From positions 1 through 46,668 of the forward strand of contig JAMPEU010000021.1 in NCBI GenBank assembly GCA_023664865.1: 46,668 nt of DNA. The letters run 5' to 3'. Shown piece by piece: positions 1 to 46,668 of the stretch. The first letter of the stretch is position 1, and every line of letters begins with the position of its first letter. The notes below the pieces were generated by a model. That model saw only the letters and a list, made by a program, of their open reading frames with translations, was not told where the DNA came from and searched no databases. The stretch is from Butyrivibrio sp. Its GTDB lineage: Bacteria; Bacillota; Clostridia; Lachnospirales; Lachnospiraceae. Position numbers and translations under genes: made by a program.

Positions 1-1
1 G

Positions 2-415
2 CTGGCGGAGTTTTATCATGAGGGCGGATACTCTCTTATGACCCCGTCAAGAATATACCGCTATCAGATATTGCTTGATTATTTCATGGACAGCCCGCGT
101 TTTACCAGGAATGTCGGGCAGTCATTGTTAAACGAAGAAATTATGCGACAGGTATTGACTTTTGACTTATACTTAAGAGAAAATATTAAGAGCAGACCGG
201 ATTTTGCGAAAGACTTAAGCCCATATAAGCAGAACATAAGAAACATTCATAAGGAAGACCAGTTTACGCATATAGACATTTTTGATTATCCACTATGGGA
301 AACGGACGACAGTTTGCGCTGTCAAAGACTTGATACGCCGGTCATGGTTATGTTTGATTACAGATGCCGCAATCCACTGACATATGAAGCGGAGTATACA
401 GTTATCGAAATTTGA
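2..415 (+). CDS. C-terminal part of a radical SAM protein (DUF4080-like), cut by window edge
   Basis: The reading frame is open from base 2, so the gene begins upstream of the window. About 137 residues remain. The visible part resembles the C-terminal DUF4080 region of B12-binding radical SAM proteins, with an aromatic and charged stretch around DYFMDSPRFTRNVGQSL and a FDLYLRENIKSRP segment. The cobalamin-binding domain and the CxxxCxxC iron-sulfur motif would lie outside the window, so the reaction cannot be assigned. The methionine at base 38 is internal to the domain and is probably not the start. A palindromic repeat begins about 30 bases after the stop. The family call is from memory of the conserved sequence. 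Confidence 0.65.
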   Translation: MAEFYHEGGYSLMTPSRIYRYQILLDYFMDSPRFTRNVGQSLLNEEIMRQVLTFDLYLRENIKSRPDFAKDLSPYKQNIRNIHKEDQFTHIDIFDYPLWETDDSLRCQRLDTPVMVMFDYRCRNPLTYEAEYTVIEI

Positions 416-443
416 AGAGACAACTAATTATTTCACAGCATGA

Positions 444-581
444 GTTGTACAATAGATATAAAACATAAGCAGGGCGCTCTGCCGCCGTCGGTACTTAGCG
501 AGGTATTTTCGAGCTTAGTACCGTTACTGGCGGCAATGCAGCGAAAGCGTGCCCTACGTTGTTTTATATCTATTGTACAAC
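444..581 (+). repeat. Palindromic element, family 1, copy 1
   Basis: The element is bounded by a perfect 21-bp inverted repeat (444-464 with 561-581). Inside are the family core GGTACTTAG...CTTAGTACC (490-522), a paired TGCCGCC/GGCGGCA segment, and a GCGAAAGC mini-hairpin with a GAAA loop (541-548). Its arms differ completely from those of the other copies but are exactly complementary to each other. The strand given is the one on which the GNRA loop and tandem G.A pairs appear. It lies between the radical SAM gene and nth, both on the plus strand. Like copy 6 it has the short apical loop around GCGAGGTATTTTCGAGC, and it shares the upstream flank TTCACAGCAT with copy 6. Confidence 0.85.
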
Positions 582-612
582 GTGAACTATCAATAACAAA
601 GGAGAACCCCAT

Positions 613-1245
613 ATGACAAAACGTGTTAAAGCCATCATAGCCCTGCTTGACGAACACTACGGAACCGACTATACCTGTTATCTTACCCACGAGAATGCAT
701 GGCAGCTTTTAATCGCAACCATTTTAAGCGCGCAGTGTACAGATGCAAGGGTGAATATCGTAACCAAAGACCTGTTTAAGAAATACACCAGCATAGAAGA
801 CTTTGCCAATGCTGATTTAAAGGAGTTGGAGCAGGACATACATTCGACCGGATTTTACCATAATAAGGCGAAAAATATCATTGCCTGCTGTAAAGACTTA
901 CGGGACAGGTTCGGTTCAGAGGTTCCGCGCAGCATAGAAGACCTTACTTCACTCGCCGGCGTGGGGCGCAAGACGGCAAACGTCATAAGGGGAAACATTT
1001 ACCATGAGCCGAGCATTGTGGTAGACACCCATGTGAAGCGCATTTCCAAGAAGCTGGGAATAACGAAGGAAGACGATCCCGTAAAGGTTGAAATGGAGCT
1101 TATGAAGGCACTGCCGAAAGACCACTGGATTCTATGGAATATCCAGATTATTACACTTGGCAGGCAGATTTGCAAAGCGCCCACGCCCAAATGTGGAGAA
1201 TGTTTCCTGAAAGAGCATTGTAAGGACTATGGAGAACGGTCATGA
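613..1245 (+). CDS. nth: Endonuclease III (DNA glycosylase/AP lyase)
   Basis: This 210-residue protein has the full endonuclease III layout. It has a helix-hairpin-helix (LAGVGRKTANVI, about residues 114-125) with the catalytic lysine at 120, the catalytic aspartate at 138 in VVDTHV, and a C-terminal 4Fe-4S loop with cysteines at 187, 194, 197 and 203 (C-X6-C-X2-C-X5-C). The numbering matches the E. coli enzyme. It removes oxidised pyrimidines from DNA in base excision repair and cleaves the abasic site. The start has an AAAGGAG site just upstream. The stop overlaps the start of the next gene (ATGA), so the two are probably translationally coupled. Confidence 0.97.
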   Translation: MTKRVKAIIALLDEHYGTDYTCYLTHENAWQLLIATILSAQCTDARVNIVTKDLFKKYTSIEDFANADLKELEQDIHSTGFYHNKAKNIIACCKDLRDRFGSEVPRSIEDLTSLAGVGRKTANVIRGNIYHEPSIVVDTHVKRISKKLGITKEDDPVKVEMELMKALPKDHWILWNIQIITLGRQICKAPTPKCGECFLKEHCKDYGERS

Positions 1246-1943
1246 TAGATTCGTATGTGTGTCTGGACTTAGAGACTACCGGTTTAGAGCCGCATAAAGA
1301 TAAAATTATAGAAATCGGCGCTATCAGGGTTAGGAATGGAAAAATTGAAGATACGTTTGAAACCCTGGTTAATCCGGAGAGGGCATTGGAGGAGCGCATA
1401 ACACAATTGACCGGAATAGTCGATAAGCAGCTTGAAAATGCTCCCGTAATAAACGAAGTCCTTCCGGAACTTCTTAGCTTTATAGGGGACGACGTGCTGC
1501 TCGGACACAGCATATTGTTTGACTATTCTTTTGTAAAAAGGGCGGCGGTCAACAACAGGCTTTCTTTTGAAAAAACGGGAATTGACACATTGAAGCTGGC
1601 AAGGAAATATCTGCCGGATTTGGAAAGCAGAAGCCTTGAGTTTTTGTGCAGGCATTTTGAAATTGAGCATAGCGCACATAGGGCTGTCGCTGATGCAAAA
1701 GCGACGATTGGGCTATATGATAAGCTTGCAGGGCTTTTTTATGAAGGACACGAAGCGGATTTTAAGCCGGTACAGTTAAAATACCGTGCCAAAAGAGAAA
1801 CTGCCATTACGATACCGCAAAAAAACCAGTTATATAAATTACTGGACAAGCATAAACTAAAAGTAGACTATAACGTGGAGAAGCTTACCCGCAGCGAAGC
1901 AAGCCGCTTTATTGCTCAGATTCTTGCAGAATACGGACGATAG
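1242..1943 (+). CDS. DEDDh 3'-5' exonuclease (DnaQ/PolC epsilon type)
   Basis: This 233-residue protein starts within the nth stop codon. Its first 170 residues form a DnaQ-like exonuclease: Exo I is CLDLETTGLEP (acidic residues 9 and 11), Exo II is the GHSILFDYSFVKRA region, and Exo III is HRAVADAKAT. These supply the DEDDh metal-binding set. About 60 residues follow with no domain I recognise, rich in Lys and ending QILAEYGR. Stand-alone exonucleases of this type are often annotated as DNA polymerase III epsilon-like and may act in proofreading or repair, which fits the coupling to nth. The last 35 bases overlap the convergent gene on the other strand. Confidence 0.9.
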   Translation: MIDSYVCLDLETTGLEPHKDKIIEIGAIRVRNGKIEDTFETLVNPERALEERITQLTGIVDKQLENAPVINEVLPELLSFIGDDVLLGHSILFDYSFVKRAAVNNRLSFEKTGIDTLKLARKYLPDLESRSLEFLCRHFEIEHSAHRAVADAKATIGLYDKLAGLFYEGHEADFKPVQLKYRAKRETAITIPQKNQLYKLLDKHKLKVDYNVEKLTRSEASRFIAQILAEYGR

Positions 1944-2517
1944 TATTTTTCATAATTGAATTTACGGATTCGGCAACATGGTAGAGGGGCTTTATTTTTT
2001 CAGGCGTATTTTCTTCCTTGTATATTTGGCACAGAAGCTTGTAGGTACCGCTCACATCGGTTTTGGTGGACACGGCAAATTCAAGAATATCACGCGCTTC
2101 GGAAATACAGCCCTTTTTGTATAAATAGGACGCCCAGCGGTCTAGGGTTCTGGCCAAAATGGTATAGTTCTGGTCGTATCTGCTGAGTCTGTCAATATTT
2201 AAAGTTCCGTACTGCAGCTTTAAATCGGTATTGGTAATGCCGGTAAAATTGACGATTGGGGAGTCGGATAAAGAATTGACAGTCTCTATATATTCGGCAA
2301 CCTGCTCATCGTCCTTAAGAGCCTGCATAGGAAGGCGCTCATAGGGAATCGTAATGTAGTCAAGGTTATCAAGCGGTTTTTTTGATACTTTGCCGGCTCT
2401 GTGCTCTTTACGCCAGAATTCCCGGTTTACGTCAGCGTCAATGCGGTTGTGCTTGGCAATCTCGTAGGAGAGCCATACTATAAAGACGATAAAACTTGCA
2501 AAAAAGGGAAATTTCAT
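1909..2517 (-). CDS. Membrane-anchored protein of unknown function
   Basis: This 202-residue protein has one N-terminal hydrophobic segment (about residues 4-19) and then a soluble, probably helical region. Residues 120-200 (LARTLDRWASYLYKKGCISEARDILEFA and on) have the spacing of TPR-like helical hairpins. I do not recognise a named family. It is transcribed leftward and overlaps the 3' end of the exonuclease gene by 35 bases. It is divergent from the 35-residue membrane peptide gene at 2553, so the two share a short upstream region. The start is preceded by an AAAGGAT sequence on the minus strand. Confidence 0.75.
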   Translation of the reverse strand: MKFPFFASFIVFIVWLSYEIAKHNRIDADVNREFWRKEHRAGKVSKKPLDNLDYITIPYERLPMQALKDDEQVAEYIETVNSLSDSPIVNFTGITNTDLKLQYGTLNIDRLSRYDQNYTILARTLDRWASYLYKKGCISEARDILEFAVSTKTDVSGTYKLLCQIYKEENTPEKIKPLYHVAESVNSIMKNTIVRILQESEQ

Positions 2518-2552
2518 ATATAATATCCTTTCAGTAGGCAGGAGGTTTTACT

Positions 2553-2660
2553 ATGTTTTCATGGCATAATAAAAAATCAAAACAGGTTGTATCGGCGGTC
2601 ATTGCAATTATATTGATTCTTGCAATGGTATTGCCGCTTTTGGTAAGTACGGTTATGTAG
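2553..2660 (+). CDS. Small single-pass membrane protein, 35 residues
   Basis: This short ORF is supported by a strong GGAGG site eight bases before the ATG. It encodes a basic N-terminus (MFSWHNKKSKQ) followed by a single hydrophobic segment (about residues 12-34, VVSAVIAIILILAMVLPLL). The expected topology is a short basic cytoplasmic head and one membrane helix. Codon use and ribosome binding site look genuine, but there is no recognisable domain. It lies between the divergent membrane protein gene and the VanW gene, with about 60 bases before the latter. Its function is unknown. Confidence 0.6.
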   Translation: MFSWHNKKSKQVVSAVIAIILILAMVLPLLVSTVM

Positions 2661-2720
2661 CCAAAGATTAGTTTATCATATTTTTAATAAGTAATCAATG
2701 AATAAGAAAGGCGGAAGGTT

Positions 2721-4241
2721 ATGGGAAGAATTGGAAAATGTCTTGCTGTTATTTCGGCAGTATACGTTGCCATTTTTTCAATGAGCATGACGGCATATGC
2801 CAAAGAAGAAAAAATTGAATCCGGAATTTATGCAAATGACATTGAGCTTTCCGGAATGACCGTGAGTGAGGCGCAAGACGCTATACAGAGCTATGTGGAT
2901 TCGCTTGCAGATGTACAGATTACGCTTCATGCGTTTGATGATAAAAATATTACCACTACGCCGGCGGAAATCGGGATTGAATGGGGGAATCCGGAGATTG
3001 TATATGACGCCGTAGCCATAGGTAAAGACGGAAATATAGTCCAGTGCTATAAGGCGCTTAAAGATTTGGAATATCAAAATAAGGTCTATCGGATAGAATT
3101 TGATTTTGATACGGCGTTGATTAAGGCAATAGTAGAAGAGCAGGGAGCTCTATATAATCAGGAAGCGATTGACGCAACTTTGACGAAAGTGGACGAGGAG
3201 TTTCAGATTACCGAAGGACAGACGGGAATTGCAATCGATACGAATGCTTCTGTGGCAGAAATATATAATTATCTTGTCAGCAAATGGGACGGGACCGACT
3301 GCGATATTGATTTAGCAGTTGAAATAATTGAGCCGCGCGGTACGGCGGAAGAGCTGGCGCAGGTAAAAGATGTGCTGGGGACATTTACAACTTCGTTTAG
3401 CAGCTCCAATGATAACAGGGGTGCGAATGTGGCGAATGCTTGCAGGCTCATTGACGGGCACACTATATATCCGGGCGACGAGTTTTCGGCGTGTGAAGCG
3501 ATATCACCGATTACCACCGACAATGGATACTATATGGCGGCTTCATATCTGAGCGGTCAGGTAGTAGACAGTGTAGGCGGCGGGGTATGCCAAGTGTCAA
3601 CTACTCTATATAACGCGGTTTTAAGGTCAGAGCTCGATGTGACACAGAGAAATAATCACTCTATGACGGTCACATATGTAGATCCATCTGCTGATGCAGC
3701 AATTGCGGAATCGTCGGGTAAGGATTTTAGATTTGTAAACAATACAGGTATGCCTATATATATCGAGGGATATACTACGCCGGACAAGAAGGTTACTTTT
3801 ACAATATATGGAGTAGAGACTAGAGATAGCAACAGGCAGGTTACTTTTGAAAGTAAAGTCTTGGAGCGGACAGAGCCGGATCATGAGATTATAAATACGG
3901 ATGCGTCGAGACCGCTTGGCTATTGTTCGGTTCAATCAGCCCACAACGGCTGCAGGGCTCAGCTATGGAAAGTAGTTACGGTTGACGGCGTGGAGGTTAG
4001 CAGAGAGCAGGTAAACAGCAGTAATTATATAACTTCGCCAAGATGTGCAACTGTGGGAATCGCTACGTCAGATCCGATGGCGTATAATGAAATTATGGCG
4101 GCGGTTGCGACTGGCAGTATCGATCAAGTAAAGGCTACGGTAAACGCATATAAGGCTGCACAAGCTAATGCGCAGGCACAGGCAGCGGCAGCTCAGGCGG
4201 CTGCAGAGGCAGCAGCAGCGGCAGCTATGATGTCGCCATAG
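2721..4241 (+). CDS. VanW family secreted protein with PG-binding-like N-terminus
   Basis: This 506-residue protein begins with a signal peptide (about residues 1-27, ending TAYAKEE). The N-terminal half (about 35-215) resembles the YoaR-like region often found before VanW domains. The VanW domain spans about residues 218-350 and contains TSFSSSNDNRGANVANAC, the glycine-rich GGGVCQVSTTLYNA and the RNNHSMTV motifs. A beta-rich region follows, ending in an Ala/Gln tail (about residues 475-503). VanW proteins occur with glycopeptide resistance and cell-envelope genes, but their activity is not established. A GGCGGAAGG site precedes the start. The next gene follows after 20 bases. Confidence 0.88.
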   Translation: MGRIGKCLAVISAVYVAIFSMSMTAYAKEEKIESGIYANDIELSGMTVSEAQDAIQSYVDSLADVQITLHAFDDKNITTTPAEIGIEWGNPEIVYDAVAIGKDGNIVQCYKALKDLEYQNKVYRIEFDFDTALIKAIVEEQGALYNQEAIDATLTKVDEEFQITEGQTGIAIDTNASVAEIYNYLVSKWDGTDCDIDLAVEIIEPRGTAEELAQVKDVLGTFTTSFSSSNDNRGANVANACRLIDGHTIYPGDEFSACEAISPITTDNGYYMAASYLSGQVVDSVGGGVCQVSTTLYNAVLRSELDVTQRNNHSMTVTYVDPSADAAIAESSGKDFRFVNNTGMPIYIEGYTTPDKKVTFTIYGVETRDSNRQVTFESKVLERTEPDHEIINTDASRPLGYCSVQSAHNGCRAQLWKVVTVDGVEVSREQVNSSNYITSPRCATVGIATSDPMAYNEIMAAVATGSIDQVKATVNAYKAAQANAQAQAAAAQAAAEAAAAAAMMSP

Positions 4242-4261
4242 AAAAGAGTTGACAGGTATTT

Positions 4262-5242
4262 ATGAGAAATGGAAAAATAACGGAGAGTACGCTTAAACGC
4301 TCCGTTTTAAAGCAAATAGGAAAAAGACGTAAAGAAGTTTTATGCGGCGCAGGCGTGGGGACAGACTGTGCCGTTATGTCGTTTGGAGAAGACGAAGAGA
4401 CTGTTATTTCCACTAATCCAATAAGTGCAGATATAGATATTATCGGTATACATGGCGTACATAGGGCGTTAAATAATGTAGCGGCAGCGGGAGCGGAACC
4501 GGTTGGAGTGACGCTTTCATGCCTGTTTCCTGAGAATATCGAAGAAAGTGAACTGCGTGAAATGATGCGGCAGGCGGAAGAAACATGTATAAGTCATGGC
4601 GTTCAGATAATAGGCGGACATACCGAAGTAGTGAATGTCATAAGTAAACCTGTGTTGACTGTGACTGGAATAGGCAAGAGAAAGAAGACGGATAAACCGC
4701 GGAAGATTGAACCGGGGCAGGACATAGTAGTAAGCAAGTGGATAGGGCTGGAAGGCACGCAAATGATTGCCTCAAAATATAGACTTAAGCTGCTTACCAA
4801 ATATCCTGAAAGAATGATAGAAGAGGCGGAGGAGTTTGCGAGGTTTTTCTCTGTTTTACCGGAGGCTGCCGCCGCCCTTAAGTCTGGTGTCTGCGGGCTG
4901 CATGATATTTCACAGGGCGGTATTTTTGGCGCTTTGTGGGAAATGGCGCAGGGAGCAGGCGTCGGACTGGAAATTGATTTAAAGAAACTGCCAATCAGGC
5001 AGGAAACTGTTGAGATTTGCGAGTTTTTTGACTTGAATCCATATGAGCTGTTATCAGGCGGAAGCCTTCTTATGACAACGGACGACGGAGTAGGCTTAAG
5101 TGAAGACCTTAAGGAAATGGGGATACCGGCGGTTATTGTTGGGAAGACTACGGCGGGAAACGACAGGGTTTTGTATAATGAAGGCGAGAAACGTTTCTTA
5201 GAACCGCCCAAAGCAGATCAGATATATAAGTTAAATTTATGA
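4262..5242 (+). CDS. AIR synthase-related protein (PurM/HypE/ThiL-like fold)
   Basis: This 326-residue protein has the two-domain organisation of the PurM superfamily of ATP-dependent enzymes. The metal and phosphate-binding N-terminal motif is GAGVGTDCAVM. The ALNNVAAAGAEPVGVTLS segment and the later IIGGHTEVV segment match the conserved HypE/ThiL/SelD layout. A C-terminal GLHDISQGGIFGALWEMA segment corresponds to the second-domain glycine motif. No hydrogenase, thiamine or selenium genes are adjacent, so the substrate cannot be stated. It follows the VanW gene by 20 bases and is probably cotranscribed with it. A small palindromic repeat follows the stop. Confidence 0.85.
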   Translation: MRNGKITESTLKRSVLKQIGKRRKEVLCGAGVGTDCAVMSFGEDEETVISTNPISADIDIIGIHGVHRALNNVAAAGAEPVGVTLSCLFPENIEESELREMMRQAEETCISHGVQIIGGHTEVVNVISKPVLTVTGIGKRKKTDKPRKIEPGQDIVVSKWIGLEGTQMIASKYRLKLLTKYPERMIEEAEEFARFFSVLPEAAAALKSGVCGLHDISQGGIFGALWEMAQGAGVGLEIDLKKLPIRQETVEICEFFDLNPYELLSGGSLLMTTDDGVGLSEDLKEMGIPAVIVGKTTAGNDRVLYNEGEKRFLEPPKADQIYKLNL

Positions 5243-5249
5243 TGTTACT

Positions 5250-5332
5250 AGTTTAGCCAAAATGAACAAAAACGGAGCTCCAATGCCTGAAAAGCGGTAA
5301 GTCGCTCCTTATTTTGTTCATTTAGCCTAAAC
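5250..5332 (-). repeat. Palindromic element, family 2, copy 1
   Basis: This hairpin has imperfect arms, AGTTTAG then AAATGAACAAAA on one side and their complements on the other. On the minus strand (5290-5318) it carries a 29-base core that differs by one base from the copy at 29430-29458; the most informative part is GGRGCGACTTACCGCTTTT. This copy has about 16 extra bases after the core compared with copy 2. The arms differ between the two copies while remaining paired within each. It lies between the AIR-synthase-like gene and the Lrp gene. Confidence 0.7.
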
Positions 5333-5378
5333 TTTGGCAATTATCTTATTATTTTATAAAAGGAAGGGGATACATAGT

Positions 5379-5861
5379 ATGAGAGAGAAATTATTAGCGA
5401 TAATTGAAAAGAACAGCCGCATAGATATGAAGGAACTGGCGGTTTTGATGGGAGTGGAAGAGATTGACATTGTAAACGAACTTGCAGCAATGGAGAAAGA
5501 AGGAATTATCTGTGGCTACCATACGCTCATTGATTGGGAGAAAACTTCGATTGAAAAGGTGTCGGCGTTAATTGAGGTAAGAGTTACGCCGCAGCGCGGT
5601 CAGGGATTTGACAATATAGCGGAGCGCATTTATAAATATCCGGAGGTCAACTCCGTTTATCTGATTTCCGGCGGTTATGACCTGCTTGTTTCATTAGAGG
5701 GCAAATCATTAAAGGAGATATCCGCATTTGTATCGGATAAACTTTCCACCTTGGATACTGTGCTTAGTACCGCGACTCATTTTATCCTGAAAAAATATAA
5801 GGACCACGGTACAATATTGGCGAAAAAGAGTGAAGACACAAGAGAGAAGGTGACGCCATGA
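5379..5861 (+). CDS. Lrp/AsnC family transcriptional regulator
   Basis: This 160-residue protein has an N-terminal helix-turn-helix (about residues 1-55: LLAIIEKNSRIDMKELAVLMG) and a C-terminal AsnC/RAM effector-binding domain (about 65-145: SALIEVRVTPQRGQGFDNIA, then SVYLISGGYDLLVSLEG). The chosen start is the ATG after AGGAAGGGG; an in-frame codon 45 bases upstream has no ribosome binding site. Its stop overlaps the start of the aminotransferase (ATGA), so it is the first gene of a coupled pair and probably controls amino acid metabolism through it. Such pairs are common in Clostridia. Confidence 0.93.
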   Translation: MREKLLAIIEKNSRIDMKELAVLMGVEEIDIVNELAAMEKEGIICGYHTLIDWEKTSIEKVSALIEVRVTPQRGQGFDNIAERIYKYPEVNSVYLISGGYDLLVSLEGKSLKEISAFVSDKLSTLDTVLSTATHFILKKYKDHGTILAKKSEDTREKVTP

Positions 5862-7030
5862 GAAACCCGTTAGCTGATAAAGTAACCCGTCTTAAACCTT
5901 CCGGCATTAGAAAATTTTTCGATATCGTAAGCGAGATGGACGATGTAATTTCGCTTAGTATCGGAGAGCCGGATTTTGATACGCCATGGCATATCAGGGA
6001 CGAGGGTATATATTCCCTTGAAAAGGGGCGTACTTTCTATACTTCCAATGCGGGACTTAAAGAGCTTAAGGAAGAGATTTGCCATTATATGAAAAGAAAG
6101 CACGGCGCAGAGTATAATGCAAATAGTGAAGTGCTTGTGACGGTAGGCGGTTCTGAGGGAATCGATGTAGCGCTGCGTGCGATGCTTAATCCCGGCGATG
6201 AAGTGCTGATACCGCAGCCGTGCTATGTGTCATATGAGCCATGCGCTATACTGGCGGGCGGTGTTCCGGTTACCATAGAGTTAAAGGCGGAGAATGAATT
6301 TCGCTTAACGCCCCAAGAATTAGAGGAGGCAATTACAGATAAGACCAAAGTTCTGATTCTGGCTTTTCCTAACAATCCTACGGGTGCAATTATGGAAAAG
6401 AAGGATTTGGAAGCTATTGCAGAGGTAATTATTAAGCATGATATATTTGTGATTTCTGATGAAATTTATTCGGAGCTTACATATAAGGGAAAACATGTTT
6501 CCATTGTGGAAATTCCCGGTATGCAGGAAAGAACGATTTTAATCAACGGTTTTTCCAAAGCATATGCAATGACGGGCTGGCGGCTCGGATATTCATGCGG
6601 TCCGGAAGAAATTATTTCGCAGATGATTAAGATACACCAGTTTGCAATTATGTGCGCTCCTACAACCAGCCAGTATGCAGCCGTAGAAGCTTTGAAAAAC
6701 GGCGACGATGACATAGAAGAGATGCGCGAGGCGTATAATCAGAGAAGACGGTATCTGATGCATTCGTTTAAGGAAATGGGGCTGGAATGTTTTGAACCCT
6801 TCGGTGCATTTTATGTTTTCCCATGTATTAAAGAGTTCGGCATGACAAGCGACGAGTTTGCGGTAAAATTTTTACAGGAAGAAAAAGTGGCTGTGGTCCC
6901 GGGTACGGCATTCGGTGACTGCGGCGAAGGTTTCCTTCGTATTTCTTACGCGGCGTCGATGGAGAATATCAAGATCGCGATGCAGCGTCTGGCGGACTTC
7001 ATTGGAAGACTGCGGGCGGCGAAAGCTTAG
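5858..7030 (+). CDS. PLP-dependent class I/II aminotransferase
   Basis: This 390-residue protein is a fold-type I aminotransferase. It shows VGGSEGIDVALRAMLNPGDE (PLP phosphate region), AFPNNPTGAI (conserved Asn-Pro), SDEIYSELTY (Asp-Glu-Ile-Tyr) and GFSKAYAMTGWRLGY, which holds the Schiff-base lysine, plus a C-terminal FLRISYAAS with the carboxylate-binding arginine. Its length is usual for the aspartate/aromatic aminotransferase family. The substrate cannot be fixed from sequence. It overlaps the Lrp regulator by four bases and is followed after 21 bases by trmL, so the three are probably one operon. Confidence 0.94.
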   Translation: MRNPLADKVTRLKPSGIRKFFDIVSEMDDVISLSIGEPDFDTPWHIRDEGIYSLEKGRTFYTSNAGLKELKEEICHYMKRKHGAEYNANSEVLVTVGGSEGIDVALRAMLNPGDEVLIPQPCYVSYEPCAILAGGVPVTIELKAENEFRLTPQELEEAITDKTKVLILAFPNNPTGAIMEKKDLEAIAEVIIKHDIFVISDEIYSELTYKGKHVSIVEIPGMQERTILINGFSKAYAMTGWRLGYSCGPEEIISQMIKIHQFAIMCAPTTSQYAAVEALKNGDDDIEEMREAYNQRRRYLMHSFKEMGLECFEPFGAFYVFPCIKEFGMTSDEFAVKFLQEEKVAVVPGTAFGDCGEGFLRISYAASMENIKIAMQRLADFIGRLRAAKA

Positions 7031-7051
7031 TGACAAGAAAGGGCGGGCAAT

Positions 7052-7555
7052 ATGCACGTTATATTACATCAGCCGGAGATACCGGCGAACACCGGAAATA
7101 TAGGAAGAACGTGCGTAGCGACGGGAACGAGCCTGCACCTGATTGAACCGCTGGGCTTTAGGCTTGATGAAAAATCCGTCAAGCGTTCAGGCATGGACTA
7201 CTGGGAGCGCCTTGATTTGACACGCTACATTAATTATCAGGAATTTCTGGACAGCCACCCAGATGCGACAATATGGATGGCGACAACCAAAGCAAAAAGA
7301 TTATATACGGAAGCCGCTTTTAAACCGGACGATTTTATTATGTTCGGAAAAGAAAGCGGCGGCATTCCGGAAGAAATCCTGGTAAAAAACGAAGAACACT
7401 GCATCAGGATTCCCATGCTCGACGAAATCCGTTCACTGAACCTTTCCAATGCGGTTGCAATAGTGTTGTACGAGGCGCTTAGACAGAATAACTTTAGTAA
7501 CATGCAGACCGCAGGTGAACTCCACCATCTACACTGGAGGACTCAAGACACATAA
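7052..7555 (+). CDS. trmL: tRNA (cytidine/uridine-34-2'-O)-methyltransferase
   Basis: This 167-residue protein is a compact SPOUT methyltransferase. Conserved motifs are MHVILHQPEIPANTGNIGRT (N-terminal Asn and Arg), GMDYWERLD, the SAM-binding knot segments MFGKESGGIPEEI and IRIPMLDEIRSLNLSNAV, and a final ALRQNNF. This matches the TrmL (YibK/CspR) family, which methylates the ribose of the wobble base in tRNA-Leu isoacceptors. The start has a GGGCGGGC-like site. The stop codon touches the outer arm of a family 1 palindrome that separates it from the convergent histidine kinase gene. Confidence 0.95.
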   Translation: MHVILHQPEIPANTGNIGRTCVATGTSLHLIEPLGFRLDEKSVKRSGMDYWERLDLTRYINYQEFLDSHPDATIWMATTKAKRLYTEAAFKPDDFIMFGKESGGIPEEILVKNEEHCIRIPMLDEIRSLNLSNAVAIVLYEALRQNNFSNMQTAGELHHLHWRTQDT

Positions 7556-7569
7556 CAGTACACTTCACG

Positions 7570-7718
7570 AGGCATGGACTCATATGTTTACATTTGAGAC
7601 CCTTGGAAAACGCCGGCACTTAGTGAAAAAGACGCAAAGCAGCTTTTGAACTTAGTACCGCTGCGATTTTCCACGGAGCGAGAGCGTGTCTCAAGTGTAA
7701 ACATATGAGTCCATGCCT
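7570..7718 (+). repeat. Palindromic element, family 1, copy 2
   Basis: The arms of 30 bp (7570-7599 with 7689-7718) match except for one position, which is a G.T pair on this strand. A further CAGTAC/GTACTG pairing at 7556-7561 and 7727-7732 extends the dyad to within a few bases of both neighbouring stop codons. The core GGCACTTAG...CTTAGTACC and the side hairpin with GCGAGAGC (7678-7685) are present. The apical stem is AAAAAGACGC...GCAGCTTTT. It fills the space between two convergent genes, trmL and the histidine kinase. Confidence 0.9.
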
Positions 7719-7735
7719 CCACAACCGTACTGCTG

Positions 7736-9160
7736 CTAATCCTCATCCTCCATATCCGACTTAGCCAGCGAGAAAATAAATTCCGTTCCCACGCCCTCCG
7801 TGCTTATGACATTAATATTCTCCCCATGCGAGCGAATAATCTCCTTCGTAATCGCCAGTCCCAATCCGGTTCCTTTTTTATCCTTACCACGTGATATATC
7901 GGATTTATAAAATCTATCCCAGATAAGTTTCAGATTATCTTTCGGAATTCCTATACCGGAATCTTTAACGCTTACAAATACCTTATTATGCTTATCCGTT
8001 GTTTCTATCTTTATAATAGAATCGTGATGGCTGAACTTAATCGCATTGTCTAACAGGTTATAGAGTACCTGCTGGATTTTTCCCATATCGGCGGAGACAT
8101 ACATTTTTTCCCCGGTCATGACAAGTTCAATAGCAATTCGCTTTTCTTTACAAGTTCCCTCGAATGAAGCAGCGACATTACGTATCGTGGCGTTTATATC
8201 AAAATCCGTCCGCTCTAACAGCATACCTTTGGTATTCAGATTATTCAATGTGAGCAGGCTGTTGGTGAGCTTGGTAAGGCGTTCGGTTTCATTCAAAACT
8301 ATCGTCAGATATTTCTCGTTCATTTCCGGCGGAATCGTACCGTCCAGCATGGCTTCCAGATATCCTTTTATCGAAGTAAGCGGTGAGCGGAAGTCGTGGG
8401 AAACATTGGCGACGAAGAGTTTCTGCTCGTCTTCGGAACGCGCGATTTCACTTGCCATGTACGAAAGCATTGCCGCGAGATATCCCATCTCGTCCACGCT
8501 TTCGACGGAAACTTCATAGTGCATGTTGCCGCTTGCGTACTGCTCGGTCGCTTCGGTAATTTTGCGCAAAGGAATATAGACCAGCTCCGTAAAGAAAATC
8601 AAGATTATCAAGGAGAGCAGGAACAGTATGACAAGCATAAAATAAGAAATGTTCAGCATATTGTCGGTCGCCGTCTGAATACTGCTCATGGGCGAATGAA
8701 TGACAACATAGCCTTTTACTTTAAAATCAGAAGTAATCGGTGCAAATACGCTCAGAGTATCTTCAGTGAAAGTGCCAAAAAAATCACCCGTAGTATAATA
8801 TGAACCCTCTGTGACGGTAGGATCAAAATTCTCAACTACCACTTCGTTTTCCACATCCATCGGCGTAGAAGAATCCAAAACCATACGTCCGGAAGGGTTG
8901 ATAATCCAGATAGAGGCGTCAAGATAGACGGAAAGCGCGTCTAACTGATTTTTTACGGCTTCCAGCGTTGTCTCACTGTTATATAAATCAGAAGCGTAGG
9001 TATTGGCGATTAGCGTTGCCTCTCGGTAGAGGGAGTCCGCCTTATCCTTTTTCAGATGGTCTAAGGTCATGCTGGATACAAAAGTAGCGACTACCACAAA
9101 TCCGAAAAAGGCAAAAATTATATATGCAAGAAGGAATTTAATATATAAAGTTTTTCTCAT
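7736..9160 (-). CDS. Membrane sensor histidine kinase with HAMP domain
   Basis: This 474-residue protein has transmembrane segments at about residues 7-29 and 170-192 that flank an extracytoplasmic sensor region. HAMP follows (to about 245). The dimerisation domain carries the phospho-accepting His255 in VSHDFRSPLTS. The ATPase domain shows the N box (VLYNLLDNAIKF), G1 (KDSGIGIP) and G2 (GTGLGLAI). It would autophosphorylate and pass phosphate to the OmpR-type regulator that overlaps its start by four bases. The ligand is unknown. It is the last gene of a leftward block and ends at a family 1 palindrome. Confidence 0.95.
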   Translation of the reverse strand: MRKTLYIKFLLAYIIFAFFGFVVVATFVSSMTLDHLKKDKADSLYREATLIANTYASDLYNSETTLEAVKNQLDALSVYLDASIWIINPSGRMVLDSSTPMDVENEVVVENFDPTVTEGSYYTTGDFFGTFTEDTLSVFAPITSDFKVKGYVVIHSPMSSIQTATDNMLNISYFMLVILFLLSLIILIFFTELVYIPLRKITEATEQYASGNMHYEVSVESVDEMGYLAAMLSYMASEIARSEDEQKLFVANVSHDFRSPLTSIKGYLEAMLDGTIPPEMNEKYLTIVLNETERLTKLTNSLLTLNNLNTKGMLLERTDFDINATIRNVAASFEGTCKEKRIAIELVMTGEKMYVSADMGKIQQVLYNLLDNAIKFSHHDSIIKIETTDKHNKVFVSVKDSGIGIPKDNLKLIWDRFYKSDISRGKDKKGTGLGLAITKEIIRSHGENINVISTEGVGTEFIFSLAKSDMEDED

Positions 9161-9858
9161 ACTTTTGCCTCAAATTTATATCCGATTCCCCATATAGTAG
9201 CAATCCTCCAGCTATCGTGGTCGTTTATTTTTTCACGCAGTCTCTTGATATGTACATCGACGGTACGTGTATCGCCGATATATTCGTATCCCCAGATTTG
9301 GTCGAGAAGCTGCTCTCTGGTGAAAACATGGTTAGGAGAAGCGGCGAGGAAATAAAGCAGCTCTAACTCCTTCGGAGGCATTTCTATGGTCTTGCCCATA
9401 TAGATAACGGAATAATTAGTTTGGTTAATGATAAGGTCGGGGTATTCCACACACTTTATATCGGGAGTTTCCGCATTTGCAGCTGCAGGTTTGTAACGGC
9501 GCAGGACGGCTTTTACCCTTGCGACAAGTTCTTTGGAATCAAAAGGTTTCTCCATATAATCGTCGGCACCAAGCTCTAACCCTAATACCTTATCAAAAAC
9601 TTCACCTTTAGCGGAAAGCATTATTATCGGTAACGAAGATTTGCTGCGGACTTCACGGCAGACCTGATAACCGTCAATTCCGGGCAGCATGAGGTCAAGC
9701 AGCATAAGGTTCGGTTCAAAACTTTTCACGGCAGCAAGCGCGGACTCGCCGTCATTTACTATCATAGTTTCAAAGCACTCTTTTGTCAGATAAAGGGAGA
9801 TAAGCTCTGCAATATTGTTATCGTCGTCTACAATTAAAATCTTTTGTTTACTAACCAT
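9157..9858 (-). CDS. OmpR-family response regulator
   Basis: This 233-residue protein has a receiver domain (about residues 5-120) with the acidic pocket at 11-13, the phospho-acceptor Asp55 (LMLLDLMLPG), Ser/Thr switch residue in MLSAKGE and Lys104 (MEKPF). A C-terminal winged-helix DNA-binding domain follows, ending in the typical TRTVDVHIKRLREKI and IWGIGYKF. It is the partner of the histidine kinase encoded immediately downstream (four-base overlap). It lies 57 bases after mutS2 on the same strand, so mutS2 may be cotranscribed with the pair. Confidence 0.96.
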   Translation of the reverse strand: MVSKQKILIVDDDNNIAELISLYLTKECFETMIVNDGESALAAVKSFEPNLMLLDLMLPGIDGYQVCREVRSKSSLPIIMLSAKGEVFDKVLGLELGADDYMEKPFDSKELVARVKAVLRRYKPAAANAETPDIKCVEYPDLIINQTNYSVIYMGKTIEMPPKELELLYFLAASPNHVFTREQLLDQIWGYEYIGDTRTVDVHIKRLREKINDHDSWRIATIWGIGYKFEAKV

Positions 9859-9915
9859 TTGGGAAATCCTGCCTTTCCTGATTATTTAAATTCGTAACTG
9901 CTAAGCAGCTTATAG

Positions 9916-12291
9916 TTACTTAAATTCTGCAATGGTGACTCCGGCATCGCCTTCGCCGTATTCGCCCAGCCTATAGCTTTTAACATATTTACAACGTTTA
10001 AGATAGGTCTGTACGGCTTTTCTTAAAGCACCCGTGCCTTTTCCGTGTACGATGCGCACGCTGGGGAGATGCGCGAGATAGGCATCGTCCAGATACTTAT
10101 CCAGTTCGGATAGCGCTTCGTCAACTGTTTTCCCTAACAGATTTATCTCCGTGGAAACAGAGTAAGACTTGGACATTTTAATATTGCCTGAGCCGCTGCG
10201 GTGTAATTTATCTACGGATATTGTCGGTTTTTCTTCAAGCAGCACTAAGTCGTCCAAGGATACCTGAGAACGTATGATGCCGCACTGTACGAACAGCTTG
10301 CCGTTTTTGTCAGGGAGCGAACTTACTGTGCCTGTAAGCCCCATGGAGACTACTTTTACCGAGTCGCCAAGCGATAACTGATTCGGGCGAAGCAGTTTAT
10401 GCGTAGGCTTGTCGGCGGCTATGGACAGCTTTGAATTTTTCTCGGAAATTTTATCCCGTACCTTCTGGCGCGACTTCTCGAGGTCTTTTACGGAAGACTC
10501 CATTCCGGCTTTCTGGAAAGTGCGGATGGTTTCATCGGCGAGGTCCTTGGCATCCTGAAGTATCTGGCGCGCTTCCTCGTGGGCGTCGCGTAGAATTTGG
10601 GCTTTTGTCTGCTCTATTTTATCCTGTTTGGATTTAAGCTTTTCTTCCAGTGACTTTATCTCTTCTTTATAGGAAACGATTTCCGAACGTTCCTTCTCTA
10701 TTGTGATTCGGCTGCTTTCCAAATCAGACAACAAGTCTTCAAAACTCTCTTGGTCTTCGGTTATATGCTTTTTGGCATCTTCTATAATATAGTCAGGCAG
10801 CCCCAGTTTGGAAGAAATGGCAAAAGCGTTGCTCTTGCCGGGGATACCGATTAAAAGACGGTAAGTCGGGCGCAGCGTCTCAACGTTAAATTCGCAGCAG
10901 GCATTTTCCACAAAGGACGTAGTAAGGGCATAGACCTTAAGCTCGCTGTAATGCGTGGTTGCCATAGTGCGAATACCCCTGTCGTGCAGATAATCCAGAA
11001 TGGAGATCGCAAGTGCCGCACCTTCCGTCGGATCAGTTCCGGCACCCAGCTCGTCGAACAGACATAAGGAATCCGCATCTGCATTTTGTAAAATAGAAAC
11101 GATGGTTGTCATATGTGAGGAGAAAGTAGAGAGATTCTGCTCAATACTCTGCTCGTCCCCAATATCGGCATAGACTTCCGTAAAGACTGATAATTCCGAA
11201 CGTTCAAGAGCCGGAATATGAAGTCCCGCCTGTCCCATCAGGGTAAGCAGCCCCACTGTTTTAAGAGAGACAGTTTTGCCGCCTGTATTAGGACCTGTGA
11301 TTATTAATAAATCAAAGTTTTCGCCAAGCTCAATGTCAATCGGAACGACATTTTTTTTATTCAAAAGAGGGTGCCGTCCCCTGCGGATTCGTATACGGCG
11401 CTCAGTATTAAATATGGGAAGAGAAGCATTCTCTTCCATGGCAAGATTAGCCTTGGCAAAAATAAAGTCCAATGTCGTCATAAGCTTGTGGTCGTTTAGA
11501 AGCTCGTCGGCGTGCAAGCCTGCCTGTGCGCTCAAATCCGCAAGGATAACCTCTATTTCGGCTTTTTCCTTTAATTCCAGTTCTCTAAGTTCGTTATTCA
11601 GGGCGACTACGGCAGCAGGCTCAATGAAAAAAGTCGAACCAGTAGAAGACTGGTCGTGGACCATGCCTGATACCTGCCCTTTATATTCCGCCTTCACAGG
11701 TATGCAGTAACGGTTGCCTCGCATAGTGACGACAGCGTCCTGAAGGTAAGTGCGGTATGAACCTGTTATCATTGAATTAAGCTGCGAGTGTATTTTGTCG
11801 TTGGTAATGTTCATGCTCCTGCGGATATGTTTAAGGGTAGGGCTGGCATCATCGGCGATTTCTTCTTCCGATAAAATACATCTTCTGATTTCATTTGCCA
11901 GGGGCGTCAATGGCTCTAAAGCATTAAAATATTCGCTTAAACTATCGTCAGGCGCATCATCTTTCTCGCTTCGCCCGTAAGTCTTAATGCGGCTGACATT
12001 TTCCAATAGGGCAGCGATATTAAGAAGTTCCGGAATCGATAATGAGCTTTTGACGGTAAGAGACTTTATAGTCATGCCCAAATCCTTGTTGCCGCCAAAG
12101 GACGTAGAGCCTTTTTTAAAAATACGGCTGAGCGCATCCGCGGTCTGAGTCTGCGCAAGCTTAATTTCACTAAGGTCTGTCATGGGAATAAGCTCTCTGC
12201 ATAATTTCCTGCCGGGAGCGGAAGTTGCCTTTTCAACCAACTGCTCTATAATTTTGTCATATTCTAAAACATGTAATACTTTACTGTTCAT
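9916..12291 (-). CDS. mutS2: Endonuclease MutS2
   Basis: This 791-residue protein has MutS-type core helices, an ABC-type ATPase with Walker A (ITGPNTGGKTVSLKT) and Walker B (CLFDELGAGTDPTEGAAL), a long coiled coil (about 515-640), and a C-terminal Smr nuclease-like domain with RIVHGKGTGALRKAV. In Bacillus, MutS2 acts on collided ribosomes, and in other bacteria it suppresses recombination. The start used here (MNSKVLHVLEYDKII) fits the family and has GAGG eight bases upstream. A 40-residue in-frame extension upstream is open only because it runs into the palindromic repeat and should not be annotated as protein. Confidence 0.95.
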   Translation of the reverse strand: MNSKVLHVLEYDKIIEQLVEKATSAPGRKLCRELIPMTDLSEIKLAQTQTADALSRIFKKGSTSFGGNKDLGMTIKSLTVKSSLSIPELLNIAALLENVSRIKTYGRSEKDDAPDDSLSEYFNALEPLTPLANEIRRCILSEEEIADDASPTLKHIRRSMNITNDKIHSQLNSMITGSYRTYLQDAVVTMRGNRYCIPVKAEYKGQVSGMVHDQSSTGSTFFIEPAAVVALNNELRELELKEKAEIEVILADLSAQAGLHADELLNDHKLMTTLDFIFAKANLAMEENASLPIFNTERRIRIRRGRHPLLNKKNVVPIDIELGENFDLLIITGPNTGGKTVSLKTVGLLTLMGQAGLHIPALERSELSVFTEVYADIGDEQSIEQNLSTFSSHMTTIVSILQNADADSLCLFDELGAGTDPTEGAALAISILDYLHDRGIRTMATTHYSELKVYALTTSFVENACCEFNVETLRPTYRLLIGIPGKSNAFAISSKLGLPDYIIEDAKKHITEDQESFEDLLSDLESSRITIEKERSEIVSYKEEIKSLEEKLKSKQDKIEQTKAQILRDAHEEARQILQDAKDLADETIRTFQKAGMESSVKDLEKSRQKVRDKISEKNSKLSIAADKPTHKLLRPNQLSLGDSVKVVSMGLTGTVSSLPDKNGKLFVQCGIIRSQVSLDDLVLLEEKPTISVDKLHRSGSGNIKMSKSYSVSTEINLLGKTVDEALSELDKYLDDAYLAHLPSVRIVHGKGTGALRKAVQTYLKRCKYVKSYRLGEYGEGDAGVTIAEFK

Positions 12292-12321
12292 ATTGAGCCT
12301 CATAAATATGGAATATTCCGG

Positions 12322-12505
12322 TAAAGGTTCAGCCCGTGGCAGCAGAGGAGCATATGTTCCCCTTGCGGCACACTCTCGTTCCGTGAAAAAACGCAACGGT
12401 ACTAAGTTCAAAAGCTGAAAAGCAGCTTTTTCACTAAGTGCCGGCGTTTTTCAAGGACCGCGTCGGGGAACATATGCTCCTCTGCTGCCACGGGCTGAAC
12501 CTTTA
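12322..12505 (-). repeat. Palindromic element, family 1, copy 3 (perfect 41-bp arms)
   Basis: The arms 12322-12362 and 12465-12505 form a perfect 41-bp inverted repeat, the longest in the window. The inner part carries the family core. The apical stem is AAAAGCTG/CAGCTTTT (12410-12417 with 12423-12430). The side hairpin loop reads ACGAGAGT on the minus strand (12372-12379), where the others have GCGAGAGC; this swaps a G-C for an A-T pair. It lies between divergent genes, mutS2 and the HtrA-like gene. Its RNA-like strand is the mutS2 strand, so it may lie in the mutS2 leader. Confidence 0.92.
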
Positions 12506-12537
12506 TAAACTGCTATGTAAATATCTTACCATAAACC

Positions 12538-12566
12538 TTGTAAATTTACTACGAAAAAGATATACT
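12538..12566 (+). promoter_or_regulatory. Predicted sigma-A promoter of the HtrA-like gene
   Basis: The -35 TTGTAA and -10 TATACT are separated by 17 bases. The box lies about 40 bases before the start codon, just outside the family 1 palindrome. Confidence 0.6.
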
Positions 12567-12606
12567 TAGTTTCAGGGAATTATGTAGAGAGGAGCCTGCT
12601 TGGCAT

Positions 12607-13992
12607 ATGGCTGATGATAATATAAACAAAAATGAAAAAGAAGTTTCGGCTAACGAAGTAAAAGAGCAGGCGGAATATACGCCGTCTATGGAGACGGATT
12701 TTTTGCGTGAAAAGATTAAGCAGAAGCCTGTCAATAAAAAGAAGCTTCTGCGCAGAACGATAATCACGGCGGTAATGGCTGTGGTATTCGGCATTGTGGC
12801 ATGTCTCACCTTTTTAATCTTGGAGCCTGTTATCAATAACTGGCTGTATCCCGAAGAGGAGCCGGAAGAAGTGCAATTTCAGGAAGAGACCGTTACTCAG
12901 GAAGAAGAGATGAGTCCTGAGGACATGCTCACGGAGGACATGATAGAGGAGGAAGAAGAGGAAGCGTATATGGAGCTTGAGGACGCGCAGATTGAAGAAC
13001 TGCTTTCGCAAGTGACATTTGGACTTCCCGAATACCAGTCGCTATATAGCGAACTTGCTGCACTGGCAAAAGACGTTGGACGCTCAATGGTGACGGTTAC
13101 CGGAGTAACATCAGATGTAGACTGGATTAATAACCCCTACGAGAGCGAGGCGGAAGCGTCGGGTGTAATTGTGGCAAATAACGGACGGGATTTGCTTATA
13201 TTGGTAAGTATGAAAAATATTCGGAACGCCGAGAAAATACTCGTAACGTTCTGCAATAATACAAAGGCGGAGGCTGAAATAGTTCAAAGAGATGTGCCTA
13301 CAGGACTTGCCATTCTGTCCGTGCCGATGTCTTCATTGGAGGAAACAACCATTAATATGATTAAAATTGCAAGCCTGGGAAGTTCAAGCGCAGGCAGTCT
13401 GATTGGAATCCCCGTGATTGCAGTAGGAAGCCCGACAGGTACGAGCGGCTCTGTAAGTTATGGGATAATCACATCTGGCGGAACCGTCATAGACCATGTG
13501 GATTCTGCATATAAACTGATAACCACGGACATATACGGCAGCGAGAATGCGACTGGGGTAATTGTCAATTTAAAAGGTATGGTTATAGGAATTATTGATA
13601 ATTCTTATAACAGCAGAGACCGGGAAAACCTGCTCTCCGCCTATGGGATAACCGAATTAAAGAAGACTATAACCAAGATGTCAAATAATCAGGCACGTTC
13701 ATATCTTGGTATCCACGGAACAGATGTGCCGCAGGAAGCCTATCTGGAATCGGGAGTGCCGCTTGGCGCATATGTCATGGAAATAGAAATGGACTCACCC
13801 GCTATGGCGGCGGGAATCCAGAGCGGCGACGTCATTACACAGATAGGGGATACAGAAATCGCCAATTATAACGGACTATTGAATATACTTTACGATACAA
13901 ACCCGGATGAAGTTATCACGATTACCCTAATGCGGCAGGGGATTGAAGGTTTCCAGAGGATGAATGTCGCGGTCACGCTGGGAGAGATGTAG
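12607..13992 (+). CDS. Membrane-anchored HtrA-like protein with PDZ domain, catalytic triad lost
   Basis: This 461-residue protein has a cytoplasmic head, one membrane helix (about residues 50-73), a very acidic linker (82-130), a trypsin-like S1C region (about 145-360) and a C-terminal PDZ domain (about 364-461, including AYVMEIEMDSPAMAAGIQSGD). Aligned by eye with HtrA proteases, the His position is Lys203 (LLILVSMKNI), the Asp position is Gly233 (TGLAIL) and the GNSGGP serine is Ala315 (ENATGV). All three catalytic residues appear lost, so it is probably a non-proteolytic scaffold or sensor. It stands alone under its own promoter, and a palindromic repeat lies on each side. Confidence 0.88.
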   Translation: MADDNINKNEKEVSANEVKEQAEYTPSMETDFLREKIKQKPVNKKKLLRRTIITAVMAVVFGIVACLTFLILEPVINNWLYPEEEPEEVQFQEETVTQEEEMSPEDMLTEDMIEEEEEEAYMELEDAQIEELLSQVTFGLPEYQSLYSELAALAKDVGRSMVTVTGVTSDVDWINNPYESEAEASGVIVANNGRDLLILVSMKNIRNAEKILVTFCNNTKAEAEIVQRDVPTGLAILSVPMSSLEETTINMIKIASLGSSSAGSLIGIPVIAVGSPTGTSGSVSYGIITSGGTVIDHVDSAYKLITTDIYGSENATGVIVNLKGMVIGIIDNSYNSRDRENLLSAYGITELKKTITKMSNNQARSYLGIHGTDVPQEAYLESGVPLGAYVMEIEMDSPAMAAGIQSGDVITQIGDTEIANYNGLLNILYDTNPDEVITITLMRQGIEGFQRMNVAVTLGEM

Positions 13993-14017
13993 GGCAGTCT
14001 ATATGTGGCTGAATGCA

Positions 14018-14163
14018 ACATGAACTCATATACTTCCACTTGAGGTACGCTCTCGCTCCGTGGAAAATCGCAGCGGTACTAAGTTCAAAAGCCATAAATC
14101 AGGCTTTTTCACTAACTACCGGCGTTTTCCAAGGACCTCAAGTGGAAGTATATGAGTCCATGT
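14018..14163 (-). repeat. Palindromic element, family 1, copy 4
   Basis: The 29-bp arms (14018-14046 with 14135-14163) have one mismatch, which becomes a G.T pair on the minus strand. The apical stem is AAAAGCC/GGCTTTT (14087-14093 with 14102-14108). The side-hairpin GCGAGAGC lies at 14049-14056 on the minus strand. One core pair next to the central GGTAC is mismatched here. It lies between two plus-strand genes, in the antisense orientation to both. ATTCACAG follows its 5' side (14174-14181, minus strand), as in copies 1 and 6. Confidence 0.9.
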
Positions 14164-14245
14164 CGCTAGGCAACTGTGAATAATAATATATATTGTACAA
14201 TTCACGCTATGGAATAATAAAAAATAAAGAAAGGATAGTCAGACT

Positions 14246-15190
14246 ATGAAGTACATTAAGGATTACAAAGAAGGGGACAGAATGTCCGAGATATATATGT
14301 GTAAACATAAACAATCCGCGGTTACAAAGAATGGGAAACCATATGATAACCTGATTTTACAGGACAAGAGCGGCACGATAGACGCTAAGGTATGGGATCC
14401 GAACAATGCGGGAATTGAAGAATTTGAAACTTTGGATTATATACAAGTACACGGCGATGTAGTATGTTTTCAGGGCGCGCTACAGGTCAATGTAAAGAGA
14501 ATCAGGCGGTGCAGCGAGGGAGAGTATAATCCGGCGGAATACCTTCCGGTCAGCAGCAAAAATATAGACGACATGATGAAGGAACTGCTTGGATTTATTG
14601 AAAGCGTACAGAACACATATTTAAAAACGCTGCTAAAAGCATTTTTCGTCGATGATGAAAATTTCGTTAAGGCGTTCCGTAAATCTTCGGCGGCGAAGAC
14701 GATACACCATAATTTTATGGGCGGGCTGCTTGAGCATACTTTAAGCGTAACAAAACTCTGCAATTACTATTGCAGCCAGTATCCGCTTTTACAAAGGGAT
14801 TTGCTTATCAGCGCGGCGATTTTCCATGACATCGGAAAAGTAAGGGAACTGTCACTTTTTCCGGAAAACGATTACACTGACGCCGGACAGTTCCTGGGGC
14901 ATATTGTAATAGGGGCTGAGATGGTAGGAGAAAAAATCAGGGAGATAAACGGATTTCCACAAATCCTTGAAAATGAGCTGAAACACTGCATACTGGCGCA
15001 TCAGGGTGAATATGAGTTTGGCTCGCCGAAGAAACCTGCGATTATGGAAGCACTTGCCCTGCATTTTGCAGATAATACCGATGCAAAACTCCAGACTTTT
15101 ACACAACTGCTGAACAGTACAACAGAGACAGGCTGGCTTGGGTTTAACAGGCTGTTTGACTCTAATGTCAGGGGAACGAGTATGGAATAG
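14246..15190 (+). CDS. yhaM: 3'-5' exoribonuclease YhaM family (OB fold + HD domain)
   Basis: This 314-residue protein has an N-terminal OB-fold nucleic-acid-binding domain (about residues 15-95, with LQDKSGTIDAKVWDP) and a C-terminal HD phosphohydrolase domain (about 150-290). Metal ligands are in HHNFMGGLLEHT and in AAIFHDIGKVREL, which holds the His-Asp pair. The length equals that of B. subtilis YhaM, a 3'-5' exoribonuclease that also acts on single-stranded DNA. AAAGGA precedes the ATG. RlmD follows after 13 bases on the same strand, suggesting an RNA-metabolism operon. Confidence 0.93.
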   Translation: MKYIKDYKEGDRMSEIYMCKHKQSAVTKNGKPYDNLILQDKSGTIDAKVWDPNNAGIEEFETLDYIQVHGDVVCFQGALQVNVKRIRRCSEGEYNPAEYLPVSSKNIDDMMKELLGFIESVQNTYLKTLLKAFFVDDENFVKAFRKSSAAKTIHHNFMGGLLEHTLSVTKLCNYYCSQYPLLQRDLLISAAIFHDIGKVRELSLFPENDYTDAGQFLGHIVIGAEMVGEKIREINGFPQILENELKHCILAHQGEYEFGSPKKPAIMEALALHFADNTDAKLQTFTQLLNSTTETGWLGFNRLFDSNVRGTSME

Positions 15191-15203
15191 AGCGGGGGTA
15201 CGC

Positions 15204-16646
15204 ATGGAATTTCAGAAGAATGATATCGTGACGGTAAAGATTGAGGATATAGGCAATGACGGAGAGGGAATCGGCAGGATAGACGGCTACGCCCTTTTTG
15301 TTAAAGACGCCGTTATCGGAGACACAGTAGAGGCGAGGATTACTAAAATAAAAAAGAATTACGGCTACGCACGTTTGGAGAAGGTGATAACGCCTTCTTC
15401 TTTTCGTGTAGAACCGCGCTGCACTTTTCACAGACAATGCGGCGGTTGCCAGATTCAGGCTATGGCATATGAAAAACAGCTTGAATTTAAACATAATAAA
15501 ATTAGAAACAACCTTATCCGTATCGGCGGCTTTGCGCCGGAATATGTAGATGCGGTTATGGAGCCGATAATCGGCATGAGAAATATCTGGCATTACAGGA
15601 ATAAAGCGCAGTACCCGGTAGGATATGACAGAAACGGAAATCTTGTTGCCGGTTTTTATGCCGGGCGCACACACGACATTATACATAATACGGACTGTGC
15701 GATAGGGGGGCGTGAGAATAAACAGATTCTTGAAACTATTCTGACATACATGAAAGAGAACAACGTTCCCGCTTACCATGAGGCAACAGGTGAGGGACTG
15801 ATTCGCCATATCCTGATTCGCACGGGATTTGCGTCTGGAGAAATTATGGTGTGCCTGATTATTAACGGAAAGACGCTGCCTTTAGAAAAGGCGCTGGTGG
15901 AAAAACTGACGCAGATAGAGCTTGGTGAAAAACACATTGCAAGCATTTCTGTTAATGTAAATACCGAGAGAAATAATGTCATCATGGGAAAAGAAACAAG
16001 GACATTGTGGGGAAAGGACTATATAGAGGACAGCATCAGGATTTTAGAGTCAGCCGACGGTGAAGAGAAGATTGCGGGCGAAGTGAAGTTCCATATTTCC
16101 GCACTTTCTTTTTATCAGGTCAATCCTGAGCAGACCGAAAAACTATACAGCATTGCGCTGGATTACGCCGGACTTACAGGCAATGAGACTGTGTGGGATT
16201 TGTATTGCGGAATCGGAACCATCTCTCTTTTTCTTGCAAGATATGCCAAACAGGTCTACGGTGTGGAAATTATTCCGCAGGCGATTGAAGACGCAAAAGA
16301 GAACGCCCGCATCAACGGCATCGGCAACGCGGAATTTTATGTGGGAAAAGCGGAAGAAGTTCTGCCGGAGAAATACGAAAAAGATGGTATTCATGCTGAT
16401 GTAATCGTGGTGGACCCGCCAAGAAAAGGCTGCGATGAAAAGTGTCTGGAAACGATGCTCGCAATGCAGCCTGAGCGCATAGTGTATGTGAGCTGCGACT
16501 CCGCAACGCTTGCAAGGGACCTGCGGGTGCTTGCGGACGGCGGCTACGAAGTGAAGCGCGTGCGCGGCGTGGACCAGTTCGGGGGGACGGTGCATGTGGA
16601 GACGGTGATAATGATGCAGTATTGTGGAAAAGAGAAGAAAAAGTAG
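15204..16646 (+). CDS. rlmD: 23S rRNA (uracil-5-)-methyltransferase, RlmD/RlmCD type
   Basis: This 480-residue protein starts with a TRAM RNA-binding domain (about residues 1-58). A four-cysteine iron-sulfur motif follows (CTFHRQCGGCQIQ, with a later Cys in the DCAIGG region). The C-terminal Rossmann methyltransferase domain has VWDLYCGIGTISLFLA and VDPPRKGCDE, and the catalytic Cys lies in IVYVSCDSATLARDL. The family makes 5-methyluridine in 23S rRNA using SAM. The chosen ATG follows a GGGGG site; an in-frame start 66 bases earlier overlaps yhaM and lacks such a site. Confidence 0.95.
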   Translation: MEFQKNDIVTVKIEDIGNDGEGIGRIDGYALFVKDAVIGDTVEARITKIKKNYGYARLEKVITPSSFRVEPRCTFHRQCGGCQIQAMAYEKQLEFKHNKIRNNLIRIGGFAPEYVDAVMEPIIGMRNIWHYRNKAQYPVGYDRNGNLVAGFYAGRTHDIIHNTDCAIGGRENKQILETILTYMKENNVPAYHEATGEGLIRHILIRTGFASGEIMVCLIINGKTLPLEKALVEKLTQIELGEKHIASISVNVNTERNNVIMGKETRTLWGKDYIEDSIRILESADGEEKIAGEVKFHISALSFYQVNPEQTEKLYSIALDYAGLTGNETVWDLYCGIGTISLFLARYAKQVYGVEIIPQAIEDAKENARINGIGNAEFYVGKAEEVLPEKYEKDGIHADVIVVDPPRKGCDEKCLETMLAMQPERIVYVSCDSATLARDLRVLADGGYEVKRVRGVDQFGGTVHVETVIMMQYCGKEKKK

Positions 16647-16702
16647 GGTTTGACCACAAGATGTTGCGGTTTGAGGGCAAAAATTAGATAGGGAAATTTT
16701 TA

Positions 16703-16731
16703 TTGAGAAAAAGAAGTAACCGCTGTATACT
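16703..16731 (+). promoter_or_regulatory. Predicted sigma-A promoter of the PemK/MazF-like gene
   Basis: TTGAGA and TATACT are separated by exactly 17 bases and lie about 35 bases before the start codon. A purine-rich ribosome binding site (AAAAGGGAGA) follows. Confidence 0.7.
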
Positions 16732-16765
16732 ATTATAAGATAACCGAAGAAAAGGGAGACAGAAG

Positions 16766-17380
16766 ATGCGGTTTAGTGATATAAAAGTAGGATACATTTA
16801 TAATGTAATTTTTGATCTGGTTCGGGATTGTGAGTTTGATGGCAAGCATTTGGCGGTGGTATTAAAGAGGAATAACGATAAAGCAACATTTATTGTTATG
16901 CCACTTACGAGTGTACCTAATGGAGTCGGTGTGAATAAAATAAAATTAGGAGAGATAAATAGTTTGCCATCTTCATTAAAAAATAATGATACATATGCAG
17001 TATATAATCAGGTTAGAACAGTTAATGCAAATAGATTTATTGCATTAAAAGAAGGTAGTGCAGTAAAGGAATGTCAGATGGAAAAGCGTATTTTCCATAA
17101 ATTGCTATTTTTAGGTCTTCGAGAGATGGTATATAGTATTCCGCAAGATGAAAGGATTGAAATCTTAAAATGTGCTTATGAAGCTGAGTTAATATCAAAG
17201 GCAGAGGATATAGCGTATCAAATTGTAAAGTTAAGGAAAGATGAAAGTTCCAATAAAGAACAAATTGATGAATTGTTAGTACAGATTAGGGAGACAATAA
17301 AGGGCGTAACATATTCTTTAGATAAGCAGCTTGTTAAGGATGGTATTGATGCAATTTTTAATGAGGCAAAAAATTTGTAA
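16766..17380 (+). CDS. PemK/MazF-like endoribonuclease toxin family protein, no antitoxin seen
   Basis: This 204-residue protein has a PemK/MazF-like N-terminal domain (about residues 1-110). Recognisable parts are HLAVVLKRNNDKATFIVMPLTS, the loop before GVNKIKLGEINSLP, and the strand-turn AVYNQVRTVNANRFI. MazF toxins are usually about 110 residues, so the C-terminal 90-residue helical extension (about 115-204) is unusual; it could bind a partner or neutralise the toxin in cis. No antitoxin-like ORF is next to it. Base composition is clearly more AT-rich than rlmD just upstream, consistent with recent acquisition. Confidence 0.75.
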   Translation: MRFSDIKVGYIYNVIFDLVRDCEFDGKHLAVVLKRNNDKATFIVMPLTSVPNGVGVNKIKLGEINSLPSSLKNNDTYAVYNQVRTVNANRFIALKEGSAVKECQMEKRIFHKLLFLGLREMVYSIPQDERIEILKCAYEAELISKAEDIAYQIVKLRKDESSNKEQIDELLVQIRETIKGVTYSLDKQLVKDGIDAIFNEAKNL

Positions 17381-17386
17381 TTTTTC

Positions 17387-17415
17387 TTGTATCTTTGAAA
17401 GGGATATGTTAAAAT
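17387..17415 (+). promoter_or_regulatory. Possible sigma-A promoter for a small RNA
   Basis: TTGTAT and TAAAAT are separated by 17 bases, just after the toxin stop codon. The -35 match is modest. Confidence 0.35.
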
Positions 17416-17421
17416 CTAATC

Positions 17422-17506
17422 AAGAAAAGAGCGAGATGCTCTGCTTAAGAATTTAGGGTATAGACTCCCAACCAAGAAGAAGCAGGTCGTGCAAGGCCTG
17501 CTTTTT
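17422..17506 (+). ncRNA. Candidate small RNA ending in an intrinsic terminator
   Basis: Downstream of the possible promoter lie an AGAGC/GCTCT hairpin, a short GGG/CCC hairpin and then a strong terminator stem with a T run. There is no ORF with a convincing ribosome binding site in this segment. The whole would be an RNA of about 85 bases. It could equally be the 3' untranslated region and terminator of the toxin gene. I do not recognise the sequence. Confidence 0.3.
17482..17506 (+). terminator. Intrinsic terminator
   Basis: The stem GCAGGTC/GGCCTGC (17482-17488 with 17495-17501, one G.T pair) has a six-base loop and is followed by TTTTT. Confidence 0.7.
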
Positions 17507-17583
17507 GCATGGGGTGGTAAATTACAAGTATATACTAAAAAGAACATTAGGATTATGAAACGGAGATTATCAAGGTAAGCTAA

Positions 17584-17903
17584 GGAGACGAAAATAGAAG
17601 TGTAATCGGAAAGCATGTAAGAGATATTTTCAAAGAAGGTGAATTGCAGAAAGAAACAGTATGGGCAAAATTTGCCTATACTGTTTCGGACGGAAAAGTT
17701 TATGACGTTGATTTTTATAACCTTGACGTCATTATTTCTGTCGGCTACCGTGTTAAATCTCAGCGTGGCGTTCAGTTTAGAATTTGGGCTATAATATACT
17801 GAAAGAATACATGAAAAATGGTTCAGGTTTGGTAAGCCACGAACAGGCAATCGAAAAAGCGAAGTCTGAATATAGAAAATATCAAAAGAAGTTATGCTTT
17901 TAA
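17584..17903 (+). pseudogene. Decayed RhuM-family gene
   Basis: Two frames together encode fragments of a RhuM-type protein. Bases 17584-17802 give NRSVIGKHVRDIFKEGELQ through the conserved VDFYNLDVIISVGYRVKSQR and GVQFRIWA, then stop. One base appears lost at 17791-17792, and the next frame (17793-17903) continues NILKEYMKNG, then jumps to SHEQAIEKAKSEYRKYQ and stops. Intact family members are several hundred residues long, so the N-terminus, middle and C-terminus have been deleted. An in-frame stop (17581-17583) also precedes the first fragment. RhuM genes are common on genomic islands, and this is probably the relic of one. Confidence 0.8.
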
Positions 17904-17935
17904 CAAGAAGGACTTTTTAAAGAGGAGCAGTACTT

Positions 17936-18487
17936 ATGGAATTCCAAATTGAAATAATAGAAGGCCACGACACATCATCATATTTTTGGTTCCGGCCTGT
18001 TATTCTTAAAGAAAAAGGAAAAATATTATATGATGAAGTTGTTGAGCTGGAAGAAGAAATTTCGATAGAGGAAGGAGATGTAGAGTGCTTTCTTTCATAT
18101 TTTCTTTATAAATATTTTGATAAAAATCTTACTTACAATAAAAGGCGATATGAACAAGGTATGGGCTATATAAGCAACTTTGAATGGTATCTCACACATA
18201 ATTTTTATACATATGATGTGCTGGCAGAAATGATAAAAGAGATTGATGAGGTTGCTGCCCTATTGGAATCAGATTATAATAATCCGCGATTAGATGATAT
18301 AAAAAAGAACTTTTCAATTTTTTATATGTGCGCTCAAAATGACATAGATTATATCAACCATGATAATACAGCCATTCAGAAACATGTTTCCGTTGTAATA
18401 GATTTCTATCGCCGTTTCACCAAGCGGATTGCTGCAATGATGGAGAATAATAAGAATACAAAAGTAATATCAATTATGGGTCCATAA
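17936..18487 (+). CDS. Unknown acidic protein in the accessory island
   Basis: This 183-residue protein has a good ribosome binding site (GAGGAG) and an intact frame. It is rich in Tyr, Phe, Asp and Glu, has no membrane segment and no signal peptide, and shows no motif I recognise. The N-terminal 60 residues look beta-rich (MEFQIEIIEGHDTSSYFWF) and the rest helical. The AT-rich composition matches the neighbouring toxin and RhuM relic. Placement in such an island would suit an immunity or accessory protein, but that is speculation. Confidence 0.65.
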   Translation: MEFQIEIIEGHDTSSYFWFRPVILKEKGKILYDEVVELEEEISIEEGDVECFLSYFLYKYFDKNLTYNKRRYEQGMGYISNFEWYLTHNFYTYDVLAEMIKEIDEVAALLESDYNNPRLDDIKKNFSIFYMCAQNDIDYINHDNTAIQKHVSVVIDFYRRFTKRIAAMMENNKNTKVISIMGP

Positions 18488-18529
18488 GGTGGAGAGCAGG
18501 TTTATTATTCCAAATCACATGGCAATAAA

Positions 18530-19345
18530 TTATTCATTGGCACTCTTAGGCGAGCTGCCGAAATATTTTACATACGAACGGTAAAATGTTGAATAATCTC
18601 CAAATCCACACTTGTCTGCTGCATATTGCGCTGAATCTCCCCTGCGGATTTTTTCCTTTGCTGCCGTAAGTCGTTTTATTGTAATGTATTCCCAGGGAGC
18701 AGCACCCGTGGCTTGCTTGAAAATCCTACTGAACTGAGACGTGCTGAGAAAAAATTTTTCTGCAAGCAGCGGTACGGAGATTTCTTCAAACAAATTAGCG
18801 TTTACATATGCAACAATCTTTTCCGAAAGGCTTTGAGGTTCTCTATATTCTTCCGATTCTTTTTTGATATATGCATTGTTTATGATGTCAAGCAGTGTAA
18901 TAAGGCTTGTCATGGTTTTCAGCCTTTTTCCATAATCATCTTCGTTGTTTCGGCACATGTCATAAAAGATTTTTTCAAGCTGAATTTTATCTAACGCATA
19001 AAAATTGCCCCGCCCGAGAGGACGTTCAAAAAATGCTTTTAAAAGCCTGTGTTCAGGGTCAATGCAATCAAGTGTTGATACCGAAAAATTTAGCGCATAG
19101 CGCTCATATATGCCGCCGCCCATGATGTGCGTCCTGTGGGATTCGGCGGGGCGCATTATTAAGAGATTTCCCGATTCAAGAGGATATCTTGTGCCTTCCA
19201 CAAGGTATTCTGCATTTCCGGATACGAAATAAAATATCTCACAGTATTCGTGAACGTGCATGGTAAAATCTTTATCGTCGGGCTTATTGCTGATGGCATA
19301 TCGTGTGTATAAGTCTTTTGAATAGAACTCCTGCAGAATATCCAT
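18530..19345 (-). CDS. AraC family transcriptional regulator
   Basis: This 271-residue protein has an N-terminal cupin ligand-binding domain (about residues 10-130, with HVHEYCEIFYFVSGNAEY) and two C-terminal helix-turn-helix motifs (about 175-270, with LAEKFFLSTSQFSRIFKQAT and CGFGDYSTFYRSYVKYFG). The chosen start follows AGGAG; the in-frame region upstream contains the promoter and is not coding. It is divergent from the isomerase and oxidoreductase genes and is probably their activator, responding to the sugar they process. Confidence 0.93.
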   Translation of the reverse strand: MDILQEFYSKDLYTRYAISNKPDDKDFTMHVHEYCEIFYFVSGNAEYLVEGTRYPLESGNLLIMRPAESHRTHIMGGGIYERYALNFSVSTLDCIDPEHRLLKAFFERPLGRGNFYALDKIQLEKIFYDMCRNNEDDYGKRLKTMTSLITLLDIINNAYIKKESEEYREPQSLSEKIVAYVNANLFEEISVPLLAEKFFLSTSQFSRIFKQATGAAPWEYITIKRLTAAKEKIRRGDSAQYAADKCGFGDYSTFYRSYVKYFGSSPKSANE

Positions 19346-19374
19346 AAATATTTCTCCTGGAATAATTTTATACC

Positions 19375-19403
19375 AGTATAATGTAATATGCATGAATTTG
19401 CAA
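19375..19403 (-). promoter_or_regulatory. Predicted promoter of the AraC regulator gene
   Basis: On the minus strand TTGCAA and TATACT are separated by 17 bases, about 30 bases before the start codon. Confidence 0.6.
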
Positions 19404-19425
19404 TATATAATGCCTGAATTGATGA

Positions 19426-19454
19426 TTGAAATGCAAATTATTCTAACATATACT
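19426..19454 (+). promoter_or_regulatory. Predicted promoter of the isomerase-oxidoreductase pair
   Basis: TTGAAA and TATACT are separated by 17 bases. Copies of TGCAA lie around it (19398-19403, 19432-19436, 19457-19461) and could be regulator sites. Confidence 0.6.
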
Positions 19455-19485
19455 AATTGCAACATAAATTTAAGGAGGGATTTTT

Positions 19486-20307
19486 ATGAAATTCAAACTT
19501 GCGGCATTTGCCGATGAGGCGGACGGAAATCTTGATAAACAAATTTCCGCAATGATTGAAAACAATATAGAGTACCTTGAGATTAGGGGTGTGGACGGTG
19601 AAAATATTGCTGATATTTCGACGCAAAAGGCTCAGGAGATACATAAAAAGCTGACTGACTCAGGATTGTCTGTATGGTCTGTGGGTTCTCCTTATGGAAA
19701 AATCGGAATAGGGGACGATTTTGCTCCACATCTTGAAAAATTCAAGCGTGGGATTGAACTTGCCAATATTTTAGGCGCTAAGCACATGCGAATTTTCAGC
19801 TTTTATGTTCCAAGCGGCAATGCCGACAGTTATGCCGAGGAGGTAATGTCGCATATGGATAAATTCCTTGCATCGGCAAGGGGCAGCGGCGTTATTTTAT
19901 GCCACGAAAATGAAAAGGGAATTTATGGTGATATTGCCACGCGGTGCGCAGAAATACATAAAAATTTTCCGGAGATAAAAGCGGTTTTCGACCCGGCAAA
20001 TTTCATTCAATGTGGACAGGATACAAAAGCGGCTTGGGAAATTCTCTTCCCATATGTTGAGTATATGCACATAAAGGACGCTCTGAATGACGGTTCGGTA
20101 GTTCCTGCGGGAAAAGGCATGGGGAATATACCTTTTCTGCTTGAAAATTATAATGGGAAAGTGCTTACTATCGAGCCCCATTTATCAGTGTTTTCCGGTT
20201 TTGAGAATTTGGAGCGGGATAATGAAAACGTACATAGAAAATACTGCTACGCAACTTCGAGAGAAGCTTTTGATGCAGCGGTTTCAGCCTTAAAAGAATT
20301 ACTTTAA
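19486..20307 (+). CDS. Sugar phosphate isomerase/epimerase family (TIM barrel)
   Basis: This 273-residue protein belongs to the xylose isomerase-like TIM barrel group. The barrel motifs include LEIRGVDGENIADI near the N-terminus, ILCHENEKGIYGD (metal-ligand Glu), AVFDPANFIQCG (Asp) and YMHIKDALNDGSVVPAGKG (His and Asp). C-terminal LTIEPHLSVFSGFE supplies a last Glu. Such enzymes isomerise or epimerise sugars, inositols or keto acids. An AAGGAGG site precedes the start. The Gfo/Idh oxidoreductase follows after 14 bases, so the two probably act on one substrate. Confidence 0.88.
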   Translation: MKFKLAAFADEADGNLDKQISAMIENNIEYLEIRGVDGENIADISTQKAQEIHKKLTDSGLSVWSVGSPYGKIGIGDDFAPHLEKFKRGIELANILGAKHMRIFSFYVPSGNADSYAEEVMSHMDKFLASARGSGVILCHENEKGIYGDIATRCAEIHKNFPEIKAVFDPANFIQCGQDTKAAWEILFPYVEYMHIKDALNDGSVVPAGKGMGNIPFLLENYNGKVLTIEPHLSVFSGFENLERDNENVHRKYCYATSREAFDAAVSALKELL

Positions 20308-20321
20308 AAGGAGTGTTCATT

Positions 20322-21443
20322 ATGGAGAAAATTCGTCTTGGAATAATTGGTGTTGGAAATATGGGCAGTGGACATTTGCAGAATGTCATTGATGGGAAAT
20401 GCCCGAAGGTCAAGGTTACGGCTGTTGCCGATACTGACCCGCAAAAGCTTGAAAACGCACGAAAAAAGCTGCCTACTTTGGCTTGCTTTGATAATATGGA
20501 AAAAATGCTGGACAGTGGTCTTATTGATGCTGCGCTTATTACAGTGCCTCATTACGACCATCCAGCCTGTGCGATAGAATGTTTTAAAAGGGGTATTCAT
20601 GTTCTGATAGAAAAACCAGCAGGCGTATATGCGCGACAGGTTCGGGAAATGAACGAGGCTGCCGAGAAATCTGGAGTAAAATTCGGTATAATGTTCAATC
20701 AACGCACCAATCCGATATACAAAAAGGCTCGTGAAATAGTGCAAAGCGGCATGCTGGGAAAGCCTAAAAGATTGGTTTGGATCGTAACAGACTGGTATCG
20801 TACACAGGCATATTATGATTCAGGAAGCTGGCGTGCCACATGGAATGGAGAAGGTGGCGGAGTGCTGTTAAATCAAGCACCTCACAATCTTGATTTATGG
20901 CAATGGATATTCGGTATGCCCAAAAGGATAAGGGCATTCTGTGCTGTGGGAAAATATCATAACATTGGCGTTGAAGACGATGTTACGATTTATGGAGAAT
21001 ACGAAAATGGTGCAACTGCAGTGTTTATTTCCACAACAGGGGAAACTCCGGGAACTAACCGTCTTGAAATTTCGGGTGATTTGGGCAAGCTCGTCCTTGA
21101 AAATGGGAAGTTGAAATGGTGGAAGCTTGCAGTGCCTGAACGTGAATTTTGTTTTACATCAAAGGAAGGATTTTCCTGTCCTGAAACGGAATATAAGGAA
21201 TATTCTGAGGCGGCGCCCGACGGACATTCAACTGTCCTTGAGGCTTTTGCAGAGGCTATTCTTGATGGAACGGAGCTTATTGCGGACGGTCGCGAAGGTC
21301 TTAATTCTCTGTCAATCTCAAATGCTGCGTATTTGTCCTCATGGACAGGAGATTGGGCGGAAATTCCCACCGATGAAAAGTTATTTGAGCGGTATTTTAC
21401 GGAGTTGTGCAGAAATGAAAATATTAAAATAAATAAACCATAG
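20322..21443 (+). CDS. Gfo/Idh/MocA family NAD(P)-dependent oxidoreductase
   Basis: This 373-residue protein has an N-terminal Rossmann fold (LGIIGVGNMGSGHLQNV) and the conserved EKPAG motif (HVLIEKPAGVYARQ) with the catalytic lysine. The C-terminal substrate domain contains GGGVLLNQAPHNLDLWQW with the conserved His. The family oxidises or reduces sugars and their derivatives. The ATG preceded by AAAGGAG is preferred over a GTG nine bases upstream. It is the second gene of a pair controlled by the divergent AraC regulator. Confidence 0.93.
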   Translation: MEKIRLGIIGVGNMGSGHLQNVIDGKCPKVKVTAVADTDPQKLENARKKLPTLACFDNMEKMLDSGLIDAALITVPHYDHPACAIECFKRGIHVLIEKPAGVYARQVREMNEAAEKSGVKFGIMFNQRTNPIYKKAREIVQSGMLGKPKRLVWIVTDWYRTQAYYDSGSWRATWNGEGGGVLLNQAPHNLDLWQWIFGMPKRIRAFCAVGKYHNIGVEDDVTIYGEYENGATAVFISTTGETPGTNRLEISGDLGKLVLENGKLKWWKLAVPEREFCFTSKEGFSCPETEYKEYSEAAPDGHSTVLEAFAEAILDGTELIADGREGLNSLSISNAAYLSSWTGDWAEIPTDEKLFERYFTELCRNENIKINKP

Positions 21444-21477
21444 TAAATGCCCTTAACCTAAATGGTTTCACCTACTA

Positions 21478-21507
21478 TTGACTTATAATCCATTTTAAAT
21501 GTACAAT
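21478..21507 (+). promoter_or_regulatory. Predicted sigma-A promoter of the YhfC-like gene
   Basis: TTGACT and TACAAT are separated by 18 bases, about 25 bases before the chosen start. Confidence 0.6.
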
Positions 21508-21532
21508 GAATGTATTGTGGGAGGTAAATCAA

Positions 21533-22351
21533 ATGGAATATGAAATGATAAGCAGTTCAACCATGATGGTCTTTGTACTTATGACTTTAATAGGGATTAC
21601 GGTTCCAATGTTCATTGTATTGTTTTGGAAATTAAGAACGAAACAGCCCATAATGATTATACTCGTCGGTGCGGTAACATTTTTCGTGTCTGCGATTATC
21701 CTTGAGTCTATACCGAAACTTATCCTGCTTCAACCCACTAATCCGATTGGGCTGTTTATAACGTCAAGTCCGATTCTAAGCTCAATAATTGCGGCTCTCC
21801 TTGCGGGTATTTTTGAAGAAACCGGAAGGTTTGTCGCATATAAGTTTATTCTTAAAAAATATGACGATAAAAAGACGGCAATCAGTTACGGCATAGGGCA
21901 TGGCGGATTTGAAGCAATGTACGTGCTGACCTTAACCGGAATACAGTATATGGCGTATGCCCTCATAATTAATGAGGGGGAGTTCGGAACTATCGTAAGT
22001 CAGGTTGCGGCGACTGCGCCGGAACAGGTTGAAGCAATAAAAGCGCTTCCCGCTTCGATTGCGGCGACGGGTTTTCCGATGCTGATTATTTCCGTGATGG
22101 AGCGGTTCAGTGCGATTCTCATACATATAGCATGTTCAATTATTGTATTTAAGGCGGTTAAAGAAAAAGATAAAATATGGCTTTACCCCGTGGCTATAGT
22201 ATTACATTCTATGATAGACATTATAGCAGCGGCATACCAGATGGGGCTTATAACTAATATAATTATTGTAGAATTATGTATTATGTTATATGCGGTTGCG
22301 CTTTTTATAGTCTGCATGAAAAAAATATATTGGGAAACCGAGACGGATTAA
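21533..22351 (+). CDS. YhfC family intramembrane metalloprotease-like protein
   Basis: This 272-residue protein is strongly hydrophobic with about seven membrane segments. It contains EETGRF, GIGHGGFEA and VLHSMIDI, in membrane-embedded positions, which resemble the Glu-Glu, His and His sites of CAAX-protease-like (CPBP/ABI-related) membrane proteases. YhfC members are assigned to this group on such motifs; the substrate is unknown. The start used has GGGAGG upstream; an ATG 27 bases earlier overlaps the -10 region and is unlikely. It has its own promoter and is followed by a lipoprotein gene. Confidence 0.85.
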   Translation: MEYEMISSSTMMVFVLMTLIGITVPMFIVLFWKLRTKQPIMIILVGAVTFFVSAIILESIPKLILLQPTNPIGLFITSSPILSSIIAALLAGIFEETGRFVAYKFILKKYDDKKTAISYGIGHGGFEAMYVLTLTGIQYMAYALIINEGEFGTIVSQVAATAPEQVEAIKALPASIAATGFPMLIISVMERFSAILIHIACSIIVFKAVKEKDKIWLYPVAIVLHSMIDIIAAAYQMGLITNIIIVELCIMLYAVALFIVCMKKIYWETETD

Positions 22352-22396
22352 ATAAGTCTGTGATATAAAATAGTTAGTCGAAACCGAAGGGAGATA

Positions 22397-23461
22397 ATGG
22401 GAGTGAAAAAATATGCCATAATAACAGCTCTTTTAATTAGTCTTTTGCTGGGCGGATGTGGAGATATACAAAACACAGAGAATAAAGCCGGAGACTTAGC
22501 GGAAGTAAATGCCGCCGCAAATGAAATATCTGTAAATAATGCAACAATAAATGAAACAGCTGCAAATGGCGCAAATATAAACAATGCAGCCATAGGTGAA
22601 ACAGGCGCAGGCAACATATCTGAAATACCAGAGAAAGATTTGGAAAATGATACAGTCGCTGCCGTAGTGCAAAACGGTCCCTACGGACAGCTTTCTTTGT
22701 CAATGCCTGCGGACTGGACGGCTGCAGCCTGTCCGATGGACAGCGACAGTCTTCTCTCATATGGTATGTACGGAATACGTTTTTATCCCAAAGATGTAAA
22801 TGAGGGTTGTATCGAACTTTTCTATACAGACTCATTTGGCGTCTGCGGGACAGGTCTTTATAGTGAGAAAACGGTTATTGCAGGAAAAGACGCGAGAATC
22901 GGAACTTATGACGGTCTTGAGTATTGGGATTTTATTTCCTTTGCAGTTGATGAAGGGAATGTTATCGCGATGACTCACTCGGTAGAGGACTGGTGGAGTG
23001 AATACGACGCTCAGGTATTGGAGATTTTAGATACAATGTCCTTTGATGAGACAATAAAAGAAGGCGGGGCTTATGTTTACAGCAGGGATTCCGAGGCGGA
23101 GCAAATTGCCCTGATGCTTTCCTTAAAAAACATATCTTCTACGGGTGCAACTCTTGTCTTTAACCAATATGATAAAGAAGCGTCCGATGGTACACTGCAG
23201 TTTGGCGACGATTATGTCCTTGAACAATTAAAAGACGGGGAATGGGAAGAAGTTCCCGTCATAGTAGAAGGTAATTACACCTTTCATCAGGTCGCTTATT
23301 CTATTGCGCCGGACTCCGAAACAGAGAAAGAGTTAGACTGGAAATGGTTTTATGGTGAACTTGCACCGGGAAACTACCGGATTAAGAAGACGGTTGATGA
23401 TTTCCGAGAAACCGGAGACTTTGATATATATACAATCTATGCAGAATTTATTCTGACTTAA
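22397..23461 (+). CDS. Lipoprotein with Asn/Ala-rich linker and Ig-like C-terminal domain
   Basis: This 354-residue protein has a lipoprotein signal (LISLLLGGC, lipidated Cys21). An Asn/Ala/Glu-rich low-complexity linker (about residues 23-80) would act as a spacer. A middle domain follows (about 85-215), then a C-terminal beta-rich domain (about 225-354) ending GELAPGNYRIKKTVDDF, which resembles the bacterial Ig-like domains of Clostridia lipoproteins. The function is unknown; it is probably exposed on the outer face of the membrane. It lies 45 bases after the YhfC-like gene. Confidence 0.75.
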   Translation: MGVKKYAIITALLISLLLGGCGDIQNTENKAGDLAEVNAAANEISVNNATINETAANGANINNAAIGETGAGNISEIPEKDLENDTVAAVVQNGPYGQLSLSMPADWTAAACPMDSDSLLSYGMYGIRFYPKDVNEGCIELFYTDSFGVCGTGLYSEKTVIAGKDARIGTYDGLEYWDFISFAVDEGNVIAMTHSVEDWWSEYDAQVLEILDTMSFDETIKEGGAYVYSRDSEAEQIALMLSLKNISSTGATLVFNQYDKEASDGTLQFGDDYVLEQLKDGEWEEVPVIVEGNYTFHQVAYSIAPDSETEKELDWKWFYGELAPGNYRIKKTVDDFRETGDFDIYTIYAEFILT

Positions 23462-23498
23462 GAGTAGCTTTAAAAGACAATTCAATATGAGGTATAAA

Positions 23499-24305
23499 AT
23501 GGCGGTTAAAGAATACGATGCAAGAATATTGCTTTTTGACTTAGACGGCACTTTGCTAAGAGACGATAAAACATTATCACAATATACTTTAGAAGTTATT
23601 TCCAAATGTAAGGAGGGTGGATACTTAATTGGCATTTCTACATCAAGGGGCGAGCAGAACTGTCTTAAATTTTTAAAGGAATTGAAGCCGGACATTCTTA
23701 TTTCCAGCGGCGGGGCATTAGTACGGGCAGACGAAAAAATTGTCTGTTCGTCTTCTTTTTCAGCGGCAGAGACAAAAAGCTTTATTGAAACAGCAAGAAA
23801 TGTATGCGGTGCGGATTGTGAAATTACGGTTGATACATTAGACGCTCATTATTGGAATTATAAAATCGATCCGAAAGAGCAGGATAAAAGCTGGGGAGAG
23901 AGCATATATACGGATTTTGCAGATTTTGAACACGAGGCTTTGAAGATATGTGTTGAGATACCCAGGTCCGACATGGCGCGGAAATTATGTGAACATTTTT
24001 CGGAACTTGACAGTAAACGTTTTTCAGACGGTGACTGGTATAAGTTTACGAAGAGCGGGATTACAAAGGAAAAAGCGATATTGGCAGTTTGTGAGGCGTA
24101 CCGCGCGGACGTATCGGAAATAATTGCTTTTGGAGACGATTATGCAGATATAGGTATGTTAAAATTGTCTGGTATCGGGGTAGCGATGGGCAATGCCATA
24201 CAAGAGGTCAAGGATATCGCTGATGCCATAACACTCTCAAACGATGAAGACGGCGTAGCCGCCTATTTGGAAAAATTTTTGGTAGATGGCAGGAATATTT
24301 TGTGA
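23499..24305 (+). CDS. HAD superfamily hydrolase (Cof type)
   Basis: This 268-residue protein has HAD motif I (LLFDLDGTLLRDD, nucleophile and acid-base Asp), motif II (ISTSRG), a cap domain typical of Cof-type sugar phosphatases, motif III lysine (GITKEKAI) and motif IV (IIAFGDDYADIGMLK). It probably dephosphorylates a sugar phosphate or similar metabolite. The start chosen has GAGG six bases upstream, in preference to an ATG 12 bases earlier. It precedes the receiver-alarmone synthetase gene by 37 bases and is probably cotranscribed with it. Confidence 0.9.
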   Translation: MAVKEYDARILLFDLDGTLLRDDKTLSQYTLEVISKCKEGGYLIGISTSRGEQNCLKFLKELKPDILISSGGALVRADEKIVCSSSFSAAETKSFIETARNVCGADCEITVDTLDAHYWNYKIDPKEQDKSWGESIYTDFADFEHEALKICVEIPRSDMARKLCEHFSELDSKRFSDGDWYKFTKSGITKEKAILAVCEAYRADVSEIIAFGDDYADIGMLKLSGIGVAMGNAIQEVKDIADAITLSNDEDGVAAYLEKFLVDGRNIL

Positions 24306-24342
24306 TAATATATATCTGAAATTATTGCAAGAGGTGTTAAAA

Positions 24343-25407
24343 ATGCAAAAGATACTGATAGTAGACGACGAAGAAGTAAATCGGAGAGTGCTTCAGGAAA
24401 TACTTGAGAATGACTACGAAATAGAGATGAGCGAGGACGGAGTTCAGGCGTTAAATAAACTTAGGGATAATTATGAGGAAATATCGGCGCTGCTGCTGGA
24501 TTTGCAGATGCCTAACGTAGACGGATATGCAGTTATTTCCGAGATAAAAAACTGGGGCATAATAAATAAAATCCCCATACTTATCATAAGCGGCGACGAT
24601 ACCGTCGAAGCGGAGAACCAGTGCTTCGAGATGGGCGTTGCAGATTTTATCCACAAGCCTTTTGAGCCTTCCATAGTTAAAAAACGTATAAAGAATACTA
24701 TGGATTTGTTTGATTATAAGAAACAGCTTGAAAGAAAAGTGGAAGAACAGACGGAGACGCTTAGAAAGCAGTCTGAGATTATTAAGATTCAGGCTGAAAG
24801 GTTAAGCAAGGCGAAACCGTTCAATAAACTTATGATAGAATACAGTTCTGTAATCAGAGAAGTTGAGACGCGGCTTAAAATTCTTAACGACATGTTCTCG
24901 GAGGAGTATAAGAGAAATCCTTTTGAGTCCATCAAGAGCAGGCTTAAGTCTCCCGAAAGCATATATAAGAAGCTTGAGAGAAAAGGATATCCGGTTTCGA
25001 TAGAGAATATAAAAAAGTATGTGACAGATGTTGCGGGCGTGCGGGTAATCTGTTCTTTTCCCGACGATATTTATCGTCTGGCGGAACTTTTAATCAATCA
25101 GGACGATATAGTATTATTAAAAGAAAAGGATTATATTAAAAATCCCAAACCCAACGGTTATAGGAGCTTACACCTTATCTTAAACGTACCTATTTTTCTG
25201 CCGTATGAAAAAATATATATGAAGGTGGAAGTGCAGTTTAGGACCATCGCGATGGATTTCTGGGCGAGCCTTGAACATAAGTTAAAGTATAAGAAACATA
25301 TTGATAATACGGAAGAAATCGGGCAGCAGTTGAAAATGTGCGCAGACTCCATAGAAGAGCTGGATTATCAGATGCAGGAAATAAGGGATAAGATTGATAT
25401 AAAGTAG
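24343..25407 (+). CDS. Receiver domain fused to a RelA/SpoT-type (p)ppGpp synthetase domain
   Basis: This 354-residue protein joins two signalling domains. Residues 1-122 are a CheY-like receiver with D8/D9, phospho-acceptor D53 (LLDLQMPNVDG), S83 and K105 (FIHKPFEP). Residues 123-185 form a long, probably coiled-coil helix. Residues 190-320 are a synthetase domain with SRLKSPESIYKK, metal-binding D229 (TDVAGVRVICSF), the substrate-binding NPKPNGYRSLH and catalytic E296 (VEVQFRTIAMDFWASLEH). No (p)ppGpp hydrolase domain is present. It would make (p)ppGpp-like alarmones under phosphorelay control. No histidine kinase is adjacent. The start follows AAGAGG. Confidence 0.92.
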   Translation: MQKILIVDDEEVNRRVLQEILENDYEIEMSEDGVQALNKLRDNYEEISALLLDLQMPNVDGYAVISEIKNWGIINKIPILIISGDDTVEAENQCFEMGVADFIHKPFEPSIVKKRIKNTMDLFDYKKQLERKVEEQTETLRKQSEIIKIQAERLSKAKPFNKLMIEYSSVIREVETRLKILNDMFSEEYKRNPFESIKSRLKSPESIYKKLERKGYPVSIENIKKYVTDVAGVRVICSFPDDIYRLAELLINQDDIVLLKEKDYIKNPKPNGYRSLHLILNVPIFLPYEKIYMKVEVQFRTIAMDFWASLEHKLKYKKHIDNTEEIGQQLKMCADSIEELDYQMQEIRDKIDIK

Positions 25408-25430
25408 AGTAAGAGGAAGAAATAATTTAT

Positions 25431-26444
25431 ATGAAAAATAAAATATGTAGCCTATGTTCAATAATTCTATTACTGGTATTAACTGCGTGTGGAACAGAAT
25501 ATAATGATAGTTTGGCGGCAGAGTCTGAAAATGAGTCAGGGGCGGTAAATGAAGTGGAGTCTGAAACCGAGTCCGATGTGGTAAGTGAGGTGGAGTCTGA
25601 AATTGAGTCCGATATGGCAAACGGAATAGAGACTGATACGGAATCTGAAACCGAAATAGAACCAATATTCAGAACAATAGAACTGGCAGGGCAATCTGCT
25701 TTTTTTGCGGATTCTGATAAAACAGCCGAACCAATCAGCCTGTCGCTTATCAGCGAAACAGGGAACGGCATATCTGAGCCGACTGTCTGGGTGGCGGAGA
25801 ATGGCTTATATCTGCCTATGATAAACGGCCCGCTTTCAGAGAGTACAATTCAGGTTCATAGAGAAGAAGGTCTTGACTATGATTACTGGAAACAATATAC
25901 TGACTATACACTGTTTTTTGATGAAAACTATGTTTATGAATGGAACTCTATTGCTTCAGCTGTCGATTCCAATGCAGAAAGCTATGTCTATGGTCCTGTG
26001 GCGGAAATCTATGTCTATGATTTGGAAAGCAGGCAGTATCTGTATGGAGCGGGGTATGCATCCGATGAATGGTATTTGATGGGGAATTGCGCGTATGTCA
26101 GGGACGGTATACTGTATACCGGAAATATTTGTAGAGGCTATGCCATGCCAAACAGTTGCTATCTGTTTGCGTATGATTTGGAAAATGATGAAATGCTTTG
26201 GCGAAGCGAAGACCAGACTTATAATTCCATGAACTTTATCATAAAAGATGATGTGATTATCTGCGGATATGGCTTTACTGCCGAAGATGATTATATTTAT
26301 CAGCTTGATATGCACACGGGGAAGGTAATTTCCAAGACTAAGGTAGCTAAGATGCCGGACCTTATTGTAGAACAGGATGGCAAGCTTTATGTTCATACTT
26401 ACAGCTATGACTATGTATTTGAAATAGGCGAAAGCATGGAATAG
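25431..26444 (+). CDS. Lipoprotein with Ser/Glu repeats and beta-propeller-like repeats
   Basis: This 337-residue protein has a lipobox (LVLTAC, Cys20). An acidic Ser/Glu/Asp-rich linker (about residues 25-78) includes three 12-residue repeats, encoded by 36-bp units from about base 25554. The rest has Tyr-rich repeated blades such as EIYVYDLESRQYLYGAGYAS, YLFAYDLENDEMLWRSE and YIYQLDMHTGKVISKTKV, typical of PQQ-like beta-propellers. It is probably a surface protein of unknown role. It follows the alarmone synthetase gene by 23 bases; an A-rich ribosome binding site (GAGGAAG) lies upstream. Confidence 0.8.
   Translation: MKNKICSLCSIILLLVLTACGTEYNDSLAAESENESGAVNEVESETESDVVSEVESEIESDMANGIETDTESETEIEPIFRTIELAGQSAFFADSDKTAEPISLSLISETGNGISEPTVWVAENGLYLPMINGPLSESTIQVHREEGLDYDYWKQYTDYTLFFDENYVYEWNSIASAVDSNAESYVYGPVAEIYVYDLESRQYLYGAGYASDEWYLMGNCAYVRDGILYTGNICRGYAMPNSCYLFAYDLENDEMLWRSEDQTYNSMNFIIKDDVIICGYGFTAEDDYIYQLDMHTGKVISKTKVAKMPDLIVEQDGKLYVHTYSYDYVFEIGESME
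25554..25661 (+). repeat. Three 36-bp tandem repeats in the lipoprotein linker
   Basis: The units encode VESETESDVVSE, VESEIESDMANG and IETDTESETEIE. The first two are nearly identical at DNA level and the third is diverged. Confidence 0.7.
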
Positions 26445-26486
26445 ATGAAAGTATGAAATAGATGAAAGACATAAAATAGGCGAAAA
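26421..26486 (+). repeat. Short tandem repeats of about 17-18 bp over a stop codon
   Basis: Units resembling GAAATAGRYGAAAGYATG recur about three and a half times. The stop codon of the lipoprotein gene lies in the first units; the rest are noncoding. Confidence 0.55.
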
Positions 26487-26521
26487 CTGTATTATGGCAG
26501 CAAGCGGTGGGAGACATTCAG

Positions 26522-26848
26522 ATGGGAAATTTTGATATTGCGGCAATGCAGAACATACAGAAGGAACTTCAGGAAAAGTATAAGGATGGCTGGGGCGGCT
26601 TATCCCCTGAAAAGGCGCGTAATCAGTTATTGTGGCTGTATTCGGAGTTAGGTGAAGTCGGTGATGTAATTAAGAAAAGCGGTGATGATAAAATCATGAA
26701 CGATAGCGATACCCGTAGACATTTCATTGAGGAGATGTGCGATGTTATGATGTATTTTAATGATGTGCTGCTGTGTTATGATATTTCACCGGAAGAATTT
26801 GAAAAGATATACCTAGAAAAACATCAAACCAATTTAAACAGATGGTAA
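26522..26848 (+). CDS. MazG-like nucleotide pyrophosphohydrolase family protein
   Basis: This 108-residue protein resembles a single MazG-like all-alpha NTP-PPase domain. The acidic metal-binding pattern is visible as LYSELGEVGDVIKK and FIEEMCDVMMYFND (ExxE then ExxD spacing). The family hydrolyses NTPs or modified nucleotides to NMP and pyrophosphate. The ATG after GGGAG is the better start; a GTG 15 bases earlier lies in the ribosome binding site region. Some MazG enzymes influence (p)ppGpp levels, and this gene is only a kilobase downstream of an alarmone synthetase, but a link is only a guess. Confidence 0.85.
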   Translation: MGNFDIAAMQNIQKELQEKYKDGWGGLSPEKARNQLLWLYSELGEVGDVIKKSGDDKIMNDSDTRRHFIEEMCDVMMYFNDVLLCYDISPEEFEKIYLEKHQTNLNRW

Positions 26849-26974
26849 CAGTTTATTATATGGTAAAATTATAAATTTTCACATAGGCTTACATATGTTA
26901 TATGGATGTTTATACATACAGTAAAGATGCCTGAGCGCATAAATTTGTGGGCTGAGTAAGAATGGGAGATTATA

Positions 26975-27640
26975 ATGGATAGCAGATTAATAGAAATTAT
27001 AATAGATTCATTTCCTAAAATCTTAATACCGGGGCTTAAATATACATTGCCGCTTACGTTCATCGCCTTTGCCTTTGCGCTGGTGATTGCAACCGTAGTG
27101 GCGCTTATTCAGTTTGCCAATGTATCTGTGCTGAAACAGATAGCGCGCGTATATATTTGGATTATCAGGGGGACGCCGCTTTTAGTGCAGCTCTACGTGG
27201 TGTTCTTCGGAATATCGGGAATGGGCTACTTAATTGATCCTTTTGTCTGCGCGGCGATTGTGCTGGCGGTAAATGAAGGGGCATACTGCGCGGAAACAAT
27301 AAGGGCGGCGCTTGAGTCCGTATCAAAAGGGCAGATTGAAGCAGGATATTGCGTGGGAATGTCTTATATACAGATTATCAGGAGAATTGTGCTGCCGCAG
27401 GCAATGCGGACTGCATTTCCGCCGCTCTCCAATTCGCTGCTCTCCATGCTGAAAGACACGTCGTTAGTGGCGTGTATTACGGTTGCTGAAATGTTCATGG
27501 CGGCGCAGCGGATAGTAGCAAGGACATATGAGCCTATGGCTGTTTATCTGGAGGTCGCGTTTATTTACCTGATGCTTTCCACCCTGCTTACATGGCTGCA
27601 AAATATAGGCGAGAAGTACCTGAACCGTTACCAGAAATAG
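26975..27640 (+). CDS. Amino acid ABC transporter permease
   Basis: This 221-residue protein has about five membrane helices and the HisM/GlnP-type permease signature, including IWIIRGTPLLVQLYVVFFG near the N-terminus and the EAA loop EAGYCVGMSYIQIIRRIVLPQAM that docks the ATPase. It forms a homodimer pore for a polar amino acid importer. It is followed by the ATPase and binding-protein genes, completing a transport operon. Confidence 0.94.
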   Translation: MDSRLIEIIIDSFPKILIPGLKYTLPLTFIAFAFALVIATVVALIQFANVSVLKQIARVYIWIIRGTPLLVQLYVVFFGISGMGYLIDPFVCAAIVLAVNEGAYCAETIRAALESVSKGQIEAGYCVGMSYIQIIRRIVLPQAMRTAFPPLSNSLLSMLKDTSLVACITVAEMFMAAQRIVARTYEPMAVYLEVAFIYLMLSTLLTWLQNIGEKYLNRYQK

Positions 27641-27713
27641 TATAAAAGTATAAAGATTTGGGCACAAAGTCAGATTGAAAATCGGCAGACTGTGGAAAGG
27701 CATGGTTGTTAAA

Positions 27714-28445
27714 ATGTTAGAGGTACTTGCAATTCATAAAAAATTTGATAATATAGAAGTGCTGAAAGGCGTTGACGTTAAAGTTGAAAAAGGCGACGTC
27801 ATTGCGATTTTAGGACCGAGCGGCTCAGGGAAAACGACGCTCCTTCGCTGCATAAATTTTCTGGAAAATGCAGAGCAGGGAAAAATGATTTTCGACGGAG
27901 AAGAATATAACTTTGGCAAGGTCAAAAGAAAAGATATCGCAGCAATCAGGAGAAAAACCGCCTTTGTTTTTCAGGACTATAACCTGTTTCTTAATAAGAC
28001 GGCGCTGCAAAACGTAACCGAAGGGCTTATCGTGGCGCGCAAGATGCCGAAGAAGCAGGCGGAGGAAATCGGCAGGAAGATGCTTGATAAGGTGGGACTT
28101 TCCGATAAGTATGATGCATATCCGCATCATTTGTCGGGCGGGCAGCAGCAAAGGGTGGCTATTGCAAGGGCGCTTGCCTCGGAGCCTGAAATTATTTCCT
28201 TCGACGAGCCTACATCGGCTCTAGATCCGGAGCTTACCGGAGAGGTGCTTAATGTAATGCAGCAGCTTGCCGCCGAAGGCATGACGATGCTAGTGGTTAC
28301 TCATGAGATGGAGTTTGCCAGAAATGTGTCCAATAAGGTAATCTTTATGGAAGATGGAATAGTGGTAGAAACAGGAAATTCCAAAGAGTTTTTTGAAAAT
28401 CCGAAGTGCGAGCGGACTAAAGAGTTTCTTCGCATAGAGGCGTAG
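27714..28445 (+). CDS. Amino acid ABC transporter ATP-binding protein
   Basis: This 243-residue ATPase has Walker A (ILGPSGSGKTTLLRCINFLE), the Q loop (AFVFQDYNLFLNKT), the LSGGQQQRVAIARAL signature, Walker B (IISFDEPTSALDPEL) and the switch His (MLVVTHEMEFARN). It matches the GlnQ/HisP family. The start used begins MLEVLAIHKKF; in-frame codons 12 and 39 bases earlier cannot be excluded. It follows the permease gene closely and energises amino acid uptake with it. Confidence 0.93.
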   Translation: MLEVLAIHKKFDNIEVLKGVDVKVEKGDVIAILGPSGSGKTTLLRCINFLENAEQGKMIFDGEEYNFGKVKRKDIAAIRRKTAFVFQDYNLFLNKTALQNVTEGLIVARKMPKKQAEEIGRKMLDKVGLSDKYDAYPHHLSGGQQQRVAIARALASEPEIISFDEPTSALDPELTGEVLNVMQQLAAEGMTMLVVTHEMEFARNVSNKVIFMEDGIVVETGNSKEFFENPKCERTKEFLRIEA

Positions 28446-28550
28446 CACAAATAAAATATAAGTAATTGTGAAACAACTCTGGATATTGAAAGGGAGTTTT
28501 GCAATTATTTAAATAAAAGTAGTCTATAAGCTGAAGGGAGTAGGAAAATT

Positions 28551-29378
28551 ATGAAAAAAAATATTTTGAAACTAATGTGCGTAGCCGCAGTTGCAACTTT
28601 ATCAATAGTATTGACAGGCTGCGGACAAAGCGGCGAGGGCGGCGGTTCTGACAGTCAGGATAAAGATTTGCTCGGACGTATTAAAGATAAGGGCGAAATC
28701 GTAGTCGCTATGGAAGGAACATGGGCGCCGTGGACTTATCATGACGAAGATGATAAGCTGGTGGGCTTTGATACGGAAGTAGCTGAAAAAATTGCGGAAA
28801 AGCTTGGCGTTGAGGCGGTATTTGTCGAGGGTGAATGGGACGGACTGCTTGCCGGGCTGGAAGTCGGAAGATATGATATCATGGTAAACGGCGTGGAAGT
28901 TACGGATGAACGTTCCGAAAAGTATGACTTTACCGAACCGTACGCATATATCCGTACCGCATTGGTCGTAGGCGAAGATAATACGGACATTACATCTTTT
29001 GAAGACTTGGAAGGCAAGACGACGGCAAACAGCATCAACAGCACATATATGTATCTGGCGGAAGAATACGGAGCAACCGTTCTGGGCGTGGATACTCTGG
29101 ATCAGACTATGGATATGGTTTTATCGGGAAGAGCCGATGCGACACTGAACGCCGAGGTTTCTGTTTATGATTATTTTAACGTACACAGCGACGCGGAGCT
29201 CAAAGTAGTAGCGCTGACCGATGAAGCATCATTAGTATCCATTCCCATAAGAAAAGGCGAGGACTCAGATTCTTTACGCGAGGCAATTAATGAAGCAATA
29301 AAAGAACTCAGAGAGTCCGGAGAACTGGCTGAAATCTCTGAGAAATATTTTGGAAGCGATATTACCGGGAACGAATGA
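28551..29378 (+). CDS. Amino acid ABC transporter substrate-binding lipoprotein
   Basis: This 275-residue lipoprotein has a signal with VLTGCGQ (lipidated Cys at about 24) and a periplasmic-binding-protein type II (SBP_bac_3) fold. Conserved features are GTWAPWTYHDEDDKLVGFD, the VAEKIAEKLGVE segment and YDIMVNGVEVTDERSEKYDFT. It captures a polar amino acid outside the cell and delivers it to the permease encoded upstream. AGGGAG precedes the ATG. It ends at a family 2 palindrome. Confidence 0.93.
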   Translation: MKKNILKLMCVAAVATLSIVLTGCGQSGEGGGSDSQDKDLLGRIKDKGEIVVAMEGTWAPWTYHDEDDKLVGFDTEVAEKIAEKLGVEAVFVEGEWDGLLAGLEVGRYDIMVNGVEVTDERSEKYDFTEPYAYIRTALVVGEDNTDITSFEDLEGKTTANSINSTYMYLAEEYGATVLGVDTLDQTMDMVLSGRADATLNAEVSVYDYFNVHSDAELKVVALTDEASLVSIPIRKGEDSDSLREAINEAIKELRESGELAEISEKYFGSDITGNE

Positions 29379-29412
29379 ATATGAAATAGTAAATTAAGAA
29401 CCATTAAAGAAA

Positions 29413-29478
29413 ATTGAAATGAGCAGGAAAACAAAATAAGGGGCGACTTACCGCTTTTGTTTTTCTGCTCATTTCAAT
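29413..29478 (+). repeat. Palindromic element, family 2, copy 2
   Basis: The 24-bp arms (29413-29436 with 29455-29478) match with one G.T pair. The middle has the core GGGGCGACTTACCGCTTTT, nearly identical to the minus-strand core of copy 1 (5290-5318). It lies between two convergent binding-protein genes. The core could form a short GCG/CGC hairpin followed by T runs, so it may also terminate transcription. Confidence 0.8.
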
Positions 29479-29495
29479 CTCAACCGTAATTTAAT

Positions 29496-30263
29496 CTATT
29501 CAGTATCCATCTCCGCGTATTTTATGCCCCAGTCCGCGATAGTGCCGTCTGCAAGCTTGCTTTCTATTACTTCATTAATCATGTTAAGAAGTTCAGTGTC
29601 GCCCTTCTGGACGGCGATAGCGTACTCTTCGGTTTTAAAAGCATTATTATCTTCTACGATTTTAAGACCGGCATTATCTTGAACATACTTTTTCGCTGTT
29701 GCCGAATCGATTATAACTACATCACAGTTTCCGCTCACGAGTTCGGCAACCGCGTCTGCGCCTGTGGGATAGGCTTCATAAGGATATCCCATTTCGTTTA
29801 TGCAGCTTTCGCCAGTATAACCCTGAACGACGCAGATTTTTTTATCTTTTATGTCAACGGCTGTGTATATATCAGAATCTTCTTTTATGATCATGACCTG
29901 AGTTGCGGTATAGTATGGTATGGAGAAATCAACCTGCTCAAGCCTGCTTTCTTCCACGGTTATACCGGCGATTGCCGCATTAACCTGACCATCCTCAAGG
30001 GCATCTAAAAGAATTTCAAAGTCCATGTCTACGATTGCCGCTTTCATACCATTTTCATCGGCAATCTGCTTTGCCAAAGCTATATCGATTCCATCGTAGT
30101 TGTCTATAATTCCGTTTTCCGTTTTAAATTCAAATGGTGGAAATGTCGCACTTGTGCCGAATACTATTTCATTTTCCGTACTCTTGCCGCCGCATGCGGT
30201 AAGTGTGGATATAAGCATAAGCGCTACAAGTATTGATGTTAAAAGTCTGGCTGTTTTTTTCAT
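29496..30263 (-). CDS. Second amino acid-binding lipoprotein (SBP_bac_3 family)
   Basis: This 255-residue lipoprotein has a lipobox LTAC (about Cys24) and the type II binding-protein fold: FGTSATFPPFEFKTENG, then YDGIDIALAKQIADENG and VNAAIAGITVEESRLEQVDFS. It is related to, but clearly diverged from, the plus-strand binding protein at 28551. No permease or ATPase gene is adjacent, so it may use the nearby importer or another. AGGAGG lies eight bases before the start. Confidence 0.93.
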   Translation of the reverse strand: MKKTARLLTSILVALMLISTLTACGGKSTENEIVFGTSATFPPFEFKTENGIIDNYDGIDIALAKQIADENGMKAAIVDMDFEILLDALEDGQVNAAIAGITVEESRLEQVDFSIPYYTATQVMIIKEDSDIYTAVDIKDKKICVVQGYTGESCINEMGYPYEAYPTGADAVAELVSGNCDVVIIDSATAKKYVQDNAGLKIVEDNNAFKTEEYAIAVQKGDTELLNMINEVIESKLADGTIADWGIKYAEMDTE

Positions 30264-30293
30264 GGAAAGCCTCCTAATATAATTGATGTTCTA

Positions 30294-30322
30294 ATTGTAG
30301 CATAAAAATAGTGGATTGAAAA
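30294..30322 (-). promoter_or_regulatory. Predicted promoter of the second binding-protein gene
   Basis: On the minus strand TTTTCA and TACAAT are separated by 17 bases, about 30 bases before the start codon. Confidence 0.45.
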
Positions 30323-30398
30323 GTATAACTATATAATGAAAAACCGTTTCATAAAAAAAGTATGGAAAATAGTTTAGAAAATTTTCACAGATTATTCC

Positions 30399-30427
30399 TT
30401 GCACATTAGAAGTATGAGGAATAAAAT
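30399..30427 (+). promoter_or_regulatory. Predicted promoter of the ABC exporter operon
   Basis: TTGCAC and TAAAAT are separated by 17 bases, about 50 bases before the start codon of the first exporter gene. Confidence 0.55.
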
Positions 30428-30477
30428 GTAAAAAGTATCATTTAAGAGAATAATTTATGGACGAAGAGGGTGAAAAT

Positions 30478-32226
30478 ATGCTAAAGGTATTAGGAGCGCA
30501 GATAAAGGAGTTCAAGAAGGACTCTATTCTTACGCCTGTTTTCATGATTTTAGAAGTTATTATGGAAATGATTATACCTATGCTCATGGCGTCTATCATT
30601 GACGATGGCGTAAATGTAGGAAATCTGAACCATATTTACAAAATAGGCGCCTTGATGGTAGTAACCGCTTTGATTGGTCTGTGGGGCGGCATAATGGGAG
30701 CGAAGTACGGTGCGAGGGCGTCAACGGGCTTTGCAAGAAATCTAAGGAAGGCGATGTTTGAGAATATTCAGACATATTCTTTCGCAAGCATTGATAAGTA
30801 TTCTACATCAAGTTTGATTACCAGACTTACGACGGACGTAACTAATATGCAGAATTCATATCAAATGATTTTAAGAATGGCAATGCGCGCGCCGGCGTCA
30901 ATGATTATCGCTATGGTGATGGCGTTTACAATTAACTCAAGACTTGCTTCGGTATATCTTGTTGCGGTTGTATTTCTTGCTGTATGTATTTCTCTTATCA
31001 TACCGAGGGCGACGAAGTATTTCCGTCAGGTATTTGAGAAATATGATGAGTTGAATGCGAGCGTACAGGAGAACGTATCGGCTATCCGCGTCGTAAAGGC
31101 GTATGTGCGTGAAGACTATGAGACGGATAAATTTAAGAGAGCAAACAGCAATATTTATAATATGTTCTTAAGGGCGGAGAAACTTGTAGTTATTAATAAT
31201 CCGCTGATGCAGGCGACAGTATATACTTGTATTCTGGTGATTTCGTGGCTGGGAGCTAAAATGATTGTTGCCGGTGGACTGACTACCGGTGAAATGATGA
31301 GTATGCTGGCGTATTGCATGAACATACTTATGAATCTTATGATGATATCGATGATTTTCGTAATGCTGACGATGAGTTATGCGAGCGCGAAGCGTATTGC
31401 AGAAGTATTGGAGGAAAAATCAGACTTAACCAATCCCGAAGAGCCTGTATACGAGGTGCCCGATGGAAGCATAACTTTCAAAAATGTAAACTTTACATAT
31501 GGAAAAGCGGGCAAGCCCGTGTTAAAGAATATAAATATTGATATAAAATCAGGTGAGACGATAGGAATTATCGGCGGTACGGGAAGTGCGAAATCGAGCC
31601 TCGTCAATCTAATCAGTCGTCTCTATGATGTTACGTCGGGCGAGATTTTGGTCGGCGGGCTGGACGTTAGAAAGTATGATATGGAGTCGCTTAGAAATCA
31701 GGTGTCCGTGGTTTTGCAGAAGAACGTGCTTTTCAGCGGCACGATTATGGATAACTTGAGATGGGGCGATAAGGACGCTACCGAGGAGGAATGTATAAGG
31801 GCGTGTAAGCTTGCCTGTGCAGATGAGTTTATACAGAATCTTCCGGATAAGTACAACACCCGTATAGAGCAGGGCGGAACCAACGTATCCGGCGGACAAA
31901 AACAGAGGCTTTGTATTGCAAGGGCGTTATTGAAAAAGCCTAAAATACTGATACTCGACGATAGCACAAGTGCGGTTGATACCGCTACAGACGCTAAAAT
32001 CAGAAAGGCGTTTGCGGAAGAGATACCAAACACCACCAAGCTGATAATTGCACAGAGAATTAGCAGCGTGCAGAACGCGGATAGGATAATTGTCATGGAT
32101 AACGGCGAAGTGACGGATTTCGGCACGCATGAAGAACTGTTAAAGAGCAGTCCTATTTACTTAGAAGTTTTTGAATCGCAGACCGGCGGAAACGCTGATT
32201 TCGACCAGAATGGAGGTGACTTGTAA
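30478..32226 (+). CDS. ABC exporter half-transporter with degenerate ATP site
   Basis: This 582-residue protein has six membrane helices (about residues 15-300) and a C-terminal ATPase. Walker A is GGTGSAKSSLVNLI, the signature is NVSGGQKQRLCIARAL, Walker B is ILILDDSTSAVDT and the switch residue is Gln in LIIAQRISS. The Asp in place of the catalytic Glu, and the Gln in place of His, mark the degenerate site of heterodimeric exporters such as BmrCD and TM287/288. The start with GAGGGTGAAAAT upstream was chosen over one 21 bases earlier. It overlaps the partner gene by one base (TAATG). Confidence 0.95.
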   Translation: MLKVLGAQIKEFKKDSILTPVFMILEVIMEMIIPMLMASIIDDGVNVGNLNHIYKIGALMVVTALIGLWGGIMGAKYGARASTGFARNLRKAMFENIQTYSFASIDKYSTSSLITRLTTDVTNMQNSYQMILRMAMRAPASMIIAMVMAFTINSRLASVYLVAVVFLAVCISLIIPRATKYFRQVFEKYDELNASVQENVSAIRVVKAYVREDYETDKFKRANSNIYNMFLRAEKLVVINNPLMQATVYTCILVISWLGAKMIVAGGLTTGEMMSMLAYCMNILMNLMMISMIFVMLTMSYASAKRIAEVLEEKSDLTNPEEPVYEVPDGSITFKNVNFTYGKAGKPVLKNINIDIKSGETIGIIGGTGSAKSSLVNLISRLYDVTSGEILVGGLDVRKYDMESLRNQVSVVLQKNVLFSGTIMDNLRWGDKDATEEECIRACKLACADEFIQNLPDKYNTRIEQGGTNVSGGQKQRLCIARALLKKPKILILDDSTSAVDTATDAKIRKAFAEEIPNTTKLIIAQRISSVQNADRIIVMDNGEVTDFGTHEELLKSSPIYLEVFESQTGGNADFDQNGGDL

Positions 32227-34130
32227 TGCCGGGACCAATGGGAAGAGGACCAAGAGGCGCAAGACCTAAGATTGAAAATCCGGGTAAGCTTTTTAAGCGT
32301 CTGATGGGATATGTATTAAAAAATTATACGCCGCATGTAATTATAGTGGTAATCTGTATTTTTACCAGCGTGCTCTGCAATATACAGGGAACTTTGTTTA
32401 CGCAGACTCTTATTGATAATTATATCGTACCGCTGCTTGGCACAAGCAATCCTGATTTTTCAGGGCTTGCTCATGCGATTATAAGGGTTGCATGTTTCTA
32501 TGCTCTGGGAGCGGCGGCGTCATACCTGAATAGCCGTATAATGATTAATGTCAGTCAGGGAACTATGAGAAATATCAGAAATGATATGTTTAATAAGATG
32601 GAGACGCTTCCGATTAAATACTTCGATACTCATGCGCACGGCGATATTATGTCGTGTTATACCAACGACATTGATACCCTGCGCCAGATGATAAGCCAGA
32701 GTATGCCGCAATGCCTCAATAGTGCGATTACTATCGTTAGCGTATTTATAAGCATGATTGTCTTAAGCGTACCGCTTACGGCAGTTACATTAGTGATGGT
32801 AGCTCTTATGCTGTTCGTTACCAAGAAGGCTACAGGACTTTCCGGCAGATACTTTGTTGCGCAGCAGAAGGCAATCGGCGCAGTAAACGGATATGTAGAA
32901 GAAATGATGGAAGGGCAGAAGGTTGTAAAAGTATTCTGCCATGAAGAAGAAAGTATTAAACGCTTTAATGAGCTGAATGATGAGCTTTTCGACAGCTCTT
33001 ATAACGCGAACCAGTTCGGAAATATGCTCGGTCCAATTAATGCGCAGCTTGGTAATTTAAGTTACGTAGTTTGTGCGATGGTCGGCGGCGCGCTTGCGAT
33101 TGGCAATGTCGGTGGGCTGACGCTCGGCGGACTGGCAAGCTTCCTGACATTTAACAAGAGCTTCAACATGCCGATTAATCAGGTGAGTCAGCAGTTTAAC
33201 TCAATCGTTATGGCTCTTGCCGGAGCCGATAGGGTATTTAGGTTGATTGATGAAACTCCGGAGGCAGACGAAGGTTATGTTACGCTTGTAAATGCAAATG
33301 AAGTAAACGGTGAGCTTGTTGAAGCTGACGGACATACGGGCACGTGGGCGTGGAAGCATTTCCACAAAGACAGCAATACGACCACCTACAAGAAGTTAGA
33401 GGGAATGGTGGAGTTTGACGATGTGGACTTTGGATATAGTGATGACAAAATGGTACTCCACAATATCGTCATGTATGCTAAGCCGGGACAGAAGATTGCG
33501 TTTGTCGGTTCGACGGGAGCGGGCAAGACCACGATAACCAACCTGATTAACCGCTTTTATGATATTCAGGACGGCAAGATACGCTATGATTCCATTAATA
33601 TAAATAAGATTAAAAAAGCAGAACTTAGACGTTCACTCGGAATCGTACTGCAGGATACGCATCTTTTTACGGCGACGGTAATGGAAAATATACGTTACGG
33701 AAAGCTTGACGCTACCGACGAAGAAGTTATTGCAGCCGCTAAACTGGCAAATGCGCATGAGTTTATAGAACGCCTGCCTGTAGGGTACAATACGCTTCTG
33801 ACGGGCGACGGCGCTAACTTAAGTCAGGGACAAAGACAGCTTATCGCCATAGCGAGGGCGGCGATTGCCAACCCGCCGGCGTTAATTCTTGACGAGGCGA
33901 CCAGTTCCATAGATACACGTACCGAGAAGATAGTTCAAGACGGTATGGATAAGCTTATGAAAGGAAGAACCACTTTCGTAATCGCCCACAGACTCTCGAC
34001 GGTAAGGAACAGCGATTGTATTATGGTGCTTGAACACGGCAGGATTATAGAGCGCGGCACGCATGATGAACTTATAGAGGCTAAGGGTAAATATTACCAG
34101 TTGTATACAGGAAATTCTATAGCGGGATAG
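32226..34130 (+). CDS. ABC exporter half-transporter with canonical ATP site
   Basis: This 634-residue protein partners the previous gene product. It has six membrane helices, a roughly 50-residue insert before the ATPase (around GHTGTWAWKHFHKDSNTTT), Walker A (VGSTGAGKTTITNLI), the NLSQGQRQLIAIARA signature, Walker B with catalytic Glu (ALILDEATSSIDT) and switch His (FVIAHRLST). The pair would export drugs, lipids or peptides; the substrate cannot be read from sequence. It is followed by two family 1 palindromes and the convergent pyrG gene. Confidence 0.95.
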   Translation: MPGPMGRGPRGARPKIENPGKLFKRLMGYVLKNYTPHVIIVVICIFTSVLCNIQGTLFTQTLIDNYIVPLLGTSNPDFSGLAHAIIRVACFYALGAAASYLNSRIMINVSQGTMRNIRNDMFNKMETLPIKYFDTHAHGDIMSCYTNDIDTLRQMISQSMPQCLNSAITIVSVFISMIVLSVPLTAVTLVMVALMLFVTKKATGLSGRYFVAQQKAIGAVNGYVEEMMEGQKVVKVFCHEEESIKRFNELNDELFDSSYNANQFGNMLGPINAQLGNLSYVVCAMVGGALAIGNVGGLTLGGLASFLTFNKSFNMPINQVSQQFNSIVMALAGADRVFRLIDETPEADEGYVTLVNANEVNGELVEADGHTGTWAWKHFHKDSNTTTYKKLEGMVEFDDVDFGYSDDKMVLHNIVMYAKPGQKIAFVGSTGAGKTTITNLINRFYDIQDGKIRYDSININKIKKAELRRSLGIVLQDTHLFTATVMENIRYGKLDATDEEVIAAAKLANAHEFIERLPVGYNTLLTGDGANLSQGQRQLIAIARAAIANPPALILDEATSSIDTRTEKIVQDGMDKLMKGRTTFVIAHRLSTVRNSDCIMVLEHGRIIERGTHDELIEAKGKYYQLYTGNSIAG

Positions 34131-34156
34131 AAATATTGCTCTTCACAATATTGAGA

Positions 34157-34304
34157 GGCAAGGACTCATATGCTTACTCTTGAGGCACGCTCTCGCTCCG
34201 TGGAAAATCGCAGCGGTACTAAGCTCAAAATCCAAAAAACAGGATTTTTCACTAAGTACCGGCGTTTTCCAAGGACCTCAAAAGTAAGCATATGAGTCCT
34301 TGCC
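34157..34304 (-). repeat. Palindromic element, family 1, copy 5
   Basis: The 29-bp arms (34157-34185 with 34276-34304) have one mismatch, which reads G.T on the minus strand. The core and the GCGAGAGC loop (34189-34196, minus strand) are present. The apical stem is AAAATCC/GGATTTT (34227-34233 with 34242-34248). It is immediately followed by a small CCATATAT/ATATATGG hairpin (34303-34323). It shares the intergenic space between convergent genes with copy 6, which lies in the opposite orientation. Confidence 0.92.
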
Positions 34305-34344
34305 ATATATCGGTTATATATGGGGTTGCTATTCACAGCATAGA

Positions 34345-34483
34345 GCGGAATGGACTTATATACTTTCTCTTGAGGCCCTTGTAAAACGCCGGTACTTAGC
34401 GAGGTATTTTCGAGCTTAGTACCGCTGCGATTTTACACGGAGCGAGAGCGTGCCTCAAGTGATAGTATATAAGTCCATTCCGC
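34345..34483 (+). repeat. Palindromic element, family 1, copy 6
   Basis: The 32-bp arms (34345-34376 with 34452-34483) have two T.T mismatches. The core GGTACTTAGCGAGG...CGAGCTTAGTACC is the short-loop form also seen in copy 1. GCGAGAGC lies at 34442-34449. The flank TTCACAGCAT (34332-34341) matches the flank of copy 1. It ends 17 bases from the pyrG stop codon. The intergenic region 34131-34500 holds nothing besides copies 5 and 6. Confidence 0.9.
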
Positions 34484-34500
34484 CGTCAGTTATATAAATT

Positions 34501-36117
34501 TTACTTACCACCGTGTTTATATTCCAAAGCCGCGCTCACTAACCCCCTGAACAGCGGATGCGGTCTGTTGGGTCTGGATTTTAATTCCGGGTGCGCCTGC
34601 GTTGCAAGGAAGAACGGATGCTCCGGCAGCTCGCACATTTCAACAATACGGTTATCAGGAGAAAATCCTGAAAGTTTCATACCGTATTCGGTTAATACGT
34701 TGCGATAATCGTTATTGACTTCGTAGCGGTGTCTGTGCCTTTCGTGAATGGTTTTTTCTCCGTATAATTCGTATGCTTTGGAAGTTTCATTTAAAATACA
34801 CGGATACGAGCCAAGTCTCAATGTGCCGCCTATATCTTCCACGCCGTTCTGGTCAGGCATCAGGGCGATTACCGGATGGGTGGTGGAAGGGTTCAATTCT
34901 ATACTGTGTGCATCATTATAACCTATTACATTTCTGGCAAATTCAACTATCGATAACTGCATGCCGAGGCACAGCCCCAAATAAGGAATTTTTTGCTCTC
35001 TGGCATACTGGATGGCATGAATCATGCCTTCAATGCCCCTGTCTCCGAAACCGCCGGGAACAAGGACTGCATTTACGTCGCCTAATATTTCAGCTACATT
35101 ATCGGGCGTAACGGTCTCTGAATCCACCCATTTGATATTGACGACGCAGCGGTTTGAAATGCCGCCATGCTTTAATGCTTCCACTACGCTTATGTATGCG
35201 TCATGAAGCTGCGTATACTTTCCGACTAAAGCAACTGTGACTTCGTCGGTAGGAGTCCTTAAAGAATCTACCATAGCTTTCCAATCGGTAAGGTCGGGTT
35301 CCGGACAATCCAGATTTAAACATTCGCAGGCAACCTGTGCCAGATGCTCTTTTTCCATGGTAAGCGGAGCCTCATATAAATATTCTACGTCCAGATTTTG
35401 CAGCACATGATTGCTGGGTACATTACAGAATAAGGCAATCTTGTCCTTTAATGCCTGGTCAAGAGGATATTCGCTGCGGCATACAATTATGTCCGGACGA
35501 ATGCCCATTCCCTGTAATTCTTTAACGCTTGCCTGAGTGGGCTTGGTTTTCATTTCCTGAGAGGCCCGCAGGTAGGGAATAAGGGTAACATGGATAAGAA
35601 TCGCATTTTCCCTGCCTACCTCATGCTGGAACTGACGAATCGACTCAAGGAACGGCTGGCTTTCAATATCGCCCACAGTGCCGCCGACCTCTATAATGGC
35701 GATTCTGGTTTCTTCATCGACAAAATTGCGGTAGAAACGGCTTTTGATTTCATTCGTAATATGCGGAATAACCTGAACCGTTCCGCCGCCATAGTCACCG
35801 CGGCGTTCTTTCTGCAGAACGGACCAGTAGACTTTGCCTGTTGTCACATTGGAATTCTTGTCCAGATTTTCATCAATAAATCTCTCATAGTGTCCCAGAT
35901 CCAAATCGGTCTCTGTGCCGTCTTCCGTAACGAAAACTTCACCATGCTGGATAGGATTCATGGTGCCGGGATCAATATTAATATAGGGATCAAATTTCTG
36001 CATGGTTACTTTGTAACCGCGCGCCTTTAATAACCTTCCCAAAGATGCGGCGGTAATGCCTTTACCGAGTCCGGAAACAACGCCGCCTGTTACGAATACA
36101 TATTTTACTGCCATCAT
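34501..36117 (-). CDS. pyrG: CTP synthase
   Basis: This 538-residue protein has the amidoligase domain ([21 protein letters not shown]-loop, then [22 protein letters not shown]) and a C-terminal class I glutamine amidotransferase domain with the nucleophile in LGLCLGMQ and the His-Glu pair in [10 protein letters not shown]. It converts UTP to CTP with glutamine and ATP. Two consecutive ATG codons follow AAAGAGG, so the start is uncertain by one residue. It is transcribed leftward, convergent with the exporter. Confidence 0.98.
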
Positions 36118-36257
36118 TAGCCTCTTTCTTTAGAAAATTCTTTTCATCATATTATTATACAATGTGTCTATGGTAAAAATCTACTGGAATTATAAATTTT
36201 TGTGAAAATTCTTTAGAAATCTTTAATACTTGTGTTCATATTTTCACAATTCTCTTA

Positions 36258-36286
36258 TTGATTTATAAAAACGTGTTCCCTATAAT
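36258..36286 (+). promoter_or_regulatory. Predicted sigma-A promoter of ftsH
   Basis: TTGATT and a consensus TATAAT are separated by exactly 17 bases, about 80 bases before the ftsH start. The region 36118-36257 between pyrG and this promoter is AT-rich and holds no gene. Confidence 0.75.
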
Positions 36287-36367
36287 AAAAATAGATGAAA
36301 AATAAAAAAAGATGGGGTATACTGTTTATTAACGCATCTTTATCAGAAAGAGAGGATATCTCCGTAA

Positions 36368-38785
36368 ATGGACAACAACCTTAACCAATACGATGGGAAT
36401 TATAATAATGGGAATAACCCTAACGGTGGATCGGGGAACAACGGCGGACCGGGCAACAATCAGGGCAATCCCAAGAAACAGAGCTTTATCATACTGATTA
36501 TTGCCGCGTTAATTACGCTGTTCAGCATCAGTATGTTTATGAAGCTCATGTCTGGTTCTACGAATCAGGAAATAAGTTATAATAAATTTATTAATATGGT
36601 GGAAAAAGGCGAAGTAGACAGCGTAGTGGTGGATTCTGACAGAATCATTATCTATCCCAGTACGAAAGAACAGTCGGTTTCGATACTGACATACTATGCG
36701 GGGACTGTCACTTACTATACCGGTAAGATGGAAGATGATGAAACGCTTACGGCGCGGCTGTTAAAGAATAATGTAGAGGTAAAGAAACAGGTATCGGACA
36801 GCTCAAGCCTCATATTTACCATACTGCTTTATTACGTGCTTCCGGTTATTCTGATGTGGGGACTCTTAAGCCTGCTGTTTCGTAAGATGGGAAACGGCGG
36901 ACCGATGGGCGTAGGCAAGAGCAACGCCAAAGTATATGTACAGAAGGAAACAGGCATTACCTTCCAGGATGTGGCGGGAGAAGACGAGGCTAAGGAATCA
37001 CTTGTAGAAGTGGTAGACTTTTTGCATAATCCCGGAAAGTATTCCAAGATAGGAGCAAGGCTGCCGAAAGGAGCACTTTTAGTAGGACCGCCCGGAACAG
37101 GTAAGACATTGCTTGCCAAAGCGGTTGCAGGAGAGGCGCATGTGCCGTTCTTTTCCCTGTCGGGTTCAGACTTTATTGAGCTGTATGTGGGCGTTGGAGC
37201 ATCGCGTGTAAGGGATTTATTTAAAGAGGCTGAAAAAAATGCCCCTTGTATAGTATTTATTGATGAAATTGACGCAATCGGAAGAAGCCGTGATTCCAAG
37301 TATGGCGGTGGAAACGAGGAGCGTGAGCAGACATTGAACCAGTTGCTTTCCGAGATGGACGGCTTCGACGGCAAGAAGGGGATAATTATCCTTGCGGCAA
37401 CCAACCGCCCTGAAATATTGGATAAGGCGTTGCTTAGACCGGGGCGTTTCGACAGAAGGATTATAGTAGATAAGCCGGATTTAAAAGGGCGTGTCGAGAT
37501 TCTTAAGGTTCATTCCAAAGACGTCCTTATGGACGAGACTGTTGACTTGGACGAGATTGCACTTGCAACTTCAGGCGCGGTGGGTTCTGACCTTGCCAAT
37601 ATGATTAACGAGGCCGCTATTAACGCGGTCAAGATGGGAAGGGAATTTGTCAGCCAGAAGGACTTATTTGACGCGGTAGAGCAGGTGCTTGTCGGAAAAG
37701 AGAAAAAAGACCGCATCATGAGTAAAGAAGAACGCAAGATAGTTTCATATCATGAAGTGGGACATGCACTTGTAAGCGCACTGCAGAAAAATTCCGAGCC
37801 CGTTCAGAAGATTACGATTGTTCCCAGAACTATGGGGGCGCTCGGATATGTAATGCATGTGCCGGAAGAAGAAAAATATCTGGATACGGAGGCTGAACTG
37901 CGCGACAGGCTGGTAGGCTTGCTTGGCGGACGTGCGGCGGAAGAGATTGTATTTGATACGGTAACTACAGGCGCGGCTAACGATATAGAACAGGCTACGA
38001 ACATTGCACGTAACATGGTTACAAGATTCGGCATGAGCAAGAAGTTCGGGCTTATGGGGCTTGCTACGGTAGAGAGCCAGTATCTGGACGGAAGCGCGTC
38101 CCTTACATGCTCAGATGTGACCGCGGCAGACATTGACACGGAAGTCATGAAGTTATTGCATGACAGCTATAAACAGGCGAAAAAGCTTCTCAAAGCAAAT
38201 AGAGAGATAATGGATAAATTAGCGGCGCATTTGATTGAGAAAGAGACGATTACCGGTAAAGAATTTATGAAGATTTACCGTAAGGAAAAAGGCATTCCGG
38301 AGCCGGAAGAAGATGAGAAGGGCGAGGAGGCCAAGGAAACCAAGAGTAAGGACAGCGCAGATAGCTCCAGAGAAACGGTAAGCCCGCAGAATACACAGAA
38401 AAATGAAGGCGTAAATCCTCTGAACCCACAGAATAACGGCTGGACTCAGAGACCGGAACCGCAGGCACAGGCACCGTGGCAGCCGCCGCATCAGGCATAT
38501 TATAATAATAGAGAAGAACGACGTTCTAATGAGGGCATCTTCTCACATGTGAATTTGACACAGGAGCAGATACAGAACCCGGTAAATAGTCCAATGGATA
38601 ATCCGGTACAGAATAGTAACGGCTCAGGCGATTTCAGAAAGACGCTGGAAGAAGAGACGAATAATCTGTCGGAGCAGCCGAATGTCCCAATCCAGCAAGA
38701 GCAGGCTGGCGAACCAGTTCAACAGGCGCAGCCTGATGTCCAAGTTCAGCAGGCGCCGGATGAGACGGAAAGTGAAAATAAATAA
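36368..38785 (+). CDS. ftsH: ATP-dependent zinc metalloprotease FtsH
   Basis: This 805-residue protein begins with an Asn/Gly/Gln-rich stretch of about 38 residues before the first membrane helix (about 39-60). A second helix lies at about 147-167. The AAA domain has Walker A ([16 protein letters not shown]), Walker B ([12 protein letters not shown]) and the second region of homology ([19 protein letters not shown]). The protease motif is HEVGH (residues 462-466). A Gln/Pro/Glu-rich tail of about 170 residues follows, so the protein is longer than the usual 610-680. It degrades membrane and regulatory proteins. uvrC follows after eight bases. Confidence 0.97.
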
Positions 38786-38793
38786 AGGTAGAG

Positions 38794-40686
38794 ATGTTTG
38801 ATTTTACGGAGGAGCTAAAAAAACTTCCGGCAAGCCCCGGAGTATATATTATGCACGATGCAGACGATGCGATTATCTATGTGGGGAAAGCTGTAAATCT
38901 GCATAATAGAGTGCGCTCATATTTTCGTAAAATTGTAGGCCGCGGACCGCAGATTGATTTAATGGTGAAGCAGATTGAAAGATTCGAATATATTGTAACA
39001 GATTCGGAACTTGAAGCGCTTGTTTTGGAAAACAATCTGATAAAAGAGCATAGCCCTAAATATAACACTATGCTGAAGGACGATAAGACCTATCCGTATA
39101 TAAAAGTCACTATGGGAGAGGATTATCCGCGTATTTTGTTTTCGCGGGATATGCAGAACTTTACCGATAAGAAGAAAAACGACAGGAGCAAATACTTTGG
39201 TCCTTATACAAGTGCGTCAGCAGTCAAAGAGACGATAGAGCTGATGAATAAACTCTACCAGCTGCGGACCTGCAGCCGTAAGCTGCCAAGAGATATCGGA
39301 TTGGAAAGACCGTGCTTAAATTACCATATCAAACAGTGCATGGCGCCGTGTCAGGAATATATCAGCAGGGAAGAATACCGGGAGCGCGTCGAGCAGGCGT
39401 TGGATTTCTTAAATGGAAATTACAAGCCTATTCTGCAGGAACTTGAGCAGAAAATGAACGAGGCGTCTGAACGGCTTGAATATGAAGAAGCAATCCGCTA
39501 CAGGGATTTGTATAATAATGTAAAGAGCGTGGCGCAGAAACAGAAGATAACGGACAGCGACGGCGAGGATAAGGATATAATAGCTCTCGCAAAAGACGAG
39601 AGCGACGCAGTGGTTCAGGTTTTCTTTGTAAGAGACGGCAAGCTTATCGGGCGGGAGCATTTCTATATGACTCATGTATCGGGGTGCGAGAGCGCGCAGA
39701 TTCTTTTGGATTTTGTCAAACAGTTCTATGCCGGAACTCCTTTTATTCCGAGAGAACTTATGCTGCAGGAAGAAATAGCGGATATTGAGATTTTGGAGAA
39801 ATGGCTCAGCACAAGGAAAGGACGCAGAGTCTATCTGCGTGTACCCAAGAAGGGGAGCAAAGAGAAATTAGTCGAGCTGGCGGCACAGAACGCGCAGCTT
39901 GTTTTAAGCAGGGATAAGGAGCGGATTAAAAGAGAAGAAGGACGTACTATCGGCGCAGTGCATGAGATTGCGGGACTGCTTGGCTTAGAGTCTCTTTATC
40001 GGATGGAAGCCTTTGATATTTCCAACATAAGCGGTTTCGCCAATGTAGGCTCTATGGTGGTCTATGAAAAAGGCAAACCCAAGCGCAGCGATTACCGGAA
40101 ATTTAAAATACAATCGGTATCGGGACCTGATGATTATGCTTGCATGAAGGAAGTGCTTACCAGACGGTTTATACACGGCATGGAAGAAAGGGAAGAGCTT
40201 GACAGGAAAGAACTGGATAAAGAATTTGGCAGCTTTTCTAAATTTCCGGACTTACTTTTGATGGACGGCGGTAAAGGACAAGTGAATATAGCCTTGAAAG
40301 TGCTGGAAGAGCTGGAACTGCATATTCCGGTATGTGGGATGGTAAAGGACGATAATCACAGAACCAGAGGGCTCTATTACCACAATGAAGAGATTCCTAT
40401 TGACACTCATTCCGAAGGGTTTAAACTTATTACGAGGATTCAGGACGAGGCGCACAGGTTCGCGATAGAGTACCACCGTTCGCTGCGTTCTAAGGCACAG
40501 GTTAAATCCATGCTGGATGATATTCCGGGGATAGGTCCGGCAAGAAGAAAGGCGCTGATGAAATCCTTCAAGTCCATTGATGAAATTAAGAATGCGGAAG
40601 TGGAGCAGTTATGTGCCATTCCGGAGATTCCTGAGCATGTGGCAAAGCAGATATATGATTTTTTCCACACAGCCGGCACAGATTGA
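38794..40686 (+). CDS. uvrC: Excinuclease ABC subunit C
   Basis: This 630-residue protein has the N-terminal GIY-YIG nuclease ([19 protein letters not shown]), a cysteine cluster ([28 protein letters not shown]), a UVR domain (about residues 205-240), the RNase H-like second nuclease ([20 protein letters not shown]) and a C-terminal HhH pair ([19 protein letters not shown]). It makes both incisions in nucleotide excision repair. The start is eight bases after ftsH. hprK follows after 56 bases. Confidence 0.97.
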
Positions 40687-40742
40687 TATTGAAAACTTAT
40701 TGTGTTAAACTATATAAAATATGGAATGAAGGGGTGGGGGAT

Positions 40743-41687
40743 ATGGCAAATATCAGTTTATCGAAAGTGATTGAAAAAATGGAGTGGGAAAATCTGACTC
40801 CGGAAATTGATATTTCCAAGATTAAAATTTCGCAGCCGGATATCAACAGACCGGCGCTGCAGCTTGCAGGATATTTTGAGCATTTTGAGACGACCAGACT
40901 GCAGATAATCGGATATGTGGAATATTCTTATATGAATGGTCTGGACGAGGCGGTTCAGTTGGATATTTATGAGAAACTTCTGAACAACCCGATTCCGGGC
41001 ATCGTATTCTGCCGGGAATTGCAGCCGAACGACTTGTTTAGAAAGATTGCAGTTAAATATGGGGTTCCACTCTTTATGAGCAAAAAAGCCACATCTGCAT
41101 GTATGGCGGAGGTTATCAGATGGCTGAATGTACAGCTTGCGCCCTGCATTTCCATCCATGGGGTTCTGGTTGATGTATATGGAGAGGGCGTATTGATTAC
41201 CGGTGAAAGCGGCATCGGAAAATCCGAGGCGGCTCTTGAGCTGATTAAGAGGGGGCATCGTCTGATAACGGACGATGTAGTGGAATTGCGGCGAGTCAGC
41301 GACGATACGCTTGTGGGTTCAGCGCCTGACGTCACCAAACACTTTATAGAACTGCGCGGAATCGGAATCGTGAATGTAAAGGCGCTTTTCGGAGCGTCCA
41401 GCGTCAAGGATACGCAGTCCATTGATTTGGTTATACATTTGGAGGACTGGGATAAAGATAAAGAATACGACCGTATGGGGCTGGAAGAAGAATATATAGA
41501 ATATCTCGGCAATAAAGTAGTCTGCCATAATATCCCGATAAGGCCGGGACGAAGCCTGGCGATTATCTGCGAATCGGCAGCGGTCAACCATCGTGAGAAA
41601 AAGATGGGATATAATGCGGCGCAGGAATTGTACCAGAGGGTGCAGAAGTCCCTGGCGCGCAGAGAGGAAGAGGAGGAAGACGAATAA
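40743..41687 (+). CDS. hprK: HPr kinase/phosphorylase
   Basis: This 314-residue protein has an N-terminal domain and a C-terminal kinase/phosphorylase with the P-loop GESGIGKSEAALELIKRGH, the DDVVELRR motif and the signature FIELRGIGIVNVK. It phosphorylates Ser46 of HPr and HPr-like proteins in response to metabolite levels, the central step of catabolite control in Firmicutes. The start chosen has GGGGTGGGGG upstream; an earlier start overlapping uvrC lacks this. Its stop overlaps the next gene (TAATGG). A possible substrate, the Crh-like protein, is encoded at 45452. Confidence 0.96.
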   Translation: MANISLSKVIEKMEWENLTPEIDISKIKISQPDINRPALQLAGYFEHFETTRLQIIGYVEYSYMNGLDEAVQLDIYEKLLNNPIPGIVFCRELQPNDLFRKIAVKYGVPLFMSKKATSACMAEVIRWLNVQLAPCISIHGVLVDVYGEGVLITGESGIGKSEAALELIKRGHRLITDDVVELRRVSDDTLVGSAPDVTKHFIELRGIGIVNVKALFGASSVKDTQSIDLVIHLEDWDKDKEYDRMGLEEEYIEYLGNKVVCHNIPIRPGRSLAIICESAAVNHREKKMGYNAAQELYQRVQKSLARREEEEEDE

Positions 41688-42625
41688 TGGCGGATTATGT
41701 ATTTGGCGTGGATGTAGGCGGCACTACGGTAAAGCTAGGCTTATTTGACATAAACGGAAACGTGCTTGATAAATGGGAGATTCCGACAAGAACCGAAGAC
41801 GGTGGAAAGAATATCCTGTCTGATATCGCGGCGGCTATTAAGGCGAAGATGGGGCAGAAAAATATCACGCAGGCTGACGTTGCCGGAGTAGGGGTAGGAG
41901 TTCCGGGACCTGTAGATGGAGACGGAGTTGTACAGGGGGCGGTCAATCTGGGCTGGGGAACTTTCAACATAAAGGAAGAACTTACCGCGCTTTTAGACGG
42001 AATGTGCGTCGAGGGCGGCAATGACGCCAATGTTGCTGCGCTTGGAGAAATGTGGAAAGGCGGCGGACAAGGACATAAGAATCTGGTTGCGGTTACACTT
42101 GGAACAGGCGTCGGCGGCGGCATCATCATAAACGGTGAAATCGTAACAGGGGCAGCCGGAGCCGGAGGAGAAATCGGGCATATCCATGTCGAAGATAATG
42201 AGAAGGAACAGTGCGGCTGCGGTAATTACGGCTGTCTTGAGGAATATGCCTCGGCGACGGGCATTGTCAGATTGGCAAAGAGGACGCTTGCAGCAAGTAG
42301 CAAAGACAGTGTTTTGCGGTCGGGAGAGGTATCGGCTAAAACTGTTTTTGATGCGGTAAAGGATAAAGATGAGCTGGCAATAGAAGTGGCTGAAAAATTT
42401 GGCGAATACCTTGGGAAAGGTCTCGGCATTATAGCTGGCGTTGTCAATCCGGAGATTTTTGTAATCGGCGGCGGAGTGTCAAAAGCGGGAGAGGTTCTGT
42501 TTGACTATATCAGACCTTCTTTTGAGGCGACGGTATTTCACGGCTGTAAGGACGCGGTTTTTGCACTTGCCACGTTGGGAAATGACGCCGGGATTTTCGG
42601 TGCGGCTAAAATGGTATTAGATTAA
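41687..42625 (+). CDS. glk: ROK family glucokinase
   Basis: This 312-residue protein has the phosphate-binding FGVDVGGTTVKLGLFD at the N-terminus, GGNDANVAALGE with the catalytic Asp, LGTGVGGGIIINGEI and the zinc-binding CGCGNYGCLEEYAS. These mark ROK family kinases; the context and GIGHIHVE-like EIGHIHVED segment suggest glucokinase. It phosphorylates glucose to glucose 6-phosphate. It overlaps hprK by one base, which ties sugar phosphorylation to catabolite control. Confidence 0.93.
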   Translation: MADYVFGVDVGGTTVKLGLFDINGNVLDKWEIPTRTEDGGKNILSDIAAAIKAKMGQKNITQADVAGVGVGVPGPVDGDGVVQGAVNLGWGTFNIKEELTALLDGMCVEGGNDANVAALGEMWKGGGQGHKNLVAVTLGTGVGGGIIINGEIVTGAAGAGGEIGHIHVEDNEKEQCGCGNYGCLEEYASATGIVRLAKRTLAASSKDSVLRSGEVSAKTVFDAVKDKDELAIEVAEKFGEYLGKGLGIIAGVVNPEIFVIGGGVSKAGEVLFDYIRPSFEATVFHGCKDAVFALATLGNDAGIFGAAKMVLD

Positions 42626-42689
42626 GAATATTGGCATATAATGTATATGAATAAAAAAATTAAGTAATAAGAAATGAGACGGTGCAAAA

Positions 42690-43607
42690 TTGGATTGTAG
42701 TACATCTGTGTATGATTATATTGAACATATTGTCCCTAAAGAGAGAATACTTTTTGCCGAACCAATGAGCAGGCATACGACGTTCAGAGTAGGCGGTGAA
42801 GCCGAAAGCGTGATTTTGATAGAGAATGAAGAAGAAATATGTAAGCTTGTTCCCTACTTTGAGCGGATAGGACAGGATTTTTTTATACTGGGCAACGGCA
42901 GTAATTTACTGGTGGGCGATAAAGGCTATCGGGGGATTGTGCTTAAACTCGGAGACGGTATGAAAAAAATTACGGTTCAGGGAGAGCGCATGATAGTACA
43001 GGCAGGCGCGCTTTTGTCGGGGGCGGCGGCAGCAGCAAGGGATGCCGGGCTTACCGGGCTTGAGTTTGCGGCGGGCATTCCCGGAAGCGTCGGCGGCGGA
43101 ATTGTCATGAATGCAGGCGCATATGATGGGGAAATGAAACAGATAACAGAGTCCGTAAGGGTAATGGACAGGGATGGGGAAATCCTTACATTAGATAATG
43201 ATACGATGGAGTTTGGCTATCGGACCAGCGTGGTTAAAAATCGGCATTTTATTGTACTTGAGGCGGTTTTTAAGCTTAGCGAAGGAAATAAAGAGGAAAT
43301 TCAGGCAAAAATGAATGAACTCATGGAAAGAAGAAAGAGCAGGCAGCCGCTTAATTATCCGAGCGCAGGAAGTACGTTTAAGCGTCCCGAAGGATATTAT
43401 GCGGGAAAATTGATTATGGATTCGGGGATGCGCGGCTACAGAATAGGCGGCGCGCAGGTATCTGACAAACACTGCGGCTTTGTTATTAATGCAGGACACG
43501 CAACGGCTGCGGATATTAAGGAAGTAATCGAGGAAGTGCAGGCGAAGGTTAAGGAACGAACCCAGGTGACGCTGGAACCGGAAATTGTATTTTTAGGAGA
43601 CTTTTAG
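42690..43607 (+). CDS. murB: UDP-N-acetylenolpyruvoylglucosamine reductase
   Basis: This 305-residue protein has the FAD-binding region (FILGNGSNLLVGDKGYRGIV), GLEFAAGIPGSVGGGIVMNA, the Tyr-Arg motif in EFGYRTSVVKN and the catalytic Ser region YPSAGSTFKRPEG, ending EPEIVFLGDF. It reduces the enolpyruvyl ether to UDP-MurNAc in peptidoglycan synthesis. The best start is a TTG; the first internal Met is 25 residues in, past conserved sequence. The upstream gap of 64 bases has a TATAAT but no good -35. Confidence 0.95.
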   Translation: MDCSTSVYDYIEHIVPKERILFAEPMSRHTTFRVGGEAESVILIENEEEICKLVPYFERIGQDFFILGNGSNLLVGDKGYRGIVLKLGDGMKKITVQGERMIVQAGALLSGAAAAARDAGLTGLEFAAGIPGSVGGGIVMNAGAYDGEMKQITESVRVMDRDGEILTLDNDTMEFGYRTSVVKNRHFIVLEAVFKLSEGNKEEIQAKMNELMERRKSRQPLNYPSAGSTFKRPEGYYAGKLIMDSGMRGYRIGGAQVSDKHCGFVINAGHATAADIKEVIEEVQAKVKERTQVTLEPEIVFLGDF

Positions 43608-43673
43608 ATATTTCAGACATAGGAACTGTTCAGAGCCTTCACAATATATACATTAGATAACGGAGAAAGAAAC

Positions 43674-44540
43674 ATGGCTGTAGGAATGAGATTCGTAGTA
43701 GTAACCGGAATGAGCGGCGGCGGGAAAAGTACGGCGCTGAAAATGCTGGAAGACTTGGGATTTTATTGTGTTGATAATCTTCCTGTGCCGCTTATTGAGA
43801 AATTTGTAGAGCTTATTGAAACGCCTAATGGTGAGATTTCAAAAGTGGCTCTGGGTATGGACGTGCGCGCAGACCAGACTTTTGGCGACGTGCAGAAGAT
43901 ATTGGAGAAACTTAAGAAGGACGGCTATCAGTTTGAAATTCTGTTTATGGACGCCAGTGACAGCGTACTGATTAAGAGATATAAAGAGACCAGAAGAATG
44001 CACCCGCTTTCACAAGGTGACAGAATAGAGACCGGGGTAGGCAGGGAGCGGAAGATACTTGAAGGTATAAAGAAAGATGCGGACTATGTAATTGATACGT
44101 CCAACCTTCTTACAAGGGAACTTAAAGAAGAATTGGACAGGATTTTCTTAAAAAACGAAGAATATAATTCATTAATGATTACTATTTTGTCATTTGGCTT
44201 TAAATATGGGATTCCCGCAGATGCGGATTTGGTTTTTGACGTCAGATTTCTTCCTAATCCGTTCTATATGGATGAATTAAAGCATAAGACCGGAGACGAT
44301 AAAGAAGTTCAGGATTATGTAATGAGCTTTCCCGAAGCGGAGGATTTTCTGGCGAAACTTGTGGACATGCTGAACTTCCTTATTCCTAATTATATCAAAG
44401 AAGGAAAATATCAGCTTGTTATCGGAATTGGCTGTACGGGCGGCAGACACCGCAGCGTGACGCTTGCAAATGAGCTTTATGCGCATATGAAAAATAATGG
44501 CGGGTATGGATTGAAGCTGTACCATAGAGACAAAGGCTGA
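43674..44540 (+). CDS. rapZ: RapZ (YvcJ) nucleotide-binding regulator
   Basis: This 288-residue protein has the P-loop VTGMSGGGKSTALKMLEDLG, a Walker B-like FEILFMDASD, the RRMHPLS segment and a C-terminal GIGCTGGRHRSVTLANEL. It matches RapZ/YvcJ: the Gram-negative homologue is an RNase E adaptor controlling GlmS, and the Bacillus protein binds nucleotides and affects competence. A GGAG site lies nine bases before the start. whiA follows after 16 bases, with no yvcK/glmR gene between them. Confidence 0.95.
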   Translation: MAVGMRFVVVTGMSGGGKSTALKMLEDLGFYCVDNLPVPLIEKFVELIETPNGEISKVALGMDVRADQTFGDVQKILEKLKKDGYQFEILFMDASDSVLIKRYKETRRMHPLSQGDRIETGVGRERKILEGIKKDADYVIDTSNLLTRELKEELDRIFLKNEEYNSLMITILSFGFKYGIPADADLVFDVRFLPNPFYMDELKHKTGDDKEVQDYVMSFPEAEDFLAKLVDMLNFLIPNYIKEGKYQLVIGIGCTGGRHRSVTLANELYAHMKNNGGYGLKLYHRDKG

Positions 44541-44556
44541 CGTTAGAGGTAGGATT

Positions 44557-45438
44557 ATGTCATTTTCCGGAGAAGTAAAAGAAGAATTGGCAGCTATATT
44601 AAGTCCGGCAAGGCATTGCCAGCTTGCAGAGCTTGCCGCGCTGATTCATTTTGGGGTTCGCATAAGTGATGACGGCAGGCATTTGCGGCTTGAAGATATA
44701 GAAAATGAAACGGTTGCGAGAAAATGCTTTACATTATTGAAAAAAACATATAATATAGATAATGTTATGCGGGAAGAAGAGGAGGAGAAAATTCTTCAGG
44801 CATTACATATGTATGACAGCGAACGTCACATTATCCAGGCGGACATGCCGGTAAGTTCTCTTTTAATAAAGAATAGCTGCTGCGCACGGTCCTTTTTGAG
44901 AGGTGCTTTCCTATGTGCAGGTTCAATGAGCAATCCGCAAAAGAGCTATCATCTGGAATTTGTATGTGCCGGTAATAGGCAGGCGCAGCAGTTGTGCGAT
45001 ATTATTCAGGAATTTCAGGTAGAGGCAAAAATTATTAAGCGTAAGCGGTATTATGTCGTGTATTTGAAAGAAGGCACGGGCATTGTGGATTTACTTAATG
45101 TAATGGGCGCGCACGTATCGCTTATGAATCTGGAGAATCTTCGTATCGTGAAAGAGATGCGCAACTCGGTTAATCGGCGCGTGAACTGTGAAACCGCCAA
45201 TATTGCCAAGACGGTTAATGCTGCATCAAAACAGATAGAAGATATCCTATTAATAAAGGAACGATATGGTTTTGAAAATCTGCCGGACAGTCTGCGGCAG
45301 ATGGCGGAGGTGCGTTTAGAGAACCCGGAAGCGGCGCTTAAGGAACTCGGCGGATATCTGGAACCGCCGGTCGGAAAATCGGGCGTAAACCATCGGCTTA
45401 GGAAATTAAGTGAAATAGCTGAACATATGAGGTTATAA
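44557..45438 (+). CDS. whiA: DNA-binding protein WhiA
   Basis: This 293-residue protein has an N-terminal LAGLIDADG-like domain (MSFSGEVKEELA start, then CCARSFLRGAFLCAGSMSNPQKSYHLEF) and a C-terminal helix-turn-helix with NCETANIAKTVNAASKQ and SGVNHRLRKLSEIAEHM. WhiA regulates cell division and chromosome segregation in Gram-positive bacteria. It is slightly shorter than the usual 310-330 residues. The stop is followed at once by the AAAGGAGG site of the HPr-like gene. Confidence 0.95.
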   Translation: MSFSGEVKEELAAILSPARHCQLAELAALIHFGVRISDDGRHLRLEDIENETVARKCFTLLKKTYNIDNVMREEEEEKILQALHMYDSERHIIQADMPVSSLLIKNSCCARSFLRGAFLCAGSMSNPQKSYHLEFVCAGNRQAQQLCDIIQEFQVEAKIIKRKRYYVVYLKEGTGIVDLLNVMGAHVSLMNLENLRIVKEMRNSVNRRVNCETANIAKTVNAASKQIEDILLIKERYGFENLPDSLRQMAEVRLENPEAALKELGGYLEPPVGKSGVNHRLRKLSEIAEHMRL

Positions 45439-45451
45439 AGGAGGCGAACTT

Positions 45452-45709
45452 ATGATTCGAAAATCTGTCCAAATGAAGCTCGACGGCGGCTTAGAGGCAA
45501 GGAAGGTAGCGATGCTGGTACAGCTGGCAAGTCAGTACGAAAGCAGCGTATATATCGAATCGGCTGAAAAGAAAGTCAATGCTAAAAGTATTATGGGCAT
45601 GATGGGTTTGGGCTTAGGCAGTGGAGATACTGCAACAGTGCTTGCAGACGGCAGTGATGAGGAGGCAGCCGTAGCGGGTATTGAGAAATTTTTTGACGGC
45701 GGACAGTAA
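45452..45709 (+). CDS. HPr-like regulatory protein lacking His15 (Crh-like)
   Basis: This 85-residue protein has the HPr fold with Ser46 in VNAKSIMGMMGLG, the site phosphorylated by HPr kinase. The active-site His15 of HPr, in the usual GLHARPA motif, is Glu15 here (GLEARKVA), and the conserved Pro is Lys18. It therefore cannot act as a phosphocarrier for sugar uptake but can be a target of HprK, as Crh is in Bacillus, where position 15 is Gln. It is encoded next to whiA, as in B. subtilis. Confidence 0.93.
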   Translation: MIRKSVQMKLDGGLEARKVAMLVQLASQYESSVYIESAEKKVNAKSIMGMMGLGLGSGDTATVLADGSDEEAAVAGIEKFFDGGQ

Positions 45710-45720
45710 GGCATAATTGA

Positions 45721-45750
45721 AGGGGATTCCCATTCAAGGGAGTCTCTTTT
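45721..45750 (+). terminator. Probable intrinsic terminator after the HPr-like gene
   Basis: The stem of about 11 pairs (AGGGGATTCCC with GGGAGTCTCTT, two mismatches or wobbles) has a six-base loop and ends in a short T run. Confidence 0.55.
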
Positions 45751-45788
45751 AGCATAGTCAACAGCTTTGGAAGTCGGGAGGTATGCAA

Positions 45789-46668
45789 ATGGATAAAAGT
45801 ATGCTTTTTGTTTATAATCCAAGAGCGGGAAAAGCACAAATCAGAAGCAATCTTCTGGATATCATCGATATATTCGTGAAAGCGGGCTACGAAGTGACGG
45901 CGTATCCGACGCAGGCTCCCGGAGATGCGGTTAAGGCGGTAAGGGAACGCAGGAGAGGATATGATATTGTCGTATGCAGCGGCGGAGACGGAACGTTAGA
46001 TGAAGTAGTCACGGGAATGATGCAGAGCGAAGAAAAACTTCCGATAGGCTATGTCCCGGCAGGCAGTACGAATGATTTTGCCAACAGCCTCGGTATTCCT
46101 CGGAATATGACTAAAGCTGCGGACATTGTAGTGAACGGCGGGAACTTTGGCTGCGATATAGGTGCGTTTAATAATGATACGTTTATCTATGTGGCTGCTT
46201 TTGGGATTTTCACGGACGTATCTTATGAAACTAAACAGGACATAAAGAATGTGTTAGGGCATGCGGCATATCTTTTGGAGGGGGTTAAGCGCCTTTCTTC
46301 AATCAGGTCGTATAAGATGAAAATCAGTTATGACGACGTAACCGTGGAGGAAGAATTTATATACGGAATGATTACAAATTCTAACTCCGTAGGCGGTTTT
46401 AAAGGAATTACCGGTAAAGCTGTGGAGCTGAATGACGGTCTGTTTGAAGTTACGCTGATAAGAAAGCCCAGCATCGCGACGGAGATGAATAACATTATAT
46501 CTGCGCTTGTTGATAAAAAGGTACATTCGGATTTTATCCAATCGTTTAAGACTTCAAGGCTTGTAATAGAGTCGGAAGAGGATGTGGCGTGGACTCTGGA
46601 CGGAGAATACGGAGGGGCGCATAACCATACGGTTATACAGAACTGCAGCCGCGCTATAGAGATAAAGG
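45789..46668 (+). CDS. Diacylglycerol kinase family lipid kinase, cut by window edge
   Basis: This partial gene has at least 293 codons and no stop before the window end. It shows the diacylglycerol kinase catalytic motifs: FVYNPRAGKAQIRSN at the N-terminus, VCSGGDGTLDEVVTGM, and GYVPAGSTNDFANSLGIPRN. The C-terminal half has the typical beta-rich domain with AWTLDGEYGG. Such enzymes phosphorylate diacylglycerol or sphingoid-like lipids. The start six bases after GGGAGG is preferred to an ATG two codons earlier. Confidence 0.93.
   Translation, partial: MDKSMLFVYNPRAGKAQIRSNLLDIIDIFVKAGYEVTAYPTQAPGDAVKAVRERRRGYDIVVCSGGDGTLDEVVTGMMQSEEKLPIGYVPAGSTNDFANSLGIPRNMTKAADIVVNGGNFGCDIGAFNNDTFIYVAAFGIFTDVSYETKQDIKNVLGHAAYLLEGVKRLSSIRSYKMKISYDDVTVEEEFIYGMITNSNSVGGFKGITGKAVELNDGLFEVTLIRKPSIATEMNNIISALVDKKVHSDFIQSFKTSRLVIESEEDVAWTLDGEYGGAHNHTVIQNCSRAIEIK

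Follow-up and report, generated by a model that had tools for sequence, protein, structure and literature searches.

The window, a stretch of 46,668 nucleotides from Butyrivibrio sp. (contig JAMPEU010000021.1), contains six dispersed palindromes, which raise the question of whether they represent a structured RNA, a mobile element or both. The sequence-only reading had proposed a candidate family of new structured RNAs or mobile elements, with Bcr1-like mobile RNA elements as a possible nearest analogue, and both halves of this proposal, RNA and mobile element, are supported at once. The copies very probably constitute a family of MITE-like non-autonomous DNA elements with an interior that encodes a conserved structured RNA, an assessment that covers the whole explanation including the mechanistic steps proposed below.

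All six palindromes are real and lie at the coordinates given in the sequence-only reading. Oriented by their side hairpin, copies 1, 2 and 6 are on the plus strand and copies 3, 4 and 5 on the minus strand. Copy 1 (444–581), a palindrome with a divergent core subtype, has its core at 470–554 and a GNRA hairpin at 541–548, and copy 2 (7570–7718) has them at 7596–7692 and 7678–7685; neither shows a recognisable terminal end at four or fewer mismatches. Copy 3 (12321–12506; core 12365–12461; GNRA hairpin 12372–12379) has a terminal repeat at each end, GTAAAGGTTCAGCC at 12321–12334 (two mismatches) and GGCTGAACCTTTAT at 12493–12506 (three mismatches). Copy 4 (14018–14163; core 14042–14139; GNRA hairpin 14049–14056) has a terminal-repeat-like end with no strand assigned, CTGTGAATAATAAT (two mismatches), at 14174–14187. 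Copy 5 (34157–34304; core 34182–34279; GNRA hairpin 34189–34196) and copy 6 (34345–34483; core 34372–34456; GNRA hairpin 34442–34449), the latter of a short apical loop type, are the left and right halves of a divergent pair, and a plus-strand terminal repeat, GTTGCTATTCACAG (one mismatch), lies between them at 34325–34338. The limits of an element can run past the ends first assigned to it as far as the terminal repeats, most clearly in copy 3 and in the interval between copies 5 and 6. The sequence contains both the apical stems given earlier for copies 3, 4 and 5 and the paired differences between arms given with them. Whichever strand is folded, the predicted energies of the six copies lie between -72 and -130 kcal/mol. 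Two motifs that had been described as shared need revision. The CACG/CGTG side arm is present in all six copies and is properly a hairpin capped by a GNRA loop (GCGAGAGC, ACGAGAGT or GCGAAAGC), and GGAAAA/TTTTCC is not universal, copy 3 having GAAAAA/TTTTTC, copy 6 having GTAAAA/TTTTAC and copy 1 having a different stem.

The core, about 85–100 nt in length, was analysed in two alignments. A1 used 44 of 48 extracted copies, leaving out L026 (mis-extracted through a tie in orientation), the cut L012_691, and two divergent copies, L010_114 and copy 1 of the window. A3 comprised 54 of 70 core matches, mostly cross-genus, leaving out 13 opposite-strand shadows, a duplicate (L080, identical to L133), the partial L082 and a weak second match in L140. 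Copies from the own genome were mainly high scorers, by which counts of tip types are biased. Covariation rises in the larger alignment: in A3, 28 of 29 pairs have changes on both sides, 94.9% of cells are paired as against 76.0% after shuffling, none of 500 shuffles reaches the observed value on any of five measures, and a slide by one column causes a sharp loss of pairing. A GNRA tetraloop caps the side hairpin in 53 of the 54 A3 copies, in six different forms, and in 150 of 151 anchorable copies of the source genome (G000) and the close relative G020. G.U pairs exceed A.C mismatches in the core by 35 to 2 in A1 (binomial p 1e-8, for copies that are not independent) and by 44 to 14 in A3, and the YTTAGTACYGCTRCG strand of the core is nearly invariant. 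The distal arms (positions 25–45) have no such excess (42 G.U vs 71 A.C); across genera the arms are unrelated, yet palindromic, and the core persists longer than arms and ends. The core is under RNA-type constraint, apparently as a strongly conserved folded RNA. A possible resemblance to 16S and to group II domain V was considered and is among the rejected readings. Searched against Rfam 15, the window and 20 other loci gave no match at the gathering score, and a permissive search at E <= 10 gave only miRNA hairpins far below that score. No description of the element was found in the open-licence PMC literature, and the folded RNA is apparently undescribed.

The density of copies in the window had suggested many per genome, and the source genome indeed holds at least 150 core matches at E <= 0.001, which excludes chance. 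This figure is an undercount, since a core at L115:100–184 (73 bits) is missing among them. Within the genus, 34 of 37 sampled genomes have the core. At the level of the family it occurs in 61 of 149 genera sampled, and none of 24 genomes from other families of the order has it; its hosts, among the matches listed, are gut Clostridia by their record titles. Phage and plasmid collections queried with copy 4, and IMG/VR queried with one exact 20-base pattern, yielded no match, so that nothing there points to carriage by phages or plasmids. A 20-base match in Psychrobacter (L076) was taken as chance, no core being found there by the model.

The shell around the core has the terminal repeats GTTACTATTCACAG and GTAACAGTTCAGCC, which are not recognisable on every copy. 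Exact GTAACAGTTCAGCC occurs 18 times in the source genome, many of these sites being inverted pairs about 186 bp apart, and at up to one mismatch it occurs at 50 sites as against none in a backward control; a search with a gapped terminal-repeat pattern gave no matches. The length between ends is mostly 171–222 bp, too short for a transposase, with most elements of this genus at about 175–205 bp. Among 35 copies, identity between the 8-bp flanks is 0.457 versus 0.305 when shuffled (z 5.7), in a scan of 175 length and offset combinations where 9 bp at one offset scores higher (z 6.9). Flanks match at seven or more of eight positions in only five of the 35, most copies having no recognisable 8-bp duplication. 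Perfect duplications (8/8) are found at C33:16743 and C103:193666, each core-bearing, and the core-bearing C97:28111 and C99:13817 have matches of 4/8 and 1/8. Terminal inverted repeats, an 8-bp duplication in a minority of copies, short length and presence/absence polymorphism are all features of a MITE. The source genome also has a second kind of shell, at L115:40–244, with TAGGTAATTGCGAAACT ends and flanks matching at 12 of 13 positions, and this shell holds the core at 100–184. Many related genera have this RNA fold as well, and jumping elements of more than one kind carry it.

A transposase that might act on these ends was sought among IS66-type elements (PF03050), of which no match was obtained in the source genome or in G020, each a draft assembly. 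Of 12 loci chosen because their IS66-type matches are divergent, six, from elsewhere in the family, have GTTAC-type repeats at both ends (L253, L254, L315, L317, L319 and L321); L317 has the 8-bp duplication GCCGGAAT on both sides, and none was seen at L253, L254 or L315. These candidate partner elements are 2.2–2.4 kb long with one large frame of about 410–650 aa, and smaller frames may also exist. The core-bearing L257 and the transposase element L315, both of G115, agree at 21 of 24 positions at one end and 18 of 24 at the other. The inspected set of 20 IS66 loci in the genus was L233–L252 (30 more, L285–L314, lie outside it), and repeat-like ends on both sides were found there only in L247, which is the same as L253 and occurs at the DNA level, among 10 genomes, in G004 only. 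L235 has GTAAGCG ends. None of 20 IS66-type loci searched contains the core, so that core and insertion sequence are linked by ends only, and the ORF list shows no recognisable autonomous copy at single-ended GTAACAGTTCAGCC sites. Over 150 genomes, the presence of IS66 is not associated with that of the core (19 with both, odds ratio 0.58, p 0.13, all IS66 types pooled). At L255, outside the twelve, the IS66 match is a 206-aa frame with one GTTACTTTTCAC motif, and its neighbour is a 545-aa frame of the AAA / PD-(D/E)XK kind. In the published description of ISDge4, a member of the ISBst12 group, the ends are of the GTAACTGCTCAGCA type and the repeat is 8 bp long (PMC12898284).

Alignments were made for 19 of the 22 candidate orthologous sites, all but L189, L029 and L036_427. 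Seven look empty, four without insert and three with deletion remnants, and the cleanest of them (L127/L091) has a duplication match of 4/8. At the 12 filled sites, the tip is replaced in eight, two of which have also exchanged both inner arms, the core is inverted in one, and the type is kept in three. As for the window, the insert of copy 3 and copy 4 are absent in G020 and G010, copy 2 is represented in G020 by a 5' arm remnant only, and the site of copy 1 is filled in both genomes with paired differences. The claim that pairing and not sequence is maintained needs qualifying in that the variation of the paired arms is not purely base-by-base compensation, whole paired blocks being exchanged at orthologous sites. 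At these sites the core is found inverted, deleted or exchanged as one block, so that block exchange explains part of the apparent covariation of the arms. The apparent swaps and the inversion may be assembly errors in a metagenome bin.

We propose that IS66-type (ISBst12-like) transposases act in trans to move the main group; they would recognise the GTTAC.../GTAAC... ends and duplicate 8 bp, the helper being possibly absent from the source genome or unassembled in it. The long palindromes may provoke breaks or slippage, and repair from other copies would exchange paired blocks of tip and inner arms, invert the core or delete it, and would keep the arms complementary during sequence drift. 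We infer break and repair from the outcomes, and plain RecA gene conversion would give the same picture. The core RNA would be read from the strand with the GNRA hairpin in the 3' arm and selected as RNA, presumably serving the element and not each neighbouring gene; a guess would be a self-acting RNA that influences how the element's transcript is processed or how long it persists. The core may also pass between mobile shells with different ends.

It is very unlikely that the copies are ordinary MITEs without functional RNA, whose fold would simply follow from the inverted repeats and whose pairing would be maintained by nothing more than copying of DNA between arms and between copies. Terminal repeats with target duplications, block swaps with inversion, distal arms without G.U bias and the lack of orientation bias relative to genes all suit such elements, but the GNRA loop retained in six forms, the compensatory changes at single positions of the core between genera, the G.U excess of the core, its nearly invariant strand and the survival of cores beyond arms and ends do not. 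Transposition might instead have spread a cis-regulatory or mRNA-processing RNA that serves the host, such as an RNase III or stability element. This reading has its precedent in the Correia elements as described (PMC10969869), and would fit the intergenic position of 102 of 103 scored copies (by simple ORF calls) and the stable predicted hairpins. It is nevertheless unlikely, because the gene configuration around copies is the same as in background gaps, orientation toward transcripts is unbiased (27 same vs 44 opposite in 71 co-directional settings, p 0.057), the distribution among genera is patchy and copies are lost between close relatives. A sense-strand role in UTRs was dropped for lack of orientation bias.

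The two remaining readings give the core more independence. As a parasite of hairpin tips, it would invade or replace the apex in palindromic MITEs of unrelated kinds and would not depend on their transposases, as the occurrence of one core in two terminal-repeat kinds within a genome, the palindromic but unrelated arms between genera, and the replacements in place and inversion at orthologous sites would suggest. This is improbable, since no case of a core inserted into a core-less palindrome was seen, ordinary recombination between copies yields the same swaps, and the search for a dedicated enzyme, which was for IS66 only, found none. It is conceivable, although doubtful, that the core is a family-specific structured RNA module mobile in its own right, which moves between palindromic elements with different transposases and replaces or inverts itself at fixed sites, the RNA and not the ends being the unit of long-term selection.

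MITEs are usually viewed as transposon leftovers. Read as a MITE-like family with an RNA-encoding interior, the elements described here present one MITE with an RNA fold conserved over many genera while arms and ends turn over, at high copy number within a single genome. They offer a testable case of an RNA function keeping a mobile element and a natural record of palindrome swap, inversion and deletion at orthologous sites, and they add a covarying RNA family for which Rfam 15 gave no match.

A core that covaries across genera and has a GNRA side hairpin is not known from Correia, ERIC, BOX or other prokaryotic MITEs, and neither is a single core on two terminal-repeat types. Correia (CREE/NEMIS), ERIC, BOX and other prokaryotic MITEs are likewise short with terminal repeats, and their transcripts are described as forming stable hairpins, some of them processed by RNase III (PMC10969869, PMC2649163). 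REPs and REPINs with RAYT transposases are likewise dispersed palindromic extragenic repeats in which inverted pairs occur (PMC3116915, PMC3733652), although REPs are given as 20–40 bp (PMC3733652), whereas the present elements are 140–200 bp, some with target duplications. The ISBst12 group (IS66), for example ISDge4, shares the terminal repeat type and the 8-bp duplication (PMC12898284), and the candidate partner elements have a single large frame of the IS66 type. The repeats, by contrast, encode no transposase, the RNA core is absent from the IS66-type loci searched, and the transposase is missing from the assemblies of the source genome and G020. The bcr1–bcr18 repeats of the Bacillus cereus group are likewise intergenic, high-copy, lineage-restricted and of similar size; bcr1–bcr3 are described as MITE-like, part of the repeats as transcribed, and bcr10 and bcr18 as having conserved secondary structure (PMC3446304, PMC6542083). 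Their mobility is described as tied to a TTTAT motif (PMC3446304, PMC6542083), whereas variable 8-bp duplications and ISBst12-type ends are found here. The TTTAT motif and the restriction to the B. cereus group that belong to the description of bcr1 set it apart from the present family, and, unlike the bcr repeats, the core described here recurs across many genera.

The dispersed palindromes of the window belong to an element family that is real, abundant and apparently undescribed, in which a MITE-like shell (MITE, a non-autonomous short mobile element) with palindromic arms and ISBst12-type ends carries a conserved structured RNA core of about 85-100 nt. The sequence-only reading had proposed a structured RNA or a mobile element family, and the evidence favours both together. 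Its six copies are correctly placed in the sequence (444-581, 7570-7718, 12322-12505, 14018-14163, 34157-34304 and 34345-34483; copies 1 to 6), as are the differences in apical stems and arms that it quoted. A small 3'-arm hairpin, capped by GNRA in all six, gives their orientation: + for copies 1, 2 and 6, and - for copies 3, 4 and 5. Searched by blastn against the Butyrivibrio genome containing the window (G000; 3.82 Mb, 180 contigs), copy 5 matched 55 times, counting opposite-strand shadows. A core covariance model (R1) found at least 150 matches, all with E <= 0.001, in keeping with the earlier expectation of many copies per genome; at least one more core (L115:100-184) lies outside the matches listed.

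The core is under RNA-like constraint. For 44 aligned copies from G000, RNAalifold predicts 27 pairs, and in 15 of these both sides vary. Of 500 shuffles, none reached the observed value on four of the five measures and 22 reached it on the remaining one; wobble cells number 35 G.U vs 2 A.C, a count into which one inherited change enters many times. The covariation holds in a larger, mostly cross-genus alignment of 54 copies, its rows picked from core-model matches in congeners, in further genera of the family and in named records: 28 of 29 pairs change on both sides, 94.9% of cells are paired vs 76.0% after shuffling, and the observed value of every measure is unreached in 500 of 500 shuffles, with wobble cells of 44 G.U vs 14 A.C. 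A GNRA loop caps the side hairpin in 53 of these 54 copies (GAGA, GAAA, GCAA, GGAA, GGGA or GCGA) and in 150 of 151 anchorable copies of G000 and its close relative G020. The 3' strand of the core, YTTAGTACYGCTRCG, is near-invariant and its partner strand more variable. A variant with an additional 5'-strand hairpin, AGACCACT...AGTGGTCT, occurs in the cores of L184, L187, L081 and L100.

Comparison of orthologous loci across G000, G020 (~90% identical) and the related genome G010 reveals presence and absence, tip swaps and one inversion. Copies 3 and 4 of the window are missing from G020, where copy 2 is a remnant, and copies 2, 3 and 4 are missing from G010; copy 1 is found in both, with paired differences. 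At seven empty-looking sites, the insert is lacking in four and has left remnants in three; the cleanest (L127/L091) has a flank identity of just 4/8. Among 12 filled orthologous pairs, apparent swaps, which rest on draft and metagenome assemblies, replace the tip (the apical part) in eight (L005, L003, L019, L154, L105, L156, L028 and L036), both inner arms changing along with it at L005 and L105; the core is inverted in place in one (L035/L094), and the type is unchanged in three (L006, window copy 1 and L174, the last with one stem altered on both sides). Plain short tips are common in a G020 sample (26 of 54) and rarer in G000, where cores of 84-86 nt make up 26 among the at least 150 matches listed. 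Since tips and inner arms are replaced as units, the paired differences between copies come partly from block exchange, and the G.U:A.C ratios of the distal arms (102:50 at <25 nt from the core vs 42:71 at 25-45 nt) agree with this. The variable paired arms stressed in the earlier reading are therefore not the product of base-by-base compensation alone.

Terminal repeats, GTTACTATTCACAG or GTAACAGTTCAGCC, border the arms on the outside. The exact 14-mer GTAACAGTTCAGCC has 18 sites in G000, many forming inverted pairs ~186 bp apart; allowing up to one mismatch raises this to 50, with 22 sites in G020 (backward control, 0 in G000 and 2 in G020). For 35 copies with each end at <=3 mismatches to the terminal repeat, 8-bp flank identity is 0.457 vs 0.305 with partners shuffled (z 5.7), within a scan of 175 length and offset combinations in which several others exceed z 5 and 9 bp at one offset ranks top (z 6.9). 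Flanks match at >=7/8 in only 5 of the 35, and the majority of copies have no recognisable duplication. Among eight distinct G000 terminal-repeat pairs of 130-190 bp, six have 7/8 or 8/8 flanks; four of the eight are on the core list, with 8/8 at C33:16743 and C103:193666 and 4/8 and 1/8 at the others. L204 (C33:1596-1781), L210 (C55:72108-72292) and L218 (C99:8685-8870), three of the remaining pairs, ~186 bp long and with GTAACAGTTCAGCC ends, 7-8/8 duplications and a different interior, have no core and are sister MITEs with the same ends, without the RNA.

The core occurs inside differing types of terminal repeat, and therefore seems to be a module common to more than one mobile shell. A second shell, at L115:40-244 in G000, has TAGGTAATTGCGAAACT ends, 12/13 flanks and a core (100-184) of the window-copy-1 kind, judged by eye. 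The same ends bound L141 and L145 in congeners (flanks 10/11 and 12/12), L148 and L273 (weaker, 7/12 and 8/10) and the core-less, 89-bp L095:819-907 (9/9), apparently this shell in core-less form; all these flank values are the best over eight lengths. A third end type, GAAATCAATTTTCAGTCAGC, is found without clear duplications at L078, L080 and L096. The sharing may reflect recombination between copies or mobility of the core itself.

By crude ORF calls, 102 of 103 G000 and G020 copies with enough flank are intergenic. A UTR element read on the sense strand is disfavoured, since gene configurations around the copies are the same as at other gaps and 71 co-directional settings divide into 27 sense vs 44 antisense (p 0.057). 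Our guess is that the core RNA serves the element. Copies less than 500 bp apart are divergent, with 5' ends facing, in 5 of 5 pairs among the at least 150 G000 matches listed (window 34182-34456, copies 5 and 6; C37:3478/3768; C44:10172/10361; C44:81189/81401; C114:129204/129365), and the partners are of unlike tip or arm subtype. At least six further divergent pairs were found (C169, by blast; G020:C33; G020:C44; L078; L272; G124:C84); a tandem pair in L140 is the sole exception among the matches listed. As to the genes of the window, 2721-4241 has a weak VanW-type similarity, scoring far under the curated cut-off, and likely encodes an ordinary VanW-domain protein.

Under stricter filters, by which weak matches are lost, the core was found in 34 of 37 congeneric genomes, G000 included, in 62 of 150 sampled genomes of the host family, probably Lachnospiraceae (61 of 149 genera), and in none of 24 genomes that each represent another family of the order. 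Phage, plasmid and viral collections gave zero matches to the element. The named records in which copies occur carry the labels Clostridiales, Lachnospiraceae, Candidatus Fimimorpha, Blautia, Ruminococcus and Muribaculaceae; because several share one sample series, some bins may be mixed. The Muribaculaceae-labelled bin (JAMPHJ: L078, L080) is probably mislabelled or mixed, as its L080 and L133 of G016 give one and the same match.

Judged from the ends, an IS66-type transposase with ISBst12-type ends is likely the helper that moves the elements. Of 41 genomes of the genus, 17 have IS66-type transposases (PF03050), which are absent from G000 and G020. Two divergent loci, in G004 (L253, 647-aa frame) and G022 (L254, 580-aa frame), each lie between GTTACAATTCA or GTTACTATTCA repeats. 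Among twelve divergent loci, these two and ten chosen from family-wide IS66 matches, the end motif is inverted at both ends in six (L253, L254, L315, L317, L319, L321), at a single end in three (L316, L320, L322) and missing in three; L317 has an 8-bp duplication, GCCGGAAT, and L253, L254 and L315 have none. Among 20 genus IS66 loci not selected for divergence, such ends are found only in L247, the same element as L253. In G115, the core-bearing L257 and the transposase element L315 match at 21/24 at one end and 18/24 at the other. For ISDge4, a member of the ISBst12 group, PMC12898284 reports an 8-bp repeat and the ends GTGACTACTCAGCA / GTAACTGCTCAGCA. Two results speak against such a helper: the core was found in 0 of 20 IS66-type loci, and core and IS66 presence are unassociated across 150 genomes (both in 19; odds ratio 0.58, p 0.13). 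The mobile-element side of the family is of a known kind, and its new aspect is the widespread covarying core and the presence of this core on different shells.
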